From positions 310,001-374,000 of the forward strand of contig NZ_CP019063.1 of the NCBI RefSeq assembly GCF_002951615.1: a DNA stretch of 64,000 nucleotides. The letters are read 5' to 3'. This document shows positions 1 through 64,000 of this stretch, in pieces. The stretch is from Rahnella sikkimica. Lineage in GTDB: Bacteria; Pseudomonadota; Gammaproteobacteria; Enterobacterales; Enterobacteriaceae. Position numbers and translations under genes: made by a program. Each line of letters begins with the position of its first letter. The first letter of the stretch is position 1. The notes below the pieces were generated by a model that saw nothing but the letters and a program-made list of their open reading frames with translations, had not been told where the DNA came from and did not search any database.

Positions 1-93
1 CAGCCAGATGCACCTATGCGTCCCGAGATCCTGAAAGCAGCGGCAGGCGAAGGTTCCGTATTCGTTTCTCACTGCCCGCTGGAGGATAAATAA
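1..93 (+). CDS. C-terminal end of an upstream protein, probably VgrG (partial)
   Basis: An open frame enters from the window edge and ends with TAA at 91-93, giving 30 residues that finish in HCPLEDK. The stop lies one base before the ATG of a DUF4123 gene. In type VI secretion islands the gene just before DUF4123 is usually the spike protein VgrG, so VgrG is the likely identity. That is an inference from position; 30 residues are too few to show a domain. Confidence 0.45.
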   Translation, partial: QPDAPMRPEILKAAAGEGSVFVSHCPLEDK

Positions 94-94
94 T

Positions 95-916
95 ATGGAT
101 CCGGTTCGCTATGCGATTATTGATGGCGCAATAGAGAGTGAATTGCTGAGCTTTCTTGCGACACAGTCCCCGCCACACTGTTGTTTATATTCGCCACCGG
201 TTCAGCCAGAACTGCTGGCTTCCGCGCCCTATCTGGTACAGGTGACGGCAGAAGTTGAAGAATGGCTAAAATTCAAAACGACGCCCTGGGGCATAACATT
301 ATATTCATCGCAAAATTTGCACCCGCTGTTGCAGCATCTTCGCCAGTATCTGTGGGTGAAAATTCCGCAACAAGAAAAACCGGTGTTGATGCGTTTCTAC
401 GTCCCGAGAATCATCTGGAATTTATTAACGATATTAACGCCGAGGCAGCACAGTATTTTCATCAGCCCGATGAGCAAGGTCATGACTGATTATGATGATA
501 CTCATCAGGAAGAAAACTACGATTCAGGTGCTGGTGTAAATTCAGTACAGGAATCAGAGATGCTGATAATAAGTCCCTGGCAGTATAAAAAGTTAAATCA
601 GCTCACACAGAAAAACTACATAAGGAAGTTGGCAGGTTATATTCAGTCCTGTTATGAAACAGAACAAACAACCCCTGTTCCTGAGAAAGAAACGCTTTAT
701 CATCGTGCGGAGGATTACCTCAATTATTGTCATTCCTTCGGTATTATTGACAACCGCTCAGTTCGCGGGATTACTTTTCTTTTCCTTAAACAAGGTATAG
801 ATGACAGCAATAATGCACCCGAAAAATGGGAAGATCTTCTGAGCATTCAGGATACGTCGGTTTATTATCGGGTAGAAAAGTTGTTATTACAGGAACTGGG
901 TTATATTCCCGAGTAA
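95..916 (+). CDS. DUF4123 protein, type VI secretion effector chaperone/adaptor
   Basis: This 273-residue protein has the layout of DUF4123 proteins (also called Tap or TEC). Its N-terminus opens MDPVRYAIIDGA, residues about 40-60 contain the usual 'P(Y)LV.V' segment, and a 'MRFYVPRIIW' segment near residue 100 matches the conserved 'RFYDPRV' region. Family members load a cognate effector onto VgrG. The gene lies between a probable VgrG end and a candidate effector at 930, as expected for vgrG-tap-effector-immunity order. The C-terminal half, after about residue 135, is less conserved and may give effector specificity. The ATG is one base after the upstream stop, suggesting translational coupling. 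Confidence 0.8.
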   Translation: MDPVRYAIIDGAIESELLSFLATQSPPHCCLYSPPVQPELLASAPYLVQVTAEVEEWLKFKTTPWGITLYSSQNLHPLLQHLRQYLWVKIPQQEKPVLMRFYVPRIIWNLLTILTPRQHSIFISPMSKVMTDYDDTHQEENYDSGAGVNSVQESEMLIISPWQYKKLNQLTQKNYIRKLAGYIQSCYETEQTTPVPEKETLYHRAEDYLNYCHSFGIIDNRSVRGITFLFLKQGIDDSNNAPEKWEDLLSIQDTSVYYRVEKLLLQELGYIPE

Positions 917-929
917 GGATACTAAAATT

Positions 930-2479
930 ATGTCTTCACCTTCATCAACGGCGGGAAAAGCGTGTGCAGAATGCGGCATGCCAGATCCCTGTTTGCATAA
1001 AATTATTACAGACTTCCCGAAGCAGGAAGAGAGTCGCATCTGGCCGGAAGAAAATCCTGTCAGATTCACCTTATTGGATGAGGGAGAGGGATGCGAAGGA
1101 AGCATCACGATTATCAGCAAATGCAGTAAATCTGGCTGTCCAAGAGCCGAACTAAAAGAAATCGAAAATAACACCTCAGAAGTTTTACAAACGGACGGCA
1201 GTCCGAATAGCGTCACACTACATTTCAAAGGGCAGAAAACCGAAACGGATATCCTGGAAATGCTTAACTCTCCCTGGGAATATCTCAGCAGTATTACCAC
1301 GCCTGCTGATATCTTCGACGCACCGGCACACTACGTTGTGGCGACTCAGGGTTGTCATGAAAAAGGCTCACAGGTCTTTATCGATGTATATCCAAGTGTT
1401 GAGATACGTTTTACAACCGGCCTGAGCTATGAACTGACTTCAACTCTCCGGGAGAGAACAGTAAAAGAACGCCGCGATGAGCATAATCAATCGCGAAAAG
1501 TGATGGAAAACGCACGACCAAAAAATAGAAATAAACTTCGCCGTGGCTGGCAGTATCAAACTGATAAATTTGAATTATCAAGAAAGACAGAGCTCAATGT
1601 AGAATTTGGCGTTAAAATTTGTAATAAAGATTATTCAAAAGAATATGTAAAAGAAATAAAATCCACTAAAAAATCAGATCGCTTGAACAACTTAACAGAA
1701 TTGATTCTTTAGTTAATAATATCAATAAATATTTTGCACCCGATCCTGAAAACGCAGGTAGCACACGCGAGTATAATATATTCAGCATGGAAATAGCCCC
1801 GGTAAATCTGGAAATTTCTTATGCTTATCAGCACACTGATATAAAAGAGGGTCCTTGTCACTTTCTGGGTTTATCAGGCGAACCATTTTTAAGCGGTACC
1901 TTTAAATTTGATATCATTCAGTTTATCTGCGCCTACTGCAAAATTGAATCTCTGGTCGGAAAATGTCGGGAGTACCTTGCAAGGCACGGTACCAGCGTTG
2001 AATGTTATCTGGAATTCACTCCGGAAATAAACATCAATATCGGAGCTGCATACAGCCAGAATGATCAAGCATGGGCATTTAAAATCCCCGAAGGCAATCA
2101 GCTTAAATTAGGGATCGAGGGCGTTGTGAGTGCTGCGTTTGAGGCCGAAGTATTCTTTGCCGAAATCAGCATCGGCGCAAAGGGTGCAATCACGACTGCC
2201 GCTGGCTTTGAATTAGATCAACATGACGACGGACTTGATCTGGCCGGATTCCATGAAGGTATTATGGGAAGTTTTGAGTTTGTTGCTGATATTAAACGCA
2301 GTAAGAAAAATGGGAAGGTGCTCAAAAAATTAGAAAAAAAAATTCAGAAAGAATGGCAACTTGCTGATGCTTTAAAAGCTAATGAATCCCCAGTGCGTAT
2401 AAATTTATATGGAAAGTCAAGAGTAATTTCGAATGCTGATGTTACATCGACAAACGAAGCTCAACCCTGGGCAGTTTAA
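930..2479 (+). pseudogene. Candidate T6SS effector, interrupted by a -1 frameshift
   Basis: Two frames make one protein. The first starts at ATG 930 and stops at 1712; the second runs to 2479 and is open upstream of its first ATG (1787) back to about 1670. Frame 2 encodes coding-like sequence (SLEQLNRIDSLVNNINKYF) exactly where frame 3 becomes short. The switch falls in the AAAAAA run at 1668-1673; one extra A would restore an ORF of about 516 codons. The N-terminus has a Cys-rich patch (CAECGMPDPC), which may bind metal. The C-terminal half is glycine-rich and beta-like (residues about 340-440), without a catalytic motif I know. Position after DUF4123 and before a secreted protein and PAAR suggests an effector, perhaps acting in the periplasm or membrane. 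Toxic activity is not assigned. It may be a pseudogene or a sequencing error. Confidence 0.6.
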
Positions 2480-2541
2480 TCTAACCAAACCTGGGGTTCG
2501 TAGAACGTTTAAACCTTCATTTAAAAAAATAATGGCACACT

Positions 2542-3543
2542 ATGAAAATTTTCAGTTTTCTTTCAATTCTATTATTAAGTGGTGGAATCATGTCCGTTTC
2601 CGTTTATGCAGAAAATGTACCTTTGAAAATTCGCACTCTGTTTAATATTAAGGATTCTTTTTGCAGTATTAAAACAAATGGTGTGACTGGAATGGATAAC
2701 AGAGAATCAGCTTTTGATGGATATGGACGAGGAATTTCAAGTACAAACTCTCTTTTGTTCATGGAAAATGGAGAAAATGAAATAAGCCTTGAAATTGGTT
2801 CAACTGCTTGGTTTTCAGATAAAAAAATTGATGATAGCACCAGAGCTATTTTCTCTAATTCTGCGAGTTGCCAAATTGACTTAATACGTTGGGATAACAA
2901 GAATAAAACTACCTTGGGCTCTATAACTGTCTCGATTGATAAGGATGGGAAACCTATAGAAACTTCCGGCCCCGTCAATAATATTATCTCTAGGAAAGTC
3001 ATGGCAGAACAAGTCACTCCTGGGTATATCGATCCAGAATACTATAGCGACAAATACTTCCCCAAAAATATGGAGTTATATCAATTTACTAAAAAAGTAC
3101 ATATTTCAGGAGTTCCGGAATGGAAATGGATAAAGGCTACCACTTTTACCAGCAGTGAAGATCAAATTAACAACCTCAGAAATGCCTATTTGGAAATAGC
3201 GACGATAATAAACATGCGCAACAGAAGTCTTCTTAAAGAATCACATAGCATAGCCCTACAGGCTTGGTCAAAGACGACGGGTGAAAGTGAGGATGATATT
3301 CTTTCATCACAATACCCCAAAGAAGATATAGAATCCGGCAAAGTTAAAATAGACCCAATTAAATGGGATAAATATTCATTAAGGGTAATGAACCGTGGTC
3401 GACTTGTGCAATTTTATAACAAATCAAACCCTGATTATTCGCCATTGACTTTTCATTCGAAAGATAAGGATGGTAATGAAGTAATGGGATATTATGCCCC
3501 AATATTCTCCCTAATCAACGGAAAATTCGTCGTCGTCCTTTAA
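2542..3543 (+). CDS. Secreted protein, candidate T6SS immunity protein
   Basis: This 333-residue protein begins with a signal peptide (MKIFSFLSILLLSGG..., likely cut after VYA near residue 23), so it should be periplasmic. I do not recognise the family. There are few Cys residues and no clear catalytic motif. The gene is AT-rich (poly-A stretches, rare-looking codons) compared with the core genes further on, which suggests horizontal acquisition. It lies 62 bp after the effector candidate and 15 bp before the PAAR gene, so it is probably in the same transcript. A periplasmic immunity protein to the effector encoded just upstream is the simplest reading, an inference from gene order only. Confidence 0.55.
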   Translation: MKIFSFLSILLLSGGIMSVSVYAENVPLKIRTLFNIKDSFCSIKTNGVTGMDNRESAFDGYGRGISSTNSLLFMENGENEISLEIGSTAWFSDKKIDDSTRAIFSNSASCQIDLIRWDNKNKTTLGSITVSIDKDGKPIETSGPVNNIISRKVMAEQVTPGYIDPEYYSDKYFPKNMELYQFTKKVHISGVPEWKWIKATTFTSSEDQINNLRNAYLEIATIINMRNRSLLKESHSIALQAWSKTTGESEDDILSSQYPKEDIESGKVKIDPIKWDKYSLRVMNRGRLVQFYNKSNPDYSPLTFHSKDKDGNEVMGYYAPIFSLINGKFVVVL

Positions 3544-3558
3544 CATGGAGTTAATACA

Positions 3559-3843
3559 ATGCCAATAGCAGCAAAAGTTAACGATAAAGGATCTCAGCAT
3601 GATGGTTACCCTGTTACTCCGATAGCGGCGGGTTCACATACTGTCACTATCGACGGATTACCTGCGGCGCGTTTAGGTGATCCGTTAACGCCACACGGCA
3701 AACCCGAACATCCACCCCATCCGCGAAAAATATCCAGCGGTTCAGCTACCGTTTTTATTGACGGGATCCCCGCAGCCAGAGCCGGAGACAGTATCGATTG
3801 CGCTGGCGTGGTGATAGGAAGCGGGACTGTTAATATTGGCTAA
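3559..3843 (+). CDS. PAAR domain protein, type VI spike tip
   Basis: The whole 94-residue protein is a PAAR domain with no extension. It has the paired repeats typical of the family: 'GHxV...G', 'VTIDGLPAARLGD' (residues 30-42) and 'VFIDGIPAARAGDSIDC' (residues 69-85), and it ends in GSGTVNIG. PAAR proteins form the metal-binding cone that caps the VgrG trimer and can carry effectors. An orphan PAAR after an effector-immunity pair suggests that the effector is delivered as cargo rather than as a fused C-terminal domain. A hairpin terminator follows at 3895. Confidence 0.9.
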   Translation: MPIAAKVNDKGSQHDGYPVTPIAAGSHTVTIDGLPAARLGDPLTPHGKPEHPPHPRKISSGSATVFIDGIPAARAGDSIDCAGVVIGSGTVNIG

Positions 3844-3894
3844 AACGCTACAGCTCGTTGATTTTAGGATAAAATTATCAAATAACAATTAGAT

Positions 3895-3934
3895 AGCCGG
3901 AAAGTTACCACACTCCGGCTTTATGCTTTTTTTT
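3895..3934 (+). terminator. Rho-independent terminator after the T6SS genes
   Basis: Perfect 7-bp arms AGCCGGA (3895-3901) and TCCGGCT (3914-3920) are followed by a T-rich stretch (3921-3934). It ends the plus-strand type VI transcript. Confidence 0.75.
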
Positions 3935-4013
3935 AGAAAAAAGACAATCAGGAATGAATAAAATAACGGGAAGTTATAATATTTAGATATGTTTAATGGA
4001 CAAATAGTAAAGA

Positions 4014-4041
4014 CAGCGATACCTCACAAAGATTATCGCTG
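4014..4041 (-). terminator. Possible terminator of the lldD-like gene
   Basis: Arms CAGCGATA (4014-4021) and TATCGCTG (4034-4041) form a perfect 8-bp stem just downstream of the minus-strand gene ending at 4058. On the minus strand only a weak T-rich run (TCTTTACTATTT) follows, so termination strength is uncertain. Confidence 0.45.
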
Positions 4042-4057
4042 CCCTTCTAACATCACA

Positions 4058-5206
4058 TCACCGCACATTCCGCCCATAAACCAGCGACTCAGCACTGATT
4101 TCTGAAATAGATCTCGCGCCGGTTAGCGTCATGGCGACACGCATTTCTTTTTCGATCAGAGTCAGCAGGTTGATGACGCCCGCCTCGCCTGCCGCGGCCA
4201 GCGCGTAGACGAAGGCGCGGCCGAGCAGCACGCTGTCCGCGCCGAGTGCGATCATGCGGACCACGTCCAGGCCGGTGCGGATGCCGGAATCGGCGAGAAT
4301 GGTGATGTCGCCTTTCACGGCGTCGGCTATCGCGGGCAGCGCGTGCGCGGTGGAAAGTACGCCGTCAAGCTGGCGGCCACCGTGGTTTGAGACCACGATG
4401 CCGTCTGCGCCAAACCGCACGGCGTCTTTCGCGTCTTCCGGGTCCAGAATGCCTTTGATGATCATCGGGCCTTTCCAGAATTCACGGATCCACTCCAGAT
4501 CTTTCCACGATATCGACGGGTCAAAGTTGGTGCCCAGCCAGCCGATATAATCTTCCAGCCCGGTGGGTTTGCCGAGATAGGCAGAAACGTTGCCGAGGTC
4601 ATGCGGTTTGCCGTTGATGCCGACGTCCCACGCCCATTGCGGATGTAAAACGGCCTGCAACATGCGGCGTGCGGCGGCGTTCGGGCCGCTCATGCCGGAA
4701 TGGGCGTCGCGATAACGTGCACCGGGTACCGGCATATCGACGGTGAAGACCAGCGTTTTCACGCCTGCCGCCTGCGCACGTTCCAGCGCATTACGCATAA
4801 ATCCGCGATCTTTTAAGACGTAAAGCTGGAACCACATCGGGCGGTCGATGGCTGGCGCAACTTCTTCAATCGGGCAAACGGAAACGGTGGAAAGCGTGAA
4901 CGGAATGCCTTTTTTGGCTGCCGCGCGCGCCGCCTGAACTTCGCCACGGCGGGCGTACATGCCGGTAAGACCGACGGGTGCCAGTACCACCGGCATCGAC
5001 AGTTTTTCGCCGAACAGTTGCGTTTCGAGGCTGAGATCGGACATGTTTTTCAGGATGCGCTGGCGCAGGGCGATATCGGCCAGGTCAGACGTATTGCGGC
5101 GCAGGGTGTGTTCGTTGTACGCGCCGCCGTCGATGTAATGAAACAGGAATGGCGGCAATTTACTTTTTGCCGCCGCGCGGTAGTCCGTTGATGCAGAAAT
5201 AATCAT
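4058..5206 (-). CDS. lldD: FMN-dependent L-lactate dehydrogenase (LldD-like)
   Basis: This 382-residue protein is a full-length member of the FMN-dependent alpha-hydroxy acid dehydrogenase family (E. coli LldD is 396 residues). Visible signatures are '[14 protein letters not shown]' at the N-terminus, the FMN-binding '[14 protein letters not shown]', '[10 protein letters not shown]', and the catalytic '[11 protein letters not shown]' loop with its active-site His, then '[20 protein letters not shown]'. It oxidises L-lactate to pyruvate at the inner membrane and passes electrons to quinone. No lldP permease or lldR regulator is next to it. It is transcribed away from an SDR gene, with a palindrome (5335-5353) between them. 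Another 2-hydroxy acid such as mandelate cannot be excluded as substrate. Confidence 0.88.
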
Positions 5207-5334
5207 CTGGTTTTCTCGTTTTCGTTGTCTTGCGCTCTCTGGCGCGTAGGGGTGCGAAAATTGTAGTCCATTACAGACTCGTCATTAGAAAACAAGCACG
5301 GTCTTTCCTATTTCCGATAAAAGCTAAGCCAATT

Positions 5335-5353
5335 ATGTGCGTCGATCGCACAT
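5335..5353. promoter_or_regulatory. Inverted repeat between divergent lldD-like and SDR genes
   Basis: ATGTGCG (5335-5341), five spacer bases, then CGCACAT (5347-5353) form a perfect palindrome in the 189-bp divergent region, 43 bp before the SDR start. It is a candidate operator. No regulator gene is adjacent, so the binding protein is unknown. Confidence 0.45.
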
Positions 5354-5395
5354 CTGCCGGATGTTAGTCTGAATAAAAACCACAAGGAAAACATC

Positions 5396-6100
5396 ATGAG
5401 TTCTCTCCCTGTCGCCATTGTCACCGGCGGAACCAGCGGTATCGGGCTGGCCATTGTTAACAATCTCGCACGCGATCACCGGGTTTATGCGCTCGGGCGT
5501 AACAAAGACAGCCTGATTGCACTGCGGCTGATTGAAAATGTAGAAGCAGTAGAAATCGATCTGCTGGATTTCATCGCCGTTGAGCAGTTTGTCCGCGAAT
5601 TACCGGCGATTGATGTGCTGGTGCATTCGGCGGCGATATCCAAACCGTTGCGTCTTGAACAGGCCACGCCGGAGGACTGGCAAAATCAGTTCTCCATCAA
5701 CGTTTTCGCCCCGGCTGAATTCACCCGTCTGGCATTACCGGCGCTGAGAAAGCAGGAAGGTCAGATCGTGTTTATCGGCTCGGGATCGGGCACAAAAGCG
5801 GAAGGCGGGAATACGGTGTATTGCGCCTCCAAGTTCGCGCTGAGCGCCCTCGCCCATGCCTTGCGACAGGAAGAAACGGAGCACGGCGTGCGCGTTTCCA
5901 CCGTCGCGCCGGGGCCAACGGACACACCGATGAACCGCAAAACGCGTGAAAGTCAGGGCAATTTTGATGCGATAGATCCGCGTGAATACAGTACGCCGGA
6001 ATCTGTGGCCGCCGCCGTGCGTCTGGTGGTCAGCGCCAGCGACGATACGCAGATTACGGATATCGCGGTGAGGCCGCGGAGGGATAAAGCCAGACGGTAG
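5396..6100 (+). CDS. SDR family NAD(P)-dependent oxidoreductase
   Basis: The 234-residue product is a classical short-chain dehydrogenase. It has the nucleotide-binding TGGTSGIG (residues 11-18), 'VLVHSAA' in place of NNAG, catalytic Ser in 'VFIGSGSG', and the YCASK catalytic Tyr-Lys pair near residue 143. The C-terminus 'VAPGPTDTPMNRK' matches the family. Substrate cannot be told from sequence. The gene stands alone between the lldD-like gene, transcribed divergently, and the iron-regulated hut operon; its stop is about 70 bp before a Fur box, so it probably is not part of the haem operon. Confidence 0.82.
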   Translation: MSSLPVAIVTGGTSGIGLAIVNNLARDHRVYALGRNKDSLIALRLIENVEAVEIDLLDFIAVEQFVRELPAIDVLVHSAAISKPLRLEQATPEDWQNQFSINVFAPAEFTRLALPALRKQEGQIVFIGSGSGTKAEGGNTVYCASKFALSALAHALRQEETEHGVRVSTVAPGPTDTPMNRKTRESQGNFDAIDPREYSTPESVAAAVRLVVSASDDTQITDIAVRPRRDKARR

Positions 6101-6172
6101 TCTGATTTTCCTGGCAAAACCCTCACAAATTTTAACTTGATACAGATCATCGAAAGCGCGGGTTGGGTTTGA

Positions 6173-6191
6173 TCGAATGATAATCATTATC
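6173..6191 (+). promoter_or_regulatory. Fur box upstream of the haem utilisation operon
   Basis: The 19 bases TCGAATGATAATCATTATC match 16 of 19 positions of the Fur consensus GATAATGATAATCATTATC; the inner ATGATAATCAT core is intact. It lies 46 bp before the hutW start. Iron-replete repression by Fur is expected for this operon. Confidence 0.8.
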
Positions 6192-6237
6192 GTTTAATGG
6201 TTCATAATGATTGTTTCTTCAGGAGAAGAAGATCCCC

Positions 6238-7563
6238 ATGAGCTTAGACCTCACGCGCTTTTATGCAGCCGATCAGGGCCTGCCGTTCCCGGACCGCTGG
6301 GCGGTAATGCCCTGGCGGCCTCAGCAACCCGTTCCTCCGCAGGAGGTTCCCGCACAATGGCAGGCGCTTTGCCAGAAAACGCTGCCTGCGAATAAACGAC
6401 TGGTCTATCTGCACATTCCTTTTTGCGCGACGCACTGCAAATTTTGCGGGTTCTACCAGAACAAGCTGGAAGCGGAGGCCACCGAACAATACTGCGATTA
6501 CCTGATCCGCGAAATCGAGCAGGAAGCCAGTTCGCCGCTGCATCAGTCCGCCCCAATCCACGCGGTGTATTTCGGTGGCGGCACGCCGACCGCGCTCAGC
6601 GCCCGTCAGTTACACCGGATTATCGTGACCCTGCGCCGCAGTTTGCCGCTGGCACCGGATTGTGAAATCACGGTGGAAGGCCGCATCCTGAATTTCGATG
6701 ACGAACGCATTGATGCCTGTCTGGACGCGGGCGCTAACCGTTTTTCTGTCGGCATTCAGACGTTCGACACGCGTATCCGTCAGCGTATGGGCCGCCGCGC
6801 CAACCGCGACGAAGCCATTAATTTCCTGCGTAAACTGGGCGAACGTGACCGCGCCGCAGTGGTTTGTGACCTGATGTTTGGCTTGCCGGAACAGACCCGC
6901 GCGTCGTGGCGGGAAGATTTACAGATTGTCCGCGATTTACCGCTCGACGGTGTCGATCTCTACGCGCTGAATCTGCTGCCGTCCACGCCGCTGGGCAAAG
7001 CCGTTGAGAACAACCGCGTCACCCTGCCCGACGTCAGTATGCGCCGCGATTTCTATCTGGAAGGCGAAGCATTTCTGGCGCGTGACGGCTGGCATCAGAT
7101 CAGCAACAGCCACTGGGCGCGCACCACCCGCGAACGTAACCTCTATAACCTGCTGATCAAAAAAGGCGCGGACTGTCTGGCCTTCGGCAGCGGCGCGGGC
7201 GGCAATCTCGGCGGCCAGTCATACATGACGATGCGCAGCCTGGACACTTATTATCAGCGGCTCGATGCCGGGCAAAAACCGATCATGATGATGACCGCCG
7301 CCACCACCGGTGAACACCGCTGGCGGCTGGATTTACAGGGCGGCATCGAAGCCGGACGTTATGATCTGAGCCGCATCGTCGAAGATCCGTTCCCGATAGA
7401 ACCGTTGCTGCAACAGTGGCAACAGTGCGGCCTGATGCACAGCGACGGCCCGCGTTTTAACCTCACTCCCGCCGGACGTTTCTGGGCCAGCAATATGTTG
7501 CAGGCCCTGCAAACTCTGGTTCCTCAACTGACCTTACGGAATGACAGCCATGCACACGGATAA
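6238..7563 (+). CDS. hutW: Radical SAM haem methyltransferase/ring opener HutW (ChuW)
   Basis: The protein (441 residues from ATG 6238) is a coproporphyrinogen III oxidase-like radical SAM enzyme of the ChuW/HutW family, near E. coli ChuW in length. The 4Fe-4S motif CATHCKFC (CxxxCxxC) lies near residue 60, followed by 'YFGGGTPTALS' and 'SVGIQTFD'. ChuW opens haem anaerobically to release iron and form anaerobilin. I chose ATG 6238 over an upstream TTG (6211) because AGGAGAAGAAG lies directly before it and the protein then begins MSLDLTRFYA. It is the first gene of a three-gene overlapping operon behind a Fur box. Confidence 0.9.
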   Translation: MSLDLTRFYAADQGLPFPDRWAVMPWRPQQPVPPQEVPAQWQALCQKTLPANKRLVYLHIPFCATHCKFCGFYQNKLEAEATEQYCDYLIREIEQEASSPLHQSAPIHAVYFGGGTPTALSARQLHRIIVTLRRSLPLAPDCEITVEGRILNFDDERIDACLDAGANRFSVGIQTFDTRIRQRMGRRANRDEAINFLRKLGERDRAAVVCDLMFGLPEQTRASWREDLQIVRDLPLDGVDLYALNLLPSTPLGKAVENNRVTLPDVSMRRDFYLEGEAFLARDGWHQISNSHWARTTRERNLYNLLIKKGADCLAFGSGAGGNLGGQSYMTMRSLDTYYQRLDAGQKPIMMMTAATTGEHRWRLDLQGGIEAGRYDLSRIVEDPFPIEPLLQQWQQCGLMHSDGPRFNLTPAGRFWASNMLQALQTLVPQLTLRNDSHAHG

Positions 7564-8062
7564 CCTGCATAAACTGACCGACTTTCTCTCCACTCAGCCT
7601 GACGGCACCGTCGAGGATATCGCCCGCGAATATGGTGTGACGCCGCTAACCGTGATCCGGCATTTACCTGAAAGCCACCTGTTTTCGGGCAGTCAGTTCG
7701 ACGCGGTGTGGGACAACATCACAAAATGGGGCGAGGTCACAACGCTGGTAAATAATGAAGATCTGATCCTCGAATTCCACGGCGCGTTGCCCACCGGCAC
7801 GCACCGTCACGGGTATTTCAACCTGCGCGGCAAACAGGGAATGAGCGGGCATATCCGCGCGACGAATTGCCAGCAGATCGCGCTGGTCGAACGGCCATTT
7901 ATGGGAATGAGCACAGCAAGTGTCTGGTTTTTAAACGCTTCCGGTTATGCGATGCTCAAGGTTTTCGTCGGGCGTGACAGCCATCGCCAGCTTCTGAGTG
8001 ATCAGCTGAATGCTTTTCGCGCCCTTCCTGCCCTTCTGGCCGAGAGAGAGAACCATCCTTGA
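7541..8062 (+). CDS. hutX: Cytosolic haem carrier HutX (ChuX)
   Basis: This 173-residue protein matches the HutX/ChuX family. It has an N-terminal winged-helix-like part ('TVEDIAREYGVTPLTVIRHLPE') and a haem-handling beta domain with 'WGEVTTLVNNEDLILEFHGALPTGTHRHGYFNLRG'. HutX binds haem and delivers it to the degrading enzyme. The start overlaps the end of hutW by 23 bp (a second ATG at 7550 would overlap by 14), and its stop overlaps the next gene, so the three genes are translationally coupled. Iron control through the upstream Fur box is expected. Confidence 0.9.
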   Translation: MTAMHTDNLHKLTDFLSTQPDGTVEDIAREYGVTPLTVIRHLPESHLFSGSQFDAVWDNITKWGEVTTLVNNEDLILEFHGALPTGTHRHGYFNLRGKQGMSGHIRATNCQQIALVERPFMGMSTASVWFLNASGYAMLKVFVGRDSHRQLLSDQLNAFRALPALLAERENHP

Positions 8063-8682
8063 ATACTTTGCTGATTTTTGGCGCTGGCAGCGGCGTCGGG
8101 GTTGAACTGGTCGCCCTTGCCGCACAGGAACGCCCGGTTGTGGCGCTTATCCGTAACCCTGAACAGGCTGAAACCCTGCGCGCGGCGGGCGTCACCGTGA
8201 TTACCGGCGACGCGCTGAACCCGGAAGATGTGTTGCAGGCCTGCCAGATTGCGGGGGCGGACGCACAAATCGTGTCGACTTTAGGCGGAAAACTCTCCGA
8301 CTACACCGCTAACCGTCTGATTGTAGATACCGCTGAAAAAACCGGTATCCGCCAGATGCTGCTGGTGACGTCAATTGGCTGTGGTAACAGCTGGCCGACC
8401 TTATCCGACCGCGCAAAACAGGCGTTCGGGCAGGCGGTGCGTGAGAAATCACTGGCTGAAAGCTGGCTGCAAACCAGCACGCTGGCGTGGTGCATCCTGC
8501 GTCCGGGCGGTCTGATGAACGGCGAAGCCACCGGAAAAGCGCATCTTATTCAAACCGAAGCGCACGGCCGCGTCCGCCGCGCCGACGTTGCCCTGCACAT
8601 CCGCCAGCTACTGGCCACCGGCGCAGGCTGGGGCGAGGTGTACGCGCTGTGTGATGCCTCGCTGGAGGGCGAAAGGTTTTAA
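8059..8682 (+). CDS. chuY: NAD(P)-binding anaerobilin reductase-like protein (ChuY)
   Basis: The 207-residue protein has an N-terminal Rossmann motif (GAGSGVG, residues 8-14) and resembles ChuY, the NADPH-dependent anaerobilin/biliverdin reductase-like partner of ChuW and ChuX. 'LLVTSIGCGNSW' and 'CILRPGGLMN' are typical of atypical SDR/NmrA-like folds. It starts at TTG 8059, overlapping the hutX stop (TTGA), which supports this rare start. The operon therefore covers haem ring opening, haem transfer and product reduction. The receptor and ABC importer genes (hutA/hmuTUV) are not in the window. Confidence 0.82.
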   Translation: MNTLLIFGAGSGVGVELVALAAQERPVVALIRNPEQAETLRAAGVTVITGDALNPEDVLQACQIAGADAQIVSTLGGKLSDYTANRLIVDTAEKTGIRQMLLVTSIGCGNSWPTLSDRAKQAFGQAVREKSLAESWLQTSTLAWCILRPGGLMNGEATGKAHLIQTEAHGRVRRADVALHIRQLLATGAGWGEVYALCDASLEGERF

Positions 8683-8688
8683 AAAAAT

Positions 8689-8710
8689 GCCCCGGAAACG
8701 GGGCGTTTGC
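8689..8710 (+). terminator. Terminator after the hut operon
   Basis: GCCCCG (8689-8694), loop GAAA, CGGGGC (8699-8704), then GTTTGC. The stem is strong and preceded by an A-run, but the following T-tract is short. Confidence 0.6.
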
Positions 8711-8846
8711 ATCACACATTATTATTCAAATATTTTGACCATTATCAGCAAATCCCTCCGCTATTCATCCGAACCCAGCGGCGCTATTCTTCTTCTCATC
8801 GAAGGCAGCCGCCTTCACCCAACAGACACTGAGAAGGAATGACATC

Positions 8847-9068
8847 ATGAAAACCATCAAAACTTTCGTTATCGCAGCAGCACTCGCCACTGTATCTTTT
8901 AGTAGCTTCGCCGCGCAAATCGGTACTGTATCAGCGTCCGACAACACACTGGACGGTCTGGAATCCACCTTCGCCGCTAAAGCCGCTGCCGCCGGTGCAA
9001 CCTCTTATAAAATCATCGAAGCCGGTGGTCAGAACCGAATTCACGGTACTGCGGTATTGTACAAATGA
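8847..9068 (+). CDS. Small periplasmic DUF1471 (YdgH/BhsA/McbA) protein
   Basis: This 73-residue protein has a signal peptide (MKTIKTFVIAAALATVSFSSFA, cut near residue 22). Its mature part fits DUF1471: 'IGTVSASDNTLDGLESTFAAKAAAAGATSYKIIEAGGQNRIHGTAVLYK', with the family's 'A...GA..Y.I......N..HGTA..YK' ending. Such proteins (YdgH, BhsA, McbA, YhcN) are stress-induced envelope proteins affecting biofilm and metal or acid stress; the exact role here is unknown. AAGGA precedes the ATG at a good distance. It is monocistronic, ending in the terminator at 9098. Confidence 0.85.
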   Translation: MKTIKTFVIAAALATVSFSSFAAQIGTVSASDNTLDGLESTFAAKAAAAGATSYKIIEAGGQNRIHGTAVLYK

Positions 9069-9097
9069 TTTGCTGAATTTTAAGATTTAAGAACAAA

Positions 9098-9131
9098 AGC
9101 CGCTCCTGTTACAGAGCGGCTTTGTTGTTTT
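9098..9131. terminator. Bidirectional terminator between the DUF1471 gene and sugE
   Basis: AGCCGCTC (9098-9105) pairs with GAGCGGCT (9114-9121). Ts follow on the plus strand (TTTGTTGTTTTT), and a shorter T-run follows on the minus strand, so it can serve both convergent genes. Confidence 0.75.
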
Positions 9132-9146
9132 TAGAATTTCACCCCG

Positions 9147-9467
9147 TCACTCTTTCGTTGCCACTTTCAGCAAAATGACACCCGCGAAAATCAGCAAAAC
9201 AGCGATCACACGCAGCGGATTAAGGCTTTCGCCGAACATCGTGACACCCAGAATAAATGCGCCGATGGCGCCGATGCCGACCCAGACGGTGTACGACGTG
9301 CCAAGCGGCAGGGTTTTCATGGCGATCGCCAGTAATACGACGCTGAGCAGCATGAAAAATACCGTGATCAGGCTGGGAATGAGGCGGGTGAATCCGTCGG
9401 ATTCTTTCATTGCGGTCGACCAGACAACTTCGAAAATTCCGGCTAAAAAAAGATAAAGCCAGGCCAT
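9147..9467 (-). CDS. sugE: SMR family guanidinium exporter SugE/Gdx
   Basis: The 106-residue protein has four predicted membrane helices and the layout of small multidrug resistance transporters. The conserved membrane Glu is in 'AGIFEVVWSTAMKES' (residue 13), and 'LPLGTSYTVWVGIGAIGAFILGV' matches the SugE/Gdx subtype rather than EmrE. Gdx proteins export guanidinium in exchange for protons. The assignment is strengthened by a guanidine-II riboswitch in its leader (9488-9536), so guanidine should induce it. A promoter with TTGTCA and TATAAT lies just upstream. It ends at a shared terminator with the convergent DUF1471 gene. Confidence 0.92.
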   Translation of the reverse strand: MAWLYLFLAGIFEVVWSTAMKESDGFTRLIPSLITVFFMLLSVVLLAIAMKTLPLGTSYTVWVGIGAIGAFILGVTMFGESLNPLRVIAVLLIFAGVILLKVATKE

Positions 9468-9487
9468 AACACATCCTCAGGAATAAC

Positions 9488-9536
9488 AGTCAGGGTCGTC
9501 CCTGAATAATCAGGCTGAGTCTCTGGTCGTCCAGTC
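9488..9536 (-). ncRNA. Guanidine-II (mini-ykkC) riboswitch in the sugE leader
   Basis: Read on the minus strand, the leader holds two small hairpins, each with an ACGA loop. The first is CTGG-ACGA-CCAG (9523-9534), the second CAGGG-ACGA-CCCTG (9491-9504), separated by about 18 nt. Two stem-loops with ACGR tetraloops are the defining feature of the guanidine-II class. The second hairpin is about 23 nt before the sugE ATG and just before the ribosome-binding site (TGAGGATG), which fits control of translation. The downstream gene is the class's standard target. Confidence 0.93.
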
Positions 9537-9551
9537 AGCGTGTGAAGGCTG

Positions 9552-9581
9552 ATTATAGTGCACCTCACCTTCCCATGACAA
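9552..9581 (-). promoter_or_regulatory. Sigma-70 promoter of sugE
   Basis: On the minus strand TTGTCA (9576-9581) and a perfect TATAAT (9552-9557) are spaced by 18 bp, placing transcription start just before the first riboswitch hairpin. The -35 box lies 4 bp before the 3' end of the lysR gene ending at 9585. Confidence 0.75.
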
Positions 9582-9584
9582 AAA

Positions 9585-10439
9585 TCACTCTCCCGGCAAA
9601 AACGAGTCTTTTTCAGACTGCAGCGTGATGATCGCCGGGCGGAAAAGCTTTTCTTTTTGTTCGATTTTAAACGCGCGGAAATGTTTGCTCTCGCCGACTT
9701 CCGATTCCGGCATCAGCGCTGCGCCCGCAAGGCCGTCGCGGAACATTTCGATCACCAGCCGCGGCTCCGACACTTTCATAATCACGTTCACATCTTTCAC
9801 TTCTTCATACAAACGGTTAAGCAGCACTTCATACGTGCCCTCGCCGCCCATCCGGTGCAACATAACCAGCGGGAAACCGGATAAATCAGCGAATGTCAGC
9901 GTGCGGTCGGGCAGGTTTTCGGCCAGTTCTGTAGAGACGACCGCGACCAGTTTGATCGGCTCAAATTCACGGACATAGAAAGAACGGATATCGCCAGGCG
10001 TCTGAATCATCGCCATATCCAGCGCCTTGTTCATCACCAGTTCTTCCAGATGGGTGGATTCAGACACCAGAAGGTTCGGATCCCAGTCCGGATTTTTGCG
10101 GTACAGCTCGAGAAATACCGTATTGAAATAGCGCAGATAAAGATAAGAAACGCCGATACGCACGGTACGTTTTTTTTGCGACGCGATATCCACCGCCTGC
10201 CGCGTGACGCTGTTGACCTGGCTGAGGATTTCACTGGATTTGCGGTAAAGAAAACGCCCGGCTTCAGTGAGAACCATCTGTTTGGTGGTGCGGATAAACA
10301 GGGGCGAACCGATTTCTTCTTCGAGTTCGTGCAGACGTTTTCCGAGCGGAGGCTGTGCGATATTCAGCACTTTCGCAGCTTTACTGATGGAACCCTGTTC
10401 CGCGATGGTGCAGAAGTAACGCATTCTTTTCAGATCCAT
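9585..10439 (-). CDS. LysR family regulator, likely of the UbiD decarboxylase operon
   Basis: The protein (about 284 residues) has an N-terminal LysR helix-turn-helix ('YFCTIAEQGSISKAAKVLNIAQPPLGKRLHELEEEIGSPLFIRTTKQMVLTEAG' region, residues 8-63) and a C-terminal inducer-binding domain. Two ATGs are adjacent (10442 and 10439); the second has better spacing to AAGGG. A strong terminator separates it from the DUF554 gene upstream, so it is probably transcribed alone. Its place at the end of an aromatic-acid decarboxylase cluster suggests that it senses a phenolic acid and controls that cluster; this is inferred. Confidence 0.85.
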   Translation of the reverse strand: MDLKRMRYFCTIAEQGSISKAAKVLNIAQPPLGKRLHELEEEIGSPLFIRTTKQMVLTEAGRFLYRKSSEILSQVNSVTRQAVDIASQKKRTVRIGVSYLYLRYFNTVFLELYRKNPDWDPNLLVSESTHLEELVMNKALDMAMIQTPGDIRSFYVREFEPIKLVAVVSTELAENLPDRTLTFADLSGFPLVMLHRMGGEGTYEVLLNRLYEEVKDVNVIMKVSEPRLVIEMFRDGLAGAALMPESEVGESKHFRAFKIEQKEKLFRPAIITLQSEKDSFLPGE

Positions 10440-10483
10440 CATTCCCTTCTTTTCATTGCGGCGGTGGCACGCTCAGTATACAA

Positions 10484-10510
10484 AAAGCCACTTCGCAATG
10501 AAGTGGCTTT
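10484..10510 (-). terminator. Terminator of the ubiD-ubiX-DUF554 operon
   Basis: AAAGCCACTTC (10484-10494), loop GCAAT, GAAGTGGCTTT (10500-10510). On the minus strand the stem is followed by a run of Ts. It separates the operon from lysR. Confidence 0.85.
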
Positions 10511-10522
10511 GGCCGATATTCC

Positions 10523-11236
10523 TCAGTGAATAAAGAGGCTCCAGTAATGCGAGATGGGCATCACCAGAATTAACGCCGGTAATAAATTTCCTACTGCGAT
10601 GGATTTGATTCCGCTGATGCGGAAACCGGCGGCGAGCATAATAAAGCCCCCTGCTGCCGTGAAATCCCCCATCATTTCCGCACTGGTCAGCGGAAGTATG
10701 AACACTGCCGCCGACGCGATAATAAACTGCACAATCCACTGCGGAATGAAAATCAGCGCCACCGCATAACCCAGCACCGTGGCGAAAATAGCCGCCGTGA
10801 ACAAGTCCATAATCGCTTTAACGATCAGGATATTCGGATCATGCGTCATGCCTTCGGTCATCGCGCCGATAATACCGGTGCCGCTGGCGCAGAACAGGAC
10901 AATAATCGCGACAAATTTTTCGGTAAACACGCTCTGATCCATGCCGGTATCAGGCGCAAAACGCGAGGCAATCCCGCGCGCCATATTACCCAGACGGGCA
11001 ATATAACGTTCCAGATAGAACAGTTCCCCGATTGCCGCACCGAGGATCACCGACAGAATCACCACCGGCATACTGTGCATTTTCACCAGCAGCACGACGC
11101 CGAGCGCCATCGAGCATAAACCAAAGGTCTGGGGCAGCGAGGTTCTTAACCGCTCTGGCATTTTGACGCCAAGATAGCCCCCTAACAGGCCGCCCAGGAT
11201 AATGGCGCCGCTGTTAACAATAGGTCCAATTAACAT
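10523..11236 (-). CDS. DUF554 inner membrane protein, putative transporter
   Basis: This 237-residue protein is strongly hydrophobic with about seven predicted membrane segments and matches DUF554: it opens MLIGPIVNSGAIILGGLLGG and contains 'GTGIIGAMTEGMTHD' and 'GFRISGIKSIAVGNLLPALILV'. DUF554 proteins have no proven general function; E. coli YdfK/YqgA-type members are described only as membrane proteins. It follows ubiD and ubiX on the same strand and is closed by a terminator, so it may move the aromatic acid substrate or its decarboxylation product. That role is an inference from the operon. Confidence 0.78.
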   Translation of the reverse strand: MLIGPIVNSGAIILGGLLGGYLGVKMPERLRTSLPQTFGLCSMALGVVLLVKMHSMPVVILSVILGAAIGELFYLERYIARLGNMARGIASRFAPDTGMDQSVFTEKFVAIIVLFCASGTGIIGAMTEGMTHDPNILIVKAIMDLFTAAIFATVLGYAVALIFIPQWIVQFIIASAAVFILPLTSAEMMGDFTAAGGFIMLAAGFRISGIKSIAVGNLLPALILVMPISHYWSLFIH

Positions 11237-11293
11237 TTCTACTCCGCAAATTTAGAAGCTGTTTTTATATCGTTGTCACAAAGAATTTATCAC

Positions 11294-11860
11294 TCAGCTT
11301 TCGCCCCAGCGTTTAATATTAGCGACGTCCAGATCAAATAAATCCAGAGCGCGTGCCACGCTGTGGTGAATAATATCATCCACGCTTTCAGGTTTGTGAT
11401 AAAGAGCCGGAACTGGCGGAAAAATAATCCCGCCCATTTCTGTTACCGATTGCATATTCTTCAGATGCGATAGATTCAGCGGTGTTTCCCTGACCATCAG
11501 CACCAGCCTGCGCCGCTCTTTTAACACGACATCCGCCGCGCGGGTGAGTAAATTGCTGGTTAAACCATGAGCGACAGACCCCAGAGTATTCATTGAGCAC
11601 GGCGCAATAATCATTCCGATGGTTTTATAAGAACCACTGGAAACACAAGCCCCAAGATTATTAATGGCGTGAACTTCGTCGGCCAGACAGGTGACATCTT
11701 CTCTTTCAATATCCGTTTCCATACTCCGCGTCATTTCGGCACCTTTGCTGATAATAAGGTGCACATCGATATCCCTATCACGTAATATTTCCAGCGTTTT
11801 CATTCCATATTGAAATCCTGAAGCACCACTGATCCCCACAATTATGCGCCGTTTACTCAT
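11294..11860 (-). CDS. UbiX-family flavin prenyltransferase
   Basis: The 188-residue protein is full length for UbiX/Pad1. It has the flavin-binding '[11 protein letters not shown]' (residues 9-19), '[31 protein letters not shown]' and '[18 protein letters not shown]'. UbiX enzymes join dimethylallyl phosphate to FMN to make prenylated FMN, the cofactor of UbiD decarboxylases. Its gene lies 32 bp after a ubiD-family gene on the same strand, so it most likely supplies that enzyme (a counterpart of kpdB or lpdB) rather than ubiquinone synthesis. Confidence 0.9.
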
Positions 11861-11892
11861 ATCAGATCCTTAGTTAATGCTTAACGCCCGTA

Positions 11893-13389
11893 TTAAGTAA
11901 AGTCAGGTAAGAATTTCTTCACATCGACTTCTTTAAATTTAGAACGTTCGAAATGCGCTTTCAGATGGAAAGGCACGGTGCAGTCGAAGATCGTTTTGCA
12001 TGACATCCCTTCCTGCAAAATGCTCGGGCTGTAGGCCGGGTTCTGCGACGGATCAAGCGGATGGCAGCGCACGCCGGGAATGGTCGCGATATCCACGTCG
12101 CCCTGGAAGCGGGTTTGCATCGCCCACAGGATGTCGTCGGTGTCGAAAATATCCACATCTTCATCGACCAGAATGACGTGTTTCAGCTCAGAGAAAGCGG
12201 CGAACGCCAGCAGCGCGGCTTGTCTCTGACGGCCTTCGTCAACCGGAGAAGCTTTCTTAAATTGAAGTACCGCCAGCAGTTTACCGCCGCCGGACGTGTG
12301 GGCATTCACATTCAGCACGCGGCCCGGCATGGCGCGGTCGATCATGTCCAGAATACTGGCTTCAGTCGGAATACCGGCCATGCTGACGTGTTCGCCGCTT
12401 GGACCCAATGTGGTTTGCAGGATGGGGTTTTTACGGTGCGTGACCGCTTTCACCTTAATCACCGGCAGCGCGGCTTTCGCTTCGCCGGTATAACCGGGAA
12501 ATTCAGGCATCGCTTTGCCGGTATTGGTGTTCTGATCTTCACGGACGCGCACGTTGGGCAGCAGTTCGCCTTCGATCACGATTTCAGCGTGCGCAATGGC
12601 TTTTTCGTCGATGGAGACGCAGTGCGTCAGTTCAACCGCTTTGCCGCGCAGGGCACCGGCAATGCTCAGTTCGTTGAAGCCGAGCGGCGTGGTCGGCGGC
12701 TCAAAGCAGGCCGCAATTTCAATCGCCGGATCGACACCAATGCTGATAGAAATTGGCAGCGGTTTGCCCGCACGTTCCGCTTTTTCACGGAACGCGTCGA
12801 TATGACGGCCCGGTGTCAGCCACATGGACAGTTCGTCACGGCTCTGGATGCACAGGCGGTGAATGGTAACATCGGACTCTTTGGTTTCCGGGTCAGACGC
12901 GTAGCACATGCCCATGGTGAAATATGGACCGGCATCTTCTTCGGTGTTGGTTGGCGCGGGCAGTAAGGTGCGCAGGTCGAAGTTCGGGTCATCGGCCAGA
13001 TACGTGACTTCCTGACATTGCGCGGTGCCGCGGTCAATAACGACAGGTGCAATGGCGTTTTTCACGGAGTCTTTCAGCAGAAAACCGAGTTTTTCCGGCG
13101 CGCAGTTCAGCAGATGGCCGACACGTTCGCGGGTCGACATCAGGCCGGTCACCACACGGACGCCCGGAAAACCTTTGATGTTGTTAAACATCATCGCCGG
13201 GCCTTTGCGGGTCGGACGTTCGCAGGTCCCACCGGCACCGACATAACGGTAAACGCCGGACAATTCCGCATGCGGATCGACTTCCACATCGGTACTGACC
13301 ATTTCGCCTGGCAGGCTTTCAAGGAATTCAATGGCGGAGCGCAGATCGTGCACTTTATTATTTTGAGGGTGGGTTTCTTTCTTAGACAT
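11893..13389 (-). CDS. UbiD-family decarboxylase, protocatechuate/gallate type (AroY/LpdC-like)
   Basis: The protein (498 residues from ATG 13389) is a prenylated-FMN-dependent UbiD decarboxylase. It resembles Klebsiella AroY (protocatechuate decarboxylase) and LpdC (gallate decarboxylase) throughout: 'RPTRKGPAMMFNNIKGFPG', 'PNFDLRTLLPAPTNTEEDAGPY', 'DVTIHRLCIQ(S)RDELSMW', 'EIVIEGELLPNVRVREDQ', and 'VILVDEDVDIFDTDDILWAM'. The Arg and Glu residues that bind the cofactor and protonate the product fall in these blocks. I use ATG 13389 (MSKKETH) because GTGGA precedes it; an in-frame GTG at 13401 is possible. The likely reaction is phenolic acid to phenol plus CO2. The exact substrate is uncertain. 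Confidence 0.88.
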   Translation of the reverse strand: MSKKETHPQNNKVHDLRSAIEFLESLPGEMVSTDVEVDPHAELSGVYRYVGAGGTCERPTRKGPAMMFNNIKGFPGVRVVTGLMSTRERVGHLLNCAPEKLGFLLKDSVKNAIAPVVIDRGTAQCQEVTYLADDPNFDLRTLLPAPTNTEEDAGPYFTMGMCYASDPETKESDVTIHRLCIQSRDELSMWLTPGRHIDAFREKAERAGKPLPISISIGVDPAIEIAACFEPPTTPLGFNELSIAGALRGKAVELTHCVSIDEKAIAHAEIVIEGELLPNVRVREDQNTNTGKAMPEFPGYTGEAKAALPVIKVKAVTHRKNPILQTTLGPSGEHVSMAGIPTEASILDMIDRAMPGRVLNVNAHTSGGGKLLAVLQFKKASPVDEGRQRQAALLAFAAFSELKHVILVDEDVDIFDTDDILWAMQTRFQGDVDIATIPGVRCHPLDPSQNPAYSPSILQEGMSCKTIFDCTVPFHLKAHFERSKFKEVDVKKFLPDFT

Positions 13390-13484
13390 AATATATTCCA
13401 CGTGATAATGAGAAAGTATTTATTCGACGTGGTCAATATATCGGCCTGAATATCAATCAAAAAGTACCGTTTAAATATACAAGC

Positions 13485-13501
13485 TAAACCTTTTTGGTTT
13501 A
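13485..13501. promoter_or_regulatory. Palindrome upstream of the ubiD operon, candidate LysR site
   Basis: TAAACC-TTTTT-GGTTTA is a perfect 17-bp interrupted palindrome about 96 bp before the ubiD start, in an AT-rich region. Its position and dyad symmetry fit a LysR-type recognition site for the regulator encoded at 9585. Confidence 0.45.
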
Positions 13502-13621
13502 CGTTATAAAATAAAATTATTATTTAACACTTAGGAATACATAATAATAACTTTATGACAATAAAACAGGATATTAACGCTACGCCGGTCACAGCGTAAC
13601 GTTAATTAAAATGAAGGGGAT

Positions 13622-15088
13622 TTATAACGGAACGGAGAACTGGAAACACGCGCCCGGTTTTTGCTGTTCAACCAGCCGGATATCCCCGCCGTGAAGCTGC
13701 AAAATACGGCGCACAATCATCAGCCCCAACCCGCCCGCGCGGTGTTTGTTGGTGCTGAGAATTGACGGCCGCACAAACAGGCTGTCTTTCAGCTCCGGCG
13801 CGATGCCCGGTCCGGTGTCTTTCAGCTGAACCATCACCTGTTCGCCGTTTTTCCACAGTTTAATCTCAATGACGCCGCCTTCCGGCGTGTGGCGGATGGC
13901 ATTATCCAGCAGGTTCGTCAGCACGCGTTCAATCATACCCAGATCGGCATTCACCAGCGGAATACCCGGCGTGATGTCTGCCAGCAATTTTTGCCCGCGT
14001 GTTTCGGTCGCCAGCTCAAATTTCTGGAAAACGTCCTGCACCAGTTCGCTCAGGGAAAACGGCTCTTTCTGCGGCTTCACCACGCCATATTCCAGGCGCG
14101 CCAGTTCAAATAATTCCTGCGCCAGACGCCCGACCTTTTTACTTTGCGTCAGGGCGATATTCAGATAGCGCTGCCGGTCTTCGTTGCTCAGATGATCGGA
14201 TTTCACCGACAGCGTTTCCAGGTAGCCGTGCAGCGACGTCAGCGGTGTCCGCAAATCGTGGGAAATATTGGCGATAAATTCACGGCGCTGCTGATCCTGC
14301 ACCATCAGGCTTTGCCACTGCTGGTCGATGCGTTTTGCCAGCGCGACAAATGCCTGTTGCAGTTGGGACACTTCATCGCGCGGCGCACCGGCAGGCGCAG
14401 GGCTTTTTGCCAGTGCCTGAATAGCCTCCATTCCGCCGCTGTCGAGCTGTGCAACTTGCTGCGTCAGTTTACGCACCGGACGCGTCACCCAGCGGAACGC
14501 CAGCGCCCCCGCCAGTAAACCGAACAGCGCCACCAGCCCCATAGAACGCAGCGCCAGCGCAATCGACGACTGGTATTGCGCGTCGCTGGTCAGCGCGGTG
14601 TATTCATCACCGAGCAGCACGATATACACGTAACCTTTGGTCACGCCGTTCTCTTTCAGCGGTGCCGCCGAGAACACCTGACGGGTTTGCGGGTCACGCG
14701 GATTGTCGCCGTAAACCGGCATTTTCGCGCCCTGTAACAGCGCATTTACCGGCGATAAATCGATTTTTTGCTGTTGAAGTCTGCCCGCTGGTGCCGCGTT
14801 GCCGACAATATTGCCGTCTTTATCCAGCAGATACACTTCCACACTCGGGTTCACCGCCATCAGCTGATTAAACAGACCATGCACGGCTTTCGGATCCCAG
14901 TCACCCTGGCTGAGCAGCGGATTATTGGCCGCAATCTGCGTCGCCAGATTTGCGGACAGCCGCTGGATCACCGACTGGCTGTACTGATTGCTGGAACGCA
15001 CCTGCATATAGCCGGAAAGCGCGCAGCAGGCGATCAGCAGCACCGTAAATACCAGAGTCAGTCTTTGTGCCAGCGTGAGATTTTTCAT
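13622..15088 (-). CDS. Sensor histidine kinase
   Basis: The 488-residue protein has a membrane helix at residues about 9-28, a periplasmic sensing region to about residue 178, a second helix (about 180-200), a HAMP linker, and a HisKA domain with phospho-acceptor His277 in ISHDLRTP. The ATPase domain shows 'NLLDNAIRHTPEGG' (N box), 'DTGPGIAPEL' (G1) and 'GGLGLMIV' (G2). It is encoded 3 bp after its response regulator. The system is divergent from the cytochrome b/molybdoenzyme/MXKDX genes at 15969-17740, which it probably controls. Confidence 0.9.
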   Translation of the reverse strand: MKNLTLAQRLTLVFTVLLIACCALSGYMQVRSSNQYSQSVIQRLSANLATQIAANNPLLSQGDWDPKAVHGLFNQLMAVNPSVEVYLLDKDGNIVGNAAPAGRLQQQKIDLSPVNALLQGAKMPVYGDNPRDPQTRQVFSAAPLKENGVTKGYVYIVLLGDEYTALTSDAQYQSSIALALRSMGLVALFGLLAGALAFRWVTRPVRKLTQQVAQLDSGGMEAIQALAKSPAPAGAPRDEVSQLQQAFVALAKRIDQQWQSLMVQDQQRREFIANISHDLRTPLTSLHGYLETLSVKSDHLSNEDRQRYLNIALTQSKKVGRLAQELFELARLEYGVVKPQKEPFSLSELVQDVFQKFELATETRGQKLLADITPGIPLVNADLGMIERVLTNLLDNAIRHTPEGGVIEIKLWKNGEQVMVQLKDTGPGIAPELKDSLFVRPSILSTNKHRAGGLGLMIVRRILQLHGGDIRLVEQQKPGACFQFSVPL

Positions 15089-15091
15089 GAT

Positions 15092-15814
15092 TTACCCTTG
15101 TGACTCTTCCGCAGAAGAGACGAATTTGTAGCCTTTTCCCCACACGGTCAGAATGCGTTCCGGCTCGGCCGGATTGGCTTCTATCTTGATGCGCAGCCGG
15201 TTGATATGGGTGTTCACCGTATGTTCATACCCTTCGTGTTCATAGCCCCAGACCTGATTTAACAGGCTCAGGCGCGAGAACACTTTGCCGGGGTTTTTGG
15301 CAAAGAAGTACAGCAAATCAAACTCACGCGGCGTCAGTTCTACCGGCTGATGATTGAGCACCACGTCGCGCGCAATCGGATCGATAACCAGCCCGGCAAA
15401 ACTCAGCGTCCCGGCGTCCATTTTCAGGTTGCGGCTCATCGCTTCCTGACGGCGGAACAGCGCTTTGACCCGCGCCACCAGTTCCAGCATGGAGAACGGT
15501 TTCGCCAGATAGTCATCGGCTCCCAGCTCCAGACCCAGCACGCGATGCACTTCGCTCGAACGCGCACTGATAATGATAATGGGCGTGTAGCGCGTCATGT
15601 TGCGGGCGCGGCGGCAGATTTCCAGCCCGTCCACGCCGGGCAACATCAGGTCTAGAATTAAGGCATCCCAGCCGCCTTTTTCCAGATGCGCGACGCCCAG
15701 ATTGCCGTCCGCCGCATGCGTAATTTCATACCCTTCGTCACGCAGATGCAGGCTGAGCAATTCAGCAATATCCCCGTCGTCTTCAACGATCAGGATTTTT
15801 TTCGTTTTATCCAT
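15092..15814 (-). CDS. OmpR-family response regulator
   Basis: From ATG 15814 the protein has 240 residues: a receiver domain ('ILIVEDDGDIAELLSLHL', phospho-acceptor Asp in 'LILDLMLPGVDG', 'KPFSMLELVARVKAL') followed by a winged-helix DNA-binding domain ('LTPREFDLLYFFAKNPGKVFSR', 'VNTHINRLRIKIE', 'VWGKGYKF'). The upstream in-frame ATG at 15862 would add 16 residues not seen in this family, so I use MDKTKK as the start. It pairs with the kinase at 13622. Divergent position suggests control of the redox genes starting at 15969. Confidence 0.9.
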   Translation of the reverse strand: MDKTKKILIVEDDGDIAELLSLHLRDEGYEITHAADGNLGVAHLEKGGWDALILDLMLPGVDGLEICRRARNMTRYTPIIIISARSSEVHRVLGLELGADDYLAKPFSMLELVARVKALFRRQEAMSRNLKMDAGTLSFAGLVIDPIARDVVLNHQPVELTPREFDLLYFFAKNPGKVFSRLSLLNQVWGYEHEGYEHTVNTHINRLRIKIEANPAEPERILTVWGKGYKFVSSAEESQG

Positions 15815-15968
15815 TTTGTTATCCCACCGCGTGGCGTCCTCGTATCGTTTGAGTCTACACAAGCAATGCCCCCTGAGTTATCACATTTTATTTAACTTTG
15901 CGTGAGGTCTCGGGGAACAAATCTGCTCAATACTCGCTACATCACAGGGCAGATGGCGGAAACGCATC

Positions 15969-16595
15969 ATGACAATTCATACCGAGTTACCTCAGGTCGC
16001 AGGGCAAAAACCGGCCACGGTTCATCCTTTATGGTTGCGTCTGACTCACTGGCTGAACGCGCTGGCGGTGCTGATTATGGTGACCAGCGGCTGGCAGATT
16101 TATAACGCGTCGCCGCTGTTTGATTTTGACTTCCCGCGGTCGATTACCCTTGGTGGCTGGCTGGGCGGCGCGATTCAGTGGCATTTTGCCGGCATGTGGT
16201 TGTTCGGTTTTAACGGTCTGTTTTATCTGCTGATGAACATTTTTACCGGCCGGATGAAACAAAAATTCTGGCCGCTGACGCCGCGCGGCATTTTCAACGA
16301 TTTACGTGCAGCCCTGCGTGGCAAGCTGCAACACAACGATTTACGTCATTACAACATGGTGCAGCGCGCCGCGTATGTGTTCGTGATGTTCGACGGCATC
16401 GTGCTGGTGCTTTCCGGGCTGGTGGTGTGGAAATCGGTGCAGTTTCCTTTACTGCGCGAACTGATGGGTGGCTTCGACACGGCGCGTTACGTTCACTTTT
16501 TAGCGATGGCGTCGCTGGTCGGGTTTGTTGTGCTGCATTTAGTGATGGTGGCGCTGGTGCCAAAAACGCTGATCGCCATGATCCGTGGACGTTAA
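15969..16595 (+). CDS. Membrane cytochrome b (b561 type), redox partner of the molybdoenzyme
   Basis: This 208-residue protein has four predicted membrane helices and matches the bacterial cytochrome b561/thiosulfate-reductase-type b subunit family. Candidate haem-ligating His residues are in 'VHPLWLRLTHWLNALAV' (residues about 19-27), 'WHFAGMWLFGFNGLFYL', and 'YVHFLAMASLVGFVVLHLVMVAL' near the C-terminus. It should take electrons from quinol and hand them to the exported molybdopterin enzyme encoded 9 bp downstream. It is not a MsrQ/YedZ protein, although the pairing resembles MsrPQ. Transcribed divergently from the response regulator. Confidence 0.85.
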   Translation: MTIHTELPQVAGQKPATVHPLWLRLTHWLNALAVLIMVTSGWQIYNASPLFDFDFPRSITLGGWLGGAIQWHFAGMWLFGFNGLFYLLMNIFTGRMKQKFWPLTPRGIFNDLRAALRGKLQHNDLRHYNMVQRAAYVFVMFDGIVLVLSGLVVWKSVQFPLLRELMGGFDTARYVHFLAMASLVGFVVLHLVMVALVPKTLIAMIRGR

Positions 16596-16604
16596 GGGCT
16601 GAAT

Positions 16605-17408
16605 ATGAAGAACATTATCAAAAAAAGTATCGTTCAGATTTTCAGCACGTCAGACAGTGAAGCGATTGTGCAGGAAGCCAAGAAACAGATTATCCGCGAA
16701 CTGGATGCGCCCTCCCGCCGTCTGTTTTTACAACGCGGGCTGACGCTCGGCGGCATCGCCATGCTGACCGGCTGCGACATCAGCGATAACGCCAGTGTGG
16801 AAACCGCGCTGGGAAAAATTTCAGGCTTTAACGACCGCGTTCAGGGCTGGCTGTTTGGCTCGACGCGTCTCGCGCCGGTTTATCCGGAATCGATGATGAC
16901 CCGTCCGTTTCCGTTTAACGCGTTTTACGCCGAAGACGACGCGCCGGAAGTCGACGGGCTGGCCTATCGCCTGAAAATCGCCGGTCTGGCGCTGGATAAA
17001 CGTGAATGGTCGCTGCCGGCACTCTACAAAATGGCGCAGGTCAGCCAGGTGACGCGGCATATCTGCGTGGAAGGCTGGAGCGCAATAGGCAAATGGGGCG
17101 GCGTGCCGTTTGGTGATTTTTTACGGCTGATTGGTGCGGATCTGAGCGCGGAATACGTCAGTTTCAAATGTGCCGACGAGTATTACACCAGCATTGATAT
17201 GGCCACGGCGCTGCATCCGCAGACGTTGCTGGCACTGACCTATGACGGAGAGATTTTACCGCGTAAGTACGGTTTCCCGATGAAACTCAGGATGCCGACC
17301 AAGCTCGGTTACAAGAACCCCAAACACATCGAAGTGATTGAAATTACCAATAAATTCACCGGTGGCTACTGGGAAGATCAGGGCTACAACTGGTTTGGTG
17401 GAAGCTAG
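16605..17408 (+). CDS. Exported sulfite-oxidase-fold molybdopterin oxidoreductase (MsrP/YedY-like)
   Basis: The 267-residue protein has a twin-arginine signal (SRRLFLQRGLTLGG, residues 37-50) followed by LTGC, which may be a lipobox with Cys57. The mature part is an oxidoreductase molybdopterin-binding domain; 'RHICVEGWSAIGKWGGVPFGDFL' holds the conserved molybdenum-ligating Cys154. MsrP/YedY enzymes of this fold reduce methionine sulfoxide in periplasmic proteins, but the exact substrate is unknown here. The cytochrome b gene is directly upstream, and a Met-rich repeat peptide gene directly downstream, a plausible oxidised substrate. Confidence 0.85.
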   Translation: MKNIIKKSIVQIFSTSDSEAIVQEAKKQIIRELDAPSRRLFLQRGLTLGGIAMLTGCDISDNASVETALGKISGFNDRVQGWLFGSTRLAPVYPESMMTRPFPFNAFYAEDDAPEVDGLAYRLKIAGLALDKREWSLPALYKMAQVSQVTRHICVEGWSAIGKWGGVPFGDFLRLIGADLSAEYVSFKCADEYYTSIDMATALHPQTLLALTYDGEILPRKYGFPMKLRMPTKLGYKNPKHIEVIEITNKFTGGYWEDQGYNWFGGS

Positions 17409-17458
17409 AACACACGACGACGAACCCAATAAAACCCCACAGAGAAAAGGATTACCCC

Positions 17459-17740
17459 ATGAAAAAGTTAACCGTAATGATGATGTCTGCCTGTCTGATG
17501 ATGGGCGCAGTGAGCACCACCTACGCCGCTGACGCGATGATGAAAAAAGACACCATGGGTCACATGTCCAAAGACTGTATGAAAAAGGACAGCATGAGCA
17601 AAGACTCGATGGCGAAAGACAGCATGGGCAAAGACTGTATGTCCAAAGACAAAATGTCTAAAGACCACATGTCAAAAGACGCGATGAAGAAAGACAGCAT
17701 GTCGAAAGATGGCATGAAAAAAGATGCAATGAGCCAGTAA
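17459..17740 (+). CDS. Secreted MXKDX pentapeptide-repeat, methionine-rich protein
   Basis: The 93-residue precursor has a 23-residue signal peptide ending in STTYA. The 70-residue mature part is an almost pure series of M-x-K-D-x pentapeptides (MSKDC, MKKDS, MSKDS, MAKDS, MGKDC, MSKDK, MSKDH and so on) and contains 15 Met and two Cys (precursor residues 40 and 60). It matches the pentapeptide MXKDX repeat family. In Azospira, a Met-rich periplasmic peptide next to a YedY-type reductase is reported to scavenge hypochlorite by repeated Met oxidation and reduction. The same gene order here suggests such a role. AGAGAAAAGG precedes the ATG; a terminator follows. Confidence 0.9.
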   Translation: MKKLTVMMMSACLMMGAVSTTYAADAMMKKDTMGHMSKDCMKKDSMSKDSMAKDSMGKDCMSKDKMSKDHMSKDAMKKDSMSKDGMKKDAMSQ

Positions 17741-17781
17741 GGCGACGGGTCATTTAATTTTGAATAACCGTGCAATAAAAA

Positions 17782-17808
17782 AGCCGCCTGATGGCGGCTT
17801 TCATTTTA
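17782..17808 (+). terminator. Terminator after the MXKDX gene
   Basis: AGCCGCC (17782-17788), loop TGAT, GGCGGCT (17793-17799), then TTCATTTT, preceded by an A-run. Strong hairpin closing the 15969-17740 operon; it may also act for the convergent yagU gene. Confidence 0.85.
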
Positions 17809-17835
17809 AATAGCGCTCATTTTAAATATAAAGGC

Positions 17836-18393
17836 TCAACGATAAGGCGAATTCAGAGGCACTTCAGCATCAGGTTCATGCGTTATGCGGTTTCGCAAAT
17901 CACGTCGGATCATTTCAATTGCCCAGAACCAGAAGATATGCCCGACTAACTCAGAAAGATATTCATCAAACGGAATATTCGCCAGCGACGGCGACAGCCC
18001 TAACAGCGGGAAGCTAATCCAATGAACTGCAACTGTTGCAATAATACCGGCCAGCGCACCCTGCCATAATTTTACTTTAGGGAATACTTCGGCAACGAGG
18101 CAATAACCCACTGCGAAAACCAAAGAAAATATAATGTGGGTAATATGTACGGGGTTAATGATATGTTCTGAAAATTGGTAGACGGTATGCGTCGGGTCTA
18201 TTCCTAAGTAATCTCTTAAGAAAAGAAAGGGAGGATTGAATTCATCACGACCACCCGAAAAAGTACGGGGAGGTAACGGAACTTCTGCACCCCATTTCAC
18301 GAAGGCTGACATGATGCCAGCAATAATACCGACAAAGAGAGCAACGCCGTATCTGCGACGTTTAGGCTCCGTTAATGCGAAAAAACCCTTCAT
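17836..18393 (-). CDS. yagU: YagU family (DUF1440) inner membrane protein
   Basis: The 185-residue protein closely follows E. coli YagU (204 residues): '[32 protein letters not shown]' at the N-terminus, '[28 protein letters not shown]' in the middle, and '[27 protein letters not shown]' at the end. Four membrane helices are likely. E. coli YagU supports survival in acid; its molecular function is unknown. A region near residue 45 is shorter than in the E. coli protein. A well-conserved CRP site lies about 60-80 bp upstream of the start. Confidence 0.9.
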
Positions 18394-18450
18394 TCTGTAG
18401 TCCTTTATTGATAAGTGATTCCCTTAAAGAATAATGGCTTATGACGCAAA

Positions 18451-18472
18451 AATTATGATCTGGATCACGTTT
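18451..18472. promoter_or_regulatory. CRP site upstream of yagU
   Basis: The 22 bases from 18451 (AATTATGATCTGGATCACGT plus TT) match 18 of 22 positions of the CRP consensus, with both TGATC and GATCAC half-sites. It lies 58-79 bp upstream of the yagU start, a position suited to activation. Confidence 0.65.
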
Positions 18473-18620
18473 TCATAGGATATGTAAACAACGGTAAATA
18501 ATTAACCGTTAAAGCTTCCGCGTTACACTAAACCCTTACAATATTAACACCAAAAATGGACATTCAACTTCATCATTCTCAACGATATCATGACCTATGA
18601 AATCATAAAGGAATAATAAA

Positions 18621-19211
18621 ATGAATGTTATGTACATAGACCAATCTACGTATCATCAGCAGGGATTATCATCACTTTTGGATGATTTCATTATTGATTG
18701 CTATAAAACCGCAGATGAAGCGGCGCGTGTTTTTAATATATCAAACGGAGAATTACATCCAGTGCCATTTGTGATTTTCGATTTGCCCGCACATTTCCTT
18801 TCGGCAATCGCGCAAATTGAATACCTGGCCTATATGAAGAGGGAACATGGCGTAAAGTTAATTTTCTTTTCGGATTTCAAGAAAAATCGGGTGAGTTACC
18901 ATCCTGACCGCATCACAGCAGACTTCTTTATCGATAAAAACCTGCCGTCTCAAACTCTCCTTAACGTAATGAACGGAATTATTAACACGAATAAGAACGT
19001 CGAACCCTTTTCAAATCCTGTCAACAAAGCGCTCACTGAAAAAGAAATTATCTTTTTATGTTGTTTATTCGCGAATGGTTCCATTGAAGGTGTCGCGAGA
19101 GCCAGCCGTAAAAATCCCAAAACACTCTACAGTTATCAGGCAAATTTGGTTAAGAAACTCAACCTCAGGAACAGTCTTCACCTGTATAAAGCCTTTATCC
19201 ATAACGATTGA
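18621..19211 (+). CDS. LuxR-type helix-turn-helix regulator
   Basis: The 196-residue protein has a C-terminal LuxR/GerE-like DNA-binding region: 'LTEKEIIFLCCLFANGSIEGVARASRKNPKTLYSYQANLVKKLNLRNSLHLYKAF'. The N-terminal 120 residues (MNVMYIDQSTYHQQG...) look like a degenerate receiver domain, as in RcsB-like or fimbrial regulators; I cannot point to a sure phospho-acceptor Asp. The gene is AT-rich and lies next to, and convergent with, the class 5 fimbrial operon, so control of fimbriae is a fair guess but not shown. Confidence 0.7.
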   Translation: MNVMYIDQSTYHQQGLSSLLDDFIIDCYKTADEAARVFNISNGELHPVPFVIFDLPAHFLSAIAQIEYLAYMKREHGVKLIFFSDFKKNRVSYHPDRITADFFIDKNLPSQTLLNVMNGIINTNKNVEPFSNPVNKALTEKEIIFLCCLFANGSIEGVARASRKNPKTLYSYQANLVKKLNLRNSLHLYKAFIHND

Positions 19212-19252
19212 GTCACCCGTTTTTAATGAGTGACTGCATGATTTAAATGAGG

Positions 19253-20416
19253 TTATTGCGTTGTCGGGGTAAAAATAACTCTGAGCGTTCCGCTATAACG
19301 CCCCGCTGTTTTCGACGATAAGATGAAAGAAGGGGTAATTAATTCCATCGGGGCGGGAACACATAATACGGAATTTCTCTGGCCCGGTAAGACGACGCGG
19401 CGCAATACCCCTTTATTCGTCCCGCTCCAGACGATCTCACTGCCGTTCTGCACCACCTGACGCCCTTTAGTCAGCGGATTTACCACTTCAACGGAATAAT
19501 CCAGACGATCTTGCGCCAGATTTTTATTCCCGCCCTGACGATATACAGAGAACAACCCGGTGGCGCGGGCGGGTGCGGCGGATCCTTCGTCCTGAAAAAT
19601 TAAACTCACCCGGTTGCTGTCCGAATTATTGCCATCATACAAACACATATCCAGAGAGCGAGTGCCTGCCACATTGGTTGTACCGCGTCCGCCGGGGAAT
19701 ATTTTCAGCCCCAGATCCACATTGGCGGCCGCATTACCAAACTCAGGCAGGTAGATCTGCTGATTGCCGTAATCCGTGACTTTAAACGCCAGGGTTGCAA
19801 TCCAGTCGCCTAACTTTGTCGCATTGGTACAACCGATGCTGATATTCTGGGAATTACCGGTACAGGTTGTTGGCCACTGCATCAGCGACATTTTCAGGGT
19901 CGCACTCCAGGTTCCGGCCGAGGGGAATTTACTCAATTCGGACGACGGCAGATAAGCAGAAAAGTCCGTCCCGTCACCACGCGGCGTTACCGCACCCCCG
20001 AACGCATTCAGCGGAACCAGGTTGGAAGCTATCACCACGTTATTCAGTGATCTTCGTTTGGTGAGATAAACATTCAGCACCAGCGTCTGTTTCGTGGTGC
20101 TTTCTGTGAAAGTCACCGACACGGGGTACGGCGCAGGAGTGGCTTCCAGCCAGACGGGGAACGTCGGGCAGGCCCCGTATGGATTGCTGGTACGTGACTG
20201 ACAAACCAGCGTATTTCGCCCCCATTTCGGCGCATCATTCGTGTCATAACCGCCGTTTTCGTTTGACCAGATCGGCAGCTGTGCGGGCACGGACATCCGG
20301 TCGAAGGTGACCGCCACGCTGGTGTTACGCCCCGACGGCGTAAGCGTTGCCGCCTGCACCTGAACGCCAGTCATCCACCCAACCAGCGCCAGCCCCGCGA
20401 TAAATCTGAGTTGCAT
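19253..20416 (-). CDS. Class 5 fimbrial tip adhesin (CfaE/CblD-like)
   Basis: The 387-residue protein has a signal peptide (cut near residue 22, VQA-A) and the pattern of CfaE/CblD tip adhesins: an N-terminal adhesin domain with 'VAVTFDRMSVPAQLPIWSN' and a pilin-like C-terminal domain. Cys pairs at 'TLVCQSRTSNPYGACP', 'TTCTGNSQNISIGCTN' and 'DMCLYDG...VLCVP' suggest three disulfides. It is the last gene of the operon and starts 9 bp after the usher stop. The tip protein starts fibre assembly and binds the host or surface receptor; the receptor is unknown here. Confidence 0.88.
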   Translation of the reverse strand: MQLRFIAGLALVGWMTGVQVQAATLTPSGRNTSVAVTFDRMSVPAQLPIWSNENGGYDTNDAPKWGRNTLVCQSRTSNPYGACPTFPVWLEATPAPYPVSVTFTESTTKQTLVLNVYLTKRRSLNNVVIASNLVPLNAFGGAVTPRGDGTDFSAYLPSSELSKFPSAGTWSATLKMSLMQWPTTCTGNSQNISIGCTNATKLGDWIATLAFKVTDYGNQQIYLPEFGNAAANVDLGLKIFPGGRGTTNVAGTRSLDMCLYDGNNSDSNRVSLIFQDEGSAAPARATGLFSVYRQGGNKNLAQDRLDYSVEVVNPLTKGRQVVQNGSEIVWSGTNKGVLRRVVLPGQRNSVLCVPAPMELITPSFILSSKTAGRYSGTLRVIFTPTTQ

Positions 20417-20425
20417 ACAAAATCC

Positions 20426-23164
20426 TTATTGTTGTTCCTGCCGGAAAGACTGTTCACGGGCGAGAGGGACGTCGTCCGCGCGCCGCGTAGCGATCAGCAT
20501 TTTTGCCTGCTGCTGAACGTTCTGCGGTATTGATGCAAGGCTGATCGCCTCGCAGCCGGTGTCTCCGACGTAGCGCACGACGTCATGGGTACTTTTGACC
20601 TTCATTTCACAGCGATACATCTGCATCCCACGCGCCATATACAAATCCTTCATGCGGTGATCGGTTTCAGCGGTAAATCCTCCCTGCCCTAAACCTGACC
20701 AGCTGACAACATTGAGCGGAATTGCGTCTTCAAGCGGGGTTTGCTGATTGATCATCAACCTGCCGAGATAGGTGTAACGCGAAACGATATTCACCTTGCC
20801 GACCAGCATCCGGCCCGGCGAGATAAACAGCGAGCGGCGTCCGGCACCCTGCGTGATTTCACTGCGCATACCGGCGGTAGATTCCACCGAATCATTGATG
20901 CTGATATTGCTCTGCGTGTAAGCCGGAACACTGAACAGCGTGCGGCCGGTGCCGTGCAGGCTTGCGCTCCCCGCGCCGTCTACTGAGACATCCACACGGG
21001 TATCACGGCTGTCATCCGTGCTGTCGACGCTCAGCCCCACCGCGGCACCCGGCAGACCGTTGCCCCATTTTCCCCAGTACAGGCCCGATCGTGCCACAGC
21101 CATTGAAGAGTTATAGCTGCCGCTGCTGCTAAAGCGCTGGCCGGACGAACCCGAGGACGCCGAACTCACTGCCAGGCTGCCGCTGCCGTATTCGCCACCG
21201 GTTTTACCGTAGACCGACGCATTCAGGGTGTTCTCCTGATTACCGTTGAGATTCACACCGATTTCCTGCTGATTCTGCGCATCGAAATACCAGTTCTGCG
21301 CCACGTTGTAGCCGACCTGATTTCTATTGCTGCGATCTGACTGATAAGTCATGCCCAGTGAGCTGTAGTTCGAGCGCGCATCAATGGTTGGCGTGCTGAC
21401 GCGCGAGAGCGAAACCGACAGGAATCCCCCGTTATCACGTTTCATGCCGGTACTGTTGGTGCGCGTAAAAAGGTTGGCGCTGGTATTGATGTTGATACCG
21501 TTGAAGCTGAATCCACGCCCGAGCCCTGCCTGCCACGTGTTGGTTTTTGTTTTGCTGTAAATATTGCGGCGGGTCCACACCGGCACGACGTCGTCGTCAT
21601 CTCGCTGTGCAGGTATCACGTTGCGGCCTTCATTTTCGCTGGCACTGTAACCGGCGTTCACATACCAGCTTTTGACGGGCACGCTGAACATCAGGCTGCT
21701 GCTCTGGTAGCACCCGCTGAAACCATATTGTCCGCCGTTGTTGCTGTAGCAATCCTGCGCATAGAGGGCGCTGCGGTAGAAACTGAGAGAGAAACCGTCG
21801 TTATAAGAGACTTGCTGGATATTGCCGCGCGAGCCTTCGCTGCCTTTCAGGTAGCTGAAACGGGTCGCCAGAATGCCGTCAAGCAGTGCGTTGTCGAATC
21901 CGTGACTCCAGTCGAGAGCGCTTTCGACAAAATGGTTACGGTTGGTCATCGCGACACCGCCGGTCAGCGCAGTCTCAAGATTCAGCGGGATTTTGATCCC
22001 CGCCTGAATCACGCGGCGGTCGGCACCATTTTGCGATTCCGCGCCATTACTTTGCCTATCCTGCCCTGGAATAGCGCCGCCCTGCACAAACCACTCAACG
22101 TTTTGACTGGTGGAACTGCCTGTCCGGCTGAAAGGTACCTGCTCAGTGCGCGAAAGCTGATTGTCTTCATACACGCGCAGCGTCACGGTGTAACTGCCAT
22201 TGGGAAACGCCGTGGTGTCGAGGTTTTGCGTGCCCGCATTCAGGTAAAAAGTGCCCAGGAGTTGCTGATCACGATAGGCATCAATGCGCGACGGACGGGT
22301 AATAAAGACCGTCACCGGCGTACCCTGTGTGGTCTGAGTACTGTTAACCCAGGCCAGCGTGGAACCCACGCGCGCGCCTTCGATAGTGCTGAGCGGCAAC
22401 TGGCTTAATGTGATGTTTCCGCCAGCGTTGCTGAAAATGTCCCGCGAATCCATGCGTCCGGCCTGGACGTAGTAACGCTTGCCCAGATCGCGGCGCAGAA
22501 ACGCGTTATTGAAGCGAACTTCCTGATGATTTTGCTGACGGTATTTCTGCGCAAGGTAATCCCAGTCAACACCGGCATAGCTGTTTTGCGTCAATCCCAG
22601 TGCGCCCGCGCCTTGCAGGGATAACGACTGGTCACCGCTGTTGGTCACGAAATTGATATTTTGCTGATGAATAAATGCCGCTTCGGTTTCAGCGGTCTGT
22701 TCGTAATACGGCGAGGCATTGCCTGCGGAAAGGGGAATAAATTCCGGGCCAAGGAAGAGCGCAACTTTGGCATTATTTTCGTCATAGATAAGCGCGACGG
22801 TATCGGTGTCCAGATAGTCACATCCGGCCACCCCGCCGTTACTGCTGCAAGCCAGATTGCCGTTGCGCGCCAGAGGTTGACGGATCAGGCCGTCTAAGCG
22901 CTTTTCCTGCTGCGGGTTCTTCTGATAATGCTGCATGACCGCGCGGGCGATCTCTTCCGGTTTCAGGAAGGTGACGGTATCGAGTGAAACAGTGGCTTCG
23001 AAAAGTCCGAGCGATTGTCCGTAGACAGAAAGATTGACCCACAGAGTCTGCCCGGTGACCAGCGATTCAAAACCCGGCGGGACCTGCGTCGCTGCGCGGA
23101 CAGAAAGAGAGGGGATCAGGGTAATGAAAGAGGCTATTAAAACAACGCGAATATTGACCTTCAT
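20426..23164 (-). CDS. Class 5 fimbrial usher (CfaC/CblC-like)
   Basis: This 912-residue outer-membrane usher has a signal peptide (cut near residue 24, VRA-A), an N-terminal chaperone-binding region, a beta-barrel with plug ('NLDTTAFPNGSYTVTLRVYEDNQLSRTEQVPFSR'), and a C-terminal domain ('DVVRYVGDTGCEAISLASIP'). Length and motifs fit the CfaC/CooC/CblC group of alpha-fimbriae rather than the gamma FimD group. It secretes and polymerises the pilin encoded just upstream and the tip adhesin encoded just downstream. A GC hairpin (23193-23209) lies between the pilin and usher genes. Confidence 0.9.
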   Translation of the reverse strand: MKVNIRVVLIASFITLIPSLSVRAATQVPPGFESLVTGQTLWVNLSVYGQSLGLFEATVSLDTVTFLKPEEIARAVMQHYQKNPQQEKRLDGLIRQPLARNGNLACSSNGGVAGCDYLDTDTVALIYDENNAKVALFLGPEFIPLSAGNASPYYEQTAETEAAFIHQQNINFVTNSGDQSLSLQGAGALGLTQNSYAGVDWDYLAQKYRQQNHQEVRFNNAFLRRDLGKRYYVQAGRMDSRDIFSNAGGNITLSQLPLSTIEGARVGSTLAWVNSTQTTQGTPVTVFITRPSRIDAYRDQQLLGTFYLNAGTQNLDTTAFPNGSYTVTLRVYEDNQLSRTEQVPFSRTGSSTSQNVEWFVQGGAIPGQDRQSNGAESQNGADRRVIQAGIKIPLNLETALTGGVAMTNRNHFVESALDWSHGFDNALLDGILATRFSYLKGSEGSRGNIQQVSYNDGFSLSFYRSALYAQDCYSNNGGQYGFSGCYQSSSLMFSVPVKSWYVNAGYSASENEGRNVIPAQRDDDDVVPVWTRRNIYSKTKTNTWQAGLGRGFSFNGININTSANLFTRTNSTGMKRDNGGFLSVSLSRVSTPTIDARSNYSSLGMTYQSDRSNRNQVGYNVAQNWYFDAQNQQEIGVNLNGNQENTLNASVYGKTGGEYGSGSLAVSSASSGSSGQRFSSSGSYNSSMAVARSGLYWGKWGNGLPGAAVGLSVDSTDDSRDTRVDVSVDGAGSASLHGTGRTLFSVPAYTQSNISINDSVESTAGMRSEITQGAGRRSLFISPGRMLVGKVNIVSRYTYLGRLMINQQTPLEDAIPLNVVSWSGLGQGGFTAETDHRMKDLYMARGMQMYRCEMKVKSTHDVVRYVGDTGCEAISLASIPQNVQQQAKMLIATRRADDVPLAREQSFRQEQQ

Positions 23165-23192
23165 TACAGCGTCCTGCTGAAAAGAATAATAA

Positions 23193-23209
23193 GGGGGCAG
23201 ACCGCCCCC
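23193..23209 (-). terminator. Hairpin between pilin and usher genes, probable attenuator
   Basis: GGGGGC (23193-23198) and GCCCCC (23204-23209) form a strong stem; on the minus strand it is followed by TTATTATTCTTTTC. Partial termination here would give more pilin than usher message, a common arrangement in fimbrial operons. Confidence 0.65.
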
Positions 23210-23238
23210 CGTAATAATCGATCAGGCAATCCGGGCAA

Positions 23239-23742
23239 TCAACTCTGCGTCGTTGCCTGTGTAATTAACAGGCTGACCACGCCGGAATAGGTACCGGTCG
23301 TCAGAGGCGCGAGGGTTGTCTGAGAAATTTTCAACGGCAGGATTGAGGAGCCATTGGTGTTACCCGCCGGGAACAAGTTAGCGTAAGTAAAAGGCGTCGG
23401 CGTTGTTGTGATCGTTTTAAGATCCGCACCCAGTGTCACTTTCAGCGGCACAGCCGTGCCGCTGGTAGCTTCGTTTAACTGCGCAGCACTCACCAGCGCA
23501 ACGTTAATGTTCGCAGTGGCTGAATTTGACCAGATCTTGGTGTTGAGTGAATAGGTAGACAAACCCCGGCCCGGAATATATTGCATAGTAATTGTGCCCG
23601 GTAATGCAGTGCCGTCCGCCTGTGTCATATCCACTGTGGCATCGACGTTGGCATTAACAGTAATATCTTTCTGCACAGCCTGTGCATTAAATGCAGCCGT
23701 TAATACTGTCGCGATGAAAAGTGGTTTAATTAATTTTTGCAT
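23239..23742 (-). CDS. Class 5 major fimbrial subunit (CfaB/CblA-like)
   Basis: From ATG 23742 the protein has 167 residues, with a signal peptide cut after FNAQA and a mature part beginning VQKDITVNANVDATVDM, typical of CFA/I-group major pilins. The C-terminus 'GTYSGVVSLLITQATTQS' is also characteristic. The fold lacks the paired Cys of type 1 pilins, as expected for this class. I chose 23742 over an in-frame ATG at 23754 because GGAG lies at a good distance from it. It follows the chaperone gene and precedes the hairpin and usher. Confidence 0.88.
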   Translation of the reverse strand: MQKLIKPLFIATVLTAAFNAQAVQKDITVNANVDATVDMTQADGTALPGTITMQYIPGRGLSTYSLNTKIWSNSATANINVALVSAAQLNEATSGTAVPLKVTLGADLKTITTTPTPFTYANLFPAGNTNGSSILPLKISQTTLAPLTTGTYSGVVSLLITQATTQS

Positions 23743-23830
23743 TTGTAGCTCCATGAAAATCCATGTAATGGTCTTAAATGACCGTGTCGTCGGTGATGAA
23801 CCGTCTCATAACAAACAGGTTGTTATTCCC

Positions 23831-24643
23831 TTAGAACATGCTGGCCGTATTCTCAATAGCGTACTCATTCAGGCTTTTCGAGTTCTGATCAACATATTTA
23901 ATTCTTATTTCATGTGCTGAATTTAATTGCGCAGGCGTCCACGATTTCAATATCAGAGTTTCGTCCGGGTAGACCGTGGTATGTTCTTTTTTCCACTGGC
24001 AACTCCCGCCCGTACTCCCCTGCGGGCAGATCCCCACCTCACGAATAACAATGCGCACTGTGCCGGTATTTTTTACTTCACTGCCCGTTAACTGACGCAA
24101 AGATAACACCGCATTCTTTGGCAGAATATGCACAAGTACGCCCCAGACTAAATTGATACCGACCTGATTGGATATTTTATTATCCTGCCCGGATTTATCT
24201 TTCAGCTCATCGGGCGAACCGACAGCCTCAAAATATACACGCCAGGCCGTTTCCTTTTCCGGCGGTTGTAACGAGATCAGACGAATAATCCGTTGTGACC
24301 CCGAAGCCAGTGCAAATTTGTCCGGCGTGGTAATCAGCGAGGGTGAAACGGCATCCTTAACCCATATTTCCTTTTCAAAGGGGGTCGCAGGGCGTTCGAT
24401 TTTCTTAATGCTGACTTTAATAAACTGCGCCTCACCGCTTTGGGATAAGGTTTGAATCTGCGCTGCGCCCTGGTTATTTAGCGTCACTTCCATCGGATAG
24501 ACACTCATATTTGCGCAGGCAGCATTGATGCCTAAAAAAGTCATGGGTATCAGTGAGAAACGCAGTATCCCGGCAATCTTTTTTTTACAAAATTGCCCAA
24601 GAGAAATGTTGTGGCGCAGGGACTGATGACGTGACTCATCCAT
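23831..24643 (-). CDS. Class 5 periplasmic fimbrial chaperone (CfaA/CblB-like)
   Basis: The 270-residue product has an N-terminal extension and hydrophobic segment (residues about 24-45, ending NAACA) before the chaperone domain ('MSVYPMEVTLNNQGAAQIQ'). The chaperone landmarks include 'FIKVSIKKIERPATPFEKE', 'FALASGSQRIIRLIS' and a C-terminal Cys pair ('ICPQGSTGGSCQWKK'). The chaperone is first in the operon, then pilin, usher and tip, the order of cfaABCE/cblBACD. AGGA precedes the ATG; TSS is probably in the AT-rich region upstream. Confidence 0.87.
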   Translation of the reverse strand: MDESRHQSLRHNISLGQFCKKKIAGILRFSLIPMTFLGINAACANMSVYPMEVTLNNQGAAQIQTLSQSGEAQFIKVSIKKIERPATPFEKEIWVKDAVSPSLITTPDKFALASGSQRIIRLISLQPPEKETAWRVYFEAVGSPDELKDKSGQDNKISNQVGINLVWGVLVHILPKNAVLSLRQLTGSEVKNTGTVRIVIREVGICPQGSTGGSCQWKKEHTTVYPDETLILKSWTPAQLNSAHEIRIKYVDQNSKSLNEYAIENTASMF

Positions 24644-25115
24644 GATAAATCCTTATAAATTCCATTAAAAAACGTGCCGGCAATTCCCTCTCCAGAGGGT
24701 TCTGCCTGTTTACCCGGACTTCTGAATCCGCGGGAATAACCTGGCGATAAGAAAATTCTCACATGGCGTTTGTTAAGTCACTGTCCATTTTTGTGGTTAA
24801 TTTTTTTAGAGGGAATAACCGAAAAAAACCTCCTGCAAGAAAACCAACATAACTCGATGAAACCATTAATTAAAATCCGAAAAATAATAAATACTGTATG
24901 ACTTAAACAAATCATATCTCTGAACAAAATAAGATCAACTCTTATGCAAATTCGTTAATGGAGTGTTAGGATTAAACCTAGAGTGATTAATCAGACCTTT
25001 TAGAACTTTAACAAAAACACATCACACTCCCGTCGCCATATAGCATTCTAAACTGTTTCTCAACACGCTTGAAATTAACGCTAAATAACAATTGCGATAT
25101 TTTTTAATTTGTAAT
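24644..25115. other. AT-rich region upstream of the fimbrial operon
   Basis: This 470-bp divergent region is markedly AT-rich and holds no gene that I can support. It should contain the promoters of the fimbrial operon (minus) and of the unknown regulator (plus). Its composition would suit H-NS binding, an inference. I could not fix promoter boxes with confidence. Confidence 0.5.
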
Positions 25116-26036
25116 ATGACACCAGGCAAAGTAAGCATCGAAATGAAGAGCAAACAAGAACTCAGGGATTTCATTTCTCATCGTGCAGAAGAGATTAAAT
25201 CTCATCAGGATATAGAGTTAGTCATGCAGAGACATTACAAACTTATGTTTAAACTTTATCTGACTAAACCCCTCTATTTTAAGGTTATTTTCAAAGCCAA
25301 TCGTTTTATTATTGGAACAGCGGTAATGACTTATTTTTTCACGACAGAGAATCCCACGCTCCGCCATGTGAAAGACTTCTGTAAGACGACGGGGTTAATC
25401 AGTGAAAATACCGTGGACTCATTCCTGCTATTTATTCGTGTGGGCGGAAGAATGGACGTTAAAAAGGATCCGCTGGATAAACGGAAGCTAAACTATACGG
25501 TGACATCAAAAGCACAGGATGAAACCCGCGCGCTCATCAATACCATGATGATCCCCTACGGCATGTTGTATCCGGATTTCGATGTTTCCCGCTGTCTGAA
25601 AATGGAAAATTTCAACGCTGAATATTTTCGTAAATACTCGGAAATCATACTCAATCAGATCTATTTATTCGATATGGTGCCCGATTGTAAGGAGTTCATT
25701 TTCAGGGACGCCGGACACATGATTCTTATGGATTTGTACATCGAAAGCATCCGCCAGCAGAATGCGGTGATCGGGTATAACTATCTGAAAGCTTCGCTGA
25801 AATGCGGGGTTTCCCGTTCACACATCAAGCGATGCCTGAAAGCCGCAGAGACCGGTGGCCTGCTGAGGCTTGATACCACCAATAACACGATCGTTTTGCA
25901 TCTGTCCTTCATGCAAATGGCGCTCAACTACTTTTCCGTTTACATGGCGATGGTCGAGTATGGGCTTCGCGGACTGCCCGATGTGGCACGCCCCGCTGAT
26001 ACCGTTGTCGCAGACGGCCTCTCCGTCCCTCTCTGA
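25116..26036 (+). CDS. Unknown protein with a possible winged-helix domain, fimbria-linked
   Basis: I do not recognise this protein (306 residues from ATG 25116). It appears cytosolic with no signal peptide. Residues 75-120 ('PTLRHVKDFCKTTGLISENTVDSFLLFIRVGGRMDVKKDPLDKRKLNYTVT' region) and 'LKASLKCGVSRSHIKRCLKAAETGGLLRLDTTNNTIVL' near the C-terminus look like two winged-helix segments, so a regulator of the divergent fimbrial operon is likely. The start is uncertain: TTG 25092, ATG 25116 and ATG 25143 are in frame, and none has a convincing ribosome-binding site. The 5' half is AT-rich, which suggests it arrived with the fimbriae. Confidence 0.6.
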   Translation: MTPGKVSIEMKSKQELRDFISHRAEEIKSHQDIELVMQRHYKLMFKLYLTKPLYFKVIFKANRFIIGTAVMTYFFTTENPTLRHVKDFCKTTGLISENTVDSFLLFIRVGGRMDVKKDPLDKRKLNYTVTSKAQDETRALINTMMIPYGMLYPDFDVSRCLKMENFNAEYFRKYSEIILNQIYLFDMVPDCKEFIFRDAGHMILMDLYIESIRQQNAVIGYNYLKASLKCGVSRSHIKRCLKAAETGGLLRLDTTNNTIVLHLSFMQMALNYFSVYMAMVEYGLRGLPDVARPADTVVADGLSVPL

Positions 26037-26072
26037 GGGATAAACCGGAGGCTTGAAAACTCACTGCTCGAA

Positions 26073-26094
26073 AATTGTGCTTCAGATCACATTT
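26073..26094 (+). promoter_or_regulatory. CRP site upstream of cscB
   Basis: The 22 bases from AATTGTGCTTCAGATCAC to ATTT match 18 of 22 consensus CRP positions, including an intact AGATCACATTT half. It lies just before the first sucrose operator and fits catabolite control of a sugar operon. Confidence 0.7.
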
Positions 26095-26100
26095 CGAATA

Positions 26101-26114
26101 TGTTAACGTTAACA
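26101..26114 (+). promoter_or_regulatory. CscR-type operator 1
   Basis: TGTTAACGTTAACA is a perfect 14-bp palindrome with the central CG of LacI-family operators. The identical 12-bp core recurs at 26166, with 64 bp between centres. Confidence 0.75.
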
Positions 26115-26165
26115 CTTGTGATTAACATCATGAAATCACCCTACTACGTCTGTGAAAAGCAAAAA

Positions 26166-26177
26166 GTTAACGTTAAC
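26166..26177 (+). promoter_or_regulatory. CscR-type operator 2
   Basis: GTTAACGTTAAC repeats the core of operator 1, 40 bp before the cscB start. The pair, about six helical turns apart, may allow looping by the LacI-type repressor encoded at 28933. Confidence 0.75.
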
Positions 26178-26216
26178 AATGTGGTCTACACATTCGAAAA
26201 ATGAACGGACACACAC

Positions 26217-27467
26217 ATGAAGAATAGCAACCGAAGTCCTTACACATTGCTTAGCGGGTTACTTTTCTGTTTTTTCTACACCTGGTCATCAGCCTTCTCG
26301 CTTATCTCACTGTGGTTAAGCCAGAAGATTGGCCTGCGGGGGGCTGATACCGGGCTGTTATTTTCTGCCATCGCCCTGACGGCGCTTTGCGCTCAGCCGT
26401 TGTACGGTTTTATTCAGGATAAGCTGGGTTTACGCAAGAACCTGCTCTGGGCAATTGGTTTTCTGTTGCTGCTCAGTGGCCCCTTTTTCATCTTTGTCTT
26501 TGCGCCGTTACTGCAGGCCAATATTTTTGCGGGAGCGGTAGCGGGCGGGCTCTATGTCGGTGCCACTTTTTTTGCCGGGATTGGGGCGCTGGAGTCGTAT
26601 ACCGAACGCGTCAGTCGCATTTTAGGTTTCGAGTTTGGCAAAGCCAGAATGTGGGGATCGCTGGGCTGGGCGGCGGCGACGTTCTTCTCCGGCATGCTCT
26701 TTAACATCAATCCAAACCTTAATTTCTGGATGGGATCCTGCTCCGCGTTGGTTTTCCTGCTGTTACTGTGGAGATTACGCGAAGTCAAAACCGATGCCCT
26801 GAGTCAGCTTGAGTACGGTAAACCCGGTAATCTGCGGTTTTCCGATGCCACCGACCTGTTCCGCCTCCCCCGCTTTTGGGCGCTGATCGTATTTGTCACC
26901 GGTGTCAGCGTTTATAACGTCTATGACCAGCAATTCCCGGTGTACTTCTCGTCACTCTTCTCTGACGTCAGAAACGGCAACGAGATGTACGGTTTCCTGA
27001 ATTCCTTCCAGGTATTTCTGGAAGCGGGCGGGATGTTCCTCGCGCCGTTTGTGGTTAACAAGATTGGCGCTAAAAATGGCCTGTTGCTGAGCGGTCTGAT
27101 TATGGCGCTGCGCGTCTTTGGTTCAGGGCTGGCCGCGGATGCCGTCACGATTTCCTGCATGAAACTGCTGCACGCCGTGGAGTTGCCGATTCTGCTGATC
27201 GCCATGTTTAAGTACATCACCACGCGCTTCGACCCGCGCCTGTCAGCCACGCTGTATCTGGTGGGTTTCCAGTTTATTACGCAGGTCTGTGCCAGTGTGT
27301 TTTCGCCACTGGCAGGCAAAGGCTATGACACGATGGGCTTCGCCGACACCTACATGATTATGGGCGCGCTGGTACTTTCCCTCACGCTGATTTCCGCTTT
27401 CCTTCTCACCGGTGACAAGAGCCGGACTCCCTATTCAATGGACTTTAAAAAGGGCGAAAACCTATGA
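26217..27467 (+). CDS. cscB: Sucrose:proton symporter CscB (LacY/OHS family MFS)
   Basis: The 416-residue protein has twelve predicted membrane helices and matches the oligosaccharide:H+ symporter family. The N-terminus 'YTLLSGLLFCFFYTWSSAFSLISLWLSQKIGL' and 'GFIQDKLGLRKNLLWAIG' follow LacY/CscB. E. coli CscB has 415 residues. It imports unphosphorylated sucrose, which the next gene's enzyme hydrolyses. The cscA start overlaps its stop (ATGA), so the two are coupled. A CRP site and two CscR-type operators lie upstream. Confidence 0.88.
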   Translation: MKNSNRSPYTLLSGLLFCFFYTWSSAFSLISLWLSQKIGLRGADTGLLFSAIALTALCAQPLYGFIQDKLGLRKNLLWAIGFLLLLSGPFFIFVFAPLLQANIFAGAVAGGLYVGATFFAGIGALESYTERVSRILGFEFGKARMWGSLGWAAATFFSGMLFNINPNLNFWMGSCSALVFLLLLWRLREVKTDALSQLEYGKPGNLRFSDATDLFRLPRFWALIVFVTGVSVYNVYDQQFPVYFSSLFSDVRNGNEMYGFLNSFQVFLEAGGMFLAPFVVNKIGAKNGLLLSGLIMALRVFGSGLAADAVTISCMKLLHAVELPILLIAMFKYITTRFDPRLSATLYLVGFQFITQVCASVFSPLAGKGYDTMGFADTYMIMGALVLSLTLISAFLLTGDKSRTPYSMDFKKGENL

Positions 27468-28903
27468 AGCAGCGACTTGAACGTGCTGAGCACGCTTTGC
27501 AGGATGCGGCAAAAAAACGCGGCAACGCATTCTATCCCCTCTTTCATCTTGCGCCACCGGCTGGCTGGATGAACGACCCGAACGGGCTGATTTACCATCA
27601 GGGTGTTTACCACGCTTTCTATCAGCACCACCCGTTCAGTGAAAACTGGGGACCCATGCACTGGGGACATGCCACCAGCAAAGACATGGTGAACTGGCAG
27701 CATCAGCCGGTTGCGCTGGCACCTGGCGAAGATTACGACCGCGATGGTTGCTTTTCCGGCAGCGCAGTAGACGACAACGGCGTACTCAGTCTGATCTATA
27801 CCGGTCATGTCTGGCTTAACGGCGAAGGCAATGACAGTGCGATCCGCGAAGTGCAATGTCTGGCCACCAGCGAGGACGGCATTCATTTCACCAAACAGGG
27901 TGTGATCCTCACCCCGCCGGACAACATCATGCATTTTCGTGACCCGAAAGTGTGGCGCGAGAACGGCTGCTGGTGGATGGTGATCGGCGCACGCGATAAC
28001 AGCGACTGCGGACAGGTGCTGCTCTATAAAGGAACAAGCCTGCAAAGCTGGGTGCTGGATCGCGTACTGGCTAAAGCGGACAGCCATACCGGCTATATGT
28101 GGGAATGCCCGGATTTCTTCCCGCTCGGCGATGAACATATCCTGATGTGTTCCCCGCAAGGTATCAAAGCGCAGGGCGATGATTATCAGAACTTATTCCA
28201 GAGCGGCTGCCTGCGCGGGTCGTGGCAACCGGGTCAGGACTTCACAATCACAGAAGGCTTTACCGAACTGGATCACGGCCATGATTTCTACGCACCGCAG
28301 TCATTCACGGCGACCGGTGGACGGCGGATCGTCATCGCGTGGATGGATATGTGGGAATCCGTGATGCCGTCAAAAGCGGAAGGATGGGCGGGCTGTATGA
28401 CATTGCCACGCGAACTGACGCTGCGTGATGGCAAAGTGCGCATGATGCCCGTGAATGAAATCGAGACGCTGCGCCGTGAACATTATCCTGTCGCACCGTG
28501 CGTGCTCGGGAATGGCGTCCGGCCTCTGGTGGAAGATGCACAAGCCGTGGAGATCATCACGCAATGGGATCTGACCGCTTCAGATGCTGAACGCTTCGGG
28601 ATAAAACTCGGGGACGGCGTATCCCTTTTTGTGGATACACTGGCGCAAAGACTCTGTCTGGAAAGGGATTTCCCGATGCACGGCATCAAAGACGCCCGTA
28701 GCATCGCACTGACACCAGGGCAACGGCTGGATTTGCGCATGTTCATCGACCGTTCGTCGGTGGAGATTTTCGTCAATCAGGGAGACGCGACGTTCAGCAG
28801 CAGAATTTATCCGCAACCCGACCAGCGCGCCCTGTCCGTTTTTGCCACCAACGGTAAAGCGGCCTTAGTTCACGGTGACGTCTGGACGCTAAGCGCAGGC
28901 TGA
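27464..28903 (+). CDS. cscA: Sucrose hydrolase CscA (GH32 beta-fructofuranosidase)
   Basis: The 479-residue enzyme is a GH32 invertase of the length of E. coli CscA (477). Catalytic signatures are 'WMNDPNGL' (nucleophile Asp38), 'FRDPKVW' (transition-state Asp), and 'WECPDFF' (acid/base Glu). A C-terminal beta-sandwich follows ('LRMFIDRSSVEIFVNQGD'). No signal peptide is seen, so sucrose is hydrolysed to glucose and fructose in the cytosol. No fructokinase gene (cscK) lies in this locus; fructose must be phosphorylated by an enzyme encoded elsewhere. Confidence 0.92.
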   Translation: MKQRLERAEHALQDAAKKRGNAFYPLFHLAPPAGWMNDPNGLIYHQGVYHAFYQHHPFSENWGPMHWGHATSKDMVNWQHQPVALAPGEDYDRDGCFSGSAVDDNGVLSLIYTGHVWLNGEGNDSAIREVQCLATSEDGIHFTKQGVILTPPDNIMHFRDPKVWRENGCWWMVIGARDNSDCGQVLLYKGTSLQSWVLDRVLAKADSHTGYMWECPDFFPLGDEHILMCSPQGIKAQGDDYQNLFQSGCLRGSWQPGQDFTITEGFTELDHGHDFYAPQSFTATGGRRIVIAWMDMWESVMPSKAEGWAGCMTLPRELTLRDGKVRMMPVNEIETLRREHYPVAPCVLGNGVRPLVEDAQAVEIITQWDLTASDAERFGIKLGDGVSLFVDTLAQRLCLERDFPMHGIKDARSIALTPGQRLDLRMFIDRSSVEIFVNQGDATFSSRIYPQPDQRALSVFATNGKAALVHGDVWTLSAG

Positions 28904-28932
28904 TCGTGCGGGAAGTGAATAAAGAGAAGACG

Positions 28933-29928
28933 TTATAAAGACTCGCGCTCCAGTACAGGGGAATCGATTTTTATCAATCCCTGATTGGGGCGCTGTTCGA
29001 TCAGATGCAACACCGCCTCGCGGCCAATTTCGCGGTGAGGTAATTGAACGGTGGTCAGCGGCGGGATGAATAAATCGCCGATACCGACCATGTTGTCGTA
29101 CCCCAGCACGGCAACCTGCTGCGGGATCTTAATCCCCTTCGCCAGCAAAACCTGATAAGCCAGAAAAGCAATGCGGTCATTGCCGCAAATCAGCACATCA
29201 AAGTCCGGTTTGCCATTGGGCGCAAATCTTTCCAGAATCTGTACGACGTCACGATAGTGCTCATCACCGGATTCCATATGAAACTGGCGAAGTTGTTCCG
29301 CAGGCATTCCGGCTTCGCGCCAGGCTTGCTCTGCGCCAGCCCGGCGGCGGATCCCGGCAGGAACAGATTCCGGTAAATAAAAGCACAGAGGATTCCGGTA
29401 TCCCTTTTGCAAAAGCAATTTCATGGCCTGATACTGCCCGCCGAAATCGTCAGGAATGTAACCCGGAAGTGCATGATCAGGGCTGATACAGTTAGCCAGC
29501 ACAAGATTTTTACCGACCAGGCGCGGCGGGATATTCACTTCACGCAGCCCCATGGTGGTGAAAATAATGCCGTCCGGGCGCTGGGAAAGAAGCTGACTGA
29601 CGGCACGTTCGCTGTCAGATTCAGAGGTAATGCTGACAAGAAAACTGCTCCAGCCAAATTCACGGGCGGTGAGTTCAATAGACAGCAGCAGTTCAACGGA
29701 GAATGGCGTGGTTGCGGTGTCCAGCGCCAGCACGCCCAGCGTGGAGAGTTTGCTGCTTTTACCGCGCATTTTTCGCGCTGAGAAATCGGGCACATAGTTG
29801 AGTGCATCGATCGCTTCCCGCACCTTTGCCAGTGTTTCCGGCTTAAGTCGTTGAGGCTCGTTAATGGCGCGTGACACCGTCATCAGCGAAACTGAGGCCC
29901 GTTGGGCCACTTCTTTCAGCGAAGCCAT
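28933..29928 (-). CDS. cscR: LacI-family sucrose operon repressor CscR
   Basis: From ATG 29928 the protein has 331 residues, the same as E. coli CscR. It has a LacI helix-turn-helix ('SLKEVAQRASVSLMTVSRAINEPQRLKPETLAKVREAIDALNYVPD', residues 3-50), hinge, and a periplasmic-binding-protein-like effector domain. The in-frame upstream ATGs (29994, 29943) lack the GGGAGA ribosome-binding site found before 29928. It is convergent with cscA and should bind the two GTTAACGTTAAC operators before cscB, being released by sucrose or its products. Confidence 0.9.
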   Translation of the reverse strand: MASLKEVAQRASVSLMTVSRAINEPQRLKPETLAKVREAIDALNYVPDFSARKMRGKSSKLSTLGVLALDTATTPFSVELLLSIELTAREFGWSSFLVSITSESDSERAVSQLLSQRPDGIIFTTMGLREVNIPPRLVGKNLVLANCISPDHALPGYIPDDFGGQYQAMKLLLQKGYRNPLCFYLPESVPAGIRRRAGAEQAWREAGMPAEQLRQFHMESGDEHYRDVVQILERFAPNGKPDFDVLICGNDRIAFLAYQVLLAKGIKIPQQVAVLGYDNMVGIGDLFIPPLTTVQLPHREIGREAVLHLIEQRPNQGLIKIDSPVLERESL

Positions 29929-30138
29929 AATTCTCCCGCTCATGATATTTCTATGTGCTGATCCTACACAAAAACAGTGCCGTTGCGCACGCAAAAAACC
30001 CTTCTAATGAGAGGTGACAACCTATTTACCTTAAAGCGCGGCAAGTTATTGTTCGGATATCCATCAAAACCTGTGATCCACTGAATACCTGAATTGAATG
30101 TGCTACATTATTGAATTAAAAATAGGGAACGAAACCGG

Positions 30139-30792
30139 ATGGAATATTATCTTTTAGTCTTGGCAAAATTCGTACTGGGTTTTTTGATCGTCATTTCACA
30201 CCTGAATTTCTCAGGGAAAACACAGCTCTCTCAGATGACACCCGTCGATTTTATCGGCAACTTTGTCCTGGGTGGCATTATCGGCGGCGTCATTTACAAC
30301 GATGTGATCCCCCTGTACCAGTATATTATCGTACTTATTATCGGCGTTATGTTGATATCTTTGCTCAATGCCGTCAGCAAGCGATTTTTTATCTTTCGTT
30401 CCTTTGCAATTGGCAATCCCATTCCTATTATCAAGGACGGGAAGTTTATTATGGAAAATATTCTAAAACGAAAAAACAAGATTGATATCCTGAACGTCGC
30501 GTCCCAGTTACATGCGCAGGGCATCCACTCTTTTCAGAACCTGAAATATGCCCAAATCGAACCGGGCGGCCAGATCACCGCGGTCTGTGAAGGCGCAGAC
30601 ATGCCGTCGGTGATACTGATTAAAGACGGCAGAATCAGGTACTCGGAGCTGGATGCCATTCAGAAAGACGAAGAATGGCTACATGAAAAAATCACTTCAC
30701 TGGGTGTTGAACAGATCGGTGACATCTTCCTCGCCGAATTCTGGCACGGAGAAATGACGCTGGTGATGTCCGACGGGAAAGTGTGCCGGTAG
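30139..30792 (+). CDS. DUF421 (YetF/YcaP-like) membrane protein
   Basis: The 217-residue protein has three N-terminal membrane helices (residues about 3-80) and a cytosolic DUF421 domain with 'GNPIPIIKDGKFIMENILKRKNKIDILNVASQLHAQGIHSFQNLKYAQIEPGGQITAV'. This fits the YetF/YcaP family. Biochemical function is not established. The start has AGGGAACG upstream. It is a single gene, followed by 340 bp without genes. Confidence 0.82.
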   Translation: MEYYLLVLAKFVLGFLIVISHLNFSGKTQLSQMTPVDFIGNFVLGGIIGGVIYNDVIPLYQYIIVLIIGVMLISLLNAVSKRFFIFRSFAIGNPIPIIKDGKFIMENILKRKNKIDILNVASQLHAQGIHSFQNLKYAQIEPGGQITAVCEGADMPSVILIKDGRIRYSELDAIQKDEEWLHEKITSLGVEQIGDIFLAEFWHGEMTLVMSDGKVCR

Positions 30793-31134
30793 TGCCTGAC
30801 CAGGATAATTTGAAGCGGTACTGTTCTGTGCCATGTTAACTAACCATCAGAATTGCCAGTCAATACGCAATCATCATGCAGGACAACGGCGAGCTTCCGT
30901 TCCTCGCTTTTGAGGTACAACCATACTTAAATCACCCACATTGCAGACTCCATCGCCCCTGCAATGTGGGGGGTTCTGGCCGGGTTAGAATGCATAATCT
31001 GGCACTTCAGAATTAATAGGGTATTGAGAAAAGATATAGTCTATTTTTCGACTTGTTTTGCCTTATTTGTTATATGGCGAAAGGGAATTTATATGGGATA
31101 AATGCACTAAAGGAATATCAAAAGGATTGACCCT
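30793..31134. other. Gene-free region with inverted repeat and a possible repeat remnant
   Basis: No coding frame is supported in this 342 bp. It contains a perfect 12-bp inverted repeat at 30935-30970. At about 30880-30915 a stretch (GACAACGGCGAGCTTCCGTT...) weakly resembles the dispersed repeat at 32044 and 41215. The last 120 bp are AT-rich and probably carry the cupin gene promoter. Confidence 0.5.
30935..30970. repeat. 12-bp inverted repeat
   Basis: CCCACATTGCAG (30935-30946) and CTGCAATGTGGG (30959-30970) are perfect complements with a 12-base loop. No T-run follows, so it is not a typical terminator; it may be a mobile-element remnant or an operator. Confidence 0.6.
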
Positions 31135-31440
31135 ATGTCGCTTTATGATCTTAAAACCAAAGCAAATACATTAAATGAGGCCTGGCACTCTCAAGTATTA
31201 GGCCACATTGGGGAAGCAAATCTCAAAATTTTACGAATGGATGAACGCTCAGTATCTGAAGAGGTACATGGATATGACGAGGGGTTACTGGTCATTGACG
31301 GACGTCTTGAGCTAAGTGTTAAAGGTAAAAAAATCTCTGTAAGGACGGGCGAGCTTTATGTAGCCAAAGCTGGCGTTCCACATACTGTGGAAATCGGCAG
31401 TTTTGGCACATTGTTTATCATTGATCTATCAGAAAAATAA
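31135..31440 (+). CDS. Small cupin-domain protein
   Basis: The 101-residue protein is a single cupin barrel: 'EEVHGYDEGLLVIDGRLELSVKGKKISVRTGELYVAKAGVPHTVE' fits the two cupin motifs, with His44 and a late His as candidate metal ligands. Small cupins serve many roles (isomerase, dioxygenase, regulator), so function is not assigned. The gene stands alone and is AT-rich. Confidence 0.78.
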   Translation: MSLYDLKTKANTLNEAWHSQVLGHIGEANLKILRMDERSVSEEVHGYDEGLLVIDGRLELSVKGKKISVRTGELYVAKAGVPHTVEIGSFGTLFIIDLSEK

Positions 31441-31508
31441 ATCGTCTCTTGCCCACAGAAACTCATAGTCTGAATCATTGGCAATGTTTCTTTCATCGGA
31501 TACCGGAC

Positions 31509-31536
31509 TGTCAGCTTCGTGCCAGAAACGGACATA
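31509..31536. repeat. Dispersed palindromic repeat, copy A
   Basis: The core GCTTCGTGCCAGAAACGGAC, preceded by TGTCA and followed by ATA, is an imperfect palindrome like the copies at 35063, 41196 and 45106. All four lie in intergenic DNA. Confidence 0.55.
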
Positions 31537-31627
31537 ACCTCACATCAAAAAGCTGGGGCGGATGCAGGACCGTAGTTGACCTATTATGTGTAAAAAATTC
31601 GATATAACGTTTTGATAGTATGCGTTT

Positions 31628-31930
31628 TTATAAGTCGTGCGCGGTTACAAGACTATTCATCAGAATGTATTGAGCATCTTTGCGCTTATGTTGGTCAATC
31701 AATGGCACAAGCCGTCTGAAATGCTCACTTTCACAATGCAATTCGAGAGCTTTACGATCAGGCCATTCCTCTATAAAAATGAAATGCCCCGGATCCTTTT
31801 CATCGATATACAGATCATAAGCGATGCAAAGAGGTTCCTTTTTAGTGGCCGATACTAGCTCACGGTACAAGGCCATAACCTTCTCAACACAATCAGGTTT
31901 TATAAAGTCTTCGGCAATTACTTTTAACAT
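31628..31930 (-). CDS. Antibiotic biosynthesis monooxygenase (ABM) family protein
   Basis: From ATG 31930 the protein has 100 residues: 'MLKVIAEDFIKPDCVEKVMALYRELV', then 'EPLCIAYDLYIDEKDPGHFIFIEEWPDRKALELHCESEHFRRLVPLI'. This is the ABM/YgiN ferredoxin-like fold with its 'EEW....ALE.H..S.HF' signature. Members are quinol monooxygenases or haem-degrading enzymes; substrate is unknown. I use 31930 because AGAGG precedes it; the earlier ATG (31963) adds an unrelated tail. Confidence 0.82.
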   Translation of the reverse strand: MLKVIAEDFIKPDCVEKVMALYRELVSATKKEPLCIAYDLYIDEKDPGHFIFIEEWPDRKALELHCESEHFRRLVPLIDQHKRKDAQYILMNSLVTAHDL

Positions 31931-32043
31931 TACAGCCTCTAAAGATAAGAAGAATCTACACACTATGGCGTAAAGAGATGTTTTGGCAAAACTCCTTAAA
32001 ATTGCACTGACCTTAATCCCCTTAATTAATAGATCGTGATGTT

Positions 32044-32087
32044 AGTAATGCCTTAACCAGTTGTGAGAACAATTGCGAACTTCAGCT
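32044..32087 (+). repeat. Dispersed repeat arm, copy 2
   Basis: These 44 bases, beginning AGTAATGCCTT and ending GCGAACTTCAGCT, match the reverse complement of 41215-41258 at 37 of 44 positions. They probably belong to the same repeat family as the palindromic copies. Confidence 0.6.
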
Positions 32088-32187
32088 CCTCGCTCATAGC
32101 CGCCTGTTGACACTGCCACAAGCATGTCTGTGTAAAAAGAGAAGGTGTTATAATCCAGGCATTCACTTGCCCTCATAGACGATAACG

Positions 32188-32682
32188 ATGATGAATAAAA
32201 TACTGGTAAGTGCTTGCCTGATGGGGTTCAAAGTGCGCTATGACGGAAGCGAGAAAGCACAAATGACCGATCAGTTGCAGCGCTGGCAGAAAGAGCAGCG
32301 TCTTGTGATCCATTGTCCTGAACTGGCCGCCGGACTGCCAGTTCCACGTCCTCCGGCTGAGATTGTTTCTACTGATGATCAAGACGTCATGCAGGCTCAG
32401 GTCAGAATACATGAAATGACGGGGCAGGACGTCACTGAGCACTATCAGCTTGCCGCCTGGTTGGCACTTCGTACAGCTCAGGAGTCAGGTTGTACCGCTG
32501 CGCTGTTAACCGACGGCAGTCCAACATGCGGTAGCCAATTCATCTATGACGGTTCATTTAGCGGCCAGCGTAAGTCAGGTATGGGAGTCGCAGCTTCGCT
32601 ACTCGCGGAACATGGAATAGCCGTGTTTTCTGAGAAGAGGCTCGCCGATCTCATTGCCTGGATTGATGAGAAAGAACGCTGA
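32188..32682 (+). CDS. DUF523 domain protein
   Basis: The 164-residue protein has the DUF523 pattern: 'KILVSACLMGFKVRYDGS' at the N-terminus, 'HCPELAAGLPVPRPPAEI' in the middle and 'ALLTDGSPTCGSQFIYDGSFSGQRKSGMGVAASLLAEHGI' near the end. The conserved Cys residues (CL, CPE, TCG) suggest an iron-sulfur or thiol function, which is not established in the literature I know. It is a single gene. Confidence 0.85.
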   Translation: MMNKILVSACLMGFKVRYDGSEKAQMTDQLQRWQKEQRLVIHCPELAAGLPVPRPPAEIVSTDDQDVMQAQVRIHEMTGQDVTEHYQLAAWLALRTAQESGCTAALLTDGSPTCGSQFIYDGSFSGQRKSGMGVAASLLAEHGIAVFSEKRLADLIAWIDEKER

Positions 32683-32876
32683 ACTTATTTTTCATTGAGA
32701 TACGAAAAGAAATCAGTTTGTTGTTTATTCATGGCGTCACACCTTCTCAGGCCAATTTGTGCCACAACACAATAAAGGATCTAAGGTGTTTCCGACAAAT
32801 GAACGGCCCATTAGCAGGTCAAAGGTCGCCTGTTTGTTTTCGTTCGATTTTGCAAATCTGCTCTGAGGATACTGAC

Positions 32877-33359
32877 ATGACCCCCTTTCATCAACTTACC
32901 GCCAACAGCCTGGGTGGCCAGCTTATTTCTATGGCCGACTATGCTGGCAAGCTGGTTCTGGTGGTGAATACCGCCAGCCATTGCGGCTTCACGCCACAAT
33001 ACGCAGGGCTTGAAACACTCTACAAGAAGTTCGCTGCCTCAGGTCTGGTGGTGCTGGGCTTCCCCTGTAACCAGTTCGGTCATCAGGAACCCGGCGGTGC
33101 CGATGAAATCGCGCAGACCTGCCACATCCACTATGGTGTGAGCTTTCCGATGTTTGAGAAAGTGGAGGTCAACGGTACCGCTACGCACCCGGTATTTCGT
33201 TACCTGAAAGACGAATTGCCCGGCGTGCTGGGTGGACGGATCAAGTGGAACTTTACTAAGTTCCTGATCGGTCGCGACGGCAAACCGCTCAAACGTTTTG
33301 CACCGCTTACCTCCCCAGAGAAAATGGAAACCCTCATTCTTGCTGCACTTGAAACCTAA
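32877..33359 (+). CDS. Glutathione peroxidase-family thiol peroxidase
   Basis: From ATG 32877 (TGAGGAT upstream) the protein has 160 residues: 'VVNTASHCGFTPQYAGLETLYKKF' with peroxidatic Cys36, 'VVLGFPCNQFGHQEPGG' and 'IKWNFTKFLIGRDGKPLKRF' with the catalytic Gln and Trp/Asn. It uses Cys rather than selenocysteine and probably reduces peroxides with thioredoxin (BtuE/Gpx-like). An in-frame ATG far upstream (32718) is not used, since homology starts at MTPFHQ. Confidence 0.9.
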   Translation: MTPFHQLTANSLGGQLISMADYAGKLVLVVNTASHCGFTPQYAGLETLYKKFAASGLVVLGFPCNQFGHQEPGGADEIAQTCHIHYGVSFPMFEKVEVNGTATHPVFRYLKDELPGVLGGRIKWNFTKFLIGRDGKPLKRFAPLTSPEKMETLILAALET

Positions 33360-33408
33360 ATGTTCCTGAAATTCAAACCGTCCACAGACAGGATCCTCAC
33401 TCTGCGTA

Positions 33409-34101
33409 TCACCAGGGAAGTGCAATTTCTTCATCATTGGCTTTCTCACCATAATAGAGTGAAGGCAAGAAACGAGATAAGAAGGTGAACTCAGTATAAC
33501 AATGTCGGATAAGTGCTAATCCCATTTCATCGGTGGGATAAGTAGGATCATCATTACTCATACCGAGAATAAAACGGCTACGCAGCACACATCCAAACGG
33601 CGTATCCCGCGCAACATGGAGCATTTGCCCATCCAATGGATCGCCTTGGCTATCCAGTTCGGCCTCTTCACCAAAACCTATCCTTGCGGCAACGATTGCC
33701 GAGACGCAATCATCAGCCATCGCCTTTCCCACAGTTTTTTCTCCGAATATTGACGCAGGATTATGGAATTTCAGACAGGCGGGAATGGGCGGAATTTCAG
33801 CTAACGATTCAACGGCACGGATGGTGGCACCGTAGTAACTTTGTCCTCGTTTCCAGTTGGCGTCCCAACCACGATGCTCAACATGGTCAACGGGATGCCA
33901 CCATTTTATGTGCTGCGTTGTTTCAAAAAAGGTAAACCACCAGTCAATCATCCGTCCTTTGCAACCCTGTAAATCGGTGCGCACTGCAACCATCAGACTC
34001 CCGTCATCCAGACGTTTAATGCCTGTCTCCAGCGGCATTGGCGCGGGATCAAGCAACGCTGAATGATCAAGCCATGGTCTGGCAATATCTTGTTTTAGCA
34101 T
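33409..34101 (-). CDS. DAPG-hydrolase (PhlG)-like protein
   Basis: The 230-residue protein shows the PhlG/phloretin-hydrolase-type pattern 'MIDWWFTFFETTQHIKWWHPVDHVEHRGWD', with His and Asp as candidate zinc ligands, and a C-terminal 'RHCYTEFTFLSRFLPSLYYGE' with a further His/Glu. Characterised members cleave a C-C bond in acylated phloroglucinols such as 2,4-diacetylphloroglucinol or phloretin. It is divergent from a TetR gene with a palindrome between, an arrangement like phlG-phlH in pseudomonads. Family assignment from motif memory is moderate; substrate is unknown. Confidence 0.62.
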   Translation of the reverse strand: MLKQDIARPWLDHSALLDPAPMPLETGIKRLDDGSLMVAVRTDLQGCKGRMIDWWFTFFETTQHIKWWHPVDHVEHRGWDANWKRGQSYYGATIRAVESLAEIPPIPACLKFHNPASIFGEKTVGKAMADDCVSAIVAARIGFGEEAELDSQGDPLDGQMLHVARDTPFGCVLRSRFILGMSNDDPTYPTDEMGLALIRHCYTEFTFLSRFLPSLYYGEKANDEEIALPW

Positions 34102-34141
34102 TTTACTTCTCCAGTGAAATCGGGAAATGCACTACATTTAA

Positions 34142-34158
34142 GAAACGAAGTTCGTTTC
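34142..34158. promoter_or_regulatory. Palindromic operator between PhlG-like and TetR genes
   Basis: GAAACGAA-G-TTCGTTTC is a perfect 17-bp palindrome in the 107-bp divergent region. It is the natural candidate binding site for the TetR protein and would let it control both genes. Confidence 0.72.
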
Positions 34159-34208
34159 CTAAACATAACCGATAAAATGTCCACATGACAAGCAAAAAAG
34201 GAACTCAC

Positions 34209-34853
34209 ATGCCAGCAGCAGTCCCAAAACCACGCGGACGCCCTTCAGCCCCACAGGAAGAAGTGAAAAAGCAGATAATCGACAGCACAATGACGTTGTT
34301 ATTTGATAAAGGGTATGACGCAACAACAATAGAAGCTGTTGCATCTCAAGCCGGTGTCGCCAAAAAGACGGTATATCGCTTTGCGAAGAATCGGGAAGAA
34401 CTGCTCGGCCTTTCAGTGCGTAATTGGACTGATAATTATGCGCCGCTCACACAACTCGACCCAAAGGATAAGAGTGACGTTTTACCAACCTTAAGAAAAT
34501 TACTGACGGCCATTTGTGGTCAGGCACTTTCAGAATCGGCAGTGAAAATGTTCCGTCTTCTCAATACGACATTTCCGGGTAAGGGAGAACTGCTCAAAAG
34601 ATATAATGAAAATGGTATTGAACGGGGCCAGCAATTACTCACCGACTGGATAATTCGGCAGCAAAATCATGGGTGGTTCCCGATGCTACCCGCAGACATC
34701 AGTGCCAAAGCCATCCTCGCTATGTGCGTCGCCGAACCTTTGCGCAAAACGGCTATTGGCTTAACTCATACCTTTGAGGATGAAGCAGTTGAGGCGCATC
34801 TGGATTCTTGCATGCAATTCATTTCCTTAATAATCGATCAGGGAAGTGAATAA
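34209..34853 (+). CDS. TetR/AcrR family regulator
   Basis: From ATG 34209 the protein has 214 residues. Its TetR helix-turn-helix is clear ('IIDSTMTLLFDKGYDATTIEAVASQAGVAKKTVYRFAKNREEL'), followed by an all-helical ligand domain. ATG 34209 has AGGA at good spacing; ATG 34185 has none. A perfect palindrome lies 50 bp upstream. It probably represses itself and the divergent PhlG-like hydrolase gene until a phenolic ligand binds, an inference. Confidence 0.85.
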   Translation: MPAAVPKPRGRPSAPQEEVKKQIIDSTMTLLFDKGYDATTIEAVASQAGVAKKTVYRFAKNREELLGLSVRNWTDNYAPLTQLDPKDKSDVLPTLRKLLTAICGQALSESAVKMFRLLNTTFPGKGELLKRYNENGIERGQQLLTDWIIRQQNHGWFPMLPADISAKAILAMCVAEPLRKTAIGLTHTFEDEAVEAHLDSCMQFISLIIDQGSE

Positions 34854-35183
34854 TATGCTGTCATCTCGGTGTTGCTCGCAGAACCATTAAGCTACTTAAT
34901 TTATACAGAGCAAAAACAAGTAAACGGTATAAATTTCAAAAGAATCAATACATGTGAAGAAAATAGTCTCTGGACTGTAGCAATTGCCGAGAGCGTTCTC
35001 GCGGAGCCCCAACTCGTAAAGGTTATTGCTTAGAAACATGGAGAAGCAGATTACTGTGAGTAAAGTCCGCTTCGAGCCAGAAGCGGAACTTTATATAAAT
35101 TGCAGTAGGTAGAACGCAACGATATTTTCCCTTTTGCAAGCGCCCCCCGTTTTTTACTCGCTAGTTACACCTGGATTTAATCA
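34854..35183. other. Gene-free region with repeat copy B
   Basis: No supported coding frame is present in these 330 bp. The region holds one copy of the dispersed palindromic repeat (35063-35092). Nothing else is recognised. Confidence 0.5.
35063..35092. repeat. Dispersed palindromic repeat, copy B
   Basis: AAGTCCGCTTC, GAGCCA, then GAAGCGGAACTT form an imperfect palindrome (one bulged base). The core matches copies A, C and D. It could also fold as a transcript hairpin. Confidence 0.55.
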
Positions 35184-35561
35184 TCAAAAACAGGCTTGTT
35201 GAGTTATGCGTTTTCCCACCAATACCACTTTGAAGCTTTGGGGGTCGACATTGAGTACTGCATAGCGTATTTGCGGACAAATCAGTTCTAAGCTTCGTTT
35301 GCTACAATCAAGCTGTATTAAAGTGCGTGGGCCGGATTGGGTTTGCACCCTATTGGTCTCAGGATAGTCGCTGCAATCAAATCCTTCTTTAGTTATCTTT
35401 TCTTTCGCCGCATCCAGGCTCATTCCGATAAGATTCAGGCTCTCGACTTCTCTGGCATGCGATTTTTCAGAGACTCGGGTCAGTGAGCACCCGCTCAGTA
35501 ATTGAGCGAAGAGTAAGGAGAATATAAGGATTAATATCTTTTTATTATTTGTTCTCTGCAT
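35184..35561 (-). CDS. Small lipoprotein of unknown function
   Basis: The 125-residue protein has a lipoprotein signal with lipobox LLSGC (Cys25). The mature part has further Cys residues in 'FDCSDYPE', 'QLDCSKR' and 'LICPQ', suggesting disulfides in the periplasm. 'GMSLDAAKEKITKEGFDC' recalls PASTA-like or BamE-like helices, but I cannot name the family. A single gene between two gene-free stretches. Confidence 0.65.
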   Translation of the reverse strand: MQRTNNKKILILIFSLLFAQLLSGCSLTRVSEKSHAREVESLNLIGMSLDAAKEKITKEGFDCSDYPETNRVQTQSGPRTLIQLDCSKRSLELICPQIRYAVLNVDPQSFKVVLVGKRITQQACF

Positions 35562-36055
35562 CAGACGACCCTTTAGGTTTTATTCCGTTGAGCGATATTG
35601 TCAGATATTGCAATAAACAGAGTGAGGAGTAAAACCCAAAATCCTCCGCTTAAAACCTGCATACACTATGTTGCTGTGTTGAGCGTTTCTTTTTTCATAT
35701 CTGTTAGGGTTTGTTTACCTAAATGAGTGCATTATGTCTCGGAATGAATCAGGGATACGGCAGTCCGTCTCTGACAGGAGAAGATTTCACAGGGAACTCA
35801 TCCTCCTGTGCGCAGGAAAGCGAAAAACATCGTTCCCTCCGGAACAAATGCGTGGCTCCCCTTTTTACATGACGTAAAAACCGACGTTCTTCTGCTTTAA
35901 ATTTCTCCCTTATAAGAAAAACCCCCTACGATTATTGTAAGTATGCGGTCAAAACATCGCTACCCGAACTGCCCGGAATGAAACGGAAGCACTCCCGTTC
36001 AAAAGACCTGACGGCGGAAAACCCGTTCGCCGTTATTGATAAGAAAGAGAAAAAT
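35562..36055. other. Gene-free region before the sugar dehydrogenase operon
   Basis: About 490 bp without a supported gene. The last part (from about 35870) must hold the promoter of the sugar dehydrogenase operon. An in-frame ATG at 35978 would extend the first gene but lacks a ribosome-binding site. Confidence 0.45.
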
Positions 36056-36559
36056 ATGAAGCAATATTCACGCAGAGGCGTGTTGAAGGTGATAGGCCTG
36101 GTGGGCCTGACGTCAATGGCGGGCAAGATGATCCCCCTCCCGCGCGCTAACGCCGCCATGGTTGAGCCAAACGCCGCCTTACTTGCCAATTTTATCCAGG
36201 TTTCCCGCCAGCTGACCCTGCATGAGACGCTGGATAACACGGTGTCTGAGGCGCTATGTCATGCGCTGAACATGACGCAGGAACGTTTTTTTGAGGGGCT
36301 GACCCAACTTAAAACATTGCTGGATGCCAACCCGGACTGGCTGGAACAACCGGTACTGCGCTTTCCCGAGGCGCATGTGGATGCCGAAACCTTAGCTAAA
36401 AATATTCTGGGCGGTTGGTACAACGGGGTCGTCGGCAAGGGCTATAAAGCCATCTGCGTCACCTATATCAATACGCTGGCCAATAAGGCCGTCAGCGACA
36501 AACTGGTTCCGCCAAGTTTTTCTTATGGTCCCTGCGGCAGTTGGGCTAAGCAACCCTAA
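36056..36559 (+). CDS. Sugar dehydrogenase small subunit (FAD-SLDH small subunit-like, Tat signal)
   Basis: From ATG 36056 the protein has 167 residues with a twin-arginine signal (SRRGVLKVIGLVG). The mature part ('LANFIQVSRQLTLHETLDNTVSEALCHALN' ... 'ILGGWYNGVVGKGYKAICVTYINTLANKA' ... 'YGPCGSWAKQP') matches the small subunit of membrane-bound FAD-dependent D-sorbitol dehydrogenases. The small subunit carries the complex through the Tat system and stabilises the FAD subunit. The large and cytochrome subunits follow. Confidence 0.82.
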   Translation: MKQYSRRGVLKVIGLVGLTSMAGKMIPLPRANAAMVEPNAALLANFIQVSRQLTLHETLDNTVSEALCHALNMTQERFFEGLTQLKTLLDANPDWLEQPVLRFPEAHVDAETLAKNILGGWYNGVVGKGYKAICVTYINTLANKAVSDKLVPPSFSYGPCGSWAKQP

Positions 36560-36573
36560 ATTCTTGAAGAGCA

Positions 36574-38187
36574 ATGTCATATATGAATAATAATCTTTCT
36601 GCCGATGTGGTTGTCATTGGCGCGGGCGTCAGCGGCTCCCTTCTTGCCACCCGACTGGCAAAAGCGGGCAAATCCGTGCTGTTGCTGGAATCGGGGCCGA
36701 AAGTCAGCCGCGATGCGCTGGTTGAACGCTTTCGCGCCTCCGCGTTCAAATCCGACTTTATGTCCCCTTACCCCTTCTCCGAAATGGCTCCGCAGCCACG
36801 TTACACGCCTGAACCTAACGGGTATTTACAGCAGACAGGCCCACATGCGTTCAATGCCCAGTACATCCGTATGTTCGGCGGAACCAGCTGGCACTGGGCC
36901 GCGCAGTTGTGGCGCTACGTCCCTAACGATTTTCGCCAGCACAGCCAGTACGGTATCGGCAAAGACTGGCCGATAGCTTACGACGATCTGGAAGATTACT
37001 ACTATCAGGCAGAAGTTATTGCCGGTGTCGGCGGCGCGCCGGATAACGGTTCACCGCGCGCCAAACCCTTTCCAATGGACGCGGTACCGGCCTCATGGTT
37101 GCAACAACGGGTGACCGATCGTCTGGCACCTGATTTCACGGTGCTCGATGACTGCACGGGACGCAACAGCCGCAGTTTCGACGGGCGCCCGGCCTGTTGC
37201 GGTAACAACAACTGCATGCCGGTTTGTCCGATAGATGCGCAATATCACGGCGGTCTGGCGGCAGCGCAGGCCGAAGCCTCCGGTGTCAATATCATTACCG
37301 AAGCCGTGGCTTATAAGCTTGAACACGACATTCAGGGGAACATCGTCGCCGTCTGGTATTACGACTGGAACAAAGTCAGCCACCGGGTTACCGGTAAAAC
37401 TTTCGTGCTGTCAGCAAACGCGATTGAAACCCCGAAACTCCTGCTGATGTCAGTCAGCGATAAATTCCCGCAGGGGATTGCCAATGCGCGCGACAACGTG
37501 GGCCGCAATCTCTGCGATCACCCTGCTATCGGCGTCACCTTTGATGTGGATGAACCGATCTGGCCGGGACGCGGCCCCGTCAGCCCCTGCTCCATAGGGC
37601 AGTTCCGCGACGGCGAGTTCAGAAAAGAGCACGCGCCTTTCCGTATCGATATCTCCAACGCCTCGCAGGTGGCCAGCGTCACCAAAGAGCTCCTGCAACA
37701 AGGGTATTTCGGCAAAAAGCTGGAAGAGCAGATCCAGTTCCGGGCCGCCCGCCGCCTGAGCATCAAAAATGCGATGGAACAGTTACCTGACCCGAATAAC
37801 CGGGTAACGCTCAGCAGTAAGAAAGACCCGCTGGGTTTACCGACGCCTGAACTTTACTGGTCCGTAGGCGAATATGAGCAACGAGGCGCCAAGGTCACCC
37901 GCGATAATTATGACGCCATCGCCGCGAAACTCGGTGCGACCAACATCAAACACAGTAAGGAAGGTGAGTTTTCTAACCGTCAGCACATCACCGGCACCCT
38001 GTCGATGGGGCTGGATCCTGCCAGCAGCGTGACCGATGCCTTTGGCCGTGCACACGATCATGAAAATCTCTTTATGGTGGGCACCGGCGTGATGCCGACC
38101 GTAGGCACCTGCAACGTGACACTCACGGCCATGGCGCTGGCGTTGCGCACCGCGGATAAAATTCTCGAGGAAACTCAGCATGCGTAA
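36574..38187 (+). CDS. FAD-dependent sugar/polyol dehydrogenase, GMC oxidoreductase subunit
   Basis: The 537-residue protein is a GMC flavoenzyme: N-terminal FAD motif 'VVIGAGVSGSLLATRLAKAG' (residues 11-30), 'GGTSWHWAAQLWRYVPNDF', a Cys-rich 'CCGNNNCMPVCPIDAQYHGGL' loop that may bind an iron-sulfur cluster, and C-terminal 'HITGTLSMG' and 'VGTGVMPTVGTCNVTLTAMALA' with the catalytic His region. It lacks its own signal and should ride with the small subunit. It oxidises a sugar or polyol (sorbitol, gluconate or ketogluconate type) in the periplasm. Confidence 0.88.
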   Translation: MSYMNNNLSADVVVIGAGVSGSLLATRLAKAGKSVLLLESGPKVSRDALVERFRASAFKSDFMSPYPFSEMAPQPRYTPEPNGYLQQTGPHAFNAQYIRMFGGTSWHWAAQLWRYVPNDFRQHSQYGIGKDWPIAYDDLEDYYYQAEVIAGVGGAPDNGSPRAKPFPMDAVPASWLQQRVTDRLAPDFTVLDDCTGRNSRSFDGRPACCGNNNCMPVCPIDAQYHGGLAAAQAEASGVNIITEAVAYKLEHDIQGNIVAVWYYDWNKVSHRVTGKTFVLSANAIETPKLLLMSVSDKFPQGIANARDNVGRNLCDHPAIGVTFDVDEPIWPGRGPVSPCSIGQFRDGEFRKEHAPFRIDISNASQVASVTKELLQQGYFGKKLEEQIQFRAARRLSIKNAMEQLPDPNNRVTLSSKKDPLGLPTPELYWSVGEYEQRGAKVTRDNYDAIAAKLGATNIKHSKEGEFSNRQHITGTLSMGLDPASSVTDAFGRAHDHENLFMVGTGVMPTVGTCNVTLTAMALALRTADKILEETQHA

Positions 38188-39517
38188 TTCTTTATTAAAA
38201 ATGCTGCCGCTGATGCTTCTCTTTTGCGTGTCAGCTTATGCCGCGTCAGCACAGCAGGATGAGCAGATCAAACGCGGTGAATATCTGGCGATTGCCGGTG
38301 ACTGTGGTGCCTGTCATACCGACAGCGGTAAACCGGACTTCAGCGGCGGGCATGCCATCGTCAGCCCGATCGGTACGATTTACAGTACTAATATCACCCC
38401 GTCGAAAACCGACGGCATCGGCCGCTACACGCTGGAACAGTTCTCCGACGCCCTGCGCAAAGGCAAGCGTGCGGACGGCAGCCCGCTTTATCCGGCAATG
38501 CCGTACACGGCCTATGCCAAACTGAACGATGAAGATGTCAGCGCGCTGTATGCCTACTTCATGCACGGCGTCGCGCCGGTGGACCAGCGTCCACAGGCAA
38601 CCGATCTGCCTTTCCCGTTCAATCTTCGCTTTAGCATGGCGGCCTGGAATCTGTTGTTCCTCGACAAAGAGACCTTCAAACCGCAGGACGACCGTTCTCA
38701 AGAGTGGAATCGTGGTGCGTATCTGGTGCAGGGTTTAGGCCATTGCAGCACCTGCCATACCCCGCGCAATTTCCTGATGGCGGAACAGCAGGATAAGTTG
38801 CTGGGCGGTGCATCTCTGGGCACCTGGTTTGCTCCTGATATCACGGCCCGGCAGCTGACCGACACGCACTGGACCCGTGAGATGCTCACCGGGTATCTGG
38901 CCACCGGCTATGCAGATAACGGTGCAACGGCGGGCGGCCCGATGCTGGAGGCAATCGATAAGAGCTTTTCGCGCCTGACCACGGAAGACCGGCAGGCTAT
39001 CGCGGTGTATCTGTTACCTGTGGACGCAAAATCTGTGGTTAAGCCGGTGATTTCAGGGCTTACGCCCGTGACCGGTAATGATACGCCCGCCGCGCTGGAC
39101 GCCATGAGCGAGGGACAAAAACTGTATCTTGGCAACTGCGCCGCCTGCCACAATCAGGAAGGACAAGGGCTGAACGGGCTGCCTGCGCTGAAGAACCATC
39201 CGATACTGCAAAAGCCCACGGCGGACAATGTCGCGATGGCAATTCTGGACGGTGTCTGGCCCGAAAAGGGACAGGGAATGCCGGGATTTGCTCATGAACT
39301 TAGCGATGCACAAATTGCCAGTCTCACCAATTATCTGATGAAGGACGTAGGCGGCAGTCATATCAGCCTGACCAGCGAACGCGTCAAAGAGCTGCGTAAC
39401 GGCGGCGCGGCGTCACCGTTATTAATGCTGGCACGTGTCGGGATGATCGCCGGTGCGGTCATCGTGATCCTGATCATTGGCATCTGGCTGTACCGTCGTC
39501 GTCGCAAAACGGCTTAA
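38180..39517 (+). CDS. Membrane-anchored tri-haem cytochrome c subunit of the sugar dehydrogenase
   Basis: The 445-residue protein has a signal peptide (cut near AYAAS) and three haem c motifs: CGACH (residues about 41-45), CSTCH (about 189-193) and CAACH (about 319-323). A C-terminal membrane helix is followed by YRRRRK. It takes electrons from the FAD subunit to quinone. Its ATG overlaps the large subunit stop by 8 bp. The three-gene operon is closed by a terminator at 39552. Confidence 0.9.
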   Translation: MRNSLLKMLPLMLLFCVSAYAASAQQDEQIKRGEYLAIAGDCGACHTDSGKPDFSGGHAIVSPIGTIYSTNITPSKTDGIGRYTLEQFSDALRKGKRADGSPLYPAMPYTAYAKLNDEDVSALYAYFMHGVAPVDQRPQATDLPFPFNLRFSMAAWNLLFLDKETFKPQDDRSQEWNRGAYLVQGLGHCSTCHTPRNFLMAEQQDKLLGGASLGTWFAPDITARQLTDTHWTREMLTGYLATGYADNGATAGGPMLEAIDKSFSRLTTEDRQAIAVYLLPVDAKSVVKPVISGLTPVTGNDTPAALDAMSEGQKLYLGNCAACHNQEGQGLNGLPALKNHPILQKPTADNVAMAILDGVWPEKGQGMPGFAHELSDAQIASLTNYLMKDVGGSHISLTSERVKELRNGGAASPLLMLARVGMIAGAVIVILIIGIWLYRRRRKTA

Positions 39518-39551
39518 CGTTTTCGCGGATCCCTGAGCTTTACGTCCTCCG

Positions 39552-39588
39552 ACCGGGCAGGCTGAGTATTCACCGGCCCGGTTTTCTC
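39552..39588 (+). terminator. Terminator after the sugar dehydrogenase operon
   Basis: ACCGGGC (39552-39558) pairs with GCCCGGT (39576-39582), followed by TTTCTCTT. Confidence 0.7.
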
Positions 39589-39748
39589 TTATAGGTTATG
39601 TAATCAATGCGTATCGGCATCACTTCATTAATGTGGATGTGATTCTTATATGATTTCATTAAGACGCGGGCTGTTCGCTGAGTGCCTGGTACGGATCCAA
39701 CAAACGCTCTGCCGCTTGGATTTTTATCGCGAGCAGCAGCTCCCTGGA

Positions 39749-40390
39749 TTACCGGTTTGTCATATAGCTTTTTAGAATCAGCCCGGCAGAAAGAATATGT
39801 TCAACGGTAAAGTCGCGAGCAGCAGCGGGATCGCCCCGCAGGCAGGCGTTTAAAATATGCTCATGTTCATCCTGAAACTTGAGTGTTTCAGACAGTAACC
39901 GATGCTGCAAAAGCTCATATCTTTCTATCTGCGCTCGTAATTCATTTATCATTTTCAGCAGACGCTGATTTTTACACTTGCGGTATAACAGCTCATGAAA
40001 TTCCCGGTTATATTGCCCCTGTTGTGTTGATTCGCTGGCGCTACCAAGAAGTTTGTGAACAAGCTCTGCCCGCGTAAGCGTTTCTGAATCCATGTATTGA
40101 AGGCTCTGAAAAATAGCATCACCTTCCAGTAAAGCCCGGAGTTGATAAATTTCATCAACATCGTGAACGGTAAGCGTCCTGACGACAGCTCCGCGGTTTC
40201 TGTAAACGTCAACTAAGCCTTCCCTCTCAAGTTTCTGGATTGCTTCTCTCAGCGGGATGCGGCTGACAGAAAACTGGCTGGCGAGGTCTCTTTCCACTAG
40301 ACGATCACCGTCCCGCAGCGAGCCGTTGTTGATTAAATTTTTTAGCTCAAAAGCAAGCATGTCCGCGGTCGAAAGAATAACCGAACTCAT
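39749..40390 (-). CDS. GntR-family (FCD domain) regulator
   Basis: The 213-residue protein has an N-terminal GntR winged helix ('GSLRDGDRLVERDLASQFSVSRIPLREAIQKLEREGLVDVYRNRGAVVRTL') and a helical FCD ligand domain. A perfect palindrome AATGGTATACCATT lies just before its start. It is convergent with the sugar dehydrogenase operon and divergent from an OsmC gene; either could be its target. A sugar acid ligand is typical for the subfamily. Confidence 0.86.
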   Translation of the reverse strand: MSSVILSTADMLAFELKNLINNGSLRDGDRLVERDLASQFSVSRIPLREAIQKLEREGLVDVYRNRGAVVRTLTVHDVDEIYQLRALLEGDAIFQSLQYMDSETLTRAELVHKLLGSASESTQQGQYNREFHELLYRKCKNQRLLKMINELRAQIERYELLQHRLLSETLKFQDEHEHILNACLRGDPAAARDFTVEHILSAGLILKSYMTNR

Positions 40391-40414
40391 AAAACCTACT
40401 TTACTTGATGACTG

Positions 40415-40428
40415 AATGGTATACCATT
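40415..40428. promoter_or_regulatory. Palindromic operator before the GntR gene
   Basis: AATGGTATACCATT is a perfect 14-bp palindrome containing TGGTATACCA, the style of FadR-subfamily GntR sites. It lies 25 bp before the GntR start and 180 bp before osmC. Confidence 0.7.
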
Positions 40429-40607
40429 ATGCCATTCGCATAAGCACTTTGACAATGATTTGCGGTAAATCGTGCTTCATCTGGGAGTGACTAAAAGCAG
40501 AGAAGAGAGAGTGGTGAGAATCTCAAAAGCAGATAAATATTAATTTCATTGGCCGACTGAGAGTGTATTGCTAACAAGCAGACATTAAGAACTGGAGCGG
40601 GAAATTT

Positions 40608-41096
40608 ATGGAACACAGTTATTCGTCACATATATATTGGACAGGAAATCTGGGCAAAGGGACAACAGGGTATCGTTCATATGACCGGACATGGGATATT
40701 TCTGTCGCGGGAAAGGAAATAATACATTGTTCTAATGACCCGATACTGGGTGGTGACCCTGGTAAAATGAATCCGGAAGACCTGCTTATATCCTCTCTTT
40801 CTGCATGTCACATGCTGTGGTATTTACATCTGGCATCAGATGCGGGCATCACTGTAATGGATTATGAAGATTCACCGGTAGCAACAGGAGAGGTGTTAAA
40901 AAATGGCGCTGGCCGCTTCCTGTCTGCCGTACTCAGGCCAAAAATTACTGTCGTAGCCGGTACTGATATTGATGCTGCAATGGCTATTCACCATGAGATC
41001 CATAAAGTGTGCTTTATTGCCAGATCAGTAAACTTCCCTGTGAGCTATGACCCTGAGTTTATTATCTCTGACGAAGCGCATTCTGGAACGGTGTAA
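40608..41096 (+). CDS. OsmC-family protein
   Basis: The 162-residue protein has the OsmC fold pattern: 'DPGKMNPEDLLISSLSACHMLWYLHLASDAGITVMDYED' with the first active Cys (residue 67), and 'HHEIHKVCFIARSVNFPVSYDPE' with the second Cys. OsmC-like proteins reduce organic hydroperoxides with thiols. It is a single gene divergent from the GntR regulator. Confidence 0.88.
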   Translation: MEHSYSSHIYWTGNLGKGTTGYRSYDRTWDISVAGKEIIHCSNDPILGGDPGKMNPEDLLISSLSACHMLWYLHLASDAGITVMDYEDSPVATGEVLKNGAGRFLSAVLRPKITVVAGTDIDAAMAIHHEIHKVCFIARSVNFPVSYDPEFIISDEAHSGTV

Positions 41097-41195
41097 GCTC
41101 CATGCCGAATAAGGCCGGTTAGCGGAACGATAGCTAAGAGTTACTGTATCAGCCAAACCTCCGCTTTTCGCTCAACGCGCATCATTCACGCGTGC

Positions 41196-41258
41196 ATGTC
41201 TGCTTCGTGCCTATAGCGGAAGTTCGCAGTTGTTCTCATCCCTGATGAAGGCATTACT
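41196..41258. repeat. Dispersed repeat, copy C (palindrome plus arm)
   Basis: The palindromic part at 41196-41224 (ATGTCTGCTTCGTGCCTATA and following) matches copies A, B and D. The adjoining arm (41215-41258), read in reverse complement, matches 32044-32087 at 37 of 44 positions. This copy therefore joins both halves and shows that they form one larger element. Confidence 0.65.
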
Positions 41259-41337
41259 TAAATCGCGGTGTGTTAATCAACCGGGGGAGCAAGTCATATG
41301 GCCGGAGATGCTTTACGGTATTGACGAGAGTATCGTT

Positions 41338-41775
41338 CTAGCAAACTCTATCGCCGTCAGCCCAGCGCTTGATATCACTTATATTTGGCGACCTGATGCC
41401 CACACTCAATATGTTCTTGGTTGTGTATAGACTGACCTGTGCTTTGTTCCCATCATGTCTTTCTATTTCAATTAGCGTGTTGTTAATCAACAGTCCTTCC
41501 GAAAGGAGCTTTTGATTGATCTCACCTTCATTGCGCTCACTGTCAAACTCGCTTAATACGATGACCGGATTTCCTGAATATGCCTCATATTCCAGGCATT
41601 GCCTTGCCATGAGCCTTAAGGTTCGATAGGTATCGGAGGGGGCCGTATTGCTCGTGAAGCTGCCGTCATAGGATGATTGACTGCTTTTTAATTCGCTGAC
41701 AGTGATGGCGCACCCACTGATTGAGATAGAGAATAATAGTGTAGACAGGGTCAAATATTTCAATTTCAACTCCAT
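41338..41775 (-). CDS. Small lipoprotein of unknown function
   Basis: From ATG 41775 the protein has 145 residues with a lipoprotein signal (lipobox SISGC, Cys22). The mature part is hydrophilic ('SDTYRTLRLMARQCLEYEAYSGNPVIVLSEFDSERNEGEI') and matches no family I can name. The ribosome-binding site is weak; an in-frame ATG at 41817 is an alternative, but the signal peptide fits 41775. It follows the kinase gene on the same strand with a 50-bp gap. Confidence 0.6.
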   Translation of the reverse strand: MELKLKYLTLSTLLFSISISGCAITVSELKSSQSSYDGSFTSNTAPSDTYRTLRLMARQCLEYEAYSGNPVIVLSEFDSERNEGEINQKLLSEGLLINNTLIEIERHDGNKAQVSLYTTKNILSVGIRSPNISDIKRWADGDRVC

Positions 41776-41825
41776 TGTTTTGACAGAGGCCTTCCGCTGG
41801 GCTGGTATCAAAATCATGTTTTCTT

Positions 41826-43217
41826 TCAGGCGGACGGGTGGTTTGGAAAGTCAACAGTAGCCATGAGACCACCTTCTGCAGACGTACTTAGGCATACGTT
41901 GCTGTTGTGTTGCTGCGCAACCGCTTTGACTATTGCAAGTCCCAATCCACTCCCGCTTTGCATCTGATTAGGGTCGCGAAAAAACCTATCGAACACGCGC
42001 TCCCTCAATTCAAATGGAATGCCGGGCCCTGCATCTGAGACACGTAGCTGAGTAGATTTATCGAGTGATCGTAGATCTACCTCAACCCGTCCGCCCTCAG
42101 GGCTGTACTTCACAGCATTTTCAATTAAATTATCAATCAGCGACATCAGGCGTTCCCTGACGCCTGTGATCCAAATTTCATCATCAGAGTAGAATTCAAG
42201 CTCAATCCTGCGCTCAGCCGCCAGCGGTTCCAGCGCAGCCATTCGCTCTTGTATGAGCGTCGTCAGCGGCACAGGCTCCATAACAGTGTCAATGCGCACT
42301 TCGCTGTGCATCATCAGCAGCAACTGATTGACGAGACGCGCAGCACGGCTATTGCTGCGAATAATCCCTGCAAGCAACTCCTGTTGATTATTGCTGCTTA
42401 CATAGGACTGCAAAGCCTCAACATTGATGCGCATTGCAGCCAGAGGGGTACGCAGTTCGTGAGCGGCATCTGCAATGAAAACCCGTTCCCTCTCAGAGCT
42501 TTCCCGCACCCTGGCAAGAAATAGATTGGTCGCGTCCACCATTTGGCGAAGCTCCATGTGCTTTGGCACTTCTTTTAAGGGAGAGAGATCTTCTGAAGTT
42601 CGTAAGGAAATTTCATTTACCACCTTGTTCCAGGGTCGCATTGCAATTCGGATTGACAGCCACGCGGGAAACAAAAGAAAAGGAATGCATACCAGCAGCG
42701 GCAATATGTAGTATCCACGCGAGTTCAGGTATATGAAGAAGTTCCAGCCGCCGGCAGGGGTGACAAGTGTTACCTCCGCGTCGGAGTTCCCGGACTTGAG
42801 AGTACGGCTAGTCCAGGTGCGACCTTCACTCTGAATGCTCTGAATTTTCCCATACAGGGTGTTTGTCACCCCTACCGGAGCGCCATCAGATGAATAAATT
42901 ATCTCTTTATTCTTCCGAACGATTAGGCTGATTGACAGTTTCGGATCTTCACCTCCACCATAACCTTCCCGCAACGCTGTGCTGAACTTTTCCAGCACAG
43001 CGGTGAGATCCTGCGGGCGGTCATCCATACGATCAACCAATGTAAGAATGGTTTCGTAAGTATTGCTACCCGTTAGCATCGGTGGGCTACGCAAGTTCTC
43101 CCACAAAATGTAGGTCAGAAAAAGACACCACAGCAGTGTAAGCAGTAACATCTGGGCGATCATAATTCGCCGTACGAGCGTTGGAGTTCTCAGGTGCCGA
43201 CAAAAATTTCGCATCAA
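41826..43217 (-). CDS. QseC/PmrB-like sensor histidine kinase
   Basis: The 463-residue protein has two membrane helices (about 18-40 and 170-190) around a periplasmic domain, then the QseC-type HisKA sequence 'IADAAHELRTPLAAMRINVEALQSY' and an ATPase domain with 'NLIENAVKYSPEGGRVEV', 'SDAGPGIPFELRERVFDRFFR' and 'GSGLGLAIVKAVAQQH'. Its ATG overlaps the regulator's stop by 4 bp. The pair is divergent from a mipA-like gene, a likely target. Confidence 0.88.
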   Translation of the reverse strand: MMRNFCRHLRTPTLVRRIMIAQMLLLTLLWCLFLTYILWENLRSPPMLTGSNTYETILTLVDRMDDRPQDLTAVLEKFSTALREGYGGGEDPKLSISLIVRKNKEIIYSSDGAPVGVTNTLYGKIQSIQSEGRTWTSRTLKSGNSDAEVTLVTPAGGWNFFIYLNSRGYYILPLLVCIPFLLFPAWLSIRIAMRPWNKVVNEISLRTSEDLSPLKEVPKHMELRQMVDATNLFLARVRESSERERVFIADAAHELRTPLAAMRINVEALQSYVSSNNQQELLAGIIRSNSRAARLVNQLLLMMHSEVRIDTVMEPVPLTTLIQERMAALEPLAAERRIELEFYSDDEIWITGVRERLMSLIDNLIENAVKYSPEGGRVEVDLRSLDKSTQLRVSDAGPGIPFELRERVFDRFFRDPNQMQSGSGLGLAIVKAVAQQHNSNVCLSTSAEGGLMATVDFPNHPSA

Positions 43218-43891
43218 CCAGCCCCTTTCTGAATCGGCACGGTATCAATGACATATCCCACGCCCCTCACCGTTCGTACATAACCGTCGCCAATTTTCCG
43301 ACGCAAATTACCCATATGCACATCGAGCGAATTGCTCATATTTTCTTTTGCGCCGAATATCCTTTCTTCCAGAAACCTTCGTGTAAGCACACGGTCAGCG
43401 CGCATCATTAAAGTTTCAAGCAGCGCGTATTCACTTACCGTCAAATCAACATTACGCGCACTCACTGTCACGCGACGAGTCGGCACATGAAGAGATAATC
43501 CTCTAATTTCTATCACCTCATTCTGAAAACCGTAACTGCGTCGCGCAAGTGCTCTCACCCTGGCCAACAACTCGGCGAGAACAAAAGGTTTGACGAGATA
43601 GTCGTCTGCACCGGCATCCAGACCACACAGGCGATCTTGCAGAGTGCCTCGCGCAGTCAGGATGATCACGGGGATCCCTTTGAACTGCTGACGCAAGCAG
43701 GCTATCAGGCTCATGCCATCGCCGTCGGGCAGTCCGAGGTCGAGCAACACAAGTTCTGGAACGCAGACATCGAGTTGATGCAGCGCATCCACTTTGCGTC
43801 GAACCCATATGACATCTAACCCTTGATCTGCAAGGGCAATACGAACGCCATTGCCGAGATCCAGGTCGTCTTCGATTAGGAGAATTTTCAC
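43214..43891 (-). CDS. QseB/PmrA-like OmpR-family response regulator
   Basis: The 225-residue protein has a receiver domain (MKILLIEDDLDLGNG; phospho-acceptor Asp in 'LVLLDLGLPDGDG'; 'VKPFVLAELLARVRALARR') and a winged helix ('LTVSEYALLETLMMRADRVLTR', 'LDVHMGNLRRKIGDGYVRTVRGVGYVID'). It pairs with the overlapping kinase. The divergent 210-bp region leads to the mipA-like gene. Confidence 0.9.
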   Translation of the reverse strand: MKILLIEDDLDLGNGVRIALADQGLDVIWVRRKVDALHQLDVCVPELVLLDLGLPDGDGMSLIACLRQQFKGIPVIILTARGTLQDRLCGLDAGADDYLVKPFVLAELLARVRALARRSYGFQNEVIEIRGLSLHVPTRRVTVSARNVDLTVSEYALLETLMMRADRVLTRRFLEERIFGAKENMSNSLDVHMGNLRRKIGDGYVRTVRGVGYVIDTVPIQKGAG

Positions 43892-44100
43892 AAGGGGAAC
43901 TTTATCAACAGTGAATGAAGAACGTCTTAAGAAAAAAACGATATCAGGAAATCTATTAGGTTTGCAGCACCTGTTGTACTTGCTTCAGTGTTTCTTCATT
44001 TTTGCCTCATAAGAACTTTAGGGTGTGCATTCAAACTGAGAACTCTGGCGTTTAAAAACCGCCTGCATCGTAATCATATGAATCCACAAGGACTTCTTTA

Positions 44101-44936
44101 ATGAGAAACATCGAACTGCGTCATAAGTTCCCTTCTTTACTCTCGGTGTACACCCTGAAAAAAATATTGCCGGGAGCGGTCCTGGCGTTACTGGCCACCC
44201 CGGTACTGGCGGCAGAACAGAAACAGGGCAACGAGTTGACCATGGGGGCGGCGTGGATGTTGCGCCACGCTATTCTGGTTCGGATAAAAGCCGTGTCACG
44301 ACCGCCCTGGTGCTTGATTACTCTATGGTAAATGGTTTCTTCGCCAGCACCACACGTGGTATCGGTTACGGCAACAGCATCGGCAAGCTGGATTACAGTG
44401 CTGCGCTCAGCTATCGCGCAGGCCGTAAGGATCATGACGTGGACAGCGACTCGATCAGCTACGGCAGCGACTACTTGCGAGGTATGGGCGACGTCAAAGG
44501 CTCGGCTATCAGTGCGCTTGGCCTGGGGTATGAGGTGACCGACTGGCTTAATTTGCAATTGCAGGGTGAGGTGCCGATTTCTCAGCGAAGCAATGGTGAG
44601 GCCTTGCATTTCAGCATTGTCAGCCCGCTCTATACGTCATCGAAAAACTCTGTGACGCTGGGGCTGACCAGTAGTTGGGGGACCAGCAAGTACGTGCAGA
44701 CTTACTACGGGGTAAGTGCATCACAGTCGGCCGCATCGGGGTTTACTCGATATGATGCCAAGTCTGGAATTTATGCCTATTCACTGAATATGGACTGGAC
44801 GCACAAGTTCAACCAAGACTGGAGCGTGGTTGCTGCAACAGGCTTTACGCAATTGGCGGGCGATGCACGCAACAGCCCAATTGTTCAACGAAAAGCATCG
44901 CCCACTGGAAGCTTGAAGGTGACATATAGTTTCTGA
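44101..44936 (+). pseudogene. mipA: MipA/OmpV-like outer membrane protein, frameshifted
   Basis: The first frame (44101-44331) gives a start, signal peptide (cut near VLAAEQ) and 'GNELTMG', then runs into nonsense. The second frame, open around 44253 to 44936, continues 'VDVAPRYSGSDKSRVTTALVLDYSMVNGFFASTTRGIGY' and ends in a terminal Phe, a typical outer-membrane barrel. The joint is the GGGGG run at 44244-44248: one extra G restores 'ELTMGGGVDVAPRYSGSDK' and a protein of about 278 residues, the MipA/OmpV size. Family members are porin-like or scaffold peptidoglycan enzymes. AAGGA precedes the ATG. Either a real mutation, phase variation or a base-calling error. Confidence 0.75.
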
Positions 44937-45019
44937 TCGTTGTTCGAGGTTTGATTCTCGGCAGCTTGTGGCTATGCAGTGTCACTAAATACACACTCCA
45001 TCCGCCCCGATTCAGATGA

Positions 45020-45082
45020 TGGGGTTATCTGGGCATTGAAGTCGATGATGCGTTAGATGTCTCTGAGTCGATTGAAGTCTAA
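45020..45082 (+). pseudogene. C-terminal remnant of a tyrosine recombinase
   Basis: A short frame encodes GYLGIEVDDALDVSESIEV followed by TAA. It matches my memory of the C-terminal tail of phage/integron-like integrases ('RYLGIEVDDAL...'). An in-frame stop (45017-45019) lies directly before it and no catalytic residues remain. It lies 23 bp before repeat copy D, which suggests that the repeat and the recombinase belonged to one mobile element. Confidence 0.5.
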
Positions 45083-45105
45083 GGTTGTCAGGGTTGCAAC
45101 AGCAG

Positions 45106-45128
45106 CCCTGTGCCAGAAGCGGACATTA
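45106..45128. repeat. Dispersed palindromic repeat, copy D (partial)
   Basis: CCCTGTGCCAGAAGCGGACA plus TTA matches the right half of the palindromic repeat seen at 31509, 35063 and 41196. The left arm is degenerate. Confidence 0.5.
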
Positions 45129-45221
45129 CTGATTTTAACCTTCAGAAAAGGTAGGTATACCAACCGTCGTAACAAATATCGGTTAAAATTTCATAGTGTA
45201 TTTAAGGAGAATAGATTTCAT

Positions 45222-45524
45222 ATGCGAATTCCTGATTATCCTTCGCGAGATTCTTATAAATGGGCACAGGTAGATGCCTGGTTTTCTGAAAAGCTCGCCC
45301 CTGAAGACTCAGATTTAAAATACACCCTCGCTAATAACATAGTTCAAGGATTGCCCACACACGATGTATCTGCTTTGCAGGGAAAAATGCTGGCCATTTT
45401 CATTCGTATGTCACGTGCTGTCCGTGTTCTTGAAATAGGCACGCTTGGGGGTTATAGCACCATATGGATGGCCGTTCTTGAAAGGCCGCGGGATGTGCTG
45501 ACGGGGATTTTGGAATCAATGTAA
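45222..45524 (+). pseudogene. Truncated class I O-methyltransferase
   Basis: From ATG 45222 the frame encodes 100 residues with the start of an O-methyltransferase (Methyltransf_3-like): helical N-terminus, then the SAM-binding motif I 'VLEIGTLGGYSTIWMA'. It stops soon after, while family members run to about 220 residues, so the catalytic half is missing. Just behind, another frame (45502-45600) encodes a coding-like tail (DLVFQPATALEAVLIQWQQD) of unknown origin. The region appears to be decayed DNA. Confidence 0.65.
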
Positions 45525-45631
45525 AGATCTAGTCTTTCAACCGGCGACGGCTCTCGAAGCAGTTTTAATTCAGTGGCAACAAGATGCTAATAGATCATGA
45601 GTTCCGGTCTCGGGTCCGCACCAGCCGCCTT

Positions 45632-46510
45632 TTATTCCGTACTAAATTGTGCGCTGAGCCAGCTGGAGAACGCCTTCATCGCGGGACTTTCGGCGCGCGT
45701 TTGTAACCGTGTCAGCCAGTAGCCTCCGAGGTTGATTTCAGCGGCAAAGGGGCGGATGAGTTTCTCCGTTTGCAGCAGGTGATTGAAAATCTTACAGGGG
45801 GCGAGCGCAATGCCTGTCCCCATCAGCGCAGCTTCGATCATGGTCAGTGAAGAGTCGAATATCATCACCGGTTGGGCGGGGGAAGGTGGATGTTCATTCA
45901 TGCTTTGCAACCAGAGGCTCCATTCATCACGGCGAAAAGAACGCAGCAGGGTAAATTTATGCACGTCGGCAGGATGCTGCAACTGACGGGAAATCGCGGG
46001 AATACACAGCGGAGACAGTGGCGCATCGCAAATAAACTGCGCCTCCGTGCCGTGCCAGGCACCGCTACCGAAGCGAATGGTGTAATCGTGACCTTCCGCA
46101 GCTGGATCAACGCGATTATTGTGGGTGGAGAGTTGCAGTTCAATGTGCGGGTGATGATGGTTGAAATCATCCACACGCGGCAGCAGTAAACCTATGGCAA
46201 AACTTCCGACCACACCCACTTTAAGTTTTTCCCGTACCTGCCCTGCCCAGAAACGATCCAACGTATCCGCAATACGATCGAATGAATCATTCAACACAGG
46301 CAACAGACTTTCGCCTTCCGGGGTCAGCATCAGTCCGCGCGAAACACGCACAAACAACTGGCAGCCCAGCTGCTGTTCCAGTGATTTCACCTGCTGGCTG
46401 ACCGCCGCATGAGTGACATGCAGTTCTGAGGCGGCATTAGTAAAGCTTAGATGGCGGGCAGCGGCTTCGAATGATCTCAGCGCATTTAAAGGAATATAAG
46501 GGCGAACCAC
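45632..46510 (-). CDS. ampR: LysR-type beta-lactamase regulator AmpR
   Basis: The 292-residue protein closely follows AmpR: 'RPYIPLNALRSFEAAARHLSFTNAASELHVTHAAVSQQVKSLEQQLGCQLFVRVSRGLMLT' in the DNA-binding domain, and 'GTGIALAPCKIFNHLL' and 'ISRQLQHPADVHKFTLLRSFRRDEW' in the effector domain. AmpR senses muropeptides and controls ampC, which is transcribed divergently 110 bp away. This arrangement gives inducible class C beta-lactamase. Confidence 0.92.
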   Translation of the reverse strand: MVRPYIPLNALRSFEAAARHLSFTNAASELHVTHAAVSQQVKSLEQQLGCQLFVRVSRGLMLTPEGESLLPVLNDSFDRIADTLDRFWAGQVREKLKVGVVGSFAIGLLLPRVDDFNHHHPHIELQLSTHNNRVDPAAEGHDYTIRFGSGAWHGTEAQFICDAPLSPLCIPAISRQLQHPADVHKFTLLRSFRRDEWSLWLQSMNEHPPSPAQPVMIFDSSLTMIEAALMGTGIALAPCKIFNHLLQTEKLIRPFAAEINLGGYWLTRLQTRAESPAMKAFSSWLSAQFSTE

Positions 46511-46566
46511 GATTTCACCTGTAAGTTTTTCTTTTATCAGCCCCTAAAATTAACAGTTTGTTGTAA

Positions 46567-47760
<1,194 letters not shown>

Positions 47761-47831
47761 TCAGCAATAAACCGATGCGGCACTCCCGTATGAAACCCCG
47801 TAACAAACGGGAATCTGTCTGATATAAAAAA

Positions 47832-47861
47832 AACCTCCGGCACTTAACGGAGGTTTTTTTA
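47832..47861. terminator. Terminator between ampC and the biosynthetic cluster
   Basis: AACCTCCG (47832-47839) pairs with CGGAGGTT (47848-47855), with As before and Ts after. It can act in both directions, closing ampC and the convergent minus-strand cluster. Confidence 0.85.
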
Positions 47862-47864
47862 TTT

Positions 47865-48869
47865 CTACATATTCAGGCTTTTACGCTGCATAAAACTCTC
47901 GTAGCGAAAATACATATCGCAGGACAAGTGAAACTCTTTAAGCCAGTACGCGTAAACATGCAGGAAGTGATACATCAGACAAGGCAGATAGCACAGCAGG
48001 AAATACACCACGAACGGCATGCTGATAGTAAGGCCGCCTGCAATGAAACTCAGAATAAATATCCACCCCGCCTGTACCATAGCTAACAGTATTATCCGGA
48101 CTAAAAAGGGCTTGCTGATAAACCGACCGAAGGGCACCGGCGGAGCAGAATAGATGGTGATCTCTTTCAGAAAGATACGCCCCAGAAACAGGTAGCGTTT
48201 AGAAAGCCGCGAAAACGCCAGGTTTATAGCCAGCACGACGCCGCAGAGGATCAGCATGGCAATCATCAGTCTGGCGGAAAAATACCCCTCGCTGAAGGAA
48301 AACGCCGGATTCGCCTGCAACGGGCTAACCGAAAGCACATTGAGCGCGGTATTCACTGCAACGTAATAACCGGTGTACTGATAGATATTCCTGAAACTCA
48401 CCGTGCTGCTCATGCCGGTCAGCACCTGGCGGATATAAACCCGCCGCACCGTTCTGAAGACCAGAGTCATGAAAACCGGTGATATCAGATACAGATAAAT
48501 AATGCTGAACCGGCTGGCGGGCAACCGTAAACACACCTGCGCCATCAGCCAGAAAAAGATCACAGAACAGGCACTGACGACCGCAGGTCTGGCGAAAAAT
48601 GCCGTTATTTTTGAGCAGCTTCGGCCTTTCAGGGCATCCAGATTAACGCGGTTAATCACATAGCTGTAAGCCCAGTACGCTTTCAGTTCGTGCAGCAGCG
48701 TAAAGAGCGTGATCGCCAGAATTACGCTGACCGTACCCGCATCATGGGAAGTAAAGGAAAAGGCGTTATTTTTCCAGTAAAAACCCAGCACAACGAACAG
48801 AATAACGCAGATAAACGGAATGAGTTTTTTATCCTGAAAGCGAACAAACTTTGCATAATCGGGGATCAT
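47865..48869 (-). CDS. Polytopic inner membrane protein of the PKS-like cluster, unknown function
   Basis: The 334-residue protein has about eight to ten predicted membrane helices and no motif I can name. Its start overlaps the stop of the acyltransferase gene by 4 bp (ATGA), so it belongs to the same transcript, of which it is the last gene. 'HELKAYWAYSYVINR' and the C-terminal 'YHFLHVYAYWLKEFHLSCDMYF' carry several His and aromatic residues, which may hint at a lipid-modifying enzyme or transporter, but this is speculation. Confidence 0.7.
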   Translation of the reverse strand: MIPDYAKFVRFQDKKLIPFICVILFVVLGFYWKNNAFSFTSHDAGTVSVILAITLFTLLHELKAYWAYSYVINRVNLDALKGRSCSKITAFFARPAVVSACSVIFFWLMAQVCLRLPASRFSIIYLYLISPVFMTLVFRTVRRVYIRQVLTGMSSTVSFRNIYQYTGYYVAVNTALNVLSVSPLQANPAFSFSEGYFSARLMIAMLILCGVVLAINLAFSRLSKRYLFLGRIFLKEITIYSAPPVPFGRFISKPFLVRIILLAMVQAGWIFILSFIAGGLTISMPFVVYFLLCYLPCLMYHFLHVYAYWLKEFHLSCDMYFRYESFMQRKSLNM

Positions 48870-49807
48870 TTCACGCCACTCACTGTGCCATCAGTTTTGC
48901 AATGCACCGCCATTTCGGGCGTGAATTTTGCGAAATCATTGAGTAAATGAATCAGATAGGCTTTGTTGCTGATCTCGGCAAACTGAACCGGTGTCGGCTT
49001 ATCCAGAAAGTGCTCCATAGACGCCGTCCATTGCACGGCGTGCGTCAGATGCAGGGATAAATTCTCCCTGATGATCTCAGGATTTGTTACGGGCAAACCG
49101 GTGACGTTCATCAGCACGTCAAACTGTGGCGGCCTGATATCTATGTCTGCCAGAAAATCGCGCATCGGTTGCACGCCGCTGTTCATCAGACGGGTATGCC
49201 ACGCCCCGCTCACTCCGGGCTTGATGCTCTCAAGCACGGCTCCGGCAACCGCCTGACCGGCGTTACGCAGCGCGGTTAGCGTGCCGCCGATCACCTGTTG
49301 CTTACGGCTGTTATCGCAGCTTATTTCTGCCTCAATGCCTTTTTGCGCGAGCAGTTCAGTCAGGCCCGCCCGGTCGCTGCCCTTCACCACCAGCATGCTC
49401 CCTTTGTTCGCGAGGCTCAGGTCGTGCATCAGCGTGGAACGGAAATGAATGACCCGGAATAAATCCTCCAGCGTGATAGCTCCGGCGGCGTAAAGCGCGG
49501 AATATTCCCCCACGCTGTGACCGCAGGCACCGGAGAAGGCCACATCGCCGTGACTTTCGCGATAAAGGGTAAAAAGCATCGTGTTAATGGCCGTGACGGC
49601 GATTTGCTGCACGGGGGTCTGAACCAGCCGGGTCATCGGCCCTTTAGCACACAGGCGGCGGATATTCAGCCCGGAAATATCACTGGCGCAATCCCAGATA
49701 CGACGGGTTTCGGCACTGGTATCCCATAAGTCAGATCCCATCCCGATGACCGGATTCCCCTGCCCGGCAAATAATAAGACAACCGGTTTTGTTGCGTTTA
49801 TGTCCAT
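48866..49807 (-). CDS. FabD-like malonyl-CoA:ACP acyltransferase
   Basis: From ATG 49807 the protein has 313 residues. It shows the FabD pattern: 'LLFAGQGNPVIGMGSDLW', the active-site 'GACGHSVGEYSALYAAGAI' (Ser98; GHSxG) with the downstream catalytic His in 'GAWHTRLM', and 'NVTGLPV' near the end. It should load malonyl, or another extender unit, onto the ACP encoded at 60694. A dedicated AT gene supports a self-contained polyketide or fatty-acid pathway. Confidence 0.88.
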   Translation of the reverse strand: MDINATKPVVLLFAGQGNPVIGMGSDLWDTSAETRRIWDCASDISGLNIRRLCAKGPMTRLVQTPVQQIAVTAINTMLFTLYRESHGDVAFSGACGHSVGEYSALYAAGAITLEDLFRVIHFRSTLMHDLSLANKGSMLVVKGSDRAGLTELLAQKGIEAEISCDNSRKQQVIGGTLTALRNAGQAVAGAVLESIKPGVSGAWHTRLMNSGVQPMRDFLADIDIRPPQFDVLMNVTGLPVTNPEIIRENLSLHLTHAVQWTASMEHFLDKPTPVQFAEISNKAYLIHLLNDFAKFTPEMAVHCKTDGTVSGVK

Positions 49808-49828
49808 CTCTCTGTCCCTGTGAATCAC

Positions 49829-51190
49829 CTAGAGGTGATACTTAAAACCCAGATAAGTGCCGAGAGTTTCGCCGAATAAAGCAAACTCCGAATCACTCTT
49901 TCCAAATGCCGTGTAAAGACCGCCATAAAGCTCAAGCTGCGGATTCAGCGGCTTGTTGATATTCAGGCCGACGGTCGCACTCTTGTCCTGTAAATTCATG
50001 ACAGCAAAAGGCTGAACCGATGACTGGTCATCCGTCAGGAAACTGCCGTAGGCGTTGAGGTAATGTTTTCCCAGCAGGTTTCCCTGGCTGGAAGCGTTGT
50101 AGATTTCAGACGCCATCAGATATTTGTAGGCGTCAAATGCCCGGTCCAGCGGCGCGTAATTCGTCCTCTGGTTCAGGAATTTAATGAGGTCCGTTTGTTT
50201 GTCCCACTGCGCGGAAGAATATCCTTCACTTTGAAAGTAATATTCGAGGCCAAACTGACTGAAGCGATCGGTGGTGTATTGCATTCCGAGCGCCAGCTCA
50301 ACGCCATCGTCATCCTTTGCGCTGTAAAGGGCGTCAGGGAAACGGTAACTCTGCACATCGCGCGCACTCTTTTCGTCTAGGTGCAGCCACTGCTGCTGAA
50401 AATGGTAGGCCAGTTCGGTGCTCAGAATGAACTGCGGCGTGACGTTCAGCGTTTGTGCAACGGCGACCGATTTTTTATCGCCCGTCATCAGGCTTACCGA
50501 AGGCGTGCTGTCACCCCACCGGTAATCCGTGTACGTCAGCAGATAACGGTCGCTGGCATTGGAACGGGCCAGCGCATTCCAGTTTCCCGAAGATTCATAG
50601 CGCGGACCGGGCTGCGTGAGCCGTGGCGCCGCGGTTAACGACAGCGAGTAAGCAAGCGTATCCTGCGCCAGCACCGCGCCCCAAAATGCATCGGTATAAA
50701 GCGGTTTCATGTCAGGTGAATTAATACGCGTAGCCTTAAACCCGGCGTTGTAATTGCTGAGCAGGCTGGCCGGGGATTTCAGGTAGAAAGCGCCGCCTTT
50801 TGGCCGGAGTTTACCGACGTCCAGCCGGAGACTTTCTGTCGGTGTGTAGGACAAACGAAGCTTATCGATCAGCGCCCGCAGGCGGTGGTCGTCTTTCTCA
50901 AAGGCGCCGGGACTTTTATACGGATAATAGGCCAGGCCGAGCAGCGAGAAATCCACGTCCAGCTTGTCTTCAACCAGCGTGCAGTCGTTGCGGTAATTCA
51001 GCGCGACATCATTAAACGTATTGTTTGCGGCATACGGGTTTTTCCCGTCAATCTGCCAGACAGGCGGTTGTTTACTGACGTAAGACGCTTGCGCGTAAAT
51101 CACCGTGTCGGAATTCGTCAGGCAGGCGGCGTAAAGCGGTAACGACGGCCACACGCCGCTGGCCAGTATCAGCAAGGCAGAACGTTTCAA
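49829..51190 (-). CDS. Outer-membrane beta-barrel protein of the PKS-like cluster
   Basis: The 453-residue protein has a signal peptide (cut near PLYAAC) and a mature part rich in alternating aromatic/hydrophobic strands ('LDVGKLRPKGGAFYLKSP', 'YLLTYTDYRWGDSTPSVSLMTGDKK', 'TLGTYLGFKYHL'), consistent with a beta-barrel. It does not match a family I can name. Overlap by 4 bp with the LolA-like gene points to a joint role in moving the product into or through the outer membrane. Confidence 0.7.
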   Translation of the reverse strand: MKRSALLILASGVWPSLPLYAACLTNSDTVIYAQASYVSKQPPVWQIDGKNPYAANNTFNDVALNYRNDCTLVEDKLDVDFSLLGLAYYPYKSPGAFEKDDHRLRALIDKLRLSYTPTESLRLDVGKLRPKGGAFYLKSPASLLSNYNAGFKATRINSPDMKPLYTDAFWGAVLAQDTLAYSLSLTAAPRLTQPGPRYESSGNWNALARSNASDRYLLTYTDYRWGDSTPSVSLMTGDKKSVAVAQTLNVTPQFILSTELAYHFQQQWLHLDEKSARDVQSYRFPDALYSAKDDDGVELALGMQYTTDRFSQFGLEYYFQSEGYSSAQWDKQTDLIKFLNQRTNYAPLDRAFDAYKYLMASEIYNASSQGNLLGKHYLNAYGSFLTDDQSSVQPFAVMNLQDKSATVGLNINKPLNPQLELYGGLYTAFGKSDSEFALFGETLGTYLGFKYHL

Positions 51191-51978
51191 TTGCCGCCCC
51201 GCTGAATACTCTCTTTCGTAAAGCGGGAAAGCGGCAGCGACTCAAACCGGACATCGCTGTATTCCATGACCGAATAACCGCTGCCACGGCGCGGATCCGT
51301 GACTTTAATTTTGGACGGTCTTTCCCTGCCCAGCAGCGGTGTGTAACCGAGGTACCACACTTCCTTAAGCAGCTTGTCATCGAGAGAAAAATACGACGCT
51401 TTATAAGGGCGGTAGCTGCCTTTCTCCACGAGGTAATTCACTTTCGGATAGGTGACTTCCGCTGAGCGACGGGTGAGCATCAGCGAATAGCAGACGTTCG
51501 CGCCGCAAGGGACTTCGCCCTGCAACGTGGCGTCATACGCAAACTCAAAGTTAGTCACAATCACGTCGCCGTTAGAGATCTGCCCGATCAGCCTTTGCTG
51601 ACGGGAGATCGGCACAGGGCGGCGCAGCTCCGGCGTGTAAAACCATAAGTCGTAGCCGTCGGACAACATGACTTTGCCGCGATCCCGTGGCGGAGAAACG
51701 AAGCGCGCCAGTGAACGGGCGTCGGCCTGTTCACCGTCTTTCGGTTTCAGAAAGCGCATGGAGATATCCAGAACCTGCTGATTCACCGGCGCATTTTCGC
51801 CGGATTTAAATTCATTCACGGTCACCGTGTAACGAAAGGGCTGATCGGGTGACCGGATATCGTCGGCCTGCCGGATGATATTCAGGGCTGTGCTGGTGTC
51901 TGCAACGTGCCCGTCTGCGTGCGTGAATACCGGGAACCACGCGAGACAACTGGCGATTAGAAAGCGGCCTGATTTCAT
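51187..51978 (-). CDS. LolA-like outer-membrane lipoprotein-sorting protein
   Basis: The 263-residue protein has a signal peptide (cut near FTHA) and the beta-cup layout of outer membrane lipoprotein-sorting proteins: 'RYTVTVNEFKSGE', 'RGKVMLSDGYDLWFYTPELRRPVPISRQQRLIGQISNGDV' and 'RPSKIKVTDPRRGSGYSVMEYSDVRFESLPLSRFTKESIQRGG'. Such proteins carry lipids across the periplasm. It lies between the ABC permease and the outer-membrane protein genes, fitting a carrier between the two membranes. Confidence 0.82.
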   Translation of the reverse strand: MKSGRFLIASCLAWFPVFTHADGHVADTSTALNIIRQADDIRSPDQPFRYTVTVNEFKSGENAPVNQQVLDISMRFLKPKDGEQADARSLARFVSPPRDRGKVMLSDGYDLWFYTPELRRPVPISRQQRLIGQISNGDVIVTNFEFAYDATLQGEVPCGANVCYSLMLTRRSAEVTYPKVNYLVEKGSYRPYKASYFSLDDKLLKEVWYLGYTPLLGRERPSKIKVTDPRRGSGYSVMEYSDVRFESLPLSRFTKESIQRGGN

Positions 51979-51988
51979 GGAGATGTCC

Positions 51989-53302
51989 TTATACCGCTTT
52001 AAAAGCGTCCGAAATATTCAACCGCGATGCCCGCAGTGCCGGTAAAACCGAGGCCAGTGACGACGTGAGCACCGGCAAAATCAGGGTGATCCAGATGAGT
52101 TCGGCACTGTCCGTTTTGATAAAGGCGTTGTAGCCGAGCGTCTGCCCCGGAGACGGCGGCATCGCGATACCTTTCAGGTTGATCAGGTAGGCAATCACCA
52201 TTCCCAGAATCAGGCTCCCCGCAGCACCGAGCGCGCCGATATAAATCCCTTCAAGCAAAAACAGTCGTGTTACGTGTCCGGGTCGCAGGCCGATCGCCCG
52301 CAACGTGGTGATTTCGCGGGTTCGTTCGGCGATATTCATGGTCATTGAATTGCTGATCATGAAGATCACGATCAACGCGACAATGGCTTTAATGAAGAAG
52401 TAAATGCCGGTCAGCAAGCCTTCAACCTGCTGATAAAAAATCGACAGTTCTTGCCAGTTTTTCACCATCAGCGGCAAATGCCGGTCGGCAATAAACTGTG
52501 TGAGTCTGGCGCTGAACTCCGGCAAATCCGCATCATCGTTCAGCAGAATGACGAACTTACTGACGCCATTGGTGTTCATCATGTGCTGCGCGGTTTGCAG
52601 GGGAATTTTCATCGCCACGTCGTCATAATCTTTTATGCCGGAGGTGAAAATGCCGCGCACTTTCAGTGACAATGCGCCCTGCCCGCCCTGCGCGTTGGCC
52701 ACCAGCACGTCCAGCCAGTCGGAATACTGTGCGTTCAGGGTTTTTGCCAGTCCGCTTCCCAGGATCACTTCATCCGTTTTAATGCGCGACAGATCGCTGC
52801 CTGACACCAGTTTGTCGAAAGAGCCCAGTTTCAGCGCCGGTAAAGGCTCGATGCCCAGACCGGCAAAATAGCTTGAGGTTTCACTCTCGTAGTGGGAAAT
52901 CACACCGGTAAATTCGAGCTGGCCTGAAATCGTGGAAATATAATCTTTCAGTTCGGGGTCATTCAGGATTTCATTTTTCAGCTCGTCATAATTGCCAATA
53001 ATGCTTTTGCTTTTATTCGAGGTTTCAAAATAGTTTTTGTCGTAAATCTGAATATGACCGACGTTGGTTCTGACGGTTTGTTCTTTCAATATCCAGAAAG
53101 AATACTGAATAAAACCGCCGTAAAGGAAAATGGCTAATCCACCCAAAATAATGGCGGTCAGGGTAGAGAAGGAACGTCGCTTATGTCTGAATAAATTCAG
53201 GAAGGCAAATTTCGTATCCTGCGGCCGCCGGATCAGGCAATATAATACAAAACCGACGATCACCAGCAGGGCGAGGTTGGTTATAATCATTCCAGTTAAC
53301 AT
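51989..53302 (-). CDS. ABC transporter permease, LolC/E-MacB type
   Basis: The 437-residue protein has an N-terminal membrane helix, a large periplasmic domain (residues about 60-290) and three C-terminal helices with the FtsX signature ('SMTMNIAERTREITTLRAIGLRPGHVTRLFLLEGIYIGALGAAGSLILG'). This is the LolC/LolE/MacB topology, used to extract lipids or lipoproteins rather than to transport through a channel. ATPase and LolA-like partners are encoded on either side. A probable dimer with the ATPase at 53940. Confidence 0.88.
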   Translation of the reverse strand: MLTGMIITNLALLVIVGFVLYCLIRRPQDTKFAFLNLFRHKRRSFSTLTAIILGGLAIFLYGGFIQYSFWILKEQTVRTNVGHIQIYDKNYFETSNKSKSIIGNYDELKNEILNDPELKDYISTISGQLEFTGVISHYESETSSYFAGLGIEPLPALKLGSFDKLVSGSDLSRIKTDEVILGSGLAKTLNAQYSDWLDVLVANAQGGQGALSLKVRGIFTSGIKDYDDVAMKIPLQTAQHMMNTNGVSKFVILLNDDADLPEFSARLTQFIADRHLPLMVKNWQELSIFYQQVEGLLTGIYFFIKAIVALIVIFMISNSMTMNIAERTREITTLRAIGLRPGHVTRLFLLEGIYIGALGAAGSLILGMVIAYLINLKGIAMPPSPGQTLGYNAFIKTDSAELIWITLILPVLTSSLASVLPALRASRLNISDAFKAV

Positions 53303-53956
53303 TTACTCACCTTTCATCAAAGGCACAACAATCTGAGTGATTTCACCGATATCCCACGCGGGGCTGGCATCTGACTTCAGGGATAATAATTTTACCGCCA
53401 CCGGGCCGCGGTTTTTAAGTTGTGTTAAAAGCGTATTCGCCCCGGCGGTATCTCCGCAACTGAGCAATGCCCGGTAACGCATAAAAAGAATATTGATCAG
53501 GATATCGCTGTCGAAATTAGCCCGGTTTTTTAACAGATAATCGGTATCGGCCAGCGCTATGACACAGCGCCCTTGCTTTGCCGGTAAATAAGCATCAATA
53601 CGGGCGCGTAAATAACGCACCTGCGGTGTATTTTCATGCGAATCAGCCGCTTCATCCAGATAAAAAAAACCTGTTTTCCCGTATTCCGAGGCCAGCACAT
53701 AATCATTCACCGCGGCATAGTGATCCGCCATCCGCAGCGTGCCGTAAGAGTAGAAAATCAGCGATGCGATATCTTTTTGCTGTTCATATTCATGCAGCAA
53801 TGCCTGCGTGGTGGCCGATAACGCCTCCGGCTGAACAGGGAAACCCTGTTGCAGCACGGCCTCCAGAGCCGGTGTCCCGGAACGCGCGGCGGCAGCTCCG
53901 TGAACGGCTAAAGACAAGCAGATCGCGAGAATAACGGCGCTATTTCGAAACATCAT
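53303..53956 (-). CDS. Periplasmic protein of unknown function with TPR-like helices
   Basis: From ATG 53956 the protein has 217 residues with a signal peptide (cut near GAAAA). The mature part is alpha-helical, with repeated Leu/Ala/Tyr patterns ('AALSCGDTAGANTLLTQLKNRGP') that could be TPR-like. Its start overlaps the ATPase gene's end, and it abuts the permease, so it likely assists this exporter. I do not recognise the family. Confidence 0.62.
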   Translation of the reverse strand: MMFRNSAVILAICLSLAVHGAAAARSGTPALEAVLQQGFPVQPEALSATTQALLHEYEQQKDIASLIFYSYGTLRMADHYAAVNDYVLASEYGKTGFFYLDEAADSHENTPQVRYLRARIDAYLPAKQGRCVIALADTDYLLKNRANFDSDILINILFMRYRALLSCGDTAGANTLLTQLKNRGPVAVKLLSLKSDASPAWDIGEITQIVVPLMKGE

Positions 53957-54647
53957 GAACAATTTCTCCATCCTTGATTTCAATCACCCGCCGCGCCCGG
54001 TCCCTGAGCTGCGTGGAGTGGGTCGAGACAATAAATGTGGTGCGGGTTTCCTGATTAATCTTCATCAGCAGATCCAGAATCGCCTCGCCGGTAGCCTGAT
54101 CAAGATTGCCGGTGGGTTCGTCCGCCACCACAACCTGCGGGTCATGCGCCAGCGCTCTGGCAATTGCCACACGCTGTTGCTGACCGCCAGAAAGTTGCCC
54201 CGGCGTGCGGTTGCCCAGTGCGCCAATGCCGACGCTCTCAAGGGTCTGTTGTGTCCGTTCCCGCGCCTCTTTCCGGCCATACCGGCCATTGAGGATCAGC
54301 GGATAACACACGTTATCAAACGCGGAAAGCACCGGGATCAGGTTGAAAAACTGGAAGATAAATCCCAGATGACGGCCGCGAATGACGGACAACTGGCCTT
54401 CATCAAGCTCGTTCAGCGATTTATCCAGAAACAGCGTCGAGCCCGACGTGGGCTTATCAATGCCGGACAAAATGTTCAGCAACGTACTTTTCCCGCTGCC
54501 GGAAGGCCCGCACAGCGCCAGAAATTCGCCTCGGGCAATCTCCAGATTAATATTTTTCAGCGCGTCGACTTTGCCGTCGCCGGTTCCGAAGCTTTTACAC
54601 ACATCCATCAGCAATATTGCCGGCCGTTCCCTGATCATCGTCGCCAT
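53940..54647 (-). CDS. ABC transporter ATPase, LolD/MacB type
   Basis: The 235-residue protein has all ABC motifs: Walker A GPSGSGKST (residues about 43-51), Q-loop 'IFQFFNLIPVLSAFDNV', signature LSGGQQQRVAIARAL, Walker B 'VVVADEPTGNLD' and the H-loop 'STHS'. It pairs with the FtsX-type permease at 51989 to form a LolCDE/MacB-like lipid exporter. No HlyD-type adaptor gene is present. Confidence 0.9.
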   Translation of the reverse strand: MATMIRERPAILLMDVCKSFGTGDGKVDALKNINLEIARGEFLALCGPSGSGKSTLLNILSGIDKPTSGSTLFLDKSLNELDEGQLSVIRGRHLGFIFQFFNLIPVLSAFDNVCYPLILNGRYGRKEARERTQQTLESVGIGALGNRTPGQLSGGQQQRVAIARALAHDPQVVVADEPTGNLDQATGEAILDLLMKINQETRTTFIVSTHSTQLRDRARRVIEIKDGEIVHDVSK

Positions 54648-54659
54648 CGTTTCGCCCGC

Positions 54660-55646
54660 TTAATTTCCCTGAAACCAGGTGTCAAAGTACTGATATCCGC
54701 CCACGTTATCCGGCACGATGGTGCGCATTTTCCCGCCCGTTACCGTATGTTGCTGAAGATAAATCCAGCTCAGCGCGGGCGTCAGGCAGCCGCTGCCGCC
54801 ATAGCGTTCGGGCAGGCTGACTTTTTGCCTGTCACGCTTATTTTCGCTGAATGTTTCGCGCCAGAGACTGTTTCGTCTTAAACCTGAAAAACACATCAGG
54901 TCAATATCGTCATCGGCACCGGAAAAAATATCCCCCGATGCCACCTCTTTATTCTGCGGAATATATTTCCCGGTATTAATTTTCAGAGAACTTTCCCGCT
55001 GACTGAAAATAAAACACCCGACACGCTCAACCGACAGGTTTATTTTTATGTCCTGATCCTGAATTATCTCTTTTTTATTCACGGCCAGATCTTCATCGGA
55101 GAACACCAGCACCGGCACCGCCCGGTAAGCGGCACAGATCACCACAAAATCGAAGATATCCCAGTCAAGATAATCCTGCGCCAGACGCATGGCCTGAACC
55201 AGCGACTGTTTTTCGCCACGAATTTTGCAGCTAAAATCTTTGACGGCGAATTTTTTGATCAGATTTTTCGGTAATGTATCGATCGTCGCCTGATGCAGTG
55301 CGCTGTTAATATTTTCAAACGAAGAACTTTCGCCCCAGCTGTCGGCATAAATAAAGGCCGTCCGCGATTTCATCAATAACATCCGCTCTTTCGCGCTGAG
55401 GTTATGCAATGCCGCTTCCGACACGTCTTCCATCGCAACAATATAATCCGTGTAATGGGGCGTTCTGATCATCTCACTGGCGTAAATATCACTGCCCGTT
55501 CCAAACCGTTTAAATCCCCAGCCGTTTGAACGGGTGGATTTAAGCGCGCGGTTATAGAGGTGTGACTCCCAGACATTCAGCCAGGAAGGCGCATACATAT
55601 ACACCCGCCCTTCCGGCTCGGTCATGGCGAAGGAAGATAAATACAT
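54660..55646 (-). CDS. Ketosynthase-like (thiolase-fold) protein without a clear active site
   Basis: I do not recognise this 328-residue protein with certainty. A stretch at residues about 85-190 ('TAFIYADSWGESSSFENINSALHQATIDTLP' ... 'LVQAMRLAQDYLDWDIFDFVVICAAY') resembles the N-terminal half of ketosynthases, but I see no TACSS-type Cys, HGTGT or NxKxxxGH motif. It may be a structural partner, like the chain-length-factor-type proteins of aryl polyene clusters. It lies between the third KS gene and the ABC exporter genes. Confidence 0.5.
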   Translation of the reverse strand: MYLSSFAMTEPEGRVYMYAPSWLNVWESHLYNRALKSTRSNGWGFKRFGTGSDIYASEMIRTPHYTDYIVAMEDVSEAALHNLSAKERMLLMKSRTAFIYADSWGESSSFENINSALHQATIDTLPKNLIKKFAVKDFSCKIRGEKQSLVQAMRLAQDYLDWDIFDFVVICAAYRAVPVLVFSDEDLAVNKKEIIQDQDIKINLSVERVGCFIFSQRESSLKINTGKYIPQNKEVASGDIFSGADDDIDLMCFSGLRRNSLWRETFSENKRDRQKVSLPERYGGSGCLTPALSWIYLQQHTVTGGKMRTIVPDNVGGYQYFDTWFQGN

Positions 55647-55664
55647 AATACTTTCCCTGTAAAA

Positions 55665-56909
55665 TTAAGAGGCGGTATCGCTCTCAGACATCACAACACC
55701 CATGACCGAGCCATCAACGCCCAGCCCGACTTTTAAAAGATGGCGCTTGTTGTGTGTGATCTGTCCCTGATTGAGCACCACACACGGCGCGACATTTTCA
55801 CGGATCGGGCCGGTTCCTGCGGGCGAAAGCAGCGTTTTCTGACACAAAGCCTGGTGGCCGATGATCAAATCCACAATCCCTGAACCGGTTGGGGTGTAGC
55901 CAATCTGCCCTTTATAAGCCAGAACCGGCACCGGGCTTTCACCGTGGAAAGAGGCCAGCGCCAGAGCCTCGGCTTTATCGCTGGCTTCAGCACCGTTTCC
56001 GTGCGGAATAATCGCGGCCAGATCCCCGCAGAGAATGTCCGCCTGCTCCAGCGCTTTGTTCATCACTTTCAGCAGGTTTGCACTCAGCTGCGCTCCGTCG
56101 TTGCTCCGCCCCGCACTGGTTTGCGTGTAGACAGACGTGAGCCGGACGCCATCAGGCATCTGTCGCGCATGGCGGTGCCGGGCGCTTTCCAGCAACATCG
56201 CGCAGCCGCCTTCGGCAAATAACACGCCCTGACCGGACGCACCAAAAGGCTGAACGGTGTCGCCGCCGAGCATTCCCTGGCTGGTCAGAAAACTGATGTC
56301 CTGCGTGGTAATCAGCGAGCAGTTCACCACCATTACCACGTCGATATGCCCGCTTTCGATGGCCTGAATCCCCAGATGTACCGCAGCCAGCGAGGAATTG
56401 CTGGTGCAATGCAGATTGGGCGGCAGGTGTTTCAGGTCAAACGTCGTCGCTACGTGATGCGCCAGTTTGTCCTGAGACATATTGGCGACATGCAAATTCT
56501 GCACCGAACGGGTGAGCGTCACGTCCTCAATATCGTTGTGATCATAAAAAGCCAGATAATCACTCACGTCTACACGCGGACCTAAACCGGTCAGATAAAC
56601 CCGGACGTTTTCTCCCGTCAGGCTGTGTTTCTCCAGCCCGGCATGGGCAAGCGCCGTTAAGATAAGGTCACTGACCCACTGACCGATATCCTTCACCGGC
56701 TCTGGTAAACGGGCAACAAAACCGTTATTGCTCAGCCCGCATTGTCTGGCGGCGTCGTCAGAAGAAAACCATCGCGCTTTACGGACGCAGCGCCCTTCTT
56801 TCAGCCCGTCGGTTAAGGCGTCGCTGCTCTGCGCAAACGCCAGACATGCGCTGTAACCCGAGATTATGGCTGCGTTATCCACGCGTTTATCCTCTGATAA
56901 CGAAGGCAT
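55665..56909 (-). CDS. Ketosynthase homologue with altered catalytic residues
   Basis: From ATG 56909 the protein has 414 residues and a KS fold. The expected TACSS nucleophile block reads 'HCTSNSSLAAVHLGIQAI', placing Asn or Ser where Cys should be; HGTGT reads 'PHGNGAEASDKAEALAL'; and the final block reads 'LAYKGQIGYTPTGSG', with Tyr in place of His. It is therefore probably not a normal condensing enzyme but a decarboxylase, a chain-length-setting partner or a priming KS variant. Its start overlaps the end of the KS fusion gene by 23 bp. Confidence 0.75.
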   Translation of the reverse strand: MPSLSEDKRVDNAAIISGYSACLAFAQSSDALTDGLKEGRCVRKARWFSSDDAARQCGLSNNGFVARLPEPVKDIGQWVSDLILTALAHAGLEKHSLTGENVRVYLTGLGPRVDVSDYLAFYDHNDIEDVTLTRSVQNLHVANMSQDKLAHHVATTFDLKHLPPNLHCTSNSSLAAVHLGIQAIESGHIDVVMVVNCSLITTQDISFLTSQGMLGGDTVQPFGASGQGVLFAEGGCAMLLESARHRHARQMPDGVRLTSVYTQTSAGRSNDGAQLSANLLKVMNKALEQADILCGDLAAIIPHGNGAEASDKAEALALASFHGESPVPVLAYKGQIGYTPTGSGIVDLIIGHQALCQKTLLSPAGTGPIRENVAPCVVLNQGQITHNKRHLLKVGLGVDGSVMGVVMSESDTAS

Positions 56910-59435
56910 TGTAGTTTCCGCCTTCGTTCGCCCCGACCAGCAGAACATGCCTGATGACCATTTTCAGCGGGGCTTTAACAAAGTTGATGCGATCGTCGCA
57001 GAACACCTGAGTATGCGGAATGGCGGGCACCGCCTGTTTCCTGATGCAGTCCGCCAGCACCGCCAGATTGAGCAGCCCGGCGCAAGATTCCACGAACCCA
57101 AAGCTGGCGTTGTAGTTCACCACCGGCACCTGCGGATTTTGCTCACCGAACGCCAGGCAGATCGCGCCGATTTCAATCTCAGAACTCTCTTTGGTGCCGT
57201 TACTGCTGCCGCACACCAGATCGATATCCCGCGCCGTGAGGCCCGCATCGGCTAAAGCCCGGTGGATTGCCAGCGCCATGGCGGCCGATTTTTCGTCGGC
57301 GCAATCGGCATCAAAATAGCTGATGCTGTTGGATTTGCCGTAACCGGCGATTTCCGCGCAAATCTCCACGCCGCGCGCCTGAGCGGCGTCCAGATCTTCC
57401 AGCAACAACATGCAGGCACCTTCGCCCGGCACAAAACCTTTCGCCTCCTTGCCGTACACCTGATATTCGCGGGGTCGGACGTCATCTGGATTTTTCCGGT
57501 GACCGCATCCATATACAGCGACATGGACGGGAAACACTCGTCAGCGCCACCGACTAACACCTGCGGTTGCAGCTGCTGGCGGATGATTTCATAACCGTAG
57601 GTCAGCGCGCCCAGCGACGCGTTTTGCCCGGTCGCCAGCGTGGTGGTGTAGCCTTTAATCCCTTCGGAAATCCCGCAGAAAGTGGCAATCGAATTCATCA
57701 GCGAGCCGGGGAATTCGGACGTACGCACTTTGCGCGGATCGGGTTTCAGGCTTTGCAGGTATTTATAGGTCGTTTCCTGCGGCCCGCGCGACATTCCCAT
57801 CACCAGCCCCAGTTCGTGACCATCTCGTTTGATTTTATGTTTCGCGTTGTTCAGCGCTTCCGCCAGGGCAATCAGGGCAAAGGTTCCGCCACGCGTGGCT
57901 TTGCGTGAGTCAAAACGCCGCAAATGCTTGCGCGGTTCCAGCGCCGTGACCTGAAAGGTTTTGAAGTCGGCGTTATTTTCCGGCAGAACCGCACCCGGCG
58001 AACGGCGTGAGGAACCTGTCAGACGGTCAAACTGATGCGTTTGGGTCAGTACGTTCAGAAGCTCACCGGCCTCTTCGAGTGTGTCCTCATTGAAGGTGAC
58101 GCCCGTCAGTTCAACGGATTTCTCAGCAGACCAGATATGTTCGAGTATTTCGTTCAGGGTATGGCCGATGGCCGAGACGGCACCCATGCCGCTGATCGCC
58201 ACGCGCTTCGCCTCGTAGGCGGTGACCGGAACCGTGCCCGGACGCGTGCTCACAATCATGCAGCAGTTATTTCCGCCGAAGGCATAATTGTTTTTCATGA
58301 AGATATTGATGTCCTTCTCCCTGAATTCATTCGGCACATAATCCAGATCGCAGTTCGGACGTGGCACCGTAAAATTCAGCGTAGGGAGAAGTTTCTTTTC
58401 AGGCAGCGTCACCAGACAGGCGATGAGTTCGACAATTCCTGCCGCGCCGATATTGTGCCCAAAGAAGGATTTGGTCGAGCTGACCGGAAGATTGACCGCA
58501 TCGGGAAAGACTTTCTTCATCGCCAGCGTTTCGATCCGGTCATTGGCTTCGGTACCCGTGCCATGCACGTTCACGTAATCAATCTGATCGGGGGTGACAC
58601 CGGCATTTTCCATTGCCTTGAGCATCACCTGCACCGCGCCGCTGGCACGCGGATCCGGGCCGGTTTCATGGTAGGCATCGCACGACGTGGCGTAAGAGAG
58701 AAGCTCGCCATAAATCGTGGCACCGCGGGCAACGGCGTGCTCGTACTCTTCCAGCACGATAGCCCCCGCACCTTCACCGATGGACATCCCCGACGTGCCG
58801 GAGAACGGCGTGCAGGATCCGTCATGCATGACGTTGAGGGCGTAGAAACCGGCAAAGGTCGGCAGATAAATCGGCTCAGTGCCGACGGCAAGCATGGTGT
58901 TACTTTTGCCATTCTGGATATAGTCAAAAGCCATGCCGATGGCATTCGGGCTGGCGGTACACGCTGTCGCCACCAGTTCCGTTCCCCCTTTCAGCCCCAG
59001 CAAAGTCGAGACGCTGGAGCAGCAGGACGCAAACCCGCCGGAGTAAATGGCCTTTCTCAGCGAGAAATCCTGAATACGCTGTTCGAAGAGCGGCAGAAAC
59101 GCTTCGGTTCCCGCCGAGGACACGCCGACGATCATTCCGGTTTCTTCGAGATCACCCGTTAACCCGGCGGCATTCAGCGCATCTTTGCTGACTTTGTAGG
59201 CCCACAGCGCGGCGTTATCCATTGCGCTGACCGTCTCAGCATCCAGCGGAGAGTAATCGATATCTTGCAGGATCTCCGCCGCACGTGCGTTTTCAAACCA
59301 GTGCGAAAAGCGCGAGCTGTCTTGCACACCGCATTCTTTATTGAGCAGGGCCTGCCTGAACCCGGCAATGTTATCCGCCAGTGAAGACAAAATCCCCATC
59401 CCTGTAATGACTACTCTTTTCCTGCTCGTTTTCAT
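56887..59435 (-). pseudogene. Fused KS-alpha/KS-beta (chain-length-factor-like) protein, frameshifted
   Basis: Residues 1-400 form a complete ketosynthase: Cys159 in ATACTAS, His291 in HGTGTEAND, His327 in STKSFFGHNIGAAG. From residue about 410 ('KRVAISGMGAVSAIG') a second KS begins, in which the nucleophile block reads LATGQNAS, placing Gln604 at the Cys position, the hallmark of type II PKS chain-length factors. The frame breaks after 'KIQMTSDP' (residue 655) and the protein continues in another frame ('REYQVYGKEAKGFVPGEGACMLLLEDLDAAQARG') to 56887. The break is in the GGGG run at 57471-57474; one more base would give about 849 residues. KS-alpha and KS-beta are normally separate proteins, so the fusion is unusual. 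The gap may be a sequencing error. Confidence 0.8.
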
Positions 59436-59449
59436 AAATAAGTCCCTTA

Positions 59450-59463
59450 GGTCTGATCAGACC
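59450..59463. promoter_or_regulatory. Palindrome between GcvT-like and KS genes
   Basis: GGTCTGATCAGACC is a perfect 14-bp palindrome, and its TGATCAGAC half recurs at 59468-59476. It lies 15 bp before the KS start in the only larger gap (70 bp) of this part of the cluster. It may be an operator or an RNA structure. Confidence 0.4.
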
Positions 59464-59505
59464 GGGTGATCAGACAACGTCTCCGGTGCGGTGTGTTTAA
59501 AAAAT

Positions 59506-60666
59506 TTACAGGGCGCTTTTCGGCTTTGAGGCATCGATATAGCTATGTTCAGTCGGGTTAACCAGCATGCTGAAGTTGTAGAAGAAGGGAACGTTACGGG
59601 TCATGGCCGCCACGGCTCCGCCCTGCGTCGCAATCTCAAAACCCGGAATGTCGGAATAGGCGTATTCGCTGTCAATCAGTGCCAGCGCGATCAAAGACTG
59701 ACACGCCGGTGAGTAGACACTTTTGACGATGACACCGACGTCGCGGCCTTCAGCACGCACCGGGTCATCGGCGGCAATGCCTTCACACACGGCGACGGGA
59801 ACAATTCCGACCAGCTTGCGTCCTGCGCCCGCACAGGAAAGGGATTCCGCCGCGGATTTGCCGACAAAATCGTCTTTGTCATACTGAATCGCCCACTGCA
59901 TTTGCAGCTCAACCGGGTTGCGGGAATAACCGCTGAACAACGCGGGTTCCCAGCACGGGTTTTCAACGCGGAGCGTATTTTGATAATTCAGGCCGCCGGT
60001 CTTCAGGTCGAATGGCTCACCGTTTTCCAGCAGTTGTTCCCAGACCTTGCACAGCGCCGCTTGCCCGCCAATCAGCTGGTACGCAAATTCACCGTGTTTG
60101 CCGCAGCGCAGCACCATCAGGCCATCGTCCGTGCTCATATATTCGTGATACGGCAGGCCGATAATGTCGAAGCCGTAAATACCGGCGAGCACTTCCCAGG
60201 CATAAGGCCCTTCGAGCTGAATTGCGCCCCAGCCGTGCGGTTCCATATCCTGAATGACCGGCGTCTCTTCAATATCCAGATCGGCGGCATTCTCCAGAAT
60301 TTGCTTCAGGCGGTCGATCAGTTCAAAAGCGGACAGGTTTTCTGACAGCAGGTAATACCCTTCATCGGTACACAGCACCGAAATATCCCCGGCAATGGTG
60401 CCGTCCTGATTGAGCACCAGCGAATACATCGCCTGCTCATCACGGATTATCGAGACATCCGCTGAGGCTAAATAGTTGACCAGCGCCCACGCGTCATCGC
60501 CCATGACGCTGACGACGGACATGCTGGAATAATCCACCATCAGGATATTTTCCCTGACCGCTTTATATTCCACTTCCGGTGAGTGATAAAAAGCAGGCAC
60601 GGTTCTGCCGTTAAATGTGCCCATCGTGGCGTTATTTTTTTCATGTAATTCACGCAGCGAAATCAT
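59506..60666 (-). CDS. GcvT-like (aminomethyltransferase family) folate-binding protein
   Basis: The 386-residue protein follows the T-protein family: 'VPAFYHSPEVEYKAVRENILMVDYSSMSVVSVMGDDAWALVNYLASADV' at the N-terminus, 'MYSLVLNQDGTIAGDISVLCTDEGYYLLSENL', and 'GAIQLEGPYAWEVLAGI'. T-proteins bind tetrahydrofolate and transfer a one-carbon unit. Inside a PKS-like cluster such an enzyme is unexpected; it might methylate or demethylate, or transfer a methylene unit to an ACP-bound intermediate. Family assignment is fairly sure, the role is not. Confidence 0.82.
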   Translation of the reverse strand: MISLRELHEKNNATMGTFNGRTVPAFYHSPEVEYKAVRENILMVDYSSMSVVSVMGDDAWALVNYLASADVSIIRDEQAMYSLVLNQDGTIAGDISVLCTDEGYYLLSENLSAFELIDRLKQILENAADLDIEETPVIQDMEPHGWGAIQLEGPYAWEVLAGIYGFDIIGLPYHEYMSTDDGLMVLRCGKHGEFAYQLIGGQAALCKVWEQLLENGEPFDLKTGGLNYQNTLRVENPCWEPALFSGYSRNPVELQMQWAIQYDKDDFVGKSAAESLSCAGAGRKLVGIVPVAVCEGIAADDPVRAEGRDVGVIVKSVYSPACQSLIALALIDSEYAYSDIPGFEIATQGGAVAAMTRNVPFFYNFSMLVNPTEHSYIDASKPKSAL

Positions 60667-60693
60667 TCGAACCTCATTATTTAAAAGGGAGTT

Positions 60694-60978
60694 TTACTGT
60701 GGCTTTCGGTTTTTAATCACGAAAGACGCCAGGTTATTTACCGTTCTCATAAAAGAGGGATCATCGCTTTCGCTGACCTGAATGCCATAAAGCTTATCGA
60801 GTAAAACCAGAATTTCCGTCGCATCGACAGAATCAAGTTTCAGGCCATTACCAAACAGTGCCGTATCATCGTCAATCTGCGATTCTGTTTTCTGAATATG
60901 CAGACGCTGAATCAGCTCGGTTTTAATCTGATGTAATACGACTTTGCGTGCTTCGATACTTTCCTGAATTAAGCTCAT
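60694..60978 (-). CDS. Acyl carrier protein
   Basis: The 94-residue protein is a single ACP: 'TALFGNGLKLDSVDATEILVLLDKLYGIQV' has Ser50 in DSVD as the phosphopantetheine site. A dedicated PPTase gene lies three genes upstream. It is the probable carrier for all steps of the cluster (AT, KS, KR, DH). Confidence 0.9.
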   Translation of the reverse strand: MSLIQESIEARKVVLHQIKTELIQRLHIQKTESQIDDDTALFGNGLKLDSVDATEILVLLDKLYGIQVSESDDPSFMRTVNNLASFVIKNRKPQ

Positions 60979-60993
60979 GGGTATTGCTCCATA

Positions 60994-61551
60994 TTATAAT
61001 TGTTTCACTTCTCTGAAATTGATTATCACGCCCTGGCTGATAATTTTTTTGCCGACCTGCGCCGAAACACTGTAATGCCTGAATCCGCTGGCGTCGGAGA
61101 ACGTCAGCTTACTGGTCACTTCTATCGTGTCGCCGGGATACGCAACATCTTTGAATTTTAAGTTTTGTGAAGCCAGAACGCCCTGCACCTGCGCGCGACG
61201 CGCCCGGATAATATTGCGCATGTTTTCATCATGAATTTTAGAATAAATATCACGAAGTGAATGCAATGCCTCACCGTGGTTTTCCTGATAGATGTCACTC
61301 ATATCCGTCAGAAAAGAGAAATACTCGCTCGCCTGGCCAAATATCTCTGAAATAATCGCGCCCGGCATGATCGGGTTCTCAGGAAAGTGCCCGAGCAAAT
61401 AAGGGTCATTATAGGTGACATGCTTAATAATTTTGATGTACCCGTTTTCACCGTATTTAAAATCTTCAATACGGTCGACCATAATAAGCGGCTGACGCCA
61501 GCCGCCCATCTCAAGGAATATTTTGGAAGGAATAGCATATTTAGACATCAT
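60994..61551 (-). CDS. FabZ/FabA-like 3-hydroxyacyl-ACP dehydratase
   Basis: The 185-residue protein has the hot-dog dehydratase signature 'LLGHFPENPIMPGAIISEIFGQASEYF', with catalytic His in GHFP and Glu in SEIFGQ. It is longer than FabZ (about 150 residues), with an inserted helix region (residues 88-125). It should form trans-2-enoyl-ACP from the KR product. Its ATG directly follows the KR stop, so the two are coupled. Confidence 0.87.
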   Translation of the reverse strand: MMSKYAIPSKIFLEMGGWRQPLIMVDRIEDFKYGENGYIKIIKHVTYNDPYLLGHFPENPIMPGAIISEIFGQASEYFSFLTDMSDIYQENHGEALHSLRDIYSKIHDENMRNIIRARRAQVQGVLASQNLKFKDVAYPGDTIEVTSKLTFSDASGFRHYSVSAQVGKKIISQGVIINFREVKQL

Positions 61552-62307
61552 TCACCGCATCACCAGGCCGCCATCAATAACGATGGTTTGCCCTACAATA
61601 TAGCTCGCCGCTCCGGAGCTTAAATAAACCACGGTATTCGCCACTTCTTCGCATTTCCCCAGGCGACGCAGAGGAATGGATGACGTTATTTCCCGCACGA
61701 CGGTGCGCGACACTTTTTTCACCATTTTGGATTCGATCATGCCCGGCGCAATCGCATTAACCCTCACGCCCCTGGGTGCCAGTTCGGCGGCCAGCGTACG
61801 GGTGAACGCGAGCAACGCGCCTTTTGATGCACTGTAATTGCACTGGCCTACGCTTGGGATCAGCGCAGCAATCGAGGCCACGTTAATGACCGCCGGGTTT
61901 TCAGCAGCTCTGAGCATCAGCAACAGCTCTTTGGTCAGCCTGAACACGCTCAGCAAATTGGTATCAATGACGGCGCTGAAATCTTCAAAGCTCATGGCGG
62001 CAAACAAACTGTCTTTGACGATACCCGCGTTATTGACCAGCACATCGATGTGTTTCGCTTCCTGCGCCAGTCTCTGGCACAAGCCGCTGACTGCCTGTTT
62101 ATCCGAAAGATCACACTGAATGAGGTTCAGTTTATGACCGTCCGGATGCTGTTCTTTGAGCGTCTCCAGAGAACGGGCGTTGCTGTTATACAGCGCAAAC
62201 ACCTGACATTGCTGATTCAGGTATTCTGCACAAACTGCCAGTCCGATATCACCGCTTGCCCCTGTCACCAGGATGTTTTTATCTGCTAAATCATTAAATT
62301 TATACAC
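61552..62307 (-). CDS. FabG-like 3-ketoacyl-ACP reductase
   Basis: The 251-residue SDR has 'VTGASGDIGLAV' (cofactor), 'VLVNNAGIVKDSLFAAM', catalytic 'NVASIAALIPSVGQCNYSASKGALLAFTRTLA' (Ser, Tyr, Lys), 'RVNAIAPGMIESKMVKKV' and 'SYIVGQTIVIDGGLVM'. It matches FabG and should reduce 3-ketoacyl-ACP using NADPH. With KS, DH and no enoyl reductase gene in the window, the product would keep double bonds, so a polyene is possible. Confidence 0.88.
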   Translation of the reverse strand: MYKFNDLADKNILVTGASGDIGLAVCAEYLNQQCQVFALYNSNARSLETLKEQHPDGHKLNLIQCDLSDKQAVSGLCQRLAQEAKHIDVLVNNAGIVKDSLFAAMSFEDFSAVIDTNLLSVFRLTKELLLMLRAAENPAVINVASIAALIPSVGQCNYSASKGALLAFTRTLAAELAPRGVRVNAIAPGMIESKMVKKVSRTVVREITSSIPLRRLGKCEEVANTVVYLSSGAASYIVGQTIVIDGGLVMR

Positions 62308-62316
62308 AGTGTTCCC

Positions 62317-62697
62317 TTAATCCTTTTGGGACGAAATAACCGTTACTGCAATTGCATGTGTACGGCAATGAGAAATGCTTAACGAAATCGCATTGATTTT
62401 TTTATCTTCCATGACGTCTTTTAAATGCCCGCTGATAATAAAATGCGGGCATCCGAACTGATCATGCTCAATTTCTGCATCGTGGAACCGGATCCCTTCC
62501 CGAAATCCTAATCCCACCGATTTAACAACGGACTCTTTCGCGGCCCAAAATCCTGCGGCCCTTTCATAATCAGGATCGTTGCTGTTAATGCTTAACCGTT
62601 CGCGCTGCGTGAAAACTCTTTGCAGGAATTTGTCTCCGCCCCGCAATATCGCCGTCTTCACGCGCTCCACCTCAACAATATCCGTTCCAACAAACAT
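62317..62697 (-). CDS. AcpS-type 4'-phosphopantetheinyl transferase
   Basis: The 126-residue protein has the AcpS motifs 'GTDIVEVERVKTAI' (residues 4-17, Asp metal ligand) and 'ERAAGFWAAKESVVKSVGLGFREG' (Glu/Lys catalytic block). It should activate the cluster ACP. It lies between the TpsB-like and KR genes with gaps of 14 and 9 bp, so it is in the same operon. A second AcpS besides the housekeeping one implies a specialised ACP. Confidence 0.9.
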   Translation of the reverse strand: MFVGTDIVEVERVKTAILRGGDKFLQRVFTQRERLSINSNDPDYERAAGFWAAKESVVKSVGLGFREGIRFHDAEIEHDQFGCPHFIISGHLKDVMEDKKINAISLSISHCRTHAIAVTVISSQKD

Positions 62698-62711
62698 GAT
62701 GATTCCTGCAA

Positions 62712-64000
62712 TCAGAGCTGATAAGACAGCGTGAAATTCACATTCAGCTTATCGGCATTTAATTCATCCGGATAAAGCAGCGGCGTGGACAAGGCAATAT
62801 CGTAAGCCAGCGTATTAATATTGCCCTTAAATCCGCTGGTGGCTCCGAGGAGTTTCTTCCCGGAATAAGCGCCCTGCGGATAGGTTTCACCCCATATTTC
62901 ACCGTAATCAACCCCGGCATACCATTCGATATTCTTAATGCCGGTAATAAGATTAAACGTATTTTGCGCGTAAAAGCCTTTATCGCCATACAGCCCCTGC
63001 GTATTTTCAAAACCACGCACATTCCAACGGTCACCGAGCGTAAACTGATCCTGCAATGTCAGCTTGTCCGGCGAATACTGAAGACCTGAACTTAACGCGT
63101 AATAGGCAACGAAATTTTTCACGTTGAATAACGTCGTGTAATTCGCATTCAGGTTGTAGAGATGACTCTGCGCACTGACATCGCCGGATTTCATATCCGG
63201 CGTTTTCTCACCGCCTAAAAAGGGAACAAACCGCTGATACGACAATGTGCTGTCGAGTAATGCCCGGTTAAAATTTTGCTTATAGTTAATCCCGAAGCGT
63301 GCATTGGTCATATCGCGCTTTTGTAGCGCCAGTTCGATATCTTCTAATTTGTAGTTAACCTTTCTTTTGATTAACTCAGCACTGAGCGCCACTTTCTTAT
63401 TACTGTCACGATAAACCGTTCTGTTGCCTTTCAGGCTGAGATAATCACTGTCGCCCGTGTACTTATAATTCCAGGTTTCCAGAGGAATATTTTGTTTCGA
63501 CTGACTGCTGCTGTAAAACACCTCGTAATCCCAGTAACCCCAGGGAACCGAATAGTAGGCGCTGACGCTTTTGTACCCGCCGCTGCTCCGCTCGGTATTC
63601 GTCGTCCCCGAAAGATAAAAGGTATCGTTCATGTGCGCCAGGTTGTAAATGTAAGCCGCGCCGCCTGCGAGCACTTTTCCCGTGGCTTCGTCACCCCAGT
63701 TGTTCATCCAGACTTTACCGTTCCAGTTTTTTGTCCGGTCTGCGTTTATGACGACATTGCTGTACCCGTTCTGGTGTCCGGGTTCTATATTGATCTTTAC
63801 TTTCAAATTTGGGGCTTTTTGCAAGACTTCCAGCCCCTGCTCGATATCCCGAAGATTCAGTATATCTTCGGCTTTAAAAGGCAATATCCCGGGCCGGATT
63901 GCGTCATCGCTGATAATGATATTTTCAATTCTGCCCGGCATGACAACCAGTTTTAACTGATGCGTCGTTAAATTCTGCCCCGGCACATCGACCCGCGTGG
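62712..64000 (-). CDS. TpsB/ShlB-like two-partner secretion transporter (partial, 5' end beyond window)
   Basis: The open frame runs to the window edge; residues before 63986 continue 'TRVDVPGQNLTTHQLKLVVMPGRI', so the N-terminus lies outside. What is visible includes a POTRA domain ('RPGILPFKAEDILNLRDIEQGLEVLQKAPNLKVKINIEPGHQNGYSNVVI') and an Omp85-type barrel with 'LGDRWNVRGFENTQGLYGDKGFYAQN', the conserved VRGF/Y motif of loop L6. TpsB proteins export large beta-helical TpsA partners. No TpsA gene is visible; it may lie beyond the window. Finding it in the same operon as PKS genes is unusual. Confidence 0.85.
   Translation of the reverse strand, partial: TRVDVPGQNLTTHQLKLVVMPGRIENIIISDDAIRPGILPFKAEDILNLRDIEQGLEVLQKAPNLKVKINIEPGHQNGYSNVVINADRTKNWNGKVWMNNWGDEATGKVLAGGAAYIYNLAHMNDTFYLSGTTNTERSSGGYKSVSAYYSVPWGYWDYEVFYSSSQSKQNIPLETWNYKYTGDSDYLSLKGNRTVYRDSNKKVALSAELIKRKVNYKLEDIELALQKRDMTNARFGINYKQNFNRALLDSTLSYQRFVPFLGGEKTPDMKSGDVSAQSHLYNLNANYTTLFNVKNFVAYYALSSGLQYSPDKLTLQDQFTLGDRWNVRGFENTQGLYGDKGFYAQNTFNLITGIKNIEWYAGVDYGEIWGETYPQGAYSGKKLLGATSGFKGNINTLAYDIALSTPLLYPDELNADKLNVNFTLSYQL

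What the first reader, a model, noticed from the sequence alone, without database searches (positions are those of the whole stretch)
47865..64000. Unrecognised iterative PKS/FAS-like cluster with its own lipid export pathway
Sixteen co-directional genes, many overlapping, give AT, KS fusion, two altered KS, GcvT-like protein, ACP, DH, KR and AcpS together with LolCDE/MacB-type ABC genes, LolA-like carrier, outer-membrane barrel and TpsB-like transporter. Aryl polyene clusters share the idea of KR/DH/KS plus a LolA-like protein, but here I see no ammonia lyase, AMP ligase, thioesterase or glycosyl/acyltransferase. The absence of an enoyl reductase suggests a polyene or hydroxylated acyl product. 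The combination does not match a system I can name.
Basis: partly seen in the sequence, partly recalled or inferred. Interest (0 to 1): 0.88.

Follow-up and report, generated by a model that had tools for sequence, protein, structure and literature searches.

The report
Polyene-type lipid synthesis-and-export cluster (OI-47 family)
This is a real, conserved bacterial gene cluster that probably builds an unusual unsaturated lipid and carries it to the outer membrane; its E. [quoted passage not shown]

Summary
The cluster is real but not unrecognised. In a probable Rahnella genome it has 16 genes in the window, with TpsA just outside. The split KS genes are one KS–chain-length-factor (CLF) gene, frame-shifted here; 11 of 12 other loci hold it as one frame. 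The same order recurs in Enterobacter and E. coli; 370 of 5426 E. coli genomes match, and content and position fit O-island 47 of O157:H7. K-12 ycdU with an AT fragment looks like its deletion scar.

Aryl-polyene starter and attachment genes were not found. The synthase set resembles the Gram-positive cyl (granadaene) core: a GcvT-like gene lies directly upstream of KS–CLF in 33 of 80 scanned loci. A CylE-like protein was not found. The 328-aa 'unknown' has a predicted thiolase fold.

Best reading: an iterative type II synthase makes a conjugated polyene acyl chain, and a Lol-like ABC–LolA–barrel route places it in the outer membrane. Motifs and gene order are shown; product, release and the GcvT role are inferred. 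Trees do not prove one origin with cyl. A distinct Gram-negative variant; no product was found in the papers searched.

The parts
47865..48869 (-). YcdU-like inner-membrane protein, 334 aa, last gene of the run; function unknown
   Evidence: 39% identical to E. coli YcdU at the same place; 7 hydrophobic segments; no Pfam/NCBIfam family over cut-off; 49 homologues
48866..49828 (-). Malonyl-CoA:ACP acyltransferase (AT), 320 aa
   Evidence: Pfam Acyl_transf_1 6.9e-25; fabD model 164 bits, below its cut-off of 261; GHSVG motif
49829..51190 (-). Putative outer-membrane beta-barrel protein, 453 aa (inferred)
   Evidence: One N-terminal hydrophobic segment and no other; conserved next to the LolA-like gene; no Pfam, NCBIfam or PDB hit
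51187..51978 (-). LolA_like periplasmic carrier, 263 aa
   Evidence: Pfam PF17131 6.8e-35; PDB 3buu, LolA superfamily, 4.8e-33
51989..53302 (-). FtsX/LolCE-type ABC permease, 437 aa
   Evidence: Pfam FtsX and MacB_PCD; NCBIfam lolCE 103.7 bits, below its cut-off of 362
53303..53983 (-). Conserved, probably exported protein, 226 aa; function unknown
   Evidence: N-terminal hydrophobic segment; conserved at this place; no family
53940..54647 (-). LolD/MacB-type ABC ATPase, 235 aa
   Evidence: Pfam ABC_tran 3.5e-35; Walker A and LSGGQ
54660..55646 (-). Diverged thiolase-fold (KS-like) protein, 328 aa; KS Cys/His motifs not visible, active site not mapped on the model
55665..56948 (-). Third KS-like protein (KS3) with altered active site, up to 427 aa (true start probably near 56887)
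   Evidence: Pfam ketoacyl-synt 3.6e-13; alignment A3 read by eye: Asn at the Cys position in the window (Cys in L045), first His kept, second His replaced by Tyr
56887..59435 (-). KS-CLF fusion gene broken by a frame shift near its residue 660 (frames 57252-59435 and 56887-57537)
   Evidence: One 849-858 aa ORF in 11 of 12 other loci; KS half has TAC / HGTGT / STKS..GH; CLF half of relatives lacks the Cys
59506..60666 (-). GcvT-like protein, 386 aa, non-housekeeping clade
   Evidence: Pfam GCV_T 1.2e-35; separate from housekeeping GcvT in the tree; positions Y81, D94, E193, R233 kept in 15 of 15 Gram-negative rows
60694..60978 (-). Acyl carrier protein, 94 aa
   Evidence: Pfam PP-binding 1.2e-5; DSV site
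60994..61551 (-). FabZ/FabA-like dehydratase, 185 aa
   Evidence: Pfam FabA 1.9e-15; HFPxNPxxPG motif
61552..62307 (-). FabG-like ketoreductase (KR), 251 aa
   Evidence: Pfam SDR families; NCBIfam FabG model NF009466 227 bits over its cut-off of 222; NYSASK motif
62317..62697 (-). AcpS-type phosphopantetheinyl transferase, 126 aa
   Evidence: Pfam ACPS 1.5e-18
62712..64000 (-). TpsB (ShlB/FhaC-type transporter), continues to 64370 outside the window; TpsA (854 aa) lies just beyond, at 64426-66990 in window numbering
   Evidence: Pfam ShlB, POTRA and TPS domains; TpsA/TpsB found in some but not all loci of the family

Best explanation
A Gram-negative type II (dissociated, iterative) synthase cluster. 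AcpS arms the ACP; AT loads malonyl; the KS-CLF fusion extends the chain repeatedly to a length set by the CLF half; KR and DH act in every round and no enoyl reductase is recognised, so a conjugated polyene acyl chain results. The two unusual thiolase-fold proteins (KS3 and the 328-aa protein, adjacent genes) may form a complex that primes or releases the chain, and YcdU may attach it to a membrane lipid. The LolD/LolCE-like ABC transporter takes the lipid out of the inner membrane, the LolA-like carrier takes it across the periplasm and the barrel places it in the outer membrane. In some genomes, including this one, a two-partner-secretion exoprotein is encoded at the head of the same run of genes and may share the surface. 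Shown: enzyme families, active-site motifs, gene order; predicted: thiolase fold of the 328-aa protein. Inferred: polyene product, direction and cargo of export, roles of KS3, the 328-aa protein, YcdU, the barrel and GcvT. The window's own copy has a broken KS-CLF frame, so this strain may not make the product, or the assembly is in error there.
For: Families and motifs. KS catalytic Cys-His-His kept and CLF Cys lost in the relatives' fusion. Thiolase fold. ABC, permease and LolA-like genes beside the synthase genes in Rahnella, E. coli, Enterobacter, Serratia silvae, Erwinia and Paraburkholderia loci. GcvT next to KS-CLF also in Actinomycetota and Bacillota clusters. Delivery of aryl polyenes by LolA- and LolB-like proteins is a published proposal (PMC8253772, passages).
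Against: No product has been measured. No thioesterase, CylE-like protein, AMP ligase or glycosyltransferase was found, so release and attachment are guesses. The Proteus mirabilis version has no LolA-like or barrel hit and only weak ABC matches (28-30%), so that export route is not universal. Iterative synthases without ER can also make hydroxy-acids or other chains. In the scan, KS-CLF relatives without a GcvT hit were the majority (47 of 80; some of those contigs are short). In the KS-CLF tree the Gram-negative clade does not group with the GcvT-linked clade of other phyla, and the GcvT label needs three changes.
Confidence: 0.6

Rival explanations
1. It is a true cyl/granadaene-type cluster: an ornithine- (or amino-acid-) capped polyene pigment, possibly haemolytic, in Gram-negatives.
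For: AT, KR, ACP, DH, GcvT, KS, phosphopantetheinyl transferase and ABC exporter all have counterparts in the cyl table of PMC6985545 (sections 7 and 8 read); a GcvT-like gene lies directly upstream of KS-CLF in both.
Against: An HMM of three CylE-like proteins (label inferred) finds 8 Actinomycetota loci, three of them its own seeds, and weakly 2 Bacillota loci, but nothing in the window or in 17 Gram-negative loci; no glycosyltransferase. Gram-negative GcvT and KS-CLF each form one clade on a long branch, not joined to the others.
Confidence: 0.1
2. It is an aryl-polyene (APE) cluster variant.
For: KS/CLF, KR, DH, ACP and LolA-like parts; outer-membrane targeting (PMC8253772 passages).
Against: No acyl-ACP synthetase/AMP ligase, thioesterase, lysophospholipid acyltransferase, glycosyltransferase or RND transporter found in the cluster; KS and CLF fused; GcvT present.
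Confidence: 0.05
3. The acyl chain is not a free membrane lipid but a modification: of the TpsA exoprotein, of LPS or of phospholipids; the chain may be hydroxylated or partly unsaturated rather than a full polyene.
For: TpsA/TpsB are the first genes of the run in the Rahnella, Enterobacter and E. coli loci.
Against: TpsA/TpsB gave no hit in the stretches held of the Serratia silvae, Erwinia, Paraburkholderia, G029, G015 and G038 loci, while synthase and exporter stay together.
Confidence: 0.2
4. In this particular genome the cluster is disabled (or looks so through a sequencing or assembly error) because KS-CLF is frame-shifted.
For: Frame break near residue 660; the closest relative held, G011 (94% and 99% identical in the two frames), has one intact ORF.
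Against: The other genes have open frames that align end to end with their relatives', which would suit a very recent mutation or a reading error; the tools hold no reads.
Confidence: 0.5

Closest known systems
[quoted passage not shown]
   Same: E. coli MEI003 and GF3-3 carry the same 17 genes in the same order, with 39-78% protein identity; O157:H7 records are among the 25 rows listed of 370 matching genomes; content and position fit published descriptions.
   Different: E. coli version is chromosomal at ycdU-serX beside fimbrial genes; TpsA is 1270 aa against 854 aa here. I did not fetch EDL933; the identification rests on published descriptions and on other E. coli strains.
E. coli K-12 ymdE-ycdU
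   Same: In NEB 5-alpha ycdU follows a 357-nt 3' fragment of the cluster's AT gene; I take that fragment to be ymdE.
   Different: Everything upstream is gone, with an IS3 at the break. PMC4951805 (passages) treats the pair as mastitis-associated and uncharacterised and, in the passages seen, does not link them to a cluster.
cyl operon of Gram-positive bacteria (granadaene)
   Same: AT/KR/ACP/DH/GcvT/KS set plus ABC exporter.
   Different: No CylE-like protein or glycosyltransferase found; Lol-like envelope-crossing parts and two extra thiolase-fold proteins here.
Priestia megaterium plasmid cluster (NZ_CP120620.1)
   Same: PPTase-AT-KR-ACP-DH-GcvT-KS/CLF fusion, no CylE annotated.
   Different: About 30% identity in KS-CLF; an annotated acyl-CoA thioesterase and extra SDR at its head and an MFS transporter after it; no KS3 or 328-aa protein annotated.
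Aryl polyene clusters (APE)
   Same: Type II iterative logic and a LolA-like protein.
   Different: Lacks the starter, release and attachment genes and the RND transporter; KS-CLF fused; GcvT added.

Membership tests
Enterobacterial OI-47-type cluster | Same gene set and order TpsA-TpsB-AcpS-KR-DH-ACP-GcvT-KS/CLF-KS3-u328-ABC-u226-permease-LolA-barrel-AT-YcdU | tested here: met
Enterobacterial OI-47-type cluster | Intact KS-CLF fusion gene (a matter of activity, not of kinship) | tested here: not met
   Frame shift in the window; intact in 11 of 12 other loci
cyl (granadaene) operon | CylF-like GcvT next to the KS gene | tested here: met
   not compared with the GBS protein itself
cyl (granadaene) operon | CylE acyltransferase, marked as conserved in all cyl operons (PMC6985545, Table 1) | tested here: not met
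   HMM of three CylE-like proteins (label inferred): no match in the window, L008, L009 or 17 Gram-negative loci at E up to 10; only the stretches held were searched
cyl (granadaene) operon | Glycosyltransferase or CylJ | tested here: not met
   None by Pfam at E up to 0.001
cyl (granadaene) operon | Ornithine rhamno-polyene product | not testable with these tools
   No chemistry available
Aryl polyene cluster | Starter activation (AMP ligase), thioesterase, acyl/glycosyltransferases and RND exporter | tested here: not met
   against the APE gene list
Aryl polyene cluster | LolA-like chaperone beside KS/CLF, KR and DH | tested here: met
Lol-type ABC export route | LolD-type ATPase and LolC/E-type permease | tested here: inconclusive
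   lolCE model 103.7 bits against a cut-off of 362: a relative, not shown to be LolC/E
Thiolase/KS fold (328-aa protein) | Thiolase fold | tested here: met
   Predicted model only:

The most novel reading that the evidence does not exclude
The enterobacterial OI-47 family is a Gram-negative branch of the lineage that makes haemolytic-type polyene lipids in Gram-positives. It carries its own trans-envelope lipid route and, in some genomes, a surface exoprotein encoded at its head; in the Rahnella branch it may be switched on and off by a neighbouring FimB-type invertase. The GcvT-like protein acts on the ACP-bound chain itself rather than supplying ammonia for ornithine, and KS3 plus the 328-aa protein form a new thiolase-fold releasing or priming pair.
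Probability: 0.2. Interest if true: 0.8.

Novelty: new variant of a known kind. Interest (0 to 1): 0.58.

Why it matters
It gives a concrete, testable pathway for a large uncharacterised island found in 370 of 5426 complete E. coli genomes. Homologues of its 328-aa protein, so far as named, come from Klebsiella, Kosakonia, Mixta, Pantoea, Rahnella, Acinetobacter and others (120 of 134 hits listed). It offers an origin for the K-12 genes ymdE and ycdU as a deletion scar. A GcvT-like gene paired with KS-CLF in loci of several phyla, with a CylE-like match in only 10 of 33 of them (two weak), also questions the proposed role of CylF as an ammonia source for ornithine.
Full report
What is there. 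The window is G000:C2:310001-374000 of a 5.53 Mb genome. The genus is probably Rahnella: G009 is 'same genus', its contig is 76577 bases long, and a protein on a 76577-base contig is named Rahnella bruchi. From 47865 past the window end, minus-strand genes overlap or follow closely. Pfam and NCBIfam and, for YcdU, the E. coli counterpart give, in transcription order: TpsA (outside the window), TpsB, AcpS, KR, DH, ACP, GcvT-like, KS/CLF, KS3, a 328-aa protein, ABC ATPase, a 226-aa probably exported protein, an FtsX/LolCE-type permease, a LolA-like protein, a 453-aa probably exported protein, AT, and YcdU.

The broken synthase gene. The 727-aa frame (57252-59435) matches relatives only up to about residue 654-666, and the 216-aa frame (56887-57537) carries the rest. 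In 12 other loci examined for this gene, 11 hold it as one ORF of 849-858 aa; the exception is K. aerogenes NCTC10006, whose record has several cluster genes split. Three of the 11 are E. coli. The KS half keeps the Cys-His-His set; the CLF half has lost the Cys in the aligned relatives. Whether the shift is real or an assembly error cannot be told here.

Conservation and distribution. Gene order is the same, 17 genes, in Enterobacter bugandensis plasmid pEC105227L and E. coli MEI003 and GF3-3. Protein identities for 12 loci are: the stretches of G029, G015 and G038 gave no TpsA/TpsB hit (their YcdU end was outside or at the edge of the stretch), and Proteus mirabilis gave no TpsB, LolA-like or barrel hit. 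Serratia silvae, two Erwinia and one Paraburkholderia locus have the synthase-exporter set plus a second SDR and a weakly similar YcdU (33-66 bits), but no TpsA/TpsB in the stretch held; a second Paraburkholderia locus gave similar synthase and exporter hits. Among 59 genomes searched, the window's own included, 7 have a full-length match, 3 of 14 in the genus: a patchy spread. In E. bugandensis the whole cluster lies between two inverted, 99.9% identical 811-bp IS6-type copies, so it could move as a unit.

E. coli and K-12. 370 of 5426 E. coli genomes match the stretch 57252-61200, 368 over at least 80% of it; many of the 25 rows listed are named O157:H7 or O55:H7. Published descriptions put O-island 47 (z1528-z1556) here: 'adhesin and fatty-acid biosynthesis' (PMC5567499, passages), its extent (PMC8565820, passages), a haemagglutinin/activator pair in S-loop71 (PMC2323221, passage), and ycdU directly upstream of OI-48 at serX (PMC3064760, passages). 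I did not fetch EDL933, so this identity is by description and position. ycdU of MEI003 matches in 2646 of 5426 genomes, 2591 over at least 80%, far more than the cluster. In K-12 NEB 5-alpha, the one such genome I read, an IS3 is followed by a 357-nt 3' fragment of the AT gene and then ycdU: a deletion scar. PMC4951805 (passages) reported ymdE-ycdU as part of a mastitis-associated core.

Relation to known systems. [quoted passage not shown] A Priestia megaterium plasmid has PPTase-AT-KR-ACP-DH-GcvT-KS/CLF. The choice of query favours such loci, so 33 of 80 is no frequency.

Trees. GcvT: 26 other cluster loci were given (three GcvT-linked loci, L118, L119 and L122, were not), two fell out by length, and seven duplicate rows were dropped, leaving 50 rows. 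The 15 Gram-negative cluster rows form one clade (100/100) and 10 housekeeping GcvTs another (95/95); an eleventh, distant control row is an outlier. The program warned of long branches and of uneven composition in ten rows. KS-CLF: 82 of 90 loci gave an ORF; length limits and removal of five near-copies left 74 rows (quick method, no bootstrap). The 13 Gram-negative rows form one clade (SH-aLRT 100) on a long branch, next to two long-branched rows without GcvT; 22 of 23 other GcvT-linked rows cluster (SH-aLRT 91). The GcvT label needs three changes, so one origin of the module is possible but not shown.

CylE. Proteins of 680-725 aa between DH and GcvT in three Actinomycetota loci carry a GNAT domain in the two tested; I label them CylE-like from size, domain and place, with no GBS protein compared. 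Their HMM finds 8 Actinomycetota loci (three are the seeds), 2 Bacillota loci weakly, and nothing in the window or the 17 Gram-negative loci.

GcvT. Relative to T. maritima T-protein the window keeps Asp94 at the place of Asp96 (alignment, counted by hand; the catalytic and folate-binding roles are recalled). Y81, D94, E193 and R233 are kept in 15 of 15 Gram-negative rows, whereas of these four only the Glu is kept in all 24 other rows. Since GcvT stays with KS-CLF where no CylE-like gene is found, a role in ornithine supply, as proposed for CylF, is less likely here; action on the ACP-bound chain is my inference.

Mechanism. Initiation, elongation and reduction follow from the enzyme set and intact motifs. 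The KR's first Pfam name reads 'Enoyl-(ACP) reductase', a broad family; a FabG model scores over its cut-off. No other reductase is present, which predicts a conjugated polyene. Release, attachment and cargo of the Lol-like route are inferred. Aryl polyenes offer a precedent for LolA-assisted delivery (PMC8253772, passages). Searches for a product or a cyl link in print (open-access library only) found none. OtpA of O157, which I take (from memory) to be the E. coli TpsA, is listed as of unknown function (PMC5422565, passages).

Verdict. Ordinary in being a known, widespread but unstudied locus; notable in its resemblance to the granadaene core, its four thiolase-fold domains, its own envelope-crossing route, and the origin it offers for K-12 ymdE-ycdU.

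Noticed in passing
L009:5643-6194 (G000:C2:377642-378193, just outside the window): A FimB-type tyrosine DNA invertase (NCBIfam NF007370, 247.6 bits over a cut-off of 221) lies about 650 bp upstream of TpsA in the window genome and in G011; a short inverted repeat about 250 bp apart lies between them in the window, partly kept in G011, but both genomes show the same orientation.
   Followed up: partly
window 45632-47760: A class C beta-lactamase gene (NCBIfam bla_class_C over cut-off; best name PSZ family, below its own cut-off) and a divergent LysR regulator, best name PenR below cut-off, lie directly beside the cluster on a 549-kb contig.
   Followed up: no
L047:2440-3250 and 24650-25460 (E. 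bugandensis plasmid): Two inverted 811-bp, 99.9% identical IS6-type copies bracket the whole 17-gene cluster.
   Followed up: partly
L136:12433-14987 (E. coli K-12 NEB 5-alpha): IS3, a 3' AT fragment and ycdU: a deletion scar of the cluster; ycdU matches in 2646 of 5426 E. coli genomes.
   Followed up: partly
L132:833-7404 and L134:5842-12556 (Nitrospirota / Thermodesulfovibrio MAGs): A KS pair next to a LolCDE-like permease and ATPase without a GcvT hit: possibly another lipid-export synthase locus.
   Followed up: no
L049:7098-22464 (Proteus mirabilis): A divergent version of the cluster with TpsA but no TpsB hit, no LolA-like or barrel hit, and only 28-30% identical ABC genes.
   Followed up: no
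L168:3-2018 (G030): A second TpsA-like gene, 50% identical, lies upstream of the cluster's TpsA.
   Followed up: no
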